Origin: Hygrophila difformis
Lineage: Eukaryota > Streptophyta > Magnoliopsida > Lamiales > Acanthaceae
NCBI GenBank assembly: GCA_030278955.1
Contig: JAOANR010000013.1
Location: 42,444,191-42,508,190 of the forward strand
Reading direction: 5' to 3'
Length of the DNA: 64,000 nucleotides
In this document: piece by piece, positions 1 to 64,000 of the stretch
How the letters are laid out: each line of letters opens with the position of its first letter
How positions within the stretch are numbered: the stretch's first letter is position 1
Notes under the pieces: generated by a model
The model's input: the letters and a program-made list of their open reading frames with translations, nothing else
What the model was told of the DNA's origin: nothing
The model's database searches: none
Made by a program: the position numbers and the translations under genes

Positions 1-2600
1 ATTATATTAAGTTAAATGTTTTGTGTTCGAATCCATTGAAGTTGTTTTGCCCAAGTTGAACTATGCTCGTGCTCGAACTTAACAAAAACCTACTTCCACA
101 CAGTTCTTACATACATATCTACTTTTGTTGTATTTAAAATTTATGTTGGTCTATTTGTTGGTATGCTTCATCTCTATAGTGGATTAGTGGTTGCAACAGA
201 GAACTTGTGGTTTATTTGGAGTTTGGCTCGTGTATCTAAGAACATGGCTTACAGCCTTTATAAGTTATCGTATGGTGGAAGATTGATGTGTTGGCGTCTT
301 GAAAATATCTTGCGGTTTGCTGTTCGGATTTTCTGGAAATTTTCTTTTCATCTTCTGTAAAATCTGAGTTAATATTTTAAATCCTCATGTTACGTAGATG
401 TGTTTCGATATAAATAACATAAAAAACGGACATCCGATGACAAAGTTATGAGCATTTTGAAATTTATCGTGTTCTTGGCAAAGATCTGTGATTTTCCACC
501 ATTTTTATCTTCTTCCTTTCATCAAGTAATTGCATAATTCAAATCCTTGGGTTTGAGGTTCATGGCAAAATAGAGTAGAGTAGTTTAAGTCGAAATATAT
601 AGGAATCTGCATTTGGTTTTTGTGTTTGAACTGTGGATTATTTACATGTTTAAAAATGGAATACCGTCACGTTTTATGGGTAGTTAACTAATACCACTCT
701 ACTCACTAAGCACAAATACACACGTGTAATGTCCTGCCCTCTATTCTTTTTATATTATGTGCATATACATAATAGTTTTTAAAAATACTAGATGTTGCTT
801 TCTAAATTGCAATTAAGGAGATATTAAAAATTAAAAAATGGCCACTAATATCGGAATCAATGTATCAGTTGCTACAAACTTGTAAAATATTTCTTTATCA
901 GATGCTTTGTGAATTTAATTGTTTGTCTAAATTAAAAACTACTCCACTTTATGTGTATGAATAGAAATGATATGTATAATGGGATGGTTGGTAAGGATAC
1001 TCTTTTTGATGTAGTTTCATAGGATTTTTGTATTATTGCCATGGTCTGTGTTCATAGTTGAGTAGAACTATAAAGTTGAACCGAACCTTAGGCATATGTT
1101 CAGGCATGCATTTTCTTTTCTGTGTGGAATGCTTTATTCCTGCTAATACTTTTTTAGGGAAGATAAGTGAAGTGCTTGTGTCTTATTTCTTTCTTACTTT
1201 CTTTCCTCTCTCTCTCTCAACTCACACTGGTTTTGGGATGTACTACCCTGAACTCACATCTCTTGAATGCCTTATATTTAGTCATCTTGCACATCTTTTT
1301 ATTTTTTTGGTGTGAACGGTTAGTTTGGTTATGACCTAGTTGTTAGTGGTTTATCTTGGTTTTACCCCTCACTTGATTTTCTGAACTCTTTTTGAATTTG
1401 ATTAATAGCACATACATAATCAGTTGGACTTGATTTAGTATGTTGTAGATATGTTCTGTGGACCTTATTGTTATGGTGTGTCTAGAGTGAGAATGTTGGA
1501 TGGAGGTGCACATTGATTGGAAATGAAAGATAAGAATGCGCGCCTAAAGTGGTTTGTCATGTTTCTTGGAGCTGGGTCTAGATAAATATCCCAATATCTA
1601 AGTACAAATAGGGATACATCTGTTTATATTAAAAGGAAAAGAAGATGTAGAATGAATAAATGATTCGTTGGTAATGATTACTTGGTTTGAGTGTAGCTTT
1701 GAATACCAATTATCTTTCTTTATCTTTATGTTGATGAAAGCCAGTTTAAATTCCTATTTATTTCTGTGTTATCACTCTTAGTCGTTGGAGATGCTCCACC
1801 CCTGCTCATTACAGCTTGTACAGTGGCTGATTGCATAATTATAATGCCTTTATGAACGTCATATGGTAATCATGCTCATCATCCTGGCCATTTCTCGTTT
1901 TTTAATTGATATCATACATGGATAAAGTAAATTATTGATATGGGCAAGTTTTAAACTTTATAACATAACCCAACCACCCAGGTAATTGGCAGTCTTCAAC
2001 TCCTATTGTCGTAATTATTATTATTATTCAGAATGTTAGAATGTATATTAATAACAACCTCTGGATAGTTGTTGGATGACAATTCCAGTGGTATGAAACA
2101 ATATCTCTTTCCACATAGACAAATGGAAAAGTAAAAAAATTAAAATCGTAGAGTACGTTGTAAGAACAAGTTAATTTTTTCAGAGACCAAGAACGAGTAA
2201 CTTTTAAAATGTGGAATGAACAAGAACCATAATTTTAGGTGTGTGGTTTTCGGGTAAAGGTTATATTAGAAAACATGCAAAATTCATCAGGTGTTACATG
2301 GAGTAATGTCAGGTATGGTTGATGGAACCCAAACCCTTAATGTATTATTGAGCACTCGCTAGTGTTATTTAATCCTTCCACTGTTTACATCTATTTTCAG
2401 GTTGAATGATAGCTTCACTGTTTACATCTACTTTATTTCTTCATGTTCAGGGATTTTTCTTATTATGCCCTGCCAAGCTTATAATTTGTTACCTAAAGCA
2501 AATATTTATCGGTCAAAATTAGCACATGCAAAAAGCAGGAACATGGTCTTTGCAATTTTAGCTATGTTGTCGTAACTCCTAAGATTGAGTGGCTTATTAT
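1..2600. other. AT-rich region, no gene recognised
   Basis: No open frame here resembles a known family on either strand, and the short ORFs have the composition of random AT-rich plant DNA. It could be intron or 3' flank of a gene lying to the left; nothing visible decides this. Confidence 0.4.
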
Positions 2601-2638
2601 TATGTTCTGTGACATTATCTGATTCATCAATGAACTCG

Positions 2639-2689
2639 TTGGACTGTCGGGTTCAAGATGAAGGACCTCTATGTGATCTTTTGTGGTCT
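2639..2689 (+). pseudogene. Short remnant resembling a PPP-family Ser/Thr phosphatase
   Basis: One frame reads LDCRVQDEGPLCDLLWS. This resembles the conserved stretch of PP2A-type catalytic subunits that ends in the HEGPMCDLLWSDP motif. The expected next residues (DP, then the glycine-rich segment) are replaced by unrelated sequence. No other phosphatase block (GDxHG, GDxVDRG, RGNHE) is visible nearby. I read it as a relic exon piece or chance similarity. The match is short, so confidence is low. Confidence 0.3.
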
Positions 2690-2699
2690 AACATTATCT

Positions 2700-4950
2700 T
2701 TTCCAATTGCAGCTGGATGTTGATGAATGAGAGATGGGCAAAAGAATGGCGGGTCTTCATGACATACAAGCCCCTGTTTGGCGACCTATGTGGGCTGTGA
2801 TATTCTTTTCCTGTTTTAATTTTATGTTTTATGACATGTGAGATGTAACTTATCCCATAGAAATTCATTTTTCAGTCAACAAATTATAACTTATGCTGTT
2901 CTCATGTTTATTCAAAATGACTTTTTTGTGTTCTCGTTTTACTTCATCCCCTTTTTTAAGGTTTATTTCTCATCAATGGTCATATTGAGATTGTAAGGAA
3001 GGTGACTCATTTTTCTTGTTAATTATACGCACTCCCATCCCATGGGTAGGGAATTTTTTGATGGATGTGCAAACTTGGTCAAATTGCTTTTTCCTTTTGG
3101 TGCATATGGAATACTGAGATCAAAGTTTATACTTTCTTTGTGGATTGGTTATAGTTAGTATTATGTGTCAAATAGACCAGCAGTTCGTGTTTTTTTTTTC
3201 AAGTGCAATTCCATTACTGTTGTTTTTATTTGAAATCAGGAACTGTGGACTGTGCATTTTACTTGGAATTTTTTTAAATTCTACCCCATTCCCCAACTAT
3301 AAATTTGGGATACTTTTTTTTTTTTTAAAATTTTTTTATTCTCTTTTTTCCAAGTAGTATATTATATTTATAGCACTTTCATAAATTAAGTTAAGCACTT
3401 TCCATGTATATCTAAAAAGTAGGTTCTTCATTCAAATCAAAATCCCTTCGCATCGGACATTTTGGTGCGGTGTGACCTTCTATTTTACAAATTCTACACT
3501 TCTTCGGTCTATTTTACAAATCAAAACTTCTGAGATTTTTTGTTTTTCGATCGTTTACTATATGAGTTCTACCATTTATACTACAGTCCGGAAGGTGATA
3601 ATCACATTTACAAATTTGAATTGGAGGATAAACCGTCCAAATCGCAGCTCATTTAACAAAAACAAAAAATCTCGTCCAAATCCCGTCGAAATCGCGAGGA
3701 AAGAACAGAAAATCGCGATAGAAAACAGAAAAATCGTGTCCAGAATCTTCTACTCGAATGGCCATTCGAGTCCCACTCGCCACTCTATTGCCACTCGAAA
3801 GACACTCGAAGACACTCGAAACTACTCGGAACGAAGCGATTAGCACTCGCAATGCTACTATTGGCACTCGGACATGCCCATTCTGTCAGTTTGCATCCGG
3901 GCAAAAAAAGAGTTTCTTTTATAATGAGGGTAAAAATGATTTTTGCTATTTAAATGGGATGGAATCGTAAGAAACCCTATTTTTTAGATATTGTATTCCA
4001 ATCATTGTATTGTATGGAGTTTAATTAAAATCCAGTAATTTATGTATGCACCGACTTTTTAATCTCAACCTTTTCAATTTCACTCACAATGCCAGGCTGG
4101 TAAAATTCCTCTAAATAATACTTCTATAATCAGATCAAGTTTGAAATACATTATAGACGTTGATCAATTTTTAGACATTCATCCATATAAGTATCCGTAC
4201 AGAATTACATATGTCAAATACTATGAAATTTTAATACATTTCATTATATTCTACATTAAAGATCTTTCGCATTTATTTATTTAATTTTTGTTGAATTAAC
4301 GGATATTTCTATATTTTATTATATCCACGACTAATTCCTCGAGAATCTGGTGGGCATTAAAGGGTTGTTTCTCCAAAATAAAATTATGCATATACAAGTG
4401 TTGGAACCCGCTCTCGCATTTATTTTTCTTACTTGGTATCATTAATTTTGAAAGTTCTTGGATACATCATTATCACAAAAGGCTACAAGCAAAAGATAAA
4501 TGACTTCTGCCATATCTGTAGCTAAACATCTCCAACCGAGGACACTAAATATAAAACAAAAAATGTAGTAAGTGTCACATCAAATAATATTTTATCTCCA
4601 ACCGAAAATACTAAACTCAAACTCAAAAAAATATTCTATAGAATATTCTCTTTTAAACTCTTCAAATTCAAAAGAATAATTTTGGTGTGATGAACAATAC
4701 AAACTTAAATTTGAGTTTGAGTTACTGCAAAATGGGGAATAACGCATTTTGATTTTGTGTTTGCAGTATCATTGAACCAAAATCTACTTATTTTTTTGCG
4801 TTCTTGCGTTCGGTTGAAGATGTGGTTGCACATCATCCGGGGAAAACACTGTTCAATCTCCATGACGTGCAAACGCTTATAATGTCAGAATGACAATGCG
4901 CACGAGACACGTTAAAGTCTTGTTTATTGTTATTATTATTACTACAGTAG
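2700..4950. other. Intergenic DNA with a short CACTCG-rich patch
   Basis: No supported gene. Around 3,760-3,880 the sequence repeats CACTCG-like hexamers at irregular spacing, preceded at 3,690-3,740 by repeated AATCGCGA/AATCGTG-like words. This is a degenerate minisatellite; the 123-aa ORF across it has no domain character. Runs of T occur at 3,190-3,340. Confidence 0.45.
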
Positions 4951-5436
4951 TACTCCATCCGTCCCGCGAAAGTTGACGCGTTTCTTTTGGGCACGGTAAT
5001 TTATGTAGTGGGGTTTAATAGTTAAAATGTTGTAGGTATTTGTGTTTAAAATTTTAATGAATTTTCACTTTACTTATTGTTTAACTTTGACTTAATATTA
5101 TGGTAATGATTTAATTAGAAAAAAATATTCAAGTGTGGTCTTGTTAGAATCGTCTAGGTGTCTAGTTTTAGAATATATATTTTATATAATTTTTATTTGT
5201 ACCTATTTTGAGATATGGAGAATTAAAGAAATGTAAGAGATTTGTATAGAAAAATGAAAGTGTATTGGGAGTTGTGCAGAATAGTTAAAGTAATTATTTT
5301 TAATGGGTTTTTAGAAACCATTAAGATTCTAATTATATTTATATTAATTTAATTTATCTAAAAAAGGAAACGTGTCAAATTTCGTGGGACAGCTCAAAAA
5401 GGAATACGCGTCAACTTTCGCGGGACGGAGGGAGTA
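4951..5436. mobile_element. Stowaway-like MITE (Tc1/mariner type), 486 bp
   Basis: The left end TACTCCATCCGTCCCGCGAA and the right end, read in reverse, form matching terminal inverted repeats. The repeats continue inward as AAGTTGACGCGT on the left and its complement on the right. Both ends lie at TA dinucleotides, as expected for Stowaway/Tc1-mariner insertions, and there is no coding capacity. An inverted, truncated relative lies at 40,375-40,790 and more distant relatives at 10,979 and 12,681. Confidence 0.85.
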
Positions 5437-6086
5437 CTATTTATTAATCATTTTTTTATCTTCTATTTTTTTAAATAAATAATTGCCCTCGCGCACAGGA
5501 TGTCACTGCATTCCAATAGATCATCCATCTATTCAACACATAAATAAAAAAAAAAAATAGTAGTAGTAGTATTTATTTCAGCTGAACGAGAACTCGGCCC
5601 ATCATTTAATGGGCCTCATTTAGCCCAAAAGGTACCACAATGGGCCTAGTCTCTGTCCGCCTGGTCCACAATTCAAATTTTAACATTTCTATAGTGAATG
5701 CAAAAGTTAAAAATGATCATGGCCAATTGGCCATCATTCATTACATTATACATTTATACTTCTTATTAAATTAAATTAAATTTACAAGTAGTGAAAATGA
5801 GATAGTGTAGTGTTGAGTTGATGAATGAATCAAGAAAATATCCCCCCAAGATTATACATACATGAAATGATATTTGGAGAGTGGTGAAAGTCGATGGTAG
5901 TCATAGATTGGCCAATTTGTTATCCATTTCTCACAAGTGCCACTGCCTTCCCCTTTCAATCTCCTCCACCCAATTTCTCAATCCCCTCATTCTTCTTCCC
6001 TTCTCCAAATTTTCTCTTCTCTATCACCTCACTTCACTTTTCCTTCCCCCTCTTATTCTTGTTTTCTCACTTCTTAATAAACAAAC
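5437..6086 (+). promoter_or_regulatory. Upstream region of the FNR gene with TGGGCC motifs
   Basis: The 650 bp upstream of the FNR start codon hold three TGGGCC/GGCCCA words at 5,596-5,601, 5,610-5,615 and 5,641-5,646; the first two face each other. TGGGCC/T words are known as site II (TCP-binding) elements in promoters of plant organelle-related genes. A CT-rich stretch follows at about 5,940-6,060, typical of a plant 5' leader. Promoter function is inferred. Confidence 0.45.
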
Positions 6087-8435
<2,349 letters not shown>

Positions 8436-9008
8436 GTTTTGTTTCATCATGTTGTACAAAATATTAGCTACAATCATGATTTTCCCTCATGCTGGTCATG
8501 TGTATTTCCTACTATAATTTTTCCTTGTGGATGTTAATATTACTGCCATTCCATATATGAAAAGGAAGAATTTTTATTCATCAGAAATACACACAGAGAT
8601 GTTATATTCCCATGGATCCAAGTCATATTCATATTCATACATGTCCACAGATAATCTAATTCATTCACACCATATGGTAAAACAGCAAACCCTAAATGGC
8701 AAAACCAGATTTTGATTTTCCTACTACAATAATTTAGTTCAGTGCTCTGCTCTCCAATTAGGACAAAATGCAGTGCAAAATTTGGACAGGGGGTGTGGGG
8801 TGGGTCCAGTCGTTACAGCCCGAACCAGTGATTAGGAACGCCCACAATTTCAAGATTCGATTTTTTTGAAGTAAAATGATAGGGACAATACAAAAAGGGG
8901 GTGAAATTTTGTGGATAAGCTTCAGCCAAGAGTCTCTGTGTAGGCCACTGGTTGGAAAATTTTGCGGAATTCTTATTCCAGTTTCTGAATTCCGAACTCC
9001 GAAAGGGT
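8436..9008. other. FNR 3' flank and HHL1 promoter region
   Basis: This holds the FNR 3' untranslated region, with AT-rich sequence and AATATT/AATTTT-type signals after the stop, and the presumed HHL1 promoter and leader. I see no additional gene. Confidence 0.5.
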
Positions 9009-10354
9009 ATGGAGGTGGCGGCCATGTCGTCTTTGAATCCGCTGGTGAGGCTACCCTCGTCGAATGGTGACTCGCTAGTCGTCCGACACTCGCTATTTTC
9101 CACACGAGCTAATAACAAGCAGGGATTGCAATCGAAGCCGAAATCGAAATGGATGCCGATGGTGGTTGAAGCCAAGGGCAAGAAAGGAATGACGGCACGG
9201 CAGTATCAGCGGACGCCGCCGCCGCTCCCCAAACTTGAAGACGACGGAAACCCTAAATTCGTAATCTTTATTCGCATGGCCAGCGTTAGTTCCGAACCCT
9301 ATGAATTTCTCGATTCGTTCCTTGAAATTATTGGCAAGTTTTTGATGTGTTGGTGGCTGATCACATAATACAGGTGTACCTTTGGTATCCACTGAACATT
9401 GTAACTGGCGGAACAACTGCCAAGATCATGATTGCTGCCAAGGATAACTTTCTGGGGAAATATATTTATAAAGATACCCTGGCCAGGAATCTTGCAGCTG
9501 TTATTTACAAAGTCAGTCTCTTTTTTGCTCTTCAATTTTGGTTTCTTATATATGTCAATGTTTGGTGTATTTGCATACATAAAATAGTAGCCTAAGGGTT
9601 AAGGGTCTGTTCTGTATACGGAGCTGTAGCTATAGTTGCGGGAATGTTCAGACGAAGCAATTCTTTTACTAGTCGAATTAGGTTAGATTAAGGGGAAGCA
9701 ATTCCCTTTGCTGTAGAAATGTTCAGACCTTTTCGTGGAATGGTTATGGAACTCATGATTGGATTTTGTGTAGATTTAGGGGTAATTTTGTTGTTTGGAC
9801 AAGTAGTTACTCAGATTGTTGTCTGTGTGGTTTTGGAGCAGGACGAGAAGGAAATACAGAAAATGGCAGCTAAAACCTTTCGTGTGCTACGTTCTGCTAC
9901 AGAATTTCGATATGGCTACAAGATTGTGGTAATGCTGCTATGTCTACTTGCCTGTGGGATTTGGTTTCAGAAACAAATCCAACCTAAAACATGTCGTTTA
10001 CGTCTGTTTTCTGTTCTTAAAAATGCAGGAAAACAACAATTTGCGAGCTGCACTAGCAGCAAGCGATGTGATTGAGGTAACCTAATGCTTTCTAGTCGTG
10101 TTGTTCTCTTGTGTTCGAAAATGGTGCAGTTATTCGTTATGTACATCCTCATGACCTAATTATCTCGATTGGCCTTTTTGTACTTGTATTGTTGTTCCTG
10201 AAACTTTCAGCTACCGACCAAAGGGGAGCTCAAAACGGTTGTTGATAAAGTGAAGGATTTCTTTGGGGATGCCAAAGAGTCATTTGGGAAGATTTCATTC
10301 CTGAACTCGGGAGATGAATTGTCGCAAGAAGATTCGAAAGAAAAATCCAAGTGA
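9009..10354 (+). CDS. HHL1: HHL1-like chloroplast thylakoid protein (hypersensitive to high light 1)
   Basis: Exons: 9009-9284, 9374-9511, 9842-9928, 10029-10076 and 10211-10354; all GT-AG, all phase 0, about 230 aa. The N-terminus (MEVAAMSSLNPLVRLP) looks like a plastid transit peptide. The conserved core includes KGKKGMTARQYQR, NPKFVIFIRMAS, VYLWYPLNIVTGGTTAK and DEKEIQKMAAKTFRVLR, then a charged C-terminal tail. It matches Arabidopsis HHL1 as I remember it; that protein acts with LQY1 in repair of photodamaged photosystem II. A strong donor (GTGAGT) starts at 10,351 just before the stop. If it is spliced to an AG at 10,444, the protein would end three residues later at 10,457 instead. Both endings give nearly the same protein. 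Confidence 0.9.
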
Positions 10355-10978
10355 GTCGAATGAATGAATTGAACTCGTGGCAAAATTATCGACGGATCAT
10401 TGTTTCATAGCCTTCTAAGGACTAACACAAGAAATCCTCATCAGGGTGAACACTTGAAGAAAGCTCAAGGACATGATCGATGCTTTTTGTGTGTCAGCAA
10501 TTTTCACTTGGGACTAAATTGTCTGAATTTCAGTTTTGTGTACACGAGCATTTTGGTGTCAATCATCTTTGTTTATACTTCACTTTTCAGAGAAAAATGA
10601 AAATGGACACATTTAACCAAAATTATTGCTGCTTTCCCATGTTTTTTGAGCAATCTAGTGCTTTGGTATGTCTGGGAGATCTTGATTAATTTGTACTATG
10701 TGGTTCTCTCTCGAAATTAATTGATATGAACCAAGATGAATATGCTTTCTCTGTTTTTATGAATTTGCAATATTTATTTTGTTTATGCAATTCAATGCAC
10801 ATTTTTAACAATTAATATTTCACGTTGTGTAGAAATAAAATTTATAAAAATTTGATATTTTAAAACTACAAGATAAGATGATTCTAACAGGATCTCACTT
10901 GATCATATTTTTTTTCTATAACTATTGTATAAATATAAATCAAAGTTGAATAATGGATAGTGTAAAAAAAAATCAAAT
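10355..10978. other. HHL1 3' flank
   Basis: AT-rich 3' untranslated region and intergenic DNA. The small ORFs at 10,400-10,690 have no recognisable domain. Confidence 0.5.
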
Positions 10979-11076
10979 ACTCCCTCCGTGTCCATTGGGA
11001 TTTTATGTACTATTCACACTTACATTTTGACTTAAAGTTTTATCATAATTATACAAGTTAAAATATAGCCAAGTGA

Positions 11077-11462
11077 GATAGTCACGGGGCGCCGGGTCCG
11101 TATCGGGACTGCGGCGCGCCGAGTGGCTAATAGACTGATTCCCAGCACTATTCCGCCAAACGGTCCATCCGAAGGGTCGGGTTGGACAACATCATAGAGT
11201 TAATTTCGGAAACTATGAGATACTTCAATTTATATTACAACGGCAGACGAGCCCTGCAGTAACTGCACAACAAAGGAACAAAGATGTGGTTAGAGACCGA
11301 AAGGCCAGCTAGCCCACCCGAAGTGCCTTGCCGAGGGCACAACAGCAAGACGCTGCACAAAAGCTATACACGGCAACTAGGAAAGCAGTAAATAGGAAGC
11401 AGTAAACGGATAGGTGTCGGGACGGCGGGACAAGGGCAACCACCAGGAGGCCACCGGTCAAC
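11077..11462. other. GC-rich insert joined to the 18S fragment, origin unknown
   Basis: About 386 bp with clearly higher GC than its surroundings (for example GGGGCGCCGGGTCCG and GCGGCGCGCCGAG). It lies between the left half of the MITE and the 18S fragment. It is not the normal 18S continuation. It could be rDNA spacer, a retroelement piece or other filler; I do not recognise it. Confidence 0.5.
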
Positions 11463-11512
11463 ACTATGTCTGGACCTGGTAAGTTTCCCCGTGTTGAGTC
11501 AAATTAAGCCGC

Positions 11513-11580
<68 letters not shown>

Positions 11581-11589
11581 GGAACCCAA
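11463..11589 (-). rRNA. Fragment of nuclear 18S rRNA gene (about 127 bp)
   Basis: Read on the minus strand, this matches the conserved 18S region around GGAATTGACGGAAGGGCACC. It runs from GGGTTCC through GGCTTAATTTGACTCAACAC to CCAGGTCCAGACATAGT, where similarity stops abruptly. One G appears to be missing from the run of six G after GGGTTCC. It is a non-functional fragment, not an rRNA gene. Confidence 0.9.
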
Positions 11590-11727
11590 TCGTCTTGTAG
11601 TTTTTAAATATAAAATTTTTAGAATTTTTATTTGTACCAAACATGAGTTATTAATGGTTTAAAATATGTATTGTACTGCGTGCTGTGTGAGTCCGTAGGA
11701 AAAATAAAAAAACCAGAGAGAGTATGA

Positions 11728-12183
11728 GTATTTCACATTCACAAAAACGGAGGCAAATTTAGGTATAGCAAAGGGGTTGGGGTGGTTCATCCAAAACTTA
11801 AATTGCGTTGCCCTATGTTGGCTCTTTTTGTTTAGATCCGCCACTATATCCATTGCTTACACCAAAATTTGAAAAATGCAGAAATGCAGCAGCACGTTTC
11901 AACTCAGTAGTAGTAATTACTTACCAAACAACTTAAGATTAATGGCAACTACAAACATCATCGTACTCTCAAAAGCTCCAGATGTGTTTGCACCATAAAA
12001 CTTTAGAGCAATTGTCACAGAATGAATGATTATCTATCACAATCTCTAGAATCTCAAATTTCAATCTCTTGGGATTTAGTAGTTGCAACATAAGGCCAGG
12101 CAGGCTGATTGTTCTATACGATTGATATGACGCTCGATTTACTGATCCAGGCAGTACCAAAAGCTATGAGGCCAACTATTTCT
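11728..12183. other. Tail-to-tail intergenic region between HHL1 and UMP kinase
   Basis: No gene seen. The part next to 12,184 is presumably the 3' untranslated region of the UMP kinase gene on the minus strand. Confidence 0.5.
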
Positions 12184-14952
<2,769 letters not shown>

Positions 14953-16489
14953 TTTGCACAAACCAGAACAATTTATTTCAGGCTTTTTGGCACAATTGGC
15001 TGAGTTCCTTTTGAGGGTTTTAGCTTCAAAATAGGGGATAACAATTGTTGGAGGCGCAAGAGGTTGGGAAATTGGAATATGGGAATTGCCTGGATTTATC
15101 TGTTTTTGTCAAATAGTATATGTATGTTTTCTCACTTTGGGAGAGAGTCTACTCTCCCCAGGAGTGGTTTGGGGATTGCAAATTGGGAAATTGGAAACTT
15201 AGAGGATTTTGGTATTTGGGTTCAAAATTGAGGATAACGTTGGGGAGAAAATATCTGGTTGAAATTCCGAAATATCATATTCCGTTGGCATTTGTGATTT
15301 GCTACAAGCCCAAAAAAATAAAAATAAAAAATAAAAAATAAAAAATAAATTGAAAAGTTGATATTTTTGGCCCATTTAGTTACATTGGAGTATTAGAAAC
15401 CAAACAACACTGTAGACTGTTGTAGTAATATGAAGTATAGACATCTTCGCGCAGATTATATGGGGAAAAAGAATCATCTTGAAATACAACAACAGAAGAA
15501 TTTTATGCAACCACATGTAAGCATTAAACACGTGTTGTAAAATGACATGTACAAGAGTCGACCTAAAACGTTTAATTTAGTGATCTCAGTTGAAAAGTTC
15601 CTTGTCTTATTGATTGACAAAGATGATGTAATAATGAGAAGATGAGAATGGTTGAGAAGAATGAAGATGGCATAAGCATTCCTTTACCCACACCCACCAT
15701 CTTGAACGCCGGCAACGGCACCGGCACCGGCACCGGCCAGGCCAACGAGGAGTGGGAGGGGTGGGGACTCAAACTGAGAATGTCGGGAACAGGATGGAAG
15801 GACTTTTCTCTTTCTTTCTTCTTTTTAGCAACAAGTTTATTGCTTGTAATTGAATAAGCCAAGCCATTTAGGTGTCAATTTTTGGTAATCACACAATGCT
15901 AATGATATATTGGTACATAGGGTCCCATCTAATTTGCAGGATTGACACACTCTATATAATGGAAAATTTCACATTGGAGGTTAAGGCGTTTGAAAAACTC
16001 CATTTTTGTGAACTAGCTAATTCCTCAAAGTGGATTCAAGCCAGAAGAAACACCCAAAGCAAGCTGTTACTACGAGGAAAATAGATACATTAATAATGAC
16101 CACATAATAATCAAAACAAACAGCTGCTTTAACATTGCATTATCCTCCCATCCCCCCCAATGTTTTAGCATAGCAATTCTCAAATTATATATGCACGCGG
16201 ACAAAAGAAGTATGTATGTACATGTACAAATCCCTGGCTTACCTCTTTAAATAGTTGGTAATAAAAATAATAAAAGAACACATGTTCTCAAATGTAGATG
16301 ATATAAAGCTTCAAGCTCCCACCGAGGAGAATTGGTCGTGTAATAGGACAATATTCCATATCTGAAGTTTATGGATTTGAACTTCCCATCGAATTATGAA
16401 TGCAATCTTCCATATCAGGCCAAGAATAATACCATATCAAGACCATTCATAATTTCACCAGAAAGGATGATGCCAAGACGACGGATTGA
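14953..16489. other. UMP kinase promoter side and ATG16 3' flank
   Basis: Contains the presumed promoter of UMP kinase (reading leftward) and the 3' untranslated region of ATG16. An AAAAAT-type microsatellite lies at 15,308-15,348. An isolated GC-rich patch at 15,705-15,745 repeats ACCGGC four times inside open frames on both strands (71 aa plus, 96 aa minus). Neither protein resembles a family I know, so no gene is called. Confidence 0.45.
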
Positions 16490-19461
16490 TCAAGACCACA
16501 CGCAAATGATACCATTTTTGTCGGAGGTAGCCAAAGGCTTCCCAAGATTGCTCCAAGAACAGCATAATACTGAGGATGTGTGCTCCTTTAGAGTGCTTAC
16601 AATTTTGGCATTTGAGACGGACCAGATGTGTACAGACCCATCTGCTGATCCAGCGGCGACATAACCATCATCGGGGCTTATACAGGACCTGCTCCAATTA
16701 GATGCAACTCTACATCCATTTCCTTTTAGGGTGGCACAGATTTCAAGAGTGCGTATGTCGAACAAGTTGTGTAGGTTGTCCCTCCCGCTTGACAAAATAA
16801 CATTTCCGCTTCTGGACAAAGATAAAGATGTCACAGCAAAAGAATGTGCCGCAACTTCACTCAGAAGTTTTCCTGTCTGAATATCCCATAACCGGAGATT
16901 CCCATCAACATGGCCCGAGCATATCGTCTGTCCATCCATACTGAAACATAGGGCATTGCAGTTGCTGTGGAATATAAGAGTATTAACACAATAACCCTTC
17001 TGAAGATCCCAAACTTTTATTGTTCGATCATAAGCAGCACTTGCGACATGGCGATTGGACACTTTGCTGACATCCACAGCACAAACTTTGTCGACATGGC
17101 CAGTAAGAGTATGCCGGACCCTGCCTGAGCCTACATCCCAGACATACAAAGTATTCGCACTACTGGCTGCAATAACAGATTTGTTATCATGGGTAATGCA
17201 CATGTCGAGAACAGAGCCCACACAACCATAAAGAGTACGACTTAACATCCCAGTGTTTGTATCCCACATTTTAACAGCTTTATCTTGTCCACCACTAACT
17301 AATTTACCAGAATTATATTCAAACAACACGGAAGCACAACCACCTTCATGGGCAGGAATTCTTTGCTTGCACATAGTCGGAATGGTTGATTCCACATAAT
17401 ACTCAGCCCCCTCTTCACTTTGCCTTACCACACCATCAACTTGTTGGCGGGCAAGAAGTTGTATACTACTTCCCTTGACACGGTCCAGTAAATCCTCATA
17501 AAGAGCATTTGCCTCATTCAGCCTTTCGGCATCTTTCATTTTCTCTAACATCCAGCGATCGATTAGCATCTTGTTCTCGGCCTCCGCATTGTTTGCTCTA
17601 AGACTGGCTGCTTCAAGCTCTCCTTTAAGATCCTGGTGCTCGCTTATCAATAGTTCCAGAGCCTTAGTCTTTTCCTCCAACTGTGCAGTTAAACAGGAGC
17701 ATTCTTCCCTGGCAAAGTACAGATGCTAAGATAGCTGTTTCAAGTTAAGGTTCCAACATAACATAATATACAAACATATGGATGTCTCACTGCAGCAGTC
17801 AGAAGAAACTAAATATAATACCTTGCTTCGGAAAGATCCTTCTGCAACTGGGATATCATAGATTCTTTCTCTTGTATCAAAGCTTTTGAAACTCTGGATT
17901 CAGCCACTTCAACTACAAGTTGTTCTGATAGTCGAGATTGGGCTTTGTAGCACTGCTGAAGCTCCTTTTCAAGATTTTCAGCCTTTTCTTTCCACTCCGA
18001 GCCCTTTTAAATACAACATCAACAGACTTGAGCAAGGAGACATTTTATTTTATTTGAGTTGCTATGGAGCACGATAATAAGAACAAGAAATACACATTGT
18101 CAACCGCACAAGTATACACACACACATATGTTCAAAAGCATTCAACGAAGTTCATCAAATTTCTTGGGCACAATAACCTTCTCCAATCCGGCATCATCTA
18201 TACATCAATCAAATAGAACTTTTACAATAGATTCACAAAAAGAGAGAATAAAGAGCACACACCAAGTAATTCAAATTCCAAAGAAACAATGTATAGCATT
18301 GTGCCAGTGATTTATTTTTTTTTTCGGTAAAATGGGGGGCCGAGCCTTTTCATTCATAGATTTGTCGGTGTGCCAGTGATTTATTAAAATTGTTAACAGC
18401 ATTAATTGTTCTGAAGGATTCAAAAATTTGCATTATATCCAAAAACTCATATCTGGGCAAGACGATACTTCAGTGTGGGACTCAGACTCACATCAATTCA
18501 ATCAATCATACCAGTTAGGGTCATTTCCCCACCAAAACCTGTTTCTATGCGTAGCCCCTGATATGATCTTTCAAGTTTCAACAACCTGAAAGCATTTATT
18601 AGTTAGAAGAAAAGCTTCCTCAGATTTTTATATGCCATAACCTTCATAAGTTCAATCAATCAGCACAAGATAGGATTCATTACAAACACACCCTTAAAAC
18701 CAGTCACCAATAACAAGTGTTTAATCACCATATGAAATATGAATAGAGCATTGTATATTTGTATTTGAAACTCTTTTCTAAAGACGAGTGCTAGCTGCCC
18801 ATGAAGCCATGATAACAAAGTCACCATTTCCATTTCAAAAGTTTTCCCATTTAGCCGATCCAAAATTCAGATTTCTCCCTCCATCGAGACATAGAATCTC
18901 CATTTTCACAAATTGCCATCACTTATTTCAAAAATTGTCATGCACTACTGCGGAAGCTATCAAAAATTGCCATCTTTCAGATTTATCTCCACCAGAACCT
19001 CCCATTAAGATGTTAGGGTGAAGTTTATATCAACACTCAATACATCCAGCCAATTCAACTGTCAGCACAATTTTCTTACTTTCTATTTATATGAACCCGT
19101 ACCATCAACATCCTATCCCATTAAATAATTCCAACAAAATTGGAGATCAACAGACACCATATATCCCAAGTTTTATCTCAGAGACATACTTGTATTAACA
19201 CTTTAGGTTACAATAACTCAAAAATCACATAGTAAACTTCCATAAAAATAAATACAGCCAAAAAAATTGATGGGCAGATAGAAATACACATCACTGAACT
19301 TCAATTAAAGAGAAACAATGTAAATTAACCTGCGTAAGGATCGGGCGAGAGAGCGCGCTAAAAGCGGGTAAATGAGCGCCCTCTTCCAGTAAATGGCGCT
19401 TTTTGAGCGCTTTGAGTGCGTGTTTTATAGCTTCCATTGCTGCTGCGCTTTCTTTGGACAT
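16490..19461 (-). CDS. ATG16: Autophagy-related protein 16 (ATG16, coiled coil + WD40)
   Basis: Exons in transcript order: 19461-19330, 18003-17822 and 17708-16490; GT-AG, phases 0 and 2, 510 aa, the usual plant length. ATG16 binds ATG12-ATG5 and places ATG8 lipidation on the growing autophagosome membrane. Residues 1-44 (MSKESAAAMEAIKHALKALK...) hold the ATG5-binding region including KKRHLLEEGAH. About 45-190 is a coiled coil (LEKELQQCYKAQSRLSEQL, ENKMLIDRWMLEKM). About 220-510 is a seven-blade WD40 propeller with repeats ending VKMWD, LYVWD, IKVWD, LRLWD and VHIWS. The whole propeller lies in one exon. Intron 1 (1.3 kb) holds a tiny retroposed insertion. A Tat retrotransposon sits 0.4 kb upstream. 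Confidence 0.95.
18317..18369 (-). mobile_element. 53-bp 5'-truncated retroposed fragment in ATG16 intron 1
   Basis: The insert starts with a T run and reads AATGGGGGGCCGAGCC further on. It is flanked by identical 16-bp copies of GTGCCAGTGATTTATT (18,301-18,316 and 18,370-18,385). A poly(T) start with a 16-bp target duplication is the signature of LINE-type retroposition of a poly(A) RNA on the minus strand, cut very short. The source is unknown. Confidence 0.75.
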
Positions 19462-19852
19462 CGCAATAAAAGGGCTATTTGGGGGTTCTTTCTAGGGATT
19501 TCAGGAAATTAAATCCGAGAGGTTTTGCGGAGAAGATAACCTCAAATCATTACAGCGTGCGAAATCTACGACTTTCTGCCGCTTAAACACAACACGGATG
19601 AAGAATCAAAGGGACGAACGATGAAACATAATCGGAGAGAATCGTCGTAAGGGACAGGCGGCGATTCTTTGTAAAGAGGCTATACGAAAACTCGGAGGGA
19701 GACTTCTTAATTATTAGTACTACGAACGCCGGAAGGGAATTACTATTATAGTATGAAATATTTTGACTCGATTTATTTTCATTTCTTAATTATACCTGTT
19801 CTCTAGGCCTCATCCGAATTTCATAAAATTTTATCTAATCTCATTTGAATTT
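19462..19852. promoter_or_regulatory. Remaining ATG16 5' leader/proximal promoter
   Basis: Only about 390 bp separate the ATG16 start codon from the transposon target site. I see no clear TATA box or other named motif. The function is inferred from position only. Confidence 0.4.
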
Positions 19853-19857
19853 ATCTG

Positions 19858-20513
19858 TGTTGGGGCCATGAAATGATGGGCCGCGTAGAGCTATTGGGCC
19901 ATAAGATATGGGCCAGAAGAGAGAGTTCCAGAGGAAGATGGGCTTAAGATCAGTAAGGCCGATAGTCCATAGTAAAAGTCGAAGGAAGGGAACCAAGACT
20001 GATAGAGATTTCGGCCGAAATAGGAAGGGAACAGCCGAGACCAAAACAATCGAAATGAAGAAAGAGAGAATTCGGCTCAGAAGGATCGGCCGGAGAGCGG
20101 TTACTCCAGCTCCGGCTATAAATATGGGTCGACACACACAAAATCAGGGAGATCAATCCAACCCCCAAATTCCTTTTATCAAATTTAATTCCTTGTTATC
20201 TTTACTGCTTTCTTTACAGCTTTCCTTTACAGCTTTCCTTAGAATCTAGCTTAGTTTGTAGCGGTTACCTTTTCCAAATCCACCGTTGTTTCTTAGCAAC
20301 TGGTAGTTTGGTTCCTTGTTCTTGGTGAATTCCGTCGTTGTTTCTTAACAACAGGTAGATTCTCCATCGTATATTGTTGTTTTTGATCAATTCAAAGAAG
20401 ATTCAGTCAATTGTGGGCGCATTATTGTTAATCCGAACCCGTAATCGGTTTGATCCTTTTCCGATAGCCTCCCTTGAGGAGAAAAAGGTCCTTGGCTCAA
20501 CCCAAGCCAAACA
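19858..20513 (+). repeat. 5' LTR of the Tat element (656 bp)
   Basis: Begins TG and ends CA. It contains a TATA-like box (TATAAAT, 20,117-20,123), the likely start of the genomic transcript. It is rich in GGCCGA/TCGGCC words, as is the rest of the element. Confidence 0.92.
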
Positions 20514-20514
20514 G

Positions 20515-20532
20515 TGGCACGCCCAGTGGGAC
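20515..20532 (+). other. Primer binding site of the Tat element
   Basis: TGGCACGCCCAGTGGGAC begins one base after the 5' LTR, where a tRNA primer should anneal. It is not the initiator-Met type seen in the two nested elements; I do not assign the tRNA. Confidence 0.7.
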
Positions 20533-20537
20533 TCAAA

Positions 20538-22193
20538 ATGACGTTTGAGACGCAAGCAACTCCAGCAGTTAACACGGCGGCAAGGACTGATTTGCCGCCG
20601 ATCCAGGAAGAGCGCACTGCAGACGGAGAATTCCCCCCCGGATTCCCCGGACCTTCAAGCTTCCACCACCAAGAGTTCTCAAATGACGATTTAACCCCGC
20701 GGTTCCGTGATCAAGTCCAATTTATGGTAGAAGCGGCGGTTACCAATTCGGTCCGGCAAATAGAAGGCAACATCCTGGCAGCAATGCCAGCGTTACTTAG
20801 AGCCGAATTGGCAAGGAGTACGTATCCGATAGGAACGCAGCAAGCACAGATGGCACAGAATCAGCCACCTGCGATGCAAACTCCCTATAATTTCCAGCAG
20901 CAGGCCTACCGGCCGCTTGGAGGGCAAGGACCACGTCCTTTTGCTCCTCCACCATTGAGATTTGATCACCAACAGAATCAACCGCATCAACCGGCGGTGC
21001 AACCGCCTATTCCAGTGGTACAACAGCAATATGTGCTGCAACAACCAAATCCGCCACAGTTGGTTGATAGAGAGCTTATTGCTGAGATTATTCGCACACA
21101 GTTTGGGAATCTCATCGGCCAGGAGAATCGGCCGATATACCGGAAGCCTTATCCGGATTATATTGAAGAGCAATATCCACTGCCTAGAGGAGTGAAGGTT
21201 CCCGATTTCAACACATTTTCAGGGGAAGTCGGTCGATCTACGATCGAACATATTGGCCGATTTACGGCTCAATGCACCAGGATCGCTCAAAATGACTTCC
21301 ATAAGCTAATATTGTTTAGCTTATCGCTCACGGGCCCATCATTCGAATGGTACATTAATTTGCCAGCAGGATCGGTCAATACTTGGGCCGAAATGGAGCG
21401 GTTATTTCATGACCGATTTTATAATATTAGTCCAGAAATATCGGTTGTTGACCTTACGCCAACTAAACAGAAGGCGACAGAATCGGTTACTGAGTTTATC
21501 GAGAGATTTTATGCAGTAAAGGCTCAGCTGAAGATAATGCTACCGGAACATGAGTATATTCAAATCCTGAAGCAGAATTTGAAGTTTGCCATCAAAGATA
21601 GGTTGATGGTTACTAGACCAAGAACTGTAGCCGAACTCACGGCCGAAGCTATAAGGATGGAAACTTATTTAGCAGAACAAGCGGCTTTCAAGTCAAGCCG
21701 AAGTCAGAGTGGAAGATCGCAACCTATCCAATCAGCTGCTTCTTTCGCAGAGTCTTTGGATAGATGCGAAATTAAAGAAGAATACAACGTAGAGGACGTC
21801 CCTGCCTTAGCCGAAATAGCCAGAGCTGAATTAGTAATCAAAAAACCGATGACTTGTCCAGCTCTTCGGCCAGTCAGAGGCAAGGAAAAAGAAGGAGAGG
21901 CCAGAGATGAATCTCAAAGATTTTATTCATTTGATTTATCTCAGATGGACGAGATATTTGATTATTGCCAGAAAAATGGGCTATTGGAGTTTAAAGCGAA
22001 TCATCCGCAGCCTACCAAGGAGCAATTGGAAGCAGGGTGGTGTAGATTCCACGGATCAGCCACTCACTTTACAGCAGTTTGTGGACACTTCAGAAAGCTG
22101 ATCCAAAAGCATGTAGATGATGGGAAATTGAAGTTCCCGGATAGACTCATGGCAATAGATAAGAATCCATTTTTCCTGCTGCGAACATGGTAA
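20538..22193 (+). CDS. gag: Tat element gag polyprotein (ORF1, 551 aa)
   Basis: This is the structural capsid/nucleocapsid protein of the retrotransposon. The N-terminal ~200 residues are Gln/Pro-rich. The retrotransposon gag domain lies at about residues 220-380 (blocks FNTFSGEVGRSTIEHIGRF and LTGPSFEWYINLPAGSV). A C-terminal Cys/His block (WCRFHGSATHFTAVCGHF) replaces a classical zinc knuckle. The start is the first ATG in frame (an upstream GTG would add 8 residues). The stop overlaps the next ORF by 7 bp, with a change to the -1 frame. It is intact. Confidence 0.88.
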   Translation: MTFETQATPAVNTAARTDLPPIQEERTADGEFPPGFPGPSSFHHQEFSNDDLTPRFRDQVQFMVEAAVTNSVRQIEGNILAAMPALLRAELARSTYPIGTQQAQMAQNQPPAMQTPYNFQQQAYRPLGGQGPRPFAPPPLRFDHQQNQPHQPAVQPPIPVVQQQYVLQQPNPPQLVDRELIAEIIRTQFGNLIGQENRPIYRKPYPDYIEEQYPLPRGVKVPDFNTFSGEVGRSTIEHIGRFTAQCTRIAQNDFHKLILFSLSLTGPSFEWYINLPAGSVNTWAEMERLFHDRFYNISPEISVVDLTPTKQKATESVTEFIERFYAVKAQLKIMLPEHEYIQILKQNLKFAIKDRLMVTRPRTVAELTAEAIRMETYLAEQAAFKSSRSQSGRSQPIQSAASFAESLDRCEIKEEYNVEDVPALAEIARAELVIKKPMTCPALRPVRGKEKEGEARDESQRFYSFDLSQMDEIFDYCQKNGLLEFKANHPQPTKEQLEAGWCRFHGSATHFTAVCGHFRKLIQKHVDDGKLKFPDRLMAIDKNPFFLLRTW

Positions 22194-23938
22194 TGGTACA
22201 TCCTGATCAAAATAGATATGTACACGATCGATTGGGAGACCGACCATCGTCCAGTAAAAGTTCTGTGCACGATAGGCTTGGGAGTCAGCCATCGGCTCAA
22301 AAGAAGACAGGAGTATGGAAAAGGTTAGGATCATCACAGAAAGGGAAGGAGAAGGAAAAGACTTCGGATGTGTTCGACCGATTGGGAGGTTATGAGATTA
22401 AGGAATGGATTAAGCAATCAGACAAATATTCAGAAGAGGAAGTCAAGAACGTAAGCGAAAGGCCAACCTTAAAGATCATAACCAACGGTTGGGATTCTGA
22501 GATGAAGCTAACAGCTGATAAAAGAAATGGGAAGACAGTAATCCAGATTACTGTCCCTGAAGAAACTGTTTCCCCAAAAATGAAGAGGTTCAGAAGGCCA
22601 CCCGCAAATACTCAGGTGGGCCAATGGGTGCAAAATTCCCCGAAGGCGAGGCATTTCGGCCAACACCGATTTGAAAATGCAGCCTGGAGGGCAGAAGACA
22701 AGAAGGTCCCAAAGGGGAAGGGATCCTATCGGACTTACAAACGAAGAATGCAACGGCTTAAAGCAGCTGATGCATATGAAGAAGAGGAGTATGAGACGAT
22801 GCACATGGAAGGAGACTTTCCAGATGACTGTTCTTCGGACGAAGGAAGAATTCTGGATAAAGTATTTTCGGCTAGGATGAAAACAGCCGAAGGGAAGAAA
22901 GAGAAGCAGCCGAAAGAAGAACGAGATCGAATGAAAAACAAGACCGAATTTCGGCCGAAAACAGCTCAGATAAAGGCTGAAAGTGAGCAGCCGAAATCGA
23001 AAGAAGAATGGAAGCCTAGACCAGTCCGAACCAGGGAATGGAAACCAAAGACAACTATCATCCCGAATAGCGATTCACTCCCTATCGGGCAATTTAAGTT
23101 CGACTTTGGATCTAGCGCGAATATGGTGACAGTAACCACAGAAGAAAAGGAGGAATACTCGTCGGATTCTGAACCAGCTGTGGTTTTCTGTCAGAAGGAA
23201 GGGGAATACTATGGTGAGGAAGAACCTATAGTGGATTTTTGTTTCGATAAACTTGAGGTATTTCGGCCGGAAGCCGAAATAGAGAAATCAATTGAAGAAG
23301 GATATAAAGCATTTGTTCCAGAAGCTCAACCAGGCACGATTTTGCCTCCAACTGCGAAAATGTCTCAGCATGTGAGGCCTTTATACGTCAGAGGTTGGGT
23401 CAATGGGAGACCACTCAGAAGAATGTTTATCGACGGTGGAGCCACTGTTAATATCATGCCGTTATCCACATTGACAAAGATAGGCCGTTCGAAGGAAGAT
23501 TTACTCCCTACGAGAATGAAGGTAATGAGTTTTGTGGGAGCTCAAACTGCGGCTGAAGGATGTATTCTAGTGGATGTAACAGTCGGAACGATCTCGATTC
23601 CGACTATGTTTTTTGTGGTAGATGCAGAAGTCCCGTATGCGGCCCTACTAGGCCGATGCTGGATTCATACATCCCGATGTTTGCCATCAACGCTTCACCA
23701 GAAAGTATGGTTCTGGAAAAAGGATGGCACAGTGGAAGAAGTAGATGGTGATCAACCTCCGTTCCCAGTCAGCTCAGCCGGCCGAATTGATGCAGTGCTA
23801 TATGAAGAGCCCATACAACCCTTCTTAGCAGTGGTTGGGGAGAGGTACCCGCAGGTCGTCGAGTGCGATTGGACAGACTTGGGGTTTGAGATCAGATATC
23901 AGGCCGATGTACGGCCACTTGATGAAGAAAGTAAATGA
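22187..23938 (+). CDS. Tat element ORF2 with retropepsin-like aspartic protease (583 aa)
   Basis: The N-terminal two thirds are highly charged Lys/Glu-rich low-complexity sequence containing DRLG repeats. The C-terminal ~180 residues resemble a retroelement protease: the active-site-like FIDGGATVN near 23,430, then the flap region and a later hydrophobic-Gly-Arg segment (YAALLGRCW). The first catalytic turn reads D-G-G instead of the common D-S/T-G, a variant I recall from Tat/Athila proteases. The ORF ends in a 4-bp ATGA overlap with the pol ORF, again shifting to the -1 frame. Confidence 0.8.
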   Translation: MVMVHPDQNRYVHDRLGDRPSSSKSSVHDRLGSQPSAQKKTGVWKRLGSSQKGKEKEKTSDVFDRLGGYEIKEWIKQSDKYSEEEVKNVSERPTLKIITNGWDSEMKLTADKRNGKTVIQITVPEETVSPKMKRFRRPPANTQVGQWVQNSPKARHFGQHRFENAAWRAEDKKVPKGKGSYRTYKRRMQRLKAADAYEEEEYETMHMEGDFPDDCSSDEGRILDKVFSARMKTAEGKKEKQPKEERDRMKNKTEFRPKTAQIKAESEQPKSKEEWKPRPVRTREWKPKTTIIPNSDSLPIGQFKFDFGSSANMVTVTTEEKEEYSSDSEPAVVFCQKEGEYYGEEEPIVDFCFDKLEVFRPEAEIEKSIEEGYKAFVPEAQPGTILPPTAKMSQHVRPLYVRGWVNGRPLRRMFIDGGATVNIMPLSTLTKIGRSKEDLLPTRMKVMSFVGAQTAAEGCILVDVTVGTISIPTMFFVVDAEVPYAALLGRCWIHTSRCLPSTLHQKVWFWKKDGTVEEVDGDQPPFPVSSAGRIDAVLYEEPIQPFLAVVGERYPQVVECDWTDLGFEIRYQADVRPLDEESK

Positions 23939-26064
23939 TGAATCCACAACCGAAGCAAGCGATCGAGTTCGAATCGGCCGAACTCGCATCTTCGGAGGGA
24001 AAAGCAAATTGGAGCGAACTCATAGTTTCTATTCAGAAAAGAACACCAGACTTCAGAGCGCAAGATCCTCTGAAGATGATCAACGTTGGTACAGAGGAAC
24101 ACCCGAGGGAGATCCCTTTGAGTGCGAATTTAGACCAGCAAGTGACAAGCCGATTCAAGGAAGTGCTGATCGAATTTAAAGATTGTTTCACATGAGACTA
24201 TACAGAAATGCCAGGATTGGAGCGGTCAATTGTGGAACATAAATTGCCAATTAAAGAAGGTTTCAGGCCGCACAAACAGCCGGCCAGGAGGGCAGCGCCC
24301 GAAATAGTCCCAAAAATAAAAGAAGAAATAGAGAAACTGTTAGCGGCCAGGTTTGTTAGGCCAGCTAAATATGTAGAATGGTTATCAAATATTGTTCCTG
24401 TAATAAAGAAGAATGGAAAATTGAGAGTTTGTATTGATTTCAGGAATCTTAATATAGCCACTCCAAAATATGAGTATATGATGCCTATTGTTGACTTGTT
24501 GATTGATTCGGCCGCAAAACAGGGAATGTTGTCCTTCATGGATGGATATTCAGGATACAACCAAATTTTTATGGCCGAAGAAGATATTCACAAGATTGCA
24601 TTTCGGTGCCCTGGTGCTATAGGGATATACGAATGGGTAGTGATGCTGTTCGGACTGAAGAATGCAGGAGCTACATACCAGAGAGCCATGAACTATGTTT
24701 TCCATGACCTCATAGGGGATTGTGTTGAAGTTTATATCGACGACGTCATGGTCAGATCCAAAGATATCGAAAGCCACTTGAACGATTTGCGAAAGGTGTT
24801 CATGAGGATGAGGCTGCACGGAGTCAAGATGAATCCAGCCAAGTGTGCTTTCGGAGTACAGACAGGAAATTTTCTCGGGTTCCTGGTACATAACAAAGGT
24901 ATAGAAGTTGATGCGAACAAGACCAGGGCCATTCAAGAAGTCAAACCTCCACATGATAAGAAGAGTTTACAGAAATTTCTTGGAAAGATCGGTTTCCTGA
25001 GACGATTCTTAGCAAATGCGGCTGGAAAGTCGAAACCACTAACCGATTTATTGAGGTTGAAGAAGGAAGAAGAGTTCAAATGGGGAATCGACCAACAAAA
25101 AGCCTTCGAACAGTTGAAACAGGATTTGATGAATCCACCTGTGTTGGTTCCTCCGATTTTAGAACGGCCATTGAAGTTGTATATAGCAGCGGCCGAAGAA
25201 TCTATTGGAGCATTATTGGCACAAGAAGACGATGAAGGAAGGGACCGGGCGATTTACTATCTAAGCCGAATCCTAAGGGACGCCGAAGTAAGGTACTCGC
25301 CGATTCATAAATTATGTTTAAGTCTTTATCATGCATGCCAGAAATTAGAGTATTATATTCAACCGAGGCAAGTGATAGTGGTGGCTTCGGTTGACATAGT
25401 CAAGATTATGATGAATGATCCGGTCAGTAGCCGAAGAATGGCCAAATGGGCCATGAAGCTAAATGCATACGATTTGAGATATCAATCTTTGAGGGCTATG
25501 AAAGGACAGATTGTAGCCGATTTTCTGGCTGACCATGCGATACATCCGATGACCGATGACATCGATCATCAAGATCGGCCGAAAGAAGTCGATGAGATAG
25601 GAATTGTATACTTGCAACCATGGGTGATGATGTTTGATGGTTCTAAAGCCGCTTCAGGAGTCGGAGCAGGGTTTACCCTACAAACACCGGAGGGCAAGGT
25701 ATACAAGTATTTCGTGCAATTGCCAGAGTCATATACGAATAACCAAGCTGAATACAAAGCGTTGATTTCGGGATTACAACGGTTGATAGAAGAAGGAGTC
25801 AAAGCAATCATTATCAGAGGGGACTCACAGGTAGTTGTTCAGCAATTATTAGGCGATTTTTCGGTTAAGAGTTCTCAGTTGATTAGATTGTACGAAGAAG
25901 CGGTTAATTTGTTAGAAGAATTCGATGAGGTATATATTGAATATATCCCAAGGGAGAAGAACGAAGTAGCCAATGAATTGGCTCAACACGCAGCTAGATA
26001 TCGGCTAATGCCGATAGCAGGAAATGTGGAAGTACATTTGGCCGAAACAGAGAAGGCCGAATAG
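23935..26064 (+). pseudogene. pol: Tat element pol, reverse transcriptase + RNase H part, stop-interrupted
   Basis: Reads as one frame from 23,935, but a TGA at 24,193-24,195 and a TAG at 26,062-26,064 interrupt it. RT blocks lie at about 24,400-24,930, including LRVCIDFRNLN, LSFMDGYSGYNQI and the catalytic YIDD at 24,733-24,744. A connection domain follows. RNase H lies at about 25,610-26,010 with MFDGSKAASGVGAG, NNQAEYKAL, GDSQVVVQQL and EKNEVANELAQHA. The TGA lies where related proteins have Trp in an F-W-DY context. Both stops could be G-to-A changes of TGG. This copy probably cannot make full-length pol. Confidence 0.88.
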
Positions 26065-27309
26065 ATAAAGAAGATAGCACAGACATTAGAAGATCCTTCG
26101 GAGGCTAATCCAGCTGAAAAGCGGAAAGCGATGGATTACGTCATAATAGGAGGATTATTATTCAAGCGTGCTATTGATGGAGTATTGCTCAGATGTGTCG
26201 GAGAAGAAGATGCCAGAAGGGTGATGGGAGAGGTTCATGAAGGAATATGTGGCGCACATCGGGCAGGAAAATCGATGAAGTGGAGTATTATTCGGCTGGG
26301 ATATTATTGGCCGAATATGGGTACTGATTGTGAAAAATATGCGAGAGGATGCAGCGAATGTCAGAAACATGGGCCGATTCAGAAGTTACCGGCCGAAGAA
26401 TTACACATAATGATCAAACCATGGCCGTTTCGAGGATGGGCCATGGATATCATAGAAAAAGTTCATCCCTCTTCATCTAAAAGACATGAGTTCGTGCTAG
26501 TGGCAACAGGTTACTTCACGAAATGGGCCGAAGCTCAGGCGTATGTCAGTATTTCACAAGAAGAGGTGATCGAGTTTATCAACAGACAATTGATTTATAG
26601 ATTTGGGATCCCACAGACGATTCTAACAGATAGAGGAACTGTATTTGTGGGAGAAAAAGTCAAGGCCTTTGCAGATGAATACGGAATAAAAATTGTGCAT
26701 TCGTCACCATATTACCCACAAGGAAATGGACAAGCAGAGGCCACAAACAAACAGCTAATAGGAATTATAAAGAAAATGATCGAAGACCAACCAAGAAAGT
26801 GGCATGAAAAGCTGTCAGAGGCATTATGGGCTTATCGAAATGCTAAAACTTCAGCCACTGGGTTTACACCATTTCGGCTGACTTATGGAATGGACGCAGT
26901 GTTGCCAGCCGAAATAACAGTGCCGACTTTGAGAACAAACCAAGCGGATTCAATGTCGGCCGAACAGTACGATTGTGCGATGAAAGATGAGTTATTGGAA
27001 ATTAACTCCAATCGGATGCAAGCCTTTGAGAATTTGCAGAAAAACAAAGATGTTGTGGCCGATTGGTACAATAAGCGAATTCGTCTTAAGCGGTTTGAAG
27101 TTGGAGACTTAGTTTGGAAAGTTATATGGCCACCCAAGCAGAAGGATGGCCGATTAGGTAAGTGGAGTCCCAATTGGGAGGGACCATTTATTGTTCATAC
27201 CAAATTATCGAATGGAGCATACATTTTGGTGGACGAAAATGGTGAGCAGATGTCAAATCCAGTAAATGCAAGATACATGGAGAAATATTATCCATCAGTT
27301 TGGGATTAA
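26065..27309 (+). pseudogene. Tat element pol, integrase part downstream of a stop
   Basis: Continues the pol frame after the TAG; an internal ATG at 26,131 opens 392 codons. It shows an HHCC zinc finger (VHEGICGAH ... CEKYARGCSEC), a core with MDII, TDRGTVF and NGQAEATNK as the DDE positions, and a C-terminal DNA-binding part (GDLVWKV ... WSPNWEGPFIV). The integrase itself is uninterrupted, but it is separated from RT by the stop, so it is not expected as a normal processing product. Confidence 0.85.
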
Positions 27310-28307
27310 ACGATTAGTAAGCAGAAAATAAAGATTTTATTGCATGAACGAACAAGTACAAAGAGGGTGCTACTTCGGCCGAAAGCGGCGTCAATAGCCC
27401 GAAAATACGATATACAAGGGAAACGTCCAAGTTTATTGAGGCAGGGAAAGGATGGAAGCCAGCAGGACGAAGAATCAAGAAGGTCCAACCATAAGATTCT
27501 TCTGACCAGCGAGGAGCGAAGATGGCATTGTCAACAAAACCATTCCCCTGACCCAAAAAAAAAGAGAAAAGTTTCTGCTCAAGTAAGGACACCCCTTAGA
27601 GCTAAGCATCGGAATAGGGACGAAACCCAAACGGGGTGCCCTTCAAGAGCAAAAGAAACAACATGGTCCCATAGAAAGGCGAAGTCATCATCCGACCGCC
27701 CAGGACTTTGGGACCAATATTAGCAAATGTACGACAGGTCATTTCTTCACTAGGGAGAAGGGCAAGGTCCGAATATGACCGTCGGAACATGAATTTGGAA
27801 TAACAGATAAAGGTCTCCCTCCATTTGAAAACAGCGTGGGAGTAAGTAGCTGTGCTCGTATCACATAAAAGATGAAGTCTTTCTGTTAAAGATAGAAGTA
27901 ATAGTAGGCCAAGGAGGCTAGAGAGGGAAGAAAAGAAGATACATAGAGGAAAGCAAAGGCAAGCATTTCAAGGCATTATGATAATGAAGGAAAGACTACC
28001 AGTATTTATAGAATTGTGAGCAACAGCCGTTTACAACTAAAGACAGAAACGGAAGCGCATTAATGATGGACAAGACGTTTCAGAGGTATCAATAAAGTTG
28101 CAGAGAATATTGCTCTGCTAAAAGATATCCCGAAGATTACGGGAAAAACAGACGTGATAAATCACAAAAGACAAGCACTTAGCAAAGAGCCGATCGAAAT
28201 ATGTAATAAAAGATCGGCTAAAACAGTCAGAGATGCATCAGACAACTACAGCAAAGTCTATCCAAAAAAAAAGGGGGGCCTGTACAATTACATCCGAATT
28301 TCGGATA
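27310..28307. other. Spacer between integrase and the antisense gene of the Tat element
   Basis: Purine-rich on the plus strand with no recognisable domain in any frame. It probably holds the 3' untranslated region of the antisense gene that ends at 28,308. Confidence 0.5.
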
Positions 28308-31300
28308 CTAATCTCTACTCAAGTCAAAAGCAATATCATCATCATCAAAGCCATGGGAAAGAGCAGCATCCGAATTTCGGGCAGTTGCAGGGTGCAAGGC
28401 CGACTGGAATTCCTGGTAGGATCGAGCTTCAGCTTCGGCCGAAACCGGAGGATCATCAGTTTGAGAAGAGAATAGATGATCGGAAGCATCCTGGAAAGTT
28501 CCAGACTGGGCCCCTAAAGGAAGAAACAGAAAAGAAAAAGAATCCATCAAAACAGATAAACGGTGTAAATCATCTCATCATACATCTTACGAGCGAAAAG
28601 AACGTATCAGAGACTACCAGGGTCTTTGGAGGAGTTGATAGCAGGATTGTCAGAGACCAATGAAGTACTCGTTGCAGGAGGAAGTTGGGTTGAAACAGAT
28701 CGGATTCGGTCGACCACAGCTTGAGTTTCTGACCACAAGCTGCGAAAAACGCTTATGACTTCATCACTGAAAGAGGTTCTTAAGGCCAGGTAGCCTATTT
28801 CTTGATGGAGACTAGCAAGCCTATCCCTGGGAGCTTGGGCAGATTTATGCAACTGCTTAACAAGATTCTGCAAATGAGCCGATTCTTTATTCATTTCAGT
28901 CAGAGTGTTCTTTATATTATGCGCTTCAAGCTGGAGTTGGCTAATTTCCGAATCGATAGCAGAAAGACGATCCGAATACTGGAGCCTGAGGTTGTCATTG
29001 GTCGACAACTTGCCCATATATGTATGATAATCAGCAGTATGTTTATCAAATTCCAACTTGTGAAGAGTAAGAGAGGCTTGTTCCTCCTCAAGACTTCTGC
29101 GAGTAGCTAGAATGCTGGGAAGCTCTAAGTCCATTCGAAGAAGGCAGGTAAACATTGCTTTATGGACATCCTCCAAGTTCGAAGCAAGAAGGTCATTAGG
29201 GAAGGACTGTTTGATATGAGAAAGAAGTAGGAGAATGGGCTTCGTGTGAACCAAGAGAACATCCGATTGACAGGTAATTAAATGTTCCAATCTATCCAGG
29301 CAAGCTTTAAAAGAGAAGGAAATTCTGATGAAGGATAAGAAAAGGAAGGAGAAAAGAAATCATCCAGAACGCTCCTGTCCGGGAAGGGAGAAGAAGGACG
29401 AACATCAGTTGAGGGCATTCCATCTCGACGAAGATGGGAGAGAGAAGGATTAGGGAAGGAAGTAGTAGAAGCTGAAGGGAGAACGGCTAATGGGGATATG
29501 AGTGAATCAAGGACACGAGAATCGACACCACTGCATCCAGGAGCGGGAGGAATCAGATTCGACCCTATAGCATTCGACGAAACGGGAAACATATGGGAAG
29601 CCAGAGTCGAAGTGTCAGCTTCGTTAATCGGATCAAGGGTCGAAGGAGCAATAGTAGAAAAAGGCGGCAAATCATTGGGAGCTGCTGAAGAAACATGTGA
29701 CACAGAAGAACTAGGCGAATCCCCGGCCAAATGAACCTGAAAAGAAAAGAATGCAAATATTAAGAAGGCAGCAGAGAACAAGTCAAAGCAAAAGCAGAGA
29801 CGAAAAGAGAGACAACAAACCTGATCGGTCGTTGTAACCGATCCGACAAGAGGTGAACGAGTCAGCCGCTTACGAGCTTTAGAAGCAGGCTCACCCTTTG
29901 ATCTCCCCGAAATCGAGGTAGTACGCTTCCGCTTCGAAGAGGCAGTAGGAGCAACCGAAGTAAGCGGGCGAGGTGGAGGAAGCGGAGCATCAACCGAAAC
30001 ACCTACAAAAGGAGAAAAGTATAAAGGAAAAGAGAAGAAAAAAGAGGACATGTGCATACAAAACGAGGGGTTAAGAAGACTTACGAGACCAGGAGAATAA
30101 AGGATCATCCTCCTGAGAAGAACAGAAATAATCAGGGGCTAATTCGATGATAGAAAACATCATAATACTTGGGAAACCACGAGCAATAAGAAAGGATTGC
30201 AGGTCAGGTTCGTAGTTAGCACAGGAAAGGACTTTCGACCACCAGTCATCAAAGCGCCGGGTCGACAGACCAGGGCGAACATCAAAAGAACGAACTTTGA
30301 ATTTGCAAATTCGGAGAGCCCATGTTCGGCAAAGATTTCGGCTATCTTCAGGGCCGAACCCTTCAAAAGATTTGCCATAACGATCCGGATCTCCGCGAAG
30401 AGGAAGGACTACATCCTGAACAAAGCCGAATTGCCGACTGACCAAATGAGGGTTGTAAACTTCAGATAGAATAGGATGATCAGGAGGGACGGATACCGAA
30501 CAATTAAAAATATGACGAGGGATGATACAGGCGTTCCAGATTTGAGCAAATCCAGGCAAGAGGGGTGTAACGAAAGGGGGAGCGGTAATGGCTGAAACCC
30601 AACCGCCAGGAGCATTAGAGTAGAGGTAGCAGGAGGAGGAATCAAGAGGAGGCTTATTCACAAAGTAATAAATCCATTGCTCGATACGCATGTCGGGGAA
30701 CCTGACCCCGAGGAGGTCATGCTCAGAAGGATGGGAAGTGGTAGAAGGATCAGGCTGAAAGCCAGAAATGTCTCGGAAGTGCCAAGCGAGCCAAAGATGA
30801 AGAAACCAAAGGGGGCCGTGAGATCGACTGAGTTGGCCCTCAGCCCATCCGTGAACCACAGAGGAAATGCCAGAATATAAATGAACAAGAAAGTAATCGG
30901 AGAGCGGCAGGCGGTGGTTACTGTCCATAAGAGCCTTAGCCAAAGGATAGGTCTCAAGAACAACGTTCTTGGCAGCGGCGCACCAAAAGAATCGACTAAG
31001 GAAATGCATCATGAAAGCCTCAAATTCTAATTGAGTGAATTCGGGCTTGGAGCTGCGATATTTCTTGATCCATAAAGCAAAAGTATGCCCCGAGACAAAG
31101 CCCGATGTCTTCACAGTGGGTTTTTCAGAACCGGTGACGCCCAAAGAAGGATTCCCCAGGGAAGGAAGATCTAAGAAGAGCTTAACATCTTCAATAGTTG
31201 GAGTCATCATACCCCAAGGGAAGCAAAAACAGTTGACGGATGAGTTCCAGAAGCAGAGAAGAGCCTGAATACACCGGTAGTCGGAAGGGAAAGGCTGCGT

Positions 31301-31633
31301 GCTTAGCTTGATCAGATGATTAATACCGGAAGATACCCAAATCGGCTCACAGTGAGGACGAAGTCGTTCGTACCAAAGAATATGTTCTGAGGTTACAATA
31401 GGCCAAGTGGTGATGGAACCGAAAAGTTGGGAGGAAAAGTAATCCGAAAAAAGAGGAATCGTCTTCGATTCACCAAAGAAAGTTGAGACAGAGGCGGCGG
31501 CCTCGGCAGAAGTCGCAAGAGGGCCGAGAGTAGTGAGACCATCAGCAGTAAAACGAAGCGAAGAAGTATCAGCAAGCGAATCTTCAGAATCCTTAATCCT
31601 CTGAGAGAAAGGAGAAAGAATCGGTTGCGCCAT
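28308..31633 (-). CDS. Antisense plant mobile domain (PMD) gene carried by the Tat element
   Basis: Proposed exons in transcript order: 31633-30085, 30002-29821, 29736-28618 and 28513-28308; all boundaries are GT-AG, about 1,018 codons. Exon 1 (516 aa) matches the plant mobile domain family (FPWGMMTPTIEDVKLFLDLP and GPLWFLHLWLAWHFRD). Exon 2 is Pro- and Lys/Arg-rich with NLS-like SSKRKRTTS and SKARKRL. Exon 3 is a Ser/Pro linker followed by a ~200-residue coiled coil (LEEEQASLTLHKLEFDKH, SEISQLQLEAHNIKNTL). Exon 4 ends in an acidic tail (FDDDDIAFDLSRD). Within exon 3 the frame shifts near 29,310-29,400; either a 1-base indel broke it or a small intron is missed. Antisense extra ORFs are known in Tat elements. 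The function is unknown; a chromatin or silencing-related role is speculation. Confidence 0.72.
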
Positions 31634-31826
31634 CGAGGAAAAAAGAAGCAAGAAGACGAAGGAAGAATGAGGAAAACAGAAAGGGGAGAATGATTTTAAA
31701 ACAAAAATAGAGGAAAATGAAGAGGCACGGAAGGATGTGGCCGGATATTAAGGAGGAGTTAGCGCACGAAGAAGAAGAGAGAGAAGAGTTACTTGGGCTC
31801 CTTCTCCTAGGAAAGAAATTCGCCCA

Positions 31827-31841
31827 AGTAAGGAGGGCATC
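31827..31841 (+). other. Polypurine tract region of the Tat element
   Basis: AGTAAGGAGGGCATC lies immediately before the 3' LTR, the position of the plus-strand primer of reverse transcription. Confidence 0.6.
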
Positions 31842-32499
31842 TGTTGGGGCCATACGAAATGATGGGCCGCGAAGAGCTATTGGGCCATAAGATATGGGCC
31901 AGAAGAGAGAGTTCCAGAGGAAGATGGGCTTAAGATCAGTAAGGCCGATAGTCCATAGTAAAAGTCGAAGGAAGGGAACCAAGACTGATAGAGATTTCGG
32001 CCGAAATAGGAAGGGAACAGCCGAGACCAAAACAACCGAAATGAAGAAAGAGAGAATTCGGCTCAGAAGGATCGGCCGGAGAGCGGTTACTCCAGCTCCG
32101 GCTATAAATAGGGGTCGACACACACAAAATCAGGGAGATCAATCCAACCCCCAAATTCCTTTTATCAAATTTAATTCCTTGTTATCTTTACTGCTTTCTT
32201 TACAGCTTTCCTTTACAGCTTTCCTTAGAATCTACCTTAGTTTGTAGCGGTTACCTTTTCCAAATCCACCGTTGTTTCTTAACAACTGGTAGTTTGGTTC
32301 CTTGTTCTTGGTGAATTCCGCCGTTGTTTCTTAACAATAGGTAGATTCTCCATCGTATATTGTTGTTTTTGATCAATTCAAAGAAGATTCAGTCAATTGT
32401 GAGCGCATTATTGTTAATCCGAACCCGTAATCGGTTTGATCCTTTTCCGATAGCCTCCCTTGAGGAGAAAAAGGTCATTGGCTCAACCCAAGCCAAACA
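31842..32499 (+). repeat. 3' LTR of the Tat element (658 bp)
   Basis: Nearly identical to the 5' LTR; two extra bases near the start account for the length difference. The TATA-like box is at 32,103-32,109. Transcription from here would run toward the broken ARR-B region. Confidence 0.92.
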
Positions 32500-32526
32500 A
32501 TCTGATATGAATGTTTTTGGTGTGAT

Positions 32527-32692
32527 CTGGTCTAGTCTGATCTTATTTTATTTATATTACAATAATTTGATCTGATCTTATCTGAATGAGTCTGGTTTGA
32601 TCTGAATCACACTGGTCTAGTCTGATCTTATTTTATTTATATTACAATAATTTGATCTGATCTTATCTGAATGAGTCTGGTTTGATCTGAAT
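32527..32692. repeat. Two-copy tandem repeat, 85-bp unit
   Basis: Two nearly identical units start CTGGTCTAGTCTGATC at 32,527 and 32,612. They are made of TCTGATC-like words that continue in degenerate form up to about 32,720 and on the left side of the Tat insertion (TCTAATCTC). Confidence 0.8.
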
Positions 32693-32719
32693 GTTTCTTG
32701 TTTGATATGATCTTATATG

Positions 32720-33344
32720 ATTTTAATTAAAAAAAACGTAATAAACCCTGGAAATAAGTTTTAGAGAAAAGGTTTTATTGTGTGCGGAAGGGTTTTTTTT
32801 TTTTTTATATCATTCATAGTATAAGAGCTTCAATATATACAGGTCAGCTTGAATTTTGAATTGAAATTTAAAGATCCAAGTTTACCTCTCCGTAAATCTA
32901 ACTCAATTTTAATCTAGATTTTAGAATTTTAGTGCAACTGTTGTTTGTTGTTGATGTGTTGCTGTTTCATTAAATTTTCTTTTGTGTTTTCCCTTTTCTT
33001 TTACTGTTTCTTTACACTATTTAAATGAAAAACATAGAGATTGTTGACTCCATGGAAGCTGTTCAAAGACATCACTGCAATTGTTATATTCAAAACGTTA
33101 GCATAAATCAAGGATATATAAAAATTACTGTATTTCAGTTGTCGAACCATTTATGAATTTATAATATCTATAACTTATTAATTGTCTTATGTCTCATGTA
33201 GATGGGTAGCATAAACCAGTACATTAACAATTTCGTCTTTGGAAGTAAAACAATTGTCCACGGTGGAAACTTTCGCCACCGATAATTCCTAAAGAAATTG
33301 GACAAGATGTCTTAGGCATTTTTACCACAGAAAAGTTGCTGGCT
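32720..33344. other. AT-rich DNA, no gene seen
   Basis: No supported coding region. On the minus strand this is downstream of the ARR-B-like exon and may contain its 3' end. A poly(A) run on the plus strand lies at 33,364-33,385. Confidence 0.4.
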
Positions 33345-33706
33345 TTACGATTTACTAGAAAGAAAAGAAAAAAAAAAAAAAAAAAGACAAGACATCATTG
33401 AAGAAGTGAACAGGGACGGCCTCGGACAATGATGGCGGCGGCTGTTGTAATTTGCCGTCGGCAGTGATGCACCGCCGTAGAGCTCGGCGGGGACGGCGGT
33501 GGTAGTGACAGAAGGTGCAACATTGGGGGATAAGGCGGTCTGATTGGTTAGTGTCGGCCCCGGCGGCGGCGCTCTCGTGGTGTTGTTTTGGCTTTGTTGT
33601 GTGGGCCGGGTCAAGCTTATGCGATACTTTTGCAAATGGCTCGCCACGTGTTCTCTCCTTAGCTCTTTTATGTCCATCATGTGGAGGATTTCCTTGGGGC
33701 GGGCTT
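33345..33706 (-). pseudogene. ARR-B-like response regulator, exon with second half of the GARP domain
   Basis: After an acceptor (CTAACAG) the exon starts in phase 1 and reads ARPKEILHMMDIKELRREHV, then ASHLQKYRISL. This is the second and third helix of the GARP (Myb-like) DNA-binding domain of type-B response regulators. A Pro/Thr/Ala-rich linker follows, and the frame ends near 33,345. The phase and sequence continue exactly from the exon piece at 46,890-46,917, 13.2 kb upstream on this strand. Because the upstream exon is cut by a transposon, I call the gene broken in this haplotype. Confidence 0.82.
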
Positions 33707-33841
33707 CTGTTAGAAAGATTTTTGACAAATTTATATAATAATCTAAAACAAAATAGTCTAACACACACGCACTTTTCCGCCCAAATATTTTCTCCTCACA
33801 AAATCCATTTTTTTACATTCTCTCTCACACACTAAATTATT

Positions 33842-34640
33842 TACAGTTCTGCCACCGGACCGTGCTCCACATCGATGATAATTACAAATATGCCATGGAC
33901 CGTGCTCCAATTTCTATATTAAACCTGCATCTCATTTATTCCCTTCCTCCTATAAATATGTGTATTATAACCCACCTCAAAATCATATCCTACATCTTCA
34001 TCTAACATTTCTCTCAATATTATAGCTTTTGTTCCATTTAACAAATATATCTCCCACCATTTTATAGCTTTTCTTATTCAATTTCATGTTTCTTTCTCCC
34101 TCTTTTGCTAATATCTTTGTTTTCTTTTGTTATTGTTTTGGTGACAGTTATTGGAACAACGAGAGTACAAACTCAAGTGACGAAGAACATTTTGAATGGA
34201 TGAAGAGCTAAGGAATATTCATAATCATAAAAGATTAAATGAATTGTTGTGACATCTTCTTCTATGACAAATAAATCTCCCCGCCATTTTATAGCTTTTA
34301 TGATTCAATTTCATGCCTCTTTCTCCTTTTTTTGCTAATATTTTTATTTTCTTTTGTTGTTGTTTTGGTGACAGATATTGGAACAACGATAGTACAGACT
34401 CAAATGACGAAGAGCATTTTGAATGGATGAAGAGCTAAGGAATATTCATAATCATAAAAGAATAAATCAATTGTTTAGTTGTTCTTTTTGTGGAAAGATT
34501 TGTTCCACCGAGTGTAAATAATTGGATGAGTTTATTAGTTATAGCATTATTTTCTCAGGATCTTTTGTATTTTATTCAATAAGAGAGTTTCGAATTTGTC
34601 CATATCATTTTTATCCATGTTCTATTCTCAATTACTCTAT
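33842..34640 (+). repeat. Promoter-like segment and tandemly duplicated intron-exon cassette
   Basis: A TATA-like box (CCTATAAATATG, about 33,951) is followed by two ~227-bp direct copies beginning near 34,043 and 34,269. Each has a CT-rich tract, an acceptor (TTTTGGTGACAG) and a short frame ending in stop that encodes YWNN-S-T-S-DEEHFEWMKS with small differences. The second copy is followed by a poly(A)-signal-like region. It looks like the leader of a transposon-derived gene; the family is unknown. Confidence 0.5.
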
Positions 34641-34642
34641 TC

Positions 34643-36480
34643 AATGATTGATTAATATCAAATCAATTCTATTCTCAAGTTAAATATGACAATGTTGAAT
34701 TATCATTGCTTTAAATTAAATTAAAACGAAATGATCCCATAATTAAAGGATGTAATTTGGAAATCATCATTGCTAATTTGATAGCTAAAAATGATAGTTT
34801 ACTTTAATGGGTAGATCTTATAATATTAGATAACTAATTATAAAATTTTTGAATGGATGAATTAATAATGGAAAATGATGATGAAAAAATTAATATGTCA
34901 AAAATTAGCATTCAATAATTGATTAATATCAAATTAATTCTATTCTCAAGTTAAATATGACAATGTTGAATTATCATTGCTTTAAATTAAATTAAAAGAT
35001 TATATTTAAATTCTAACAAATTTTTTATTAGATCAATTGGCTAATTATAGCAATAAGTTTATTAATTATAATATTAACTTTGAAGAAAATATTGTGATGA
35101 TTTAATATAGATACTACGTTTTGAAATGGATTTTATCTATATTGGCAACTAAATCTTTCCATTTAAATATATTCACATATTGGAAACTAGATATTAAATA
35201 AAATATGAAAACTAAATATTAGAATATGTATTTTTAAAATAAACCATTCTAAATATGTGTTTTTTAATTTTAAAAATGTATTTTACATTATTAGATCCAA
35301 AAATCATAAATATTTAAATCATTGTACACTAATAGAGAATGAAATGATCCCATAATTAAAGGATGTAATTTGGAAATCATCATTGCTAATTTGATAGTTA
35401 AAAATGATAGTTTACTTTAATTGGTAGATCTTATAATATTAGATAATTAATTATAAAATTTTTGAATGGATGAATTAATAATGGAAAATGATGATGAAAA
35501 AATTAATATGCCAAAAATTAGCATTCAATAATTGATTAATATCAAATTAATTCTATTCTCAAGTTAAATATGATAATGTTGAATTATCATTGCTTTAAAT
35601 TAAAAGATTATATTTAAATTCTAACATATTTTTTATTATATCAATTGGCTAATTATAGCAATAAGTTTATTAATTATAATATTAACTTTGGAAAAAATAT
35701 TGTGATGATTTAATATAGATACTACATTTTGAAATGGATTTTATCTATATTGGCAATAAATCTTTCCATTCAAATATATCCATATATTGGAAACTAAATA
35801 TTAAATAAAAAATTAAAACTAAATATTAGAATATGTATTTTTTAAAATAAGCCATTCTAAATATGTGTTTTTTAATTTTAAAAATGTATTTTACTTTATT
35901 AGATCCAAAAATCATAAATATTTAAATCATTGTACACTAATAGAGAATGAAATGATCCCATAATTAAATGATGTAATTTGGAAATCATCATTGCTAATTT
36001 GATAGTTAAAAATGATAGTTTACTTTAATTGGTAGATCTTATAATATTAGATAACTAATTATAAAATTTTTGAATGGATGAATTAATAATGAAAAATGAT
36101 GATGAAAAAATTAATATGCCAAAAATTAGCATTCAATGATTGATTAATATCAAACTAATTCTATTCTCAAGTTAAATATGACAGTGTTGAATTATCATTG
36201 TTTTAAATTAAAAGATTATATTTAAATTCTAACAAATTTTTTATTATATCATTTGGCTAATTATAGCAATAAGTTTATTAATTATAATATTAACTTTGGA
36301 AAAAAATATTGTGATGATTTAATATAGATACTACGTTTTGAAATGGATTTTATCTATATTGGCAACTAAATCTTTCTGTTCAAATATATCCATATATTGG
36401 AAACTAAATATTAAATAAAAAGTGAAAACTAAATATTAGAATATGTATTTTTAAAATAAACCATTCTAAATATGTGTTTT
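34643..36480. repeat. Tandem array, about 610-bp unit, roughly 3 copies
   Basis: The marker word GAATGGATGAATTAATAATG occurs at about 34,851, 35,464 and 36,072 (periods 613 and 608). A second marker (TTCTATTCTCAAGTTAAATA) recurs with the same spacing, plus one truncated copy at the left. Units are highly similar. Diverged partial copies continue to about 43,400. Confidence 0.85.
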
Positions 36481-38452
36481 TTTAAGATAAATAAAGCAGA
36501 TGGGGATGATGGAGGGAAATAAAATATTTAGGATATTGAATATAATTTTTCTATGAAATGATTTTTAACTGAATTGCAACTAAATCTACTTATAAATTTA
36601 TCCGTATTTTGAAAACACAATATCAAAAAAAAATGAAAACTAAGTATTATCCCATAAATAAAGCAAAGATGATGGGATAATTGATTTACATTGATTAAAT
36701 TGATTTCCATTGGATAAACAAAAATAAAATGTTGACTATAGACAATGTAATGATTATGGAAAGAGCAAAGAATAATCGTAAAAGATGAGATGATCAATGG
36801 AACTAAATAAATTACCCCTTAAATAAAGTGGAGGAGCAATTGGCTATATGGAATTAAAATATGATAATGTTAAATATGACAATAATAAGTTAGTCAGGTT
36901 AAATATGACAATGTTACATTATCATTGCTTTAAATTAAAATATTATATTTAAATTCAAAAAAAATTGTATTATAGCAATTGGCTAAATATGGCAATAATA
37001 AATTTATTATATTATTAACTTTGAAAAAAATATTGTGATGATTTAATATAGATACTACGTTTTTAAATGGAATCATTGAACATATCATTTTATAATCAAT
37101 TTATTGTGATTTATTTTAGTTATAGATATATTGTGATGATTTAACATTAGATAGTTATTTAAATATATTCTTATTTTAGAATCGTTTTAATTATACTGGC
37201 AACTAAATGTTTTCATATAAGTATATCCATATTTTAGAATCATTTTATTTATATTGGCAACTAAATATATCCATATTTTGGAAACTAAATATTAATTAAA
37301 TAAAAAATTAAAACTAAATATTAGAATATGTATTTTTTTAAAAATAAACCATTCTAAATACGCGATTTTAAATTTTAAAAAAAATGTGTTACTTTATTAG
37401 ATCCAAAAATAATAAATATTTAAATCATTTACACTAATAGAGAATGAAATAATCCCATAATTAAATGGTGTAATTTGGAAAACATTATTACTAATTGGAT
37501 GGTTAAAAATCATGTCAAAATGATAATTTACTTTAATTAAGTATATATACTATGTATCGTTTGGTAGATCTTATAATATTAGATAATAAATTATTGAATC
37601 CGATATATGTTATGAAGATATTATTGACATTTATGTTAATAATCGCAAATTTATTTTATTATATATATATCAAATAATTTTTTACAATATTGGCCACCTT
37701 GAATAATTTGGAAAGAGATTCCGGCTGCTCAATTTAAGTGCACAATTTTTGGGATTAATTAATAATAGAAAATGATGAAAAAATTAATATGCCAAAATTA
37801 TAGCACGGATTAAATCTAATTTAAACAAAAAATAAAATATGTATTATTAATTATATGGTAATAAAATAATGATGGAGAAATCATGATGATAATAAAATAT
37901 GTATGTAATATGTATTAATTATTTTATTTGTGCAAATGAGATTTGCGGTGATGGGGAAAGCAGATGCAGAATTTTTACAATGGGGATGATGGAGGAATAT
38001 AAAATATTTAGGATATTGAATATAGTTTATCTATCAAATGATTTTTATTTATATTGACAACTAAATATTTCCTTATAAATTTATCCGTATTTTGAAAACA
38101 CAATACAAAATAAAAAAAAATGGAAACTATGTATTATCCCATAAATAAAGCAAAGATGATGGGGTTATTGATTTCCATTGATTATATTGATTACATTGAT
38201 TAAATTAATTTACATTGATTAAACTGATTTCCATTGGATAAACAAAAATAAAATGTTGACTATAGACAATGAAATGATTATGGAAAGAGCAAAGAATAAT
38301 CGTAAAGGATGAGATGATCAATGGAAATAAATAAATTATCCCTTAAATAAAGAATAATTAATGTAATTTAGCCATTCAACTATTACTATAATTTTTACAA
38401 ATACGATATTTTATTTATTTGTGGTGAATAATGAATCCATATTAGGAATTTA
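36481..38452. repeat. AT-rich diverged repeat blocks
   Basis: Contains diverged copies of the neighbouring array (36,890-37,480) and a block at about 37,780-38,452 that recurs beyond the LINE at 39,025-39,680. No coding capacity. Confidence 0.6.
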
Positions 38453-38470
38453 TTTATGGATGGGAAAGTT

Positions 38471-39006
38471 TCTTGGAGGCTGAATTTTCTGTTGAAGCCA
38501 ATACTGGAGGTGTTTAGTTGTGTGGGAGAGTTTCGAATTCAACATATATTACGAGAAAGAAATGAGGTTGCGGATCACTGGGCAAAGATGGGAGCGACAC
38601 AAATGGAGAAGGTAGAAGAATGGCTATAACTCGAGACTGGTGTGCACTTTCATGACTATTTCTGATCAGTGGAATGTTGCAGAGGTGGCTTTGGATGAGA
38701 ATGGTTAAACCTGGGCTTAAGGATGTCACATGCGGTCATCTCTGTAAGGCTTGTCTCTGATTACTTCTATCCAAGCTGTTGGTTTTCTGTTGGAATAGGT
38801 GGTTTTCGGGAGAGGTGTTATTGGCTTTGGTTTTTTTTGGTTGCTGTATGGTCAGCTTTTGTTTATGCTATTGCTGTTTCTGTCTGTGGCATGGTTCAGG
38901 TTTGAATGCCTGAAAGGGGCCGTAGGTTGATAATGTGTAACAAAAGTTTGTACTTTGCTTGGTTTTGCTTGGTAATAAGATGATCCTTTTATCTCAAAAA
39001 AAAAAA
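38471..39006 (+). mobile_element. 5'-truncated LINE (non-LTR retrotransposon)
   Basis: 536 bp ending in a poly(A) run. It is flanked by an 18-bp duplication, TTTATGGATGGGAAAGTT (38,453-38,470) and the same word with one change at 39,007-39,024. Near its start one frame encodes QHILRERNEVADHWAKMG, the end of the RNase H domain typical of plant L1-type LINE polymerases, followed by a stop and 3' untranslated sequence. Confidence 0.88.
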
Positions 39007-39024
39007 TTTATGAATGGGAAAGTT

Positions 39025-39948
39025 AATATGCCAAAAATATAGCACGCATTAAATCTAATTTAACTAGAAAAATAAAATATGTATTATTAATTATATAGTA
39101 ATAAAATCATGATGTTAATAAAATATGTATGTAATATGTATTAATTATTTATTTATGCAAATGAGATTTGTGGTGATGGGGAAAGCAGATGCAGAATTTT
39201 TACAATGGAGATGATGGGGGAAATAAAATATTTAAGATATTGAATATAATTTGTCTATGAAATGATTTTTAATTATATTGCAACTAAATCTTTCCTTATA
39301 AATTTATCCGTATTTTGAAAATACAATATCAAATAAAAAAAATAGAAACTAAGTATTACCCCATAAATAAAGCAAATATAATGGGGTAATTGATTTCCAT
39401 TGATTATATTGATTACATTGATTAAATCAATTTACATTATTAAATTGATTCCATTGGATAAACAAAAATGAAATGTTGACAATAGACAATGAAATGATTA
39501 TGGAAAGAGCAAAGAATAATCGTAAAAGATGAGATGATCAATGGAAATAAATAAATTACCCCTTAAATAGGAAAAATTAATGTAATTTAGCCATTCAACT
39601 ATTATTATAATTTTTACAAATTCGATATTTTATTTATTTGTGGTGAATAATGAATCCATATTAGGAATTTATTTATCGATATAAATAATATTCAATTTAC
39701 ACTTAAATCCATGTATTAACCTAAAATTATATGCAAAAGTTTCCAGCCTAAAACCACTAGCCTAATTTTTTGTTAATAATCTCAAAAAGTGAAATTAATT
39801 CTATACTCAAATAATCCCTTCAATGTTAGATTTATGGGATTGTATTCTCAATTTCACAAAAAGGAAATGTTTAATATAAATAAATAATGAAATGATTTCA
39901 ACCATGAGTTTATTATGTCATTAATTTTAATTGACTTTTTTATTAACA
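39025..39948. repeat. Second copy of the 37,780-38,452 block and AT-rich DNA
   Basis: Shares the words GGTGATGGGGAAAGCAGATG and AGAATAATCGTAAA in the same order as the first copy. The two copies were adjacent before the LINE entered at their junction. No gene seen. Confidence 0.65.
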
Positions 39949-40164
39949 TTAAGTTTCAATATAACATTTATTGGTCCTTACAAGTTAAATATGAAAATGT
40001 TAAATCATCATTGCTTTAATATAAAATATTATCTTTCATTTCTAAAAAAATTTGTATTATAGCAATTGGCTAATTATAGCAATAAGTTTATTATAATATT
40101 AACTTTGGAAAAAATATTGTGAAGATACTATGTTCTGAAATGGAATCGTTTAACATATCGTTTT
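39949..40164. repeat. 216-bp direct repeat, copy 1, flanking the Helitron-like insert
   Basis: Begins TTAAGTTTCAATATAACATT and ends at CGTTTT. A copy of equal length lies at 42,641-42,856. Confidence 0.8.
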
Positions 40165-40283
40165 TTCAATATATCTATTAGTATTGTTCCCACAATTTTA
40201 CCTTTTTTATTCCCACAATTTTAAGTTTTTATTTATTTATTTTAAAATCTTAGATTTTCAATATATCTATTAGTATTGTTCAC

Positions 40284-40316
<33 letters not shown>

Positions 40317-42640
40317 CTATTAGTAATAAGCATAATTTGTTTCTAGTGAGTTTGTGTCTAAAGGTTTAATTATTTACTCCTTCGGTTTCACGAAAGTTGG
40401 CACGTATTCGCTTTTTAGTATCCCACGAAATTTGGCCACTTTTTATTTTTAAATAAATTAAATTAATATAAATATGATTAGAATCTTAATTATTTTCAAA
40501 TCCTATTAAAAGTAACCATTTTTACTATTCTGCACAAATTCCAATACACTTTTCTTTTTCTATACAAAATTCCTTGCATTTCTTAATTTTTAATATTTCA
40601 AAATGGGTACAAATAAAAATTGTATAAAATATATATTCTGAAACTAGACACTTACATGATTCTACCAAGACTACACTTGAATATTAAAATATGATAATAT
40701 TTAGTCAAAGTTAAACAATAAATAACGTCAAAATTCATTAGAATTTTAAACATAAATACTTTTCTTACTTTAATCACTAAACCCCCACCACCTGAACTAG
40801 ATTTTTGTATTTTTTATTTATTTATTTATGCATTTTCAAAGATATAATAATGTGGATATAGAAATCTCATTTTCAGTTTAAAAGATATGAAATTTCCAAT
40901 TTATGGAATTTTAATTTTTTTTGATTGGTAGAATGATTATGAGCCAGTGTGATTTAATTAATTTACACATTCGATTTCAAATGAGAAAATTCACACTGAC
41001 AGTTTGTTTTGCTATTACTAAAAAAAATATCAATGCCAATATTTAAAAAATATTGGATTCTATTTCCAAAAACCAGTTTTTAGCCACAAATATTTATACA
41101 CCTATTACAATATCTCATGTCACTAGAATTAGGGGATTCAAGGTATTAATATGTAATAAAAATGGATTAACTAAAGATATTACAAGAAATGTTGTTTACA
41201 ATAAAAGTTATATATGGCAAAAATTTGCAAAATGGATATTTCAAGGATGTGATGGTAATTGATAAAGTTGATATTGATCTTGGAGATGTACAATTATATG
41301 TGATATTTCCAGATAATATTCTTATAAACTCTACAAGAGATCCTATAGCGTCAATTGTTGAGATTAAATATATAAATATAACTGCACTACTTCAACTCTA
41401 AATATTTTTAAAGATAGCGTTATACTAACCTATACCAATGAGATGGTTGATACGATCAATTATTACATCATGAAATATATGTCTGCAAATGAAAATGTAT
41501 ATATATATATCCGTTCTAACAATATTTGTCAAGAGGATGAAAGCATAGGTAATGCCAATGAATTATTTCCACTTGAATATCTAAACACGATTAATTGTTT
41601 TAGATGACCAAATCCTGAATATTGTTGAATGAGGGTTGCATAGTCATGCTTCTTATGAATATAGATCCTTCAAATAAACTATGCAATGGAAGTAATAGTA
41701 ACCAAGATGCGAAACCATATAATTGAGGTTAAACTAATTTTCGGGAAACCATGAAAGTAAAAAAAATTCTTGATTAGTAGAATGATTATGAGTTATTTTT
41801 TTTAAACCAGATTTCGATTTCAGATGAGAAAATTTCACTGTAGTTTGTTTTGCTATGATTATCAACAAAAGTCAATGTCAATCTTTAAAGAATATTGGAA
41901 TTATATTCCAAAATCAGATTTTAGTCATGAACAGTTATGTTGCAATATATGTGTCACTAGCAAGATGTGGCTCAAAGTATTAATATGCAATTATGAAGGA
42001 TTAACTCAAGATACCACAACAAATGTTGTTTACAATGAAATTTATATATGACATAAAATTTTCAAAATAGATACTTGATGTAGGTGATGGTAATGCCGGT
42101 ATTGATTTTTGAGATATACAATCAGATATGACATTTCCGAATTTGGGTAATCATATAGCGGCAATCTTTTCAAGTATATAAAGTAGTAATATAAACTGCA
42201 ACACTTCAAATTCAGACATTTAAAGATAGTGTTATATTAGCCCATACCAATGAGATTTTTAGCAATGAAATTCTCAGCAAATTGTAAGGGAATTTTTCAT
42301 ATTATGTTTAATATTTATATTTAAATTTTATTTTATTTTAATTTAAACATCGAATTAAATAAAATATTATTTTAATAATTATTTTTATTGATATGTTTTA
42401 AGTTTGTACCGGACAAGCTACATAAGCTAAAGAAGATGATATAATATGTTTTCTTTGTTGTTTTAAAAATAATTTAATTATATTATCATATACATCATCT
42501 TTCAAACATATATAAAATTATTACACATTTTTCATTATTGAAAATATAATTTATTATTACTTTAAACTATAATATAAATATATATTATATAAAATATATA
42601 ATTATACCCGTCGAGTCTCGAGGGTTACTTAATAGTCTAG
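40165..42640 (+). mobile_element. Helitron-like insert (about 2.5 kb)
   Basis: The right end has a GC-rich imperfect hairpin (CCCGTCGAGTCTCGAGGG, 42,607-42,624), then TTACTTAATAGT and CTAG at 42,637-42,640 followed by T, the form of a Helitron 3' end. The left boundary begins TCAATATATCTATTAGTATT (TC start). Helicase/Rep is absent, so it is non-autonomous. Two degenerate, mutually similar coding-like pieces (41,053-41,400 and 41,824-42,050, both with KVLIC and TTN/TRNVVYN words) suggest a captured or decayed repeat-bearing gene that I cannot identify. Confidence 0.55.
40375..40790. mobile_element. Truncated Stowaway-like MITE
   Basis: Starts TACTCCTTCGGTTTCACGAA at a TA. It follows the same internal order as the 4,951-5,436 element read in reverse, but the second terminal repeat is missing. 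Confidence 0.7.
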
Positions 42641-42856
42641 TTAAGTTTCAATATAACATTTATTGGTCCTTACAAGTTAAATATGAAAATGTTAAATCAT
42701 CATTGCTTTAATATAAAATATTATCTTTCATTTCTAAAAAAATTTGTATTATAGCAATTGGCTAATTATAGCAATAAGTTTATTATAATATTAACTTTGG
42801 AAAAAATATTGTGAAGATACTATGTTCTGAAATGGAATCGTTTAACATATCGTTTT
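42641..42856. repeat. 216-bp direct repeat, copy 2
   Basis: Copy of 39,949-40,164. Unlike copy 1, it continues into the sequence AGAATCAATTTATTGTG that is also present in the related block at about 37,100, so this copy keeps the ancestral right context. Confidence 0.8.
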
Positions 42857-43756
42857 AGAATCAATTTATTGTGATTCGTTTTAGTTATAGATATATTGTG
42901 ATGATTTAACATTAGATCAAGTTGTTTAAATATGTTCGTATTTTAGAACTGTTTTATTTATATTGGAAACTAAATCTTTTCATATAAGTATATCCGTATT
43001 TTAAAATTATTTTATTTATATTGGCAACTAAATCTTTCCATAAAAATATATCCGTATTTTGGAAACTAAATATTAAATAAAAAATAAAAACTAAATATTA
43101 GAATACGTATTTTTTAAAGAAACCATTCTAAATATGCGGTTTTAAATTTTAAAAAGTGTGTGTTACTTTATTAGATCCAAAATCATAAATATTTAAATCC
43201 TGTACACTAATAGAGAATGAAATGATCTCATAATTAAAGGGTGTAATGTGGGAAACATTATTCCTAATTGGATGGTTAAAAATCATGTCAAAAATGATAA
43301 TCTACTTTAATTTTGTATATTTACTATGTATCGTTTGGTAGATCTTATAATATTAGACAACTAATTATAAACTTTATTAAAAATCTATTACCATTTAAGT
43401 GTTATTTCTATCAAATTAAAAGAGGTTATAGATAAATTATTGAATCCAATATATTTTATGAAGATGGTTGATATTTATGTTAATCATCGCAAATTTATTT
43501 TATTATGTATATATCGAATAATTTATTACCATATTGGCCACCTTGAATAATTTGGAAATAGATCTCGGCTGCTCAATTTAAGTGCATAATTCTTTGGATT
43601 AATTAATAATAGAAAATGATGATGGAAAAATTAATATGCCAAAAATATAATACGGATTAAATCTAATTTAGCAAAAATATGTATTATTAATTATATGGTA
43701 ATAAAATCATGATGGAGAAATCATGATGATAATAAAATATGTATGTAATATGTATT
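42857..43756. repeat. AT-rich diverged repeat block
   Basis: Related to 37,100-37,930. No gene seen. Confidence 0.5.
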
Positions 43757-44642
43757 TGAAAAAAAGCCAAATAAGTCCTTTTTCTTTTCCAAAAATACAA
43801 AGCAGTCATTTTTCTATTTTATTAGCAAAATAGTCCGCTACAAATGCTAATTATGTCCAAATCAGTCCCTTGTTCACTAATTATGCTCTAATTACTGACG
43901 TGACAAGGGTTTTGATTTAAACCTGACACGTGGGCTTAATATTAGTTCTTTTTCTTTTATCTTTTGCCAATTCAGTCATAAACTTTTATTTTGTTCCATT
44001 TAGTCCTCTACCCAAATTAGTCATTTTTATATTAATTGGTCTCCAACCTTTCAAATTATTTCATTTGGGGCCCAGAACCTTAAATTTTTTATTACTACTA
44101 ATCCATTTATTAAATAAATGCCAACATATTTTCGTAAATAAAATTAAACACCAAACCTCATCGATTGAGTTTGATTGTATTGTTACCGGGTTTGGTGTAT
44201 GAGGTTTGTTAGAGAGAGTCCGTAAAATTCCGGTATTTGGAAGACCAAGGTACTCAAATGCAATGTATGAGGTTTTGGTGTTTAATTTTATTTATGGAAG
44301 TATGTTGGACATTTATTTAAGGTTCTGGGTCTGAAATGAAATAATTTGAAAGATCGGAGACCAATTAATAAGAAAATGACTGATTTGGATAGATAATAAA
44401 TGGAACAAAACAAAAGTTTAGGACATAATTGACAAAAGATAATAGAAAATTGACTAATATTATGCCCATGTGTCAGGTTTAAATTTAAACCATTGCCACG
44501 TCATCGATTAGAGCATAATTAGTTAACAAGGGACTGATTTGGACATAATTAGTATTTGTAGCGGACTATTTTGGTAATAAAATAGAAAAAGGACTGATTT
44601 GGATTTTTGAAAAAGAAAAAGGACTTATTTGGCCTTTTTTCC
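43757..44642. mobile_element. Foldback MITE with ~400-bp inverted arms (Mutator-like)
   Basis: The two halves are inverted copies over nearly their whole length: the left has GCCAAATAAGTCCTTTTTC and TAGTCCGCTACAAATGCTAA; the right carries the complements in reverse order. It is flanked by a 9-10-bp duplication (AATATGTATT at 43,747-43,756 and 44,643-44,652), and the outer right end read inward is GGAAAAAAGGCC. The 9-bp-class duplication with long inverted repeats suggests a Mutator-like origin. No transposase. Confidence 0.8.
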
Positions 44643-44652
44643 AATATGTATT

Positions 44653-46819
44653 AGTTATTTATTTGTTCAAATGAGATTTGCGGTGATGGGGAAAACAGAT
44701 GCATAATTTTTACAATGGGAATGATGGGGGAAATACAATATTTAGGGTTTTAATAACTAACATGAATTAGATGTATACATTGGCTAATAACTAACAAGAA
44801 TTCGATACATATGCCTGAAATGAATTCAGGTCATCCCATTACACAAAAAGGAGCAAGGCTATTTTCGCACAAAGTATTTTGATTTTGCATAAACTTTCAA
44901 GATTATCTCGATATGGATATTGAATAAAGTACCAATGCCATGGAGTTTATCCTACTTAAATGAATTTCTTAGCTTTAATTTTGGGTTTGAACATAGCTTG
45001 AAGTTTGGGCTTTAATTTAGAAAATGGAATGGAAGTATGCGATATAGGCTTAATTTTCACTTGAAAATTAAGGCGTGTAGGTGATGATTTTTTGAATCAA
45101 TTGTTTTGTTTCTTTAGTTTTATTTCCATGTTTACTGCAGTTATGAACTGAATCTTAATCATATATAATTGCCATTTTGCAGAATCTTGTGACAAACAGA
45201 AGACTAATCACTACAAGCACATGAAAAATTTATATCCTGACATCAATGGGGAATGTGGTTGGCTCTATTTCATCTGGATTTGCTCAAGTTATTAACAAAA
45301 TTATTGGTCATCCCCTCGAACCCCTATCTGGAAAAAGTTGCAAGTAGAAATATTCTGCATATACTTTCATCCTCCTTCAAAATATAAATGTTGCATTTAT
45401 TAAACATATACATAAAGACCAGAGAATTTTATCCAATGATGATTATAAGATATTGAACAAATGAGGCATGACTGGACAATGTAACTTTCATAGCCGTTCC
45501 AAATGCTATGTTTGAATGTATTGTAGCCCAAATGGACATTTTTTTTTTAGCATCTGAAGGGTAACTATTTCCGTGCTGCGAAACCTTTATTGAGGAAGTT
45601 TGTTGCGAAACATTTGTTGAGGAAGTTTGACAAGGTTTGGTTTTCTGATATTAGGAATGGTCTTATCGGACTGGCTAATAAATTTAATCGTCATTGATGT
45701 ATCAAAATCTTCAAGTGATGTGCTATGATGGATTTGTTAATACGAATGTTTGAATCGAAGTTTTGCTCTATGATCCGGATGATTACATATTGTTTGATGA
45801 ATTTTATTAACCGCTTTATTATTTATCTTTTTCAATGAAGCATTGTTTGATTCCCTAAATATTAGTTGTTTTAAAATGAATCTTATACTTGATTGTCGCG
45901 ATGCCAATAAATATACAGGAATTATAAGTGCATTACATTTATTCTTAGGTTTTTTTTTTAAAAAAAAAGTTATAAATTTTAAGAATTTAAATGGGGTTAA
46001 AATTAAAGAAATCATATCGTGCACACTGAATTTGAAAAATGATACTTATTTCATTTTTCATATAAGTAAAAGTAAACTTTATATTGATATTATTGAATTA
46101 GTGGTCCTGTATATGGTATAGCTTTATATTGATTTTTGATCCAAGCTTACATATTCGTTGTGACTGATCTGTTCTAGATAATCCACTTTATAAAACCTAT
46201 GGGCTATGAAATTGTTTTTTTTTTTTTATGATCTTACTTGCTGATTTAAAATTTAATTGTATTTTATTTTCAAAAAAATTTAATTATATTATCATATTTA
46301 TTCCCTAATCTGTATTCAATGGAATTAATAATCGCCAATTTTAAATAAGCTATATTTTGTTTTTAACATGCTGGTAATGATAAGGGCAATTTTATTCCTG
46401 TGATTAGTGACATAAAATTGTCAAGCAATTTATTACTTTTAGAAATGCTATAAAGGAATGTAGGACGTTATTAGAATATTTTTTTTCTTTTTTAGAAAAA
46501 AATTTATTTTGTCATATTTATTACTTTTACGCATGTATAAATTATTTTCTTTAGAGGAGCCGGAGCAAAAAAATAAATAGGAAAACTTTGATATTCTTTC
46601 AACCTTGACAATTAAATGTCAGTTTTACAGTTAAAACTTTCATTCCTTTAATCTTGATCAATTTCTTATTCATTGCTTTGATCATCAACTATTTTACATT
46701 ATACATTTTCTTTCATTCAATCGTGAGGACAATTTATTCTTTTGTTGAATCTCTAAATAATTTTTTTTGATATTTTAGAAACTTTTGTTCCCGCGCATCG
46801 CGCGGGCGGGTAATACTAG
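44653..46819 (+). mobile_element. AT-rich segment ending in a Helitron 3' terminus
   Basis: Ends with a perfect 7-bp-stem hairpin (CCCGCGC / GCGCGGG, 46,790-46,806), then CGGGTAATA and CTAG at 46,816-46,819 followed by T, a typical Helitron 3' end. The 5' end (TC) was not located, so the left limit given here is arbitrary; the element may extend left through older repeats. No Rep/helicase is visible. Confidence 0.6.
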
Positions 46820-46889
46820 TTATTACTAGAAAAAAATAGTAAGACGTAATATTTACAGGAGAAATTTATTGGTAATGGATCGTTCTTAC

Positions 46890-46917
46890 TTTCCAGTCCA
46901 ATTCTGTCGACCACTTC
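46890..46917 (-). pseudogene. ARR-B-like response regulator, exon end cut off by the LTR element
   Basis: On the minus strand this piece continues the exon at 62,706-62,935. After one copy of the duplicated GAAGT it reads VVDRIGLE plus one base, then a donor (GTAAGA). It supplies the loop between GARP helices 1 and 2. Its last base completes a Lys codon with the exon at 33,706. Short, but placed exactly by the target duplication and splice phase. Confidence 0.8.
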
Positions 46918-49482
46918 TGTAACACCCCGATTTAATTAACTCATAATTAATTAATTTAATTATGGTTAATTAACAAAAGACTTAGTATGTGGATTATTTT
47001 GTAGGAAATGAAAATTTAAGTGGGGGAAATAAGTGAGTTCAACTCACAAGATAGTAAGAGTCAAGTGCTCAAATGGGTGCAATGTGGTCAAGACAAGTGG
47101 TGTAGACCTTTTAACCCACATTCCGACCCGACCCGGATCCATCTTACCCTTAAAAATCAGATTTTGGGTGTTGGAAACCCATTTCCTCATCTTCTCTTCC
47201 CCTCTCTTCCCTCATTCCCGTCACCATTTTTGGGAAGGCTAGGGTTGGTGCCAAATCCTCCCAAATCCTTGATTTTATGCTCAAATCGGTTGGGGTTTTG
47301 GTCAAGATAGTTGGGGTAAGTATTTCTCTTGCAATTTCCTTGCTTTTTCATGTGTTTGGAAGGGATTTTGGGGGCTGTTTTTGAAGTGACGAAAATTGGG
47401 GATTTTTGTCAAATCTTATAGATCGGCTTGGAATTTGTGTTAAATCCTTGATTGGGAGTTGCAAATCAGTTTTGGGAGTTAAGGTAATGCTTTTGGTTGA
47501 GTAATTTCAGTTTTTGAGCTTCCAATGGGTTCATGATGAAGAAATCATGTTCTTGGATGATTTTTGATGTTTGGAGTTGATTTTTGATGTTTGGATTGGA
47601 TTCTTGTAATTTAGGCTTGGAATTTCAGATTGGAAGCTTGGAGGTTGAGAAGAGGAGCTTGGAGACTCATCTACATATCAGGCAAGGGTAGAGATAGGCC
47701 TAAATGGGGGCATAATCGGTGGAATGGCCGGAAACCGCCATTTCCATCGTTTCTGGTGTGTCGGCGCGCACTTGGCGCGCCCTTTAGCCAAACAGCGCGC
47801 GAGCAGCGCGCGATTGAACGTCACGACGTCCGAGTCCCGCGCGGGGTTGGCGCGGTTTTCTTGAGAAAACCGCGCGGGGAGCGCGCCAGCTCCCCTGCCC
47901 GCGCGATTCTTTCGCTCGTTTTCCGATCCTTTCTCCTTCGTGTTTCCTTAGTTCTTCTTATGCTTCTAGCATGCCATAACTATCATTATGCTCACAATCT
48001 TTGAACTTAGTTGCGATTAGCGGTGATCTACTATGCCTTAGTTGAGATCGAGTCTTGTTTCGCTTCTATGTTGATGTGAGTGTTGGTGCCGATATGTGGG
48101 GCTTGGCACACCCTTGACACTTAACTCGTGGTGAGTTGTTGATTTTGTCATGACGCGTAATTTACGTATTGACATGTGTGGAATTGAATCTGAATATGTG
48201 TTGATGCCGATACGTGGGACTTGGCACACCCCTGATTATACTTAACTCGAGATGAGTTGTTTATTTTGTCCTGATGCGTGGATTTACGTATGGACATGTG
48301 ATTGAATTGAATCTGAATATCTGTGATGATATGAAATGCCACGACGGTAGGATAGGATATGCTTACGAGTCGGTATCCGATTGGGCATAGTGGGATCTCT
48401 ACCCAGAAGCATTGATACTGTGATGATATGTGAATATCTGTGATGATATGTGAATATCTGTGATGATATGAAATGCCACGACGGTAGGATACGCTATGCT
48501 TACGAGTCGGTATCCGATTGGGCATAGTGGGATCGCTACCCAGAAGCATTGAGACTGAAAAGGATTTACATCCTAGTCTGATTTTGGCTGGAAAGGGCTC
48601 ATGACCCTTAGCCTGACCCGCTTGCCGTAAGCCACGATCTCAGCTGTTAGTGTCCGCGGCGGGGGCACTGTGGGTATGTCTCTCGACCATTAAGGGGAGT
48701 GGACCCTTATATGGGAGGGAATACCGACCATGGTACCTAGGTGCGCGCTAGGCATGCTTATGTGTTGCATTTAGGGTAGATAGACATTCTAGGTCATAAC
48801 ATTTCATCTCATCATCCATCATTCATCTTATTTGCAGTGGTTGAAGCACCGGTATGGGACGGTGTGATGTTTACTTATTTGCACTGTTTAATTTTTATGT
48901 TACGCCTAACAAATGTTTAATAATGGAATATATCTCCACCTATATGTATAAATATACTTCTAGGGAATCAAGTTAATTCTTGTTTCCCCTTATGCCGATT
49001 CTTCTATTCTTGCTCAGTACCTTGTACTGACCCTTGCTATGTTTTCATGTATAGATATTCCCGGGGAGGACGCAGAGCCTGAGCACGATGTGGGGTTTGG
49101 GGATGAGTGATCTACCTAGAGATGCATTAGCATGTTGTGGACTTATGTGCTTGTCTTGAATAATATGCTATGACTCTATTACCTTGTCTCGTACTGCTTG
49201 TGGTACCTATCGGTACATTATGTTCTGTCTTGTGTGTTACTTAATATCTCTGACAGGTTGAGATGAGACTGATATGTCGACTGTTATGTCGCATGAATAA
49301 GGCTTGTAAGCCGGACGTCTGTTATGATGTGAGGTTTCCTTTCTGGATTTGTATTATGATTCATTGGCTTCCTGTTACTTGGCTACGTGTTATTGATCTT
49401 AAATTGATTGGCCAACAGTTTAAGAGAGGTAACACGGCAGTGACGTCACAGAAATTTGGTTTTAAATTTTTGGGGCGTTACA
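46918..49482 (+). repeat. 5' LTR of the outer element (2,565 bp)
   Basis: Contains a CpG-rich island at 47,760-47,910 with repeated GCGCGC and an 11-bp-stem hairpin (GCGCGGTTTTC, loop TTGA). It also holds two internal tandem duplications (about 48,070-48,310 and 48,320-48,560). The short ORFs inside are not genes. Confidence 0.9.
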
Positions 49483-49783
49483 GGTTGGTATCAGAGCCAT
49501 GTCTGCTCGTATGTGCTTAGAATTCTAACACAAGCATGCGGTGAGATGTGTGGGGGAAAGCATATAGAGTAGGAATTGCATCTAGCTCTGCTTATATTCT
49601 TGTAGATTGCATTGTTTTTGGTTATCTGCGTCCCCTATAGGGGTGGATTGTGGTTTGTGAATCAAACCAGGATCAATCCTTGGGGATATTCCGGGAGATC
49701 TATACTTAATAATCGATGTTCGGAAAAGAATTATTCTTATTTACCGAGTGTTACTGAATATCTCGTTACGTTACGAATATAGG

Positions 49784-50069
49784 ATGCCGCCGCGCCGGGA
49801 TGGAGAGCCCAGGAGGAGAGGAAGGCCTCGTAGGAATCAGGGGCCAGCTACTGGGGGTCGTGGACAGTGCCATGAGAATGGTGGACTTGGCAATGATCAC
49901 GTGGAAAATGTTCCAATTGAGGAACCTGTAGAGGTGGAGGATGACTTGAACTATGAGGACGAACCAGTGCCTCCACCACCACCGCCACCGGTGCAGATGC
50001 CCATTGATCCTCAGTTTATGCAACATATGTTTAATGCTATGCATGGGATGTATCAGGGGCAGGCGAATC
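49784..50069 (+). CDS. gag: Outer element gag, N-terminal part, cut by the inner element
   Basis: Opens with MPPRRDGEPRRRGRPRRNQG, a basic start typical of chromovirus gag, then an acidic/Pro-rich stretch. It is interrupted after 95 codons and one base by the inner element. The frame resumes exactly at 58,070 once one GAATC copy is discounted, so gag was intact when the inner element landed. Confidence 0.85.
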
Positions 50070-53000
50070 TGTAACACCCCAGATTTTTATCAACGTCCAA
50101 GGGAATAAAAATTTATTCCGATCAACGTTGAAATAATTCCGAGAAGAAGAAAATAATTTATTACAATAAATTATTGCTCGGAAATAAAACGCCGATAGAT
50201 TTAAATTCAAAATGGAATAAAAGAGGGAAAGGAAGCCCGAAGACATTCCATGAATTGAGTAAAAATAATTGGAATTAAATTCATGAAGGAAAAGAATTTT
50301 AATTCCAAGAACCCGTGAAGTCGAATTACACGGGAATAAAAAGACGACGGATTAGAAGCCGACAAATCCGAGACCGACGGACTTAAGATTTCAAACATGA
50401 AATTCATTTGAGTCAAGATAAACTTAAGATAAGGATTTAGGACCGAGAATGACCCGAAAAATCGAGGCCGAAAACGTAGGAGGATAGAAATCCGAAAGAG
50501 AGGAAGAAAAGCACGACGGATCGCACGACCCCGCCCGGACCGAAGTCCAGGCGTGTTCGGCGCGCACCCGGCGCGCTAATCAAGGGAAAACCGCGCCAAC
50601 AGCGCGCCAATGCAGCAGCAGCTGCGTTTGTCGCGTTTTGGCGACTTTCTCGCCAATTTTCGGGGCCCAAGTGAAGAATCTCGATCTATCACGGGTGTAG
50701 CATCTTTTTGGATGTTATGTAATCAATCCTATCCCCATTTGTCAGCCATTTCATCAATCATTCACCCCAAACTCTCCAAAAACTCTCCCAAAAGCCAAAC
50801 ACTCTTCCGGCGACTTTCCGACGAGTTTCCGGCAACCAAATCCAACCAAGGAAGTGTGTAGATCAAGGATTGCAGGCTTTGGATTGTTGGTAAGATGTTA
50901 TTCAAGTTTCCATATGATTTTAAGATCATAAACATCATCCTAACTTACGAATCTTCGTATTCAAACACAAATCGGAGCCAAGGGAAGAATAGATCGGGTG
51001 GAAGAGATTCGTTCGTGACATCCCGTGGATTCCGGACGACCCCGTGACTTCCTAAACATCATCCCCACTGTAAGTTAACCTTACTATGGTTTTGGGTGAC
51101 TTAAAATGCAACCAAACATAGAGATTCAACTCAAGAAAATTAATAAAAATCTGTCAACAAGAGAAACCCTCAACGCAGCGTTTTTGTGTGAATTTTTCGA
51201 ACCTCTTAAGCTGCTCAAACAACAAAACTCAAAACATGAAAAGTGTTCCTAAGACTTTGATCTAGCTTCTGTAAAAATTTCATAATTTTTCATGATGTTT
51301 TGAAACCTGAAACCAACCCAAAACCGAAGAGTATTAAACCTGGATCTTAGAACTTTGGACAGATTTCATTCTCAATCTTGTTAGCTATTTTTACCTTAGA
51401 TCTAGACCGATCTAGGATTGGTGTTGAACATAAGAATTGTAGATCTATGAGTTTAGAACATCTCTGTAAATTTTTAGAATTTTTCGTTGAGATTTGAGCC
51501 TCCGAATCTGAGCCGATCCAATCTGCGTTAGTACCGAAAATCAAGAATCTTGATAGATTTCATAATCAAACACGACGAGCAAAACTCTTACTTCGAGTGT
51601 TCAAACCTGAAAACTCAAAACTAAGATTTTGATCCAAAGATCATAATCTATATTGTGTAAAAATTTCAAAGATTTTCATCAAGTCTTGATACCCCGAATC
51701 ATATCGGACATATTCTGCGTTTTTAAGAATTGTCAAAGGATGACAGATTTCATAGCCGATCTTGATGAGCTTATTCCTATCATTTCTAGCCGAACCAATC
51801 TATGTGATCTAAATAAAAGTTGTTGGAAATCATGTCTAGTATGTCTCTGTAAAATCTCAGAATTTTTGAAGCTCATTTGATATGTTAAAAAGTCAAATCT
51901 TTGAGATGTGTCAAACCTGAATCCTGACAGCTTTTTGTTTCTGAAGAAAACTTGATTTTTGACATGCTTCCCATCGTTTTTCCGAAAAACTTAAAACACG
52001 AAAGTTGTTCGTTGGGATGTTTTTGAGCTAATGTACAAATTTCAGAACAATCGCCTAAGAAATGGATTTTTAAATCAAAAAGGCGCAAACTGTGACATCG
52101 ATCGATTTTTGAAATCTTTTAAACAACGATCGAGAAGTTGGAATTACGATAAAGCTATATTTTTGAAAATCCCGTTACACCAAATAAAAACATTTTCTTA
52201 AAAGAATTCTTTTGAAACATTGGGGAATTTATGACCAAGTTTGATATGATCAATATGGCCAGACGGCTTGTGGACATAAGAGCCCAAGCGAACGGCTAGT
52301 GGACATAAGAGCCCTAGCGAATGGTCGACCAAACGGCTTGTGGACATAAGAGCCCAAGCGAACGGCCAGTGGACATAAGAGCCCTGGCGAATGGTTATTC
52401 ATAAATATTGATTATGAGGATTGCGGTCACAAGAGCCCTAGTGAATGGTGAACTATAAAAGAAACGAAAAATATTTTGAGAAGTGATATTTTTGAAATTG
52501 GCTGAGGCCGCCGGATTGCCGGCTAAATGATACTTTTGAAATTGGCTGCGGCCGCCGGATCACCGGCTAAATGATATTTTGATGAAATGGTTATGTAACG
52601 GGAGAACAAAATATTTAAGGTTTTTAAGTCTTTATGCCTTGCAAATCATTTCCTACAAGAAATCTTTTTACTAAATTTAATTAAAGGCTTTGAAACCCCT
52701 AACCCATGCTATGTGTTAACTTACTCAGCGCGTTTTTGCTGACCCAAACCATATATATCCTTTTTCTTACAGAGAATGAAGAATATGCATCATCATATGC
52801 ATACTGGGAATTTTTGGGGATTACATCATGAACGGGTCTGTTTAACCCGTGTTTTGGCCATGTTGGCCCTTATACATTATTTCCGCTGCACAAATCAAAA
52901 TTTCCGCTGCAACTTTGATGTATTATTTTTAAATTATCTATGAATGGGCTGTTTGAATATTTTAAATCCTGAAAAACCATAGCCTTGCATCTCTTTAGTG

Positions 53001-53078
53001 AGCTCGGAGAAACCGTGTCTTGCTAGGGAGGTGTGGCGGTGGCACCCCGGCCTGGGTTATCAAATCCGGGGTGTTACA
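50070..53078 (+). repeat. Left LTR of the inner element (3,009 bp)
   Basis: Has a CpG-rich patch at about 50,550-50,650. It also has a four-fold ~35-bp repeat at 52,262-52,395 built on GTGGACATAAGAGCCC, and a two-fold repeat GGCCGCCGGAT..CCGGCTAAATGA at 52,500-52,575. Small ORFs inside are not genes. Confidence 0.9.
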
Positions 53079-53655
53079 GAATGGTATCAGAGCCCAGATT
53101 ATTTTAAATCTATCTATTTTAAAGAAAATATCTGATACCAAGTATGGTATCAGAGCCCAGACTATTTTAAAACTACTATTTTAAAGAGTTCGGAATATTT
53201 TTAAACTATTATTTTCAAGTGTTATTATTTTTAAAGTTATCATTTCTAAACTAATAATATATTTTAAGGATCCCAATTATTATTTTGAAGTTAAGACCCA
53301 AATTTTTAGCCCAAAATTTTTTTTTTGGGGGCCCAAGAAATTATCTTGGCCCAATAGCCTTGTTTTTATTTAAAGCCCAAATACTTTATTTCTTTCGGCC
53401 CAATATAGTGGCCCAAACCTTTTATCCTTATTTTAATCTATCCATGGAATAAATTTATTTTTAAAACCCATGGATAAATAAATGCATACATAAATATCTG
53501 TACTAACTTTTTGTGAATCGTATGTGATACATAACCGTCTCACTCTAGTGTTCGACATGATCTTGACTTAGGAGCGCTTGCTAAAGACTAACTTTGCCTT
53601 AGTCCTAGATCTCGATCACTTAGAAATTCATCTTCGCGTGCTTCTATAGCAGAAA

Positions 53656-54702
53656 ATGACACCTAGAAGAAAACTGAGGAAGGTAAGCCCAAACGGCACT
53701 GACACTAATCTCCCAAACGCACCTAACAATGAGATTCCTCCGAACGTCGGAGATCGAGCGCCTCCTATTCCCAACAACATGGATGAACGTTTAAGGACGG
53801 TAGAAGAAGTACTCATAGTATTAGGGAATGCCGGGGTGCATAGGGCACAAGCGACAATACCTCCGCCAGTAGCCCGAGTCAACTACTTGGCATTGGTAAA
53901 CCCCTACAATCCACCCCATTATAATGGCCAAGAGGATCCGGCCAAACTGGAAGATTGGATTCGCACCTTTGATAAGCTCCTTAGCGCTATCAAATGTCCC
54001 GAGGACGAGAGGGTCCAAGTGGCGACCTACTATCTTGGCGGAGAGGCCGACGAATGGTGGCATAACCTCCAAGGAAATTTGACTAAAGCCTACCTATGGG
54101 AAGAATTTAAGGAGGTTTTGAGGGAAAGGTTTTACCCAATGAGCATTAAGGCCGCAAGGTATGAAGAATTCGTCCATTTGAAACAAGGTGGGCAAACAGT
54201 ACAAGAGTACTATGCCAAGTTTAGGGAGCTGGTTAGATTTGCTCCTACAATGGTGCCAACTGACTTCGACAAGGCTCAGAAGTTCGAGATGGGTTTGAAT
54301 CTTGATATTCGAGAGATATTGGTGGGAGGACAATGCACGACGTTGCAGAAGGTATATGACCGGGCAGTAGCAGTCGCGCGTGTCCAACAATTAAAATGAA
54401 AGGACAATGGCGAATCGAGCAAAAACTCGCAAGGATTTGAGAAGAAGAATCGTAATAAGAACAACAATAATAACTTTAGGAGGGGCAATGATCAAGCTAA
54501 ATTCGATGGGTCTAGAGGAGATGGCAACCGTGGTGCGTTCATACCACGCTGCCCACGATGCAACCATGCACATTTGGTGCGCCAGTGCCCGAAGCCTGGA
54601 GCCTGCTATAAGTGCGGCAAGTTTGGTCACAAGACTAGGGAATGTCAAACCCATATTGAGAATATAACCAAAAGAGATGACCTGGTCGCTGGACCTAACT
54701 AG
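53656..54702 (+). pseudogene. gag: Inner element gag with one in-frame stop
   Basis: From ATG 53,656 the frame encodes a retrotransposon gag domain (YNPPHYNGQEDPAKLEDWI, GGEADEWWHNLQGN, EYYAKFRELVRFAP). A TGA at 54,397-54,399 interrupts it. The same frame then continues to 54,702 with two zinc knuckles, a variant CPRCNHAHLVRQC and a classical CYKCGKFGHKTREC. Without the stop it would be a complete capsid + nucleocapsid protein of about 348 residues. The element needs RT and integrase from elsewhere. Confidence 0.85.
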
Positions 54703-55055
54703 CCACAAGTAACCAAGGGGGGGAGGATGTAATACCCGTATTTCGAAACTCGAATATTTTGTATCCCAAATAAATTTTTGAACTACGTAATGACTTGATC
54801 CCTTCACAGGGTACGTAGGCAACTTGGAAATTTCAATTCTGGGTTCAGTCAAACAATAATCAAACAATAATCAAACAACAAACAATAATCAAACAATAAT
54901 CAAACAGTAATCAAACAACAAACGACGATCAACAATCGAACAATAGTTCGATAACACAACATCGCAAATAGTAAACAAATAGGACCATAACTCTTCGCGC
55001 GAGAAAAGCCGAAGCACAACTTCGGGGACGAAGTTGATTCTTAAGGGGGGGAGAG
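54703..55055 (+). other. Inner element 3' interior with A/C-rich repeat
   Basis: After the gag stop there are CAAACAATAAT-type short repeats (54,852-54,925) and then the polypurine tract. No protease or polymerase remnant is seen. Confidence 0.6.
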
Positions 55056-58000
55056 TGTAACACCCCAGATTTTTATCAACGTCCAAGGGAATAAAAATTT
55101 ATTCCGATCAACGTTGAAATAATTCCGAGAAGAAGAAAATAATTTATTACAATAAATTATTGCTCGGAAATAAAACGCCGATAGATTTAAATTCAAAATG
55201 GAATAAAAGAGGGAAAGGAAGCCCGAAGACATTCCATGAATTGAGTAAAAATAATTGGAATTAAATTCATGAAGGAAAAGAATTTTAATTCCAAGAACCC
55301 GTGAAGTCGAATTACACGGGAATAAAAAGACGACGGATTAGAAGCCGACAAATCCGAGACCGACGGACTTAAGATTTCAAACATGAAATTCATTTGAGTC
55401 AAGATAAACTTAAGATAAGGATTTAGGACCGAGAATGACCCGAAAAATCGAGGCCGAAAACGTAGGAGGATAGAAATCCGAAAGAGAGGAAGAAAAGCAC
55501 GACGGATCGCACGACCCCGCCCGGACCGAAGTCCAGGCGTGTTCGGCGCGCACCCGGCGCGCTAATCAAGGGAAAACCGCGCCAACAGCGCGCCAATGCA
55601 GCAGCAGCTGCGTTTGTCGCGTTTTGGCGACTTTCTCGCCAATTTTCGGGGCCCAAGTGAAGAATCTCGATCTATCACGGGTGTAGCATCTTTTTGGATG
55701 TTATGTAATCAATCCTATCCCCATTTGTCAGCCATTTCATCAATCATTCACCCCAAACTCTCCAAAAACTCTCCCAAAAGCCAAACACTCTTCCGGCGAC
55801 TTTCCGACGAGTTTCCGGCAACCAAATCCAACCAAGGAAGTGTGTAGATCAAGGATTGCAGGCTTTGGATTGTTGGTAAGATGTTATTCAAGTTTTCATA
55901 TGATTTTAAGATCATAAACATCATCCTAACTTACGAATCTTCGTATTCAAACACAAATCGGAGCCAAGGGAAGAATAGATCGGGTGGAAGAGATTCGTTC
56001 GTGACATCCCGTGGATTCCGGACGACCCCGTGACTTCCTAAACATCATCCCCACTGTAAGTTAACCTTACTATGGTTTTGGGTGACTTAAAATGCAACCA
56101 AACATAGAGATTCAACTCAAGAAAATTAATAAAAATCTGTCAACAAGAGAAACCCTCAACGCAGCGTTTTTGTGTGAATTTTTCGAACCTCTTAAGCTGC
56201 TCAAACAACAAAACTCAAAACATGAAAAGTGTTCCTAAGACTTTGATCTAGCTTCTGTAAAAATTTCATAATTTTTCATGATGTTTTGAAACCTGAAACC
56301 AACCCAAAACCGAAGAGTATTAAACCTGGATCTTAGAACTTTGGACAGATTTCATTCTCAATCTTGTTAGCTATTTTTACCTTAGATCTAGACCGATCTA
56401 GGATTGGTGTTGAACATAAGAATTGTAGATCTATGAGTTTAGAACATCTCTGTAAATTTTTAGAATTTTTCGTTGAGATTTGAGCCTCCGAATCTGAGCC
56501 GATCCAATCTGCGTTAGTACCGAAAATCAAGAATCTTGATAGATTTCATAATCAAACACGACGAGCAAAACTCTTACTTCGAGTGTTCAAACCTGAAAAC
56601 TCAAAACTAAGATTTTGATCCAAAGATCATAATCTATATTGTGTAAAAATTTCAAAGATTTTCATCAAGTCTTGATACCCCGAATCGTATCGGACATATT
56701 CTGCGTTTTTAAGAATTGTCAAAGGATGACAGATTTCATAGCCGATCTTGATGAGCTTATTCCTATCATTTCTAGCCGAACCAATCTATGTGATCTAAAT
56801 AAAAGTTGTTGGAAATCATGTCTAGTATGTCTCTGTAAAATCTCAGAATTTTTGAAGCTCATTTGATATGTTAAAAAGTCAAATCTTTGAGATGTGTCAA
56901 ACCTGAATCCTGACAGCTTTTTGTTTCTAAAGAAAACTTGATTTTTGACATGCTTCCCATCGTTTTTCCGAAAAACTTAAAACACGAAAGTTGTTCGTTG
57001 GGATGTTTTTGAGCTAATGTACAAATTTCAGAACAATCGCCTAAGAAATGGATTTTTAAATCAAAAAGGCGCAAACTGTGACATCGATCGATTTTTGAAA
57101 TCTTTTAAACAACGATCGAGAAGTTGGAATTACGATAAAGCTATATTTTTGAAAATCCCGTTACACCAAATAAAAACATTTTCTTAAAAGAATTCTTTTG
57201 AAACATTGGGGAATTTATGACCAAGTTTGATATGATCAATATGGCCAGACGGCTTGTGGACATAAGAGCCCAAGCGAACGGCTAGTGGACATAAGAGCCC
57301 TAGCGAATGGTCGACCAAACGGCTTGTGGACATAAGAGCCCAAGCGAACGGCCAGTGGACATAAGAGCCCTGGCGAATGGTTATTCATAAATATTGATTA
57401 TGAGGATTGCGGTCACAAGAGCCCTAGTGAATGGTGAACTATAAAAGAAACGAAAAATATTTTGAGAAGTGATATTTTTGAAATTGGCTGAGGCCGCCGG
57501 ATTGCCGGCTAAATGATACTTTTGAAATTGGCTGCGGCCGCCGGATCACCGGCTAAATGATATTTTGATGAAATGGTTATGTAACGGGAGAACAAAATAT
57601 TTAAGGTTTTTAAGTCTTTATGCCTTGCAAATCATTTCCTACAAGAAATCTTTTTACTAAATTTAATTAAAGGCTTTGAAACCCCTAACCCATGCTATGT
57701 GTTAACTTACTCAGCGCGTTTTTGCTGACCCAAACCATATATATCCTTTTTCTTACAGAGAATGAAGAATATGCATCATCATATGCATACTGGGAATTTT
57801 TGGGGATTACATCATGAACGGGTCTGTTTAACCCGTGTTTTGGTCATGTTGGCCCTTATACATTATTTCCGCTGCACAAATCAAAATTTCCGCTGCAACT
57901 TTGATGTATTATTTTTAAATTATCTATGAATGGGCTGTTTGAATATTTTAAATCCTGAAAAACCATAGCCTTGCATCTCTTTAGTGAGCTCGGAGAAACC

Positions 58001-58064
58001 GTGTCTTGCTAGGGAGGTGTGGCGGTGGCACCCCGGCCTGGGTTATCAAATCCGGGGTGTTACA
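55056..58064 (+). repeat. Right LTR of the inner element (3,009 bp)
   Basis: Same length as the left LTR and almost identical (about four substitutions by eye). Confidence 0.93.
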
Positions 58065-58069
58065 GAATC

Positions 58070-58998
58070 AACCTGCACAACCACCACCCAGACCCGTGGA
58101 TTACGTGCATCTAGCAAGGCATTATCAACCGCCGGTCTTTAGTGGAGGAGTAGACCCGGTTGCTCTGACTGATTGGATTTATCATATGGAGGAGATCTTC
58201 GAGAATATAGACTGCCTAGAGGATTGGAAGGTCAGGGTGGGACGACAGTATCTTACCGGACCAGCTCTCCATTGGTGGAGGTCGCGTAAGAGTGAGCTTA
58301 TGGCGAGACCCAACTTCTCATGGGGAGTTTTCTGTCATGCTTTGAGATCCCACTTTTTCACTACGCAGATGATGAATGTTAAGAAGAGGGAATTTCTCAA
58401 CTTAGAGCAAGCAGGAAATATGACAGTGTCTGAGTACTATGGTCGTTTTGTGGAACTCATGTCATACGTACCAATGCTAGTTGCTGATGAGGAAGATAAG
58501 GTTTCGAAGTTTGTGGATGGATTGAAGGCTGAGATCCGGACTGGGTTTAGCAACCAACACGCCTGCTTAGCTTCAGCATATGATCAGGCTTTATTCATTG
58601 AAAGAGCTCGTGCTGATGTGCAGCGCGTGTGGGCCGCTCGTCGCAGGGAGTCAGGGGGGCCGATTAAACCCCATCATAGGCAGACGAGGCCGAGAAGCGG
58701 TGGAGAGACCTCTAGGCCTCAGACTTATGCACAGCCACCGTATAGAAGCGGACCCCACTGCTGGAATTGCGGACAACAAGGACATTTGAGGTCACAGTGC
58801 CCACAGTTGGTAGGTCGAGTAGGAGGATCTACTTCAGATGCGTCTGGTGGGAATGCGTCGCGTGGACGAGGTGCAGACAGAGGTCGTGGACCACAGGGGA
58901 ACCGTGGGGGCCGCCTCAATGTGATTGAGCGGGCTGAGCTAGATGGGCGAGATGATGTCATGACTGGTAAGTTGCCCATTGTTCAATTTCAATCTTGA
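58070..58998 (+). CDS. gag: Outer element gag, C-terminal part
   Basis: Resumes the gag frame split by the inner element: gag domain (VFSGGVDPVALTDWIYHMEE, GPALHWWRSRKSEL, SEYYGRFVELMSYVP), then a zinc knuckle CWNCGQQGHLRSQC near 58,760 and a Gly/Arg-rich tail. It ends at a TGA. The protease lies in another frame downstream. Confidence 0.87.
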
Positions 58999-59020
58999 TC
59001 GACGTAACCATCTGTAACAA

Positions 59021-59512
59021 GTGCCCCAGGTAGTGTCTTATGTTATTACATGCGTAGGTACTATACTAGTTGATAATGTGCCTGCTTATGCCTTATATGA
59101 TTCTGGTGCATCATGCTCGTTTATATCATCGGAATTCGTAACTAATAATGATATGGGACCACTGGAGGCTTATCAACTCCCTGTTACGCTACCTTCGGGA
59201 GACCTCATGCGGAGCCAGTGGATTAAACCCGATGCACAGATAATCATCAAAGATCGAGAGTTCAGAGCGAATCTAGTGGTGCTAGATTTGGCCGATTTTG
59301 ACGTGATTTTGGGAATGGATTGGCTGTCTAAGTACCAAGCCAGATTAGACTGCGGGATACCAAGGATTTCCTTCACCGATGAAGAAGGTGAGCAAGTGGT
59401 TTATTACCCTCCTAACATTCGAGTGGTATCTTCTGTCACTTTTGCAGCTTTAATTAGAAAAGGGTATCCGGTATACTTTTGTTCTGTGCGTGATATGACG
59501 CCCTTGTGTTAG
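59021..59512 (+). CDS. Outer element aspartic protease part
   Basis: Retropepsin-like domain: catalytic YDSGASCSFIS, then LDLADFDVILGMDWL, the standard Ty3/gypsy protease pattern. It is in a different frame from gag, so it needs a frameshift or has been shifted by an indel. The frame ends with TAG at 59,510-59,512, just before the deletion junction. Confidence 0.85.
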   Translation: MPQVVSYVITCVGTILVDNVPAYALYDSGASCSFISSEFVTNNDMGPLEAYQLPVTLPSGDLMRSQWIKPDAQIIIKDREFRANLVVLDLADFDVILGMDWLSKYQARLDCGIPRISFTDEEGEQVVYYPPNIRVVSSVTFAALIRKGYPVYFCSVRDMTPLC

Positions 59513-59520
59513 AGTGATCC

Positions 59521-60090
59521 TTCAGAGCGAGTGGTGATGGGTCCTGAACTCATTGAACAGACCACTGAAGTGGTACGAGTGATCAGAGACAGAATGAAGG
59601 AAGCTCAGGATCGTCAGAAGAGTTATGCTGATTTGTCCAGGAGAGACATTGAATTCGAGATTGGAGATTGGGTACTCTTGAGAGTGTCACCCATGAGGGG
59701 CGTGAGACGATTTGGGAAGAAGGGGAAACTGATCCCAGATTTATAGGCCCCTATGAGATCACTAAGAAGATTGGGAAGGTCGCTTACCGGTTAGAATTGC
59801 CAACTGAGGTGGGAAAGGTGCACAACGTTTTCCACGTCTCTCAGTTGAGGAAGTTTATCTCGGATCCTGACAAGATTATACAACCGGAGGAGGTGGAGTT
59901 GGATGACAACCTAGAATACGAAGAATACCCCGTGGCGATTCTCGACACTAAAGAAAAGGTACTTCGCAATAAGGTGATCAAAATGGTGAAAGTACTTTGG
60001 TCGAGACATGGCGTAGAGGATGCCACTTGGAAGACAGAGGAAAGCATGGCTGGGCGTTATCCTGAATTGGATTTGACTCCAATTCAGTGA
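59521..60090 (+). pseudogene. Outer element integrase C-terminus with chromodomain-like tail, frameshifted
   Basis: Starts directly after the protease with ERVVMGPELIEQTTEVVRVI, a region that normally follows the integrase core. So RT, RNase H and the core are deleted at about 59,505-59,530. The GPY/F module follows (RFIGPYEITKKIGKVAYRL and HNVFHVSQLRKF), then a chromodomain-like end (KVLWSRHGVEDATWKTEE). A 1-base frameshift lies near 59,730, between KKGKL and the GPY block. Confidence 0.85.
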
Positions 60091-60150
60091 AGTAATGACC
60101 TTAATCCACACTTTTTCATTCGAGGACGAATGATCCTAAGGGGGAGAGAT

Positions 60151-62705
60151 TGTAACACCCCGATTTAATTAACTCATAATTAATTAATTTAATTATGGTT
60201 AATTAACAAAAGACTTAGTATGTGGATTATTTTGTAGGAAATGAAAATTTAAGTGGGGGAAATAAGTGAGTTCAACTCACAAGATAGTAAGAGTCAAGTG
60301 CTCAAATGGGTGCAATGTGGTCAAGACAAGTGGTGTAGACCTTTTAACCCACATTCCGACCCGACCCGGATCCATCTTACCCTTAAAAATCAGATTTTGG
60401 GTGTTGGAAACCCATTTCCTCATCTTCTCTTCCCCTCTCTTCCCTCATTCCCGTCACCATTTTTGGGAAGGCTAGGGTTGGTGCCAAATCCTCCCAAATC
60501 CTTGATTTTATGCTCAAATCGGTTGGGGTTTTGGTCAAGATAGTTGGGGTAAGTATTTCTCTTGCAATTTCCTTGCTTTTTCATGTGTTTGGAAGGGATT
60601 TTGGGGGCTGTTTTTGAAGTGACGAAAATTGGGGATTTTTGTCAAATCTTATAGATCGGCTTGGAATTTGTGTTAAATCCTTGATTGGGAGTTGCAAATC
60701 AGTTTTGGGAGTTAAGGTAATGCTTTTGGTTGAGTAATTTCAGTTTTTGAGCTTCCAATGGGTTCATGATGAAGAAATCATGTTCTTGGATGATTTTTGA
60801 TGTTTGGAGTTGATTTTTGATGTTTGGATTGGATTCTTGTAATTTAGGCTTGGAATTTCAGATTGGAAGCTTGGAGGTTGAGAAGAGGAGCTTGGAGACT
60901 CATCTACATATCAGACAAGGGTAGAGATAGGCCTAAATGGGGGCATAATCGGTGGAATGGCCGGAAACCGCCATTTCCATCGTTTCTGGTGTGTCGGCGC
61001 GCACTTGGCGCGCCCTTTAGCCAAACAGCGCGCGATTGAACGTCACGACGTCCGAGTCCCGCGCGGGGTTGGCGCGGTTTTCTTGAGAAAACCGCGCGGG
61101 GAGCGCGCCAGCTCCCCTGCCCGCGCGATTCTTTCGCTCGTTTTCCGATCCTTTCTCCTTCGTGTTTCCTTAGTTCTTCTTATGCTTCTAGCATGCCATA
61201 ACTATCATTATGCTCACAATCTTTGAACTTAGTTGCGATTAGCGGTGATCTACTATGCCTTAGTTGAGATCGAGTCTTGTTTCGCTTCTATGTTGATGTG
61301 AGTGTTGGTGCCGATATGTGGGGTTTGGCACACCCTTGACACTTAACTCGTGGTGAGTTGTTGATTTTGTCATGACGCGTAATTTACGTATTGACATGTG
61401 TGGAATTGAATCTGAATATGTGTTGATGCCGATACGTGGGACTTGGCACACCCCTGATTATACTTAACTCGAGATGAGTTGTTTATTTTGTCCTGATGCG
61501 TGGATTTACGTATGGACATGTGATTGAATTGAATCTGAATATCTGTGATGATATGAAATGCCACGACGGTAGGATACGCTATGCTTACGAGTCGGTATCC
61601 GATTGGGCATAGTGGGATCTCTACCCAGAAGCATTGATACTGTGATGATATGTGAATATCTGTGATGATATGTGAATATCTGTGATGATATGAAATGCCA
61701 CGACGGTAGGATACGCTATGCTTACGAGTCGGTATCCGATTGGGCATAGTGGGATCGCTACCCAGAAGCATTGAGACTGAAAAAGGATTTACATCCTAGT
61801 CTGATTTTGGCTGGAAAGGGCTCATGACCCTTAGCCTGACCCGCTTGCCGTAAGCCACGATCTCAGCTGTTAGTGTCCGCGGCGGGGGCACTGTGGGTAT
61901 GTCTCTCGACCATTAAGGGGAGTGGACCCTTATATGGGAGGGAATACCGACCATGGTACCTAGGTGCGCGCTAGGCATGCTTATGTGTTGCATTTAGGGT
62001 AGATAGACATTCTAGGTCATAACATTTCATCTCATCATCCATCATTCATCTTATTTGCAGTGGTTGAAGCACCGGTATGGGACGGTGTGATGTTTACTTA
62101 TTTGCACTGTTTAATTTTTATGTTACGCCTAACAAATGTTTAATAATGGAATATATCTCCACCTATATGTATAAATATACTTCTAGGGAATCAAGTTAAT
62201 TCTTGTTTCCCCTTATGCCGATTCTTCTATTCTTGCTCAGTACCTTGTACTGACCCTTGCTATGTTTTCATGTATAGATATTCCCGGGGAGGACGCAGAG
62301 CCTGAGCACGATGTGGGGTTTGGGGATGAGTGATCTACCTAGAGATGCATTAGCATGTTGTGGACTTATGTGCTTGTCTTGAATAATATGCTATGACTCT
62401 ATTACCTTGTCTCGTACTGCTTGTGGTACCGATCGGTACATTATGTTCTGTCTTGTGTGTTACTTAATATCTCTGACAGGTTGAGATGAGACTGATATGT
62501 CGACTGTTATGTCGCATGAATAAGGCTTGTAAGCCGGACGTCTGTTATGATGTGAGGTTTCCTTTCTGGATTTGTATTATGATTCATTGGCTTCCTGTTA
62601 CTTGGCTACGTGTTATTGATCTTAAATTGATTGGCCAACAGTTTAAGAGAGGTAACACGGCAGTGACGTCACAAAAATTTGGTTTTAAATTTTTGGGGCG
62701 TTACA
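60151..62705 (+). repeat. 3' LTR of the outer element (2,555 bp)
   Basis: Copy of the 5' LTR lacking 11 bp in the GCGCGC repeat patch (near 61,030) and with one extra A near 61,783. It ends inside the ARR-B-like exon. Confidence 0.92.
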
Positions 62706-62935
62706 ACTTCCACGAATTTTTTGTGCAGCTCCGGCGTCCAAACAAGTCTCATTTTCTTGGAGGAGGGGTCCGCCTCCGCCGTTCCTCCGCCTCCGCCGCC
62801 ATTTCCACCGGCGACCATATCGTCATTAACATTGACTTTAAGGAGTTGCTTCCTGACGACATGCTGCCACATGATCACCCGGACATCTTCCATCTGGATG
62901 GGCTTCTCGAGAAATGTACAGACCCCATATTCCAT
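62706..62935 (-). pseudogene. ARR-B-like response regulator, receiver end + first half of GARP, disrupted
   Basis: After an acceptor (ATGGCAG) the exon reads MEYGVCTFLEKPIQMEDVRV then WQHVVRKQ, the end of a phospho-receiver domain with its conserved Lys-Pro (FLEKP). A Gly-rich linker follows, then KKMRLVWTPELHKKFVEV, helix 1 of the GARP domain. At 62,706-62,710 the LTR element begins, and translation would run 9 residues into the LTR before a stop. Upstream exons with the phospho-accepting Asp are not in view. Type-B response regulators are the DNA-binding outputs of cytokinin signalling. This allele cannot make the DNA-binding domain. Confidence 0.85.
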
Positions 62936-63420
62936 CTGCCATGGATCTCTTGGTTACTAACTTGCTTAAACAAGGATTGAGAAAGATTAAGCGAAAGATT
63001 AAGAAGATTAGGGATGAAGAGATAGAACCGGAAATGGAGATAAGAGGATAAGGAAGCTCCAATATTGAAGAAGATCTTGAGATGGAGATGCAAGCGAACC
63101 CGGCAACACCGTCTCCCCCAAATCCTTCAACAATGGTGATTTCGATCCCGGATTTGCTTCAAGAATCCGAATCGTGTGGACTAGCCCAAGTCTAGAACAC
63201 GGTTGGGTGAGATTTCTCTCAATGAGGGTTTTCGGTTCCCACAAACTCTAAATGATCTTTGGAAAATAAGAGAGAAGTGTTCTCATTCAATATTCAAGCC
63301 AAAAGATATGTTACAAATAAGGGGAAGGTCATATATATAGACCAACCCGATTAAACAAAGCCTAAAAAGGATTTAAAAAACAAAAGAGAACAAAAGAAAT
63401 GAAGAAAACATCAAAAACTG
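62936..63420. other. Upstream intron side of the ARR-B-like gene, no further exon seen
   Basis: I looked for the receiver's acidic pocket and the phospho-acceptor motif on the minus strand and did not find them. The small ORFs here have no recognised domain. A stretch near 63,180-63,330 has the look of transposon-derived sequence but no clear ends. Confidence 0.4.
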
Positions 63421-63600
63421 ACTCGGACGCGGTTTAAACGCAGCGGTGGGGTTTAGACCGCACGCGGTGCGGTTTAGACCGCCCGGCAGAAATGGATCCT
63501 TCTTCACAAAATGAGGAGATGCGGTTTAGGCTAGGTGGTGTGGTTTAGACCGCATGTGGTGCAGTTTAGACCGCACGCGATGCGGTTCAAACCCTTGGTG
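63421..63600. repeat. Irregular repeat of GCGGTTTAGACCGC
   Basis: At least six copies of the self-complementary word GCGGTTTAGACCGC or close variants, spaced 20-40 bp apart. Each could form a small hairpin. Possibly part of an LTR; unidentified. Confidence 0.75.
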
Positions 63601-63703
63601 TTGAAAACTTGGGTTCGAAACACAATTTAGCAACAATGTATACGTCCCGGTATAGAAGTGGAAAAATAAACCTCACAAAAACACTCGAAAATAACCCTGA
63701 GTA

Positions 63704-63838
63704 CTCAAATGACTTCTCGGGCTAGATTTCACAACGGTGCCAGTCCGATATCCACTTTATTGTATAAATACTCAAGTGGCTTCTCGGGCTAGGGTTTCAC
63801 GACTGTGCCAGTCCGATATTCGCCTTATTGTATTCCAC
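63704..63838. repeat. Two-copy tandem repeat, 67-bp unit
   Basis: Units begin CTCAAATGACTTCTCGGGCT at 63,704 and CTCAAGTGGCTTCTCGGGCT at 63,771, each followed by GTGCCAGTCCGATAT. The sequence up to 64,000 shows no gene. Confidence 0.75.
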
Positions 63839-64000
63839 TCAAGATATAAAAATAAAAATATCACTAGTGATGGAAATTGTGAAAATTCCAATACTTGGAA
63901 AAATTTTCTTCTGGTGGTGCGGTTTAATTGATGGATATGGTTTATCGGAAGAGACCGCACCTAGGCTCCTTGGACTTGGTTTTGAAAAATCAGCTTCAGC

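Follow-up and report, generated by a model that had tools for sequence, protein, structure and literature searches.

A decayed type-B response regulator copy in Hygrophila difformis with layered mobile elements, probably a pseudogene before its youngest insertion

A broken copy of a type-B response regulator gene was found in a 64,000-nucleotide stretch of Hygrophila difformis DNA (hereafter, the window). To judge from its sequence, it is very probably one decayed member of a small divergent type-B cluster with layered mobile-element hits, in which a young element entered a pseudogene; the gene copy was most likely already dead when this element arrived. A sequence-only reading of the window had proposed that a young nested LTR element lies in the GARP exon of one type-B gene, which was borne out, and that a working cytokinin factor was thereby lost recently, which was not. 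The locus is not described in any title or abstract opening among the matches listed in a literature search.

Results

Organization of the gene copy

The following features were located (window positions, with the strand in brackets).

33,345–33,706 (−): exon 4, second half of GARP (KARPKEILHMMDIKELRREHVASHLQKYR) and truncated C-terminus; the match to paralogue L012 stops near 33,477
33,707–46,889 (−): intron 3 in its present state, 13,183 bp
33,707–33,741 and 46,820–46,889 (−): host intron 3, 105 bp without the Helitron-like insert (paralogues L011 and L012: 97 bp)
33,742–46,819 (+): Helitron-like insert in intron 3, ~13.1 kb
38,435–38,629: RVT_3 (RNase H-like) fragment in the Helitron-like insert
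46,890–46,912 (−): exon 3 tail past the young insertion, donor GTAAG at 46,889
46,913–46,917: target-site duplication ACTTC, left copy
46,918–62,705 (+): outer LTR retrotransposon, Ty3/gypsy type, 15.8 kb
46,918–49,482 and 60,151–62,705: outer LTRs, TG..CA ends
50,065–50,069 and 58,065–58,069: inner target-site duplication GAATC
50,070–58,064 (+): second LTR retrotransposon, lying within the outer one (inner element), with LTRs of about 3,009 bp
up to 58,998: outer gag
59,021–59,512: outer RVP_2 protease
59,653–60,090: outer integrase C-tail, chromodomain signal under the cut-off
62,706–62,710: target-site duplication ACTTC, right copy, part of exon 3
62,706–62,936 (−): exon 3, middle part, with receiver end (KPI..WQHVVRK), linker and GARP start
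62,937–64,000, continuing to window-equivalent 66,118 (L009:128–3309): second, older LTR-type insert in exon 3
L009:3310–3807, beyond the window and past the older insert: remainder of exon 3 and receiver exons

The receiver of the broken copy retains the phospho-acceptor Asp of LCDV, and the joined protein matches PF00072 at 2.4e-8, above the cut-off. With this receiver and a GARP domain, the copy is a type-B response regulator. ARR1 structures match the receiver tail and GARP. The best matches for the fragment were Salvia ARR11-like/ORR26-like proteins with 47% and 44% identity. In a separate protein search 2,552 proteins passed, 120 of which were listed. The GARP of the broken copy is 59% identical to the consensus of its relatives, and each of the 106 relatives compared reaches at least 76%. 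This set was derived from 139 proteins: removal of 17 APRR2-like or short early matches, 3 proteins without the receiver pattern and 1 without SHLQ left 118, from which 3 without the GARP start pattern and 9 of other length (including three Salvia relatives one residue longer) were excluded. A tree of the fragment (42 rows) was uninformative, with a long branch and 22 of 39 inner branches open, and a megablast search of the exon against plasmids gave no match.

Elsewhere in the window, an ATG16 open frame (16,490–17,680) was considered as a processed retrocopy; this reading was dropped because the blocks for the first residues sit upstream, separated by introns.

A GARP domain joined across the young insertion

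When the exon at 62,706–62,936 (−) is joined to 46,912–46,890 via one copy of ACTTC/GAAGT, the reading continues as ...WTPELHKKFVEVVDRIGLE. The joined exon ends at a phase-1 GT donor, and the matching phase resumes at 33,706. With all pieces joined, the TIGR01557 score is 71–72 bits (cut-off 29.3). The first piece (62,706–62,936) alone scores 15.7 bits, the first two pieces 24.3 bits, the exon at 33,706 alone 35.1 bits, and the first and last pieces without the short middle one 50.0 bits. The joined GARP/SHAQKYF Myb-like domain, placed after the receiver, also matches PF00249.

The join was compared with all 127,940 candidate join points in the window on both strands. It was the single best one: its continuation agrees with the L012 peptide at 7 of 8 residues (the exon itself fixes one of the eight), and the second-best point reproduced 6 of 8. 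Paralogues L011 and L012 are uninterrupted at both exon-3 insertion sites, and their next intron is at the same place and in the same phase, with a length of 97 bp and matching ends. The sequence-only reading is thus upheld in placing the young LTR boundary inside the GARP exon with the reading resumed past it, in pairing the donor next to 46,890 with the exon at 33,706, and in assigning the three pieces to one gene with an uninterrupted GARP domain. Its 13-kb intron has the splice ends found in the paralogues, but the host part is only about 100 bp and the rest is the Helitron-like insert. The same reading let the exon end at 62,935, where another insert in fact begins (edge at 62,936/62,937). 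A splice acceptor at 62,935 would suit both the frame and the Salvia alignment, but this candidate was rejected because 4/4 paralogous units examined continue past the point where the exon of the broken copy stops (62,936) and have no intron there.

Mobile elements

The outer element was identified as an LTR retrotransposon by its paired TG..CA LTRs, a 5-bp target duplication matched at 5/5 bases, a primer-binding site and a polypurine tract; we take TGGTATCAGAGCC after the left LTR to be the primer-binding site and the purine run before the right LTR to be the polypurine tract. Its LTRs differ by 6 substitutions in 2,554 aligned sites and 2 indel events, in agreement with the very low divergence claimed earlier. 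In the frames scanned (58,006–60,090; the left internal ~0.6 kb, 49,483–50,064, lies outside the scan), neither a reverse transcriptase nor an integrase core was found, so that within these frames the element lacks the reverse transcriptase, RNase H and integrase core of an autonomous Ty3/gypsy element.

The inner element shows similar youth, with 4 substitutions in 3,013 LTR sites. Its gag was recognized as Retrotrans_gag (2.1e-17), the zinc knuckle scored 20.7 bits, just below the cut-off of 20.8, and no further domain was detected in the three frames scanned. With LTRs around a gag-only open frame, this element is of the TR-GAG type. Since no reverse transcriptase was found in either element, both were presumably mobilised by the enzymes of related complete elements.

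Helitrons begin with TC, end with a hairpin followed by CTRR and insert between A and T without duplication. The termini of the insert in intron 3 appear to fit this rule: A at 33,741 is followed by TC from 33,742, and a hairpin with a 7-bp stem and CTAG up to 46,819 is followed by T at 46,820. The insert contains internal repeats and peptides that we take to be helicase-like. Pfam gave no Helitron domain in ten frames of the insert and no match for these peptides.

The older exon-3 insert has TG..CA ends and a target duplication (GATGG/GATAG) matched at 4/5 bases. Between its LTR-like repeats there are 17 differences in 481 sites, a divergence about 15 times that of the outer LTRs (Fisher p 8e-10). 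The age of the insert depends on these two repeats, which align over only ~640 bp, and would be overestimated if they were different already at insertion; dating of the inserts uses assumed substitution rates. We infer that this insert preceded the young one.

Other damage and signs of constraint

The intron-1 acceptor of the broken copy is CAA, compared with CAG in 4/4 paralogous units, and an in-frame stop lies in the 5′ leader between the ATG and the receiver. With an AA acceptor, a stop before the receiver and two inserts in exon 3, the copy does not have the structure of a functional gene. The single-base lesions could be later than the young insertion. A long C-terminal activation region was not found in the broken copy, which has no C-terminal match past ~33,477 at E 1e-3. 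At the same threshold, a search of the window and of ten loci for the last ~180 residues of L012 gave no match other than L011 and L012 themselves.

Near-invariant GARP positions were defined as 46 columns with at least 90% conservation in 117 relatives (P0143–P0259, Salvia short relatives left out). Five changes in these columns are private to the broken copy, and L011 and L012 both keep the five residues. No change is shared by L011 and L012 alone, one is private to L012 and nine are common to all three.

The receiver dN/dS of the broken copy was 0.52 and 0.68 against its nearest units and 0.22–0.40 in other comparisons, two stop codons of unit L13a being masked; the limits of the recent comparisons were wide (0.25–1.19 and 0.28–1.65), with constraint within range. 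Between the two nearest units themselves, the value was 0.40 (0.11–1.02), and for GARP of the broken copy against L012 it was 0.22 (0.09–0.42). The joined frame of the window is open for 204 codons. In a rough simulation of neutral drift to about 55–67% identity, only 2–6% of runs stayed stop-free, which suggests that most of the divergence of the copy arose under constraint and counts against a copy already dead at the young insertion.

Paralogue cluster

Two paralogues, L011 (458 aa) and L012 (472 aa), are intact in the same genome, at distances of about 42 and 64 kb from the window. Both have Response_reg and Myb matches above the Pfam cut-offs and contain the C-terminal region. In 5/5 cluster units one conserved receiver Asp is replaced by Pro, and two units lack GARP and are fused receiver to receiver. 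The cluster is a small, divergent type-B family with two intact members.

Discussion

The ancestral copy consisted of receiver exons, an exon 3 running from the receiver end into GARP, an intron of ~100 bp and exon 4. An LTR-type insert split exon 3 close to the end of the receiver (62,936/62,937), and intron 3 grew to 13 kb through a Helitron-like element. Exon 3 was split anew, within GARP, by a gag-protease LTR retrotransposon, which was itself later entered by the gag-only element. The AA acceptor of intron 1 and the stop in the 5′ leader probably also predate the young insertion. As the older insert, and probably these two changes, came earlier, the young insertion would have landed in a pseudogene, with little if any functional effect.

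It is unlikely that the copy still encoded a functional transcription factor when the young retrotransposon disrupted it, with a loss that is recent and perhaps still polymorphic. The very low outer LTR divergence, the open joined frame, improbable after long neutral drift, the good splice sites of the GARP intron and most dN/dS values (0.22–0.40) would agree with such a history. However, exon 3 carries another insert, whose repeats are ~15-fold more diverged and whose target duplication contains a mismatch, the intron-1 acceptor is AA instead of AG, the 5′ leader contains a stop, the C-terminal match is absent and near-invariant GARP residues have private changes. Recent functional loss through the young insertion, as claimed earlier, was given up on these grounds, the sequence beyond the window (older insert and changed acceptor) ruling it out as the main reading.

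Continued production of a shortened protein, with the inserts spliced out as novel introns, would require the precise removal of both 15.8 kb and 3.2 kb. This is very improbable given the changed intron-1 acceptor, although the splice sites of the GARP intron itself are the same as in the paralogues and LTR elements as new introns are reported for Brassica rapa (PMC9241368). An assembly error that brought unrelated pieces together is hardly credible. Repeats of 2.5–3 kb can mislead assemblies, but the outer and inner elements have exact 5-bp target duplications and TG..CA ends, the coding phase is complementary, in-genome paralogues show the same order and the window lies within a 47-Mb contig.

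Decay of one cluster member before the young insertion is thus retained as the preferred reading. The copy provides a clean example of a regulatory gene copy under layered transposon decay, with intact in-genome copies as controls. Low LTR divergence by itself does not date gene death, as the insert at 62,937 looks much older. As a subject of study, the divergent cluster with its intact members is preferable to the broken copy. It might represent a fast-diverging, clustered, non-canonical type-B clade of one Lamiales lineage (two intact units, one riddled with elements, two fused receiver to receiver and GARP-less), in which unequal recombination is reshuffling receiver, linker and GARP blocks and the fused units could serve as receiver proteins without GARP and compete in the cytokinin phosphorelay; we consider this speculative and unlikely.

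Comparison with known systems

The cluster resembles type-B authentic response regulators of the ARR1/ARR10/ARR11 type in combining a receiver with a GARP/Myb-like domain, but the GARP of the window copy is divergent, one receiver Asp is changed to Pro in the cluster and the window copy is broken. In legumes, tandem duplication has expanded non-canonical type-B response regulators (PMC6518804). The likeness lies in clustered copies that are specific to a lineage and in part have altered receivers or short C-termini; the Hygrophila cluster belongs to another plant lineage, keeps the phospho-acceptor Asp and has two fused GARP-less units. The inner element is like the TR-GAG non-autonomous LTR retrotransposons (PMC8704663), with gag as the sole clear coding domain found between the LTRs. 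Unlike these, the outer element retains gag, protease and an integrase tail and therefore looks like a deletion derivative rather than a strict TR-GAG. LTR retrotransposons in exons of Brassica rapa MYB18 and FLOR1, with exonic insertions differing between accessions, are reported in PMC9241368. The Hygrophila copy is similar to these cases in that an LTR element lies in a plant coding exon, but it bears additional lesions.

Reconstruction of the interrupted exon

The exon piece on the minus strand at 62,706–62,936 stops within GARP helix 1, exactly at the end of an LTR. Past the retrotransposon (outer element), the reading picks up at 46,912, one copy of the 5-bp duplication being counted, and the exon tail stops at 46,890 at a GTAAG donor. 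Position 33,706 is preceded by the acceptor TTTCTAACAG, and its phase agrees with that of the 46,890 donor. The joined peptide constituted a full SHAQKYF/GARP domain and scored 71–72 bits with TIGR01557 (cut-off 29.3 bits); control pieces, partial or wrongly joined, scored 15.7, 24.3, 35.1 and 50.0 bits. The claimed join ranked alone in first place among 127,940 that were compared (7/8 residues; next best 6/8). ARR1 structures matched the GARP part of the joined peptide and gave a weak match to its receiver tail as well. In addition, the insertion site is uninterrupted in two intact paralogues, L011 and L012. The junction proposed by the sequence-only reading is right and was well seen.

LTR elements and neighboring features

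The following features were annotated in the window:

16,493–19,461, minus strand: ATG16 gene, three matched blocks with introns
19,858–32,499: further Ty3/gypsy-type LTR element, target site duplication ATCTG, 9 substitutions in 656
46,918–62,705: outer element, LTRs of 2,565 and 2,555 bp, TG..CA ends, perfect ACTTC duplication
50,070–58,064: inner element, nested in the outer one, LTRs of ~3.0 kb with 4 substitutions, GAATC duplication

The LTRs of the outer element differ by 6 substitutions in 2,554 sites and 2 indel events, in agreement with the very low divergence claimed earlier. Substitution rates of 1.3e-8 to 7e-9 per site per year gave ages of 0.03–0.36 My for the outer and 0.01–0.24 My for the inner element (both rates, 95% limits). 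The difference in LTR divergence between them was not significant (p 0.53), so their order follows from nesting alone. In the frames scanned between 58,006 and 60,090, only gag, RVP_2 protease and an integrase C-tail with a chromodomain signal under the cut-off were found in the outer element, and in the three frames scanned of the inner one only gag and a zinc knuckle just under the cut-off; both look non-autonomous. The inner LTRs contain repeat units at 70-bp spacing (52,259–52,395 and 57,245–57,381).

The long block of ATG16 is 93% identical to Paulownia, and this gene is a synteny anchor adjoining the cluster. In the 3′ part of the 19,858–32,499 element, open frames run antisense, and one of them (30,071–31,651) has a plant mobile domain (PF10536).

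Paralogues in the genome

The window is placed at C5:42,444,191–42,508,190 of the 915-Mb assembly. All eight matches of the exon DNA search, including the copy itself, lie on one C5 strand at 42.507–42.790 Mb. The protein search, which lists scored candidates only, so that more distant paralogues are possible, revealed at least 20 matches; among those listed, 10 were within the C5 cluster and 10 elsewhere, the latter with 36–53% identity, mainly across the GARP part. L011 (458 aa) and L012 (472 aa) are complete genes with GT-AG introns and both domains. Locus L013 (C5:42,788,500–42,790,200) contains two GARP-less units fused as receiver-linker-C-terminus-receiver; the unit a receiver holds two stops, and the reading is open from unit a exon 3 through to the unit b receiver.

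Probably older insert and other lesions

The upstream limit of the exon at 62,935, as it was first read, proved to be the edge of an insert and not a splice acceptor: in 4/4 paralogous units examined, the exon runs on past the residue at 62,936 in the upstream direction, with no intron between. The upstream half of the window exon starts 3.18 kb off (L009:3310, in sequence beyond the window). The older insert between them has TG..CA ends, two LTR-like repeats and a GATGG/GATAG duplication (4/5 matched). When its first 1 kb was searched against the genome, at least 41 matches emerged, two of them lying inside this insert; scoring covered 40 of 1,941 candidates, so the insert belongs to a large family. 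Outside a minisatellite, its two repeats differ at 17/481 sites (31/637 overall), compared with 6/2,554 in the outer LTRs (p 8e-10, Fisher test). The 17/481 value corresponds to 0.8–4.0 My (both rates, 95% limits), perhaps an overestimate, since the second repeat is alignable only in part.

The intron-1 acceptor is CAA in the window copy versus CAG in L011, L012 and both L013 units. The 5′ leader (MESNAKG...) is a linker/C-terminus fusion, and TAG precedes the receiver. No match was found in the window copy for the last ~180 residues of the paralogue. A 16-residue match (75%) to the odd C-terminal tail of the window copy lies at L012:3227–3274, ~3 kb downstream of the intact L012 gene. Changes at columns with at least 90% conservation in 117 relatives (GARP) and at conserved receiver columns were counted.

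Changed columns in the three GARP-bearing copies of the C5 cluster
GARP (46 columns): window copy alone 5 (V>L, G>R, K>E, T>R, N>H); L012 alone 1; L011 alone 0; both intact copies without the window copy 0; all three 9
Receiver (93 columns): window copy alone 10; L012 alone 3; L011 alone 3; intact pair 4; all three 41

One shared receiver change is Asp to Pro; the phospho-acceptor Asp is retained. The dN/dS of the window copy against its two nearest units was 0.52 and 0.68, with wide limits, versus 0.22–0.40 in the remaining comparisons, including 0.40 between these two units. In introns 1 and 2, 8.3% of sites differ. The GARP of the fragment is 59% identical to the consensus of 106 same-length relatives, versus 76% or more for the relatives; the nearest are Salvia ARR11-like (47%) and ORR26-like (44%) proteins. 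Together with the identity of ATG16 to Paulownia, this makes Lamiales the likely order of the genome.

Order of events

The insertion event is true, yet of an ordinary kind. The proposed recent loss of a functional gene is not supported, given the more diverged insert in the same exon, and is also opposed by the CAA acceptor, the leader TAG, the missing C-terminal match and the private GARP changes. The young element most probably entered a copy already carrying the older insert, and probably other damage, and hence a pseudogene. This order is put no more firmly because the splice sites of GARP are good, point lesions are not datable singly and the older insert would be younger if its repeats differed already on arrival. 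The joined frame is also open over 204 codons, and in a rough simulation neutral drift to 55–67% identity kept it open in only 2–6% of runs; together with a GARP dN/dS of 0.22 against L012, this argues that most divergence arose under constraint. On the scale of this divergence, the decay is recent.

Enlarged intron

The 97-bp intron of L011 and L012 shares both ends with the 13,183-bp intron of the window copy. If the paralogue represents the empty form, the excess amounts to 13,078 bp (33,742–46,819), leaving an intron of 105 bp. Pfam did not detect a helicase domain in the ten frames tried. The insert starts with TC after A and finishes with a 7-bp hairpin (z-score −2.85) and CTAG before T, termini that conform to the insertion rule of Helitrons.
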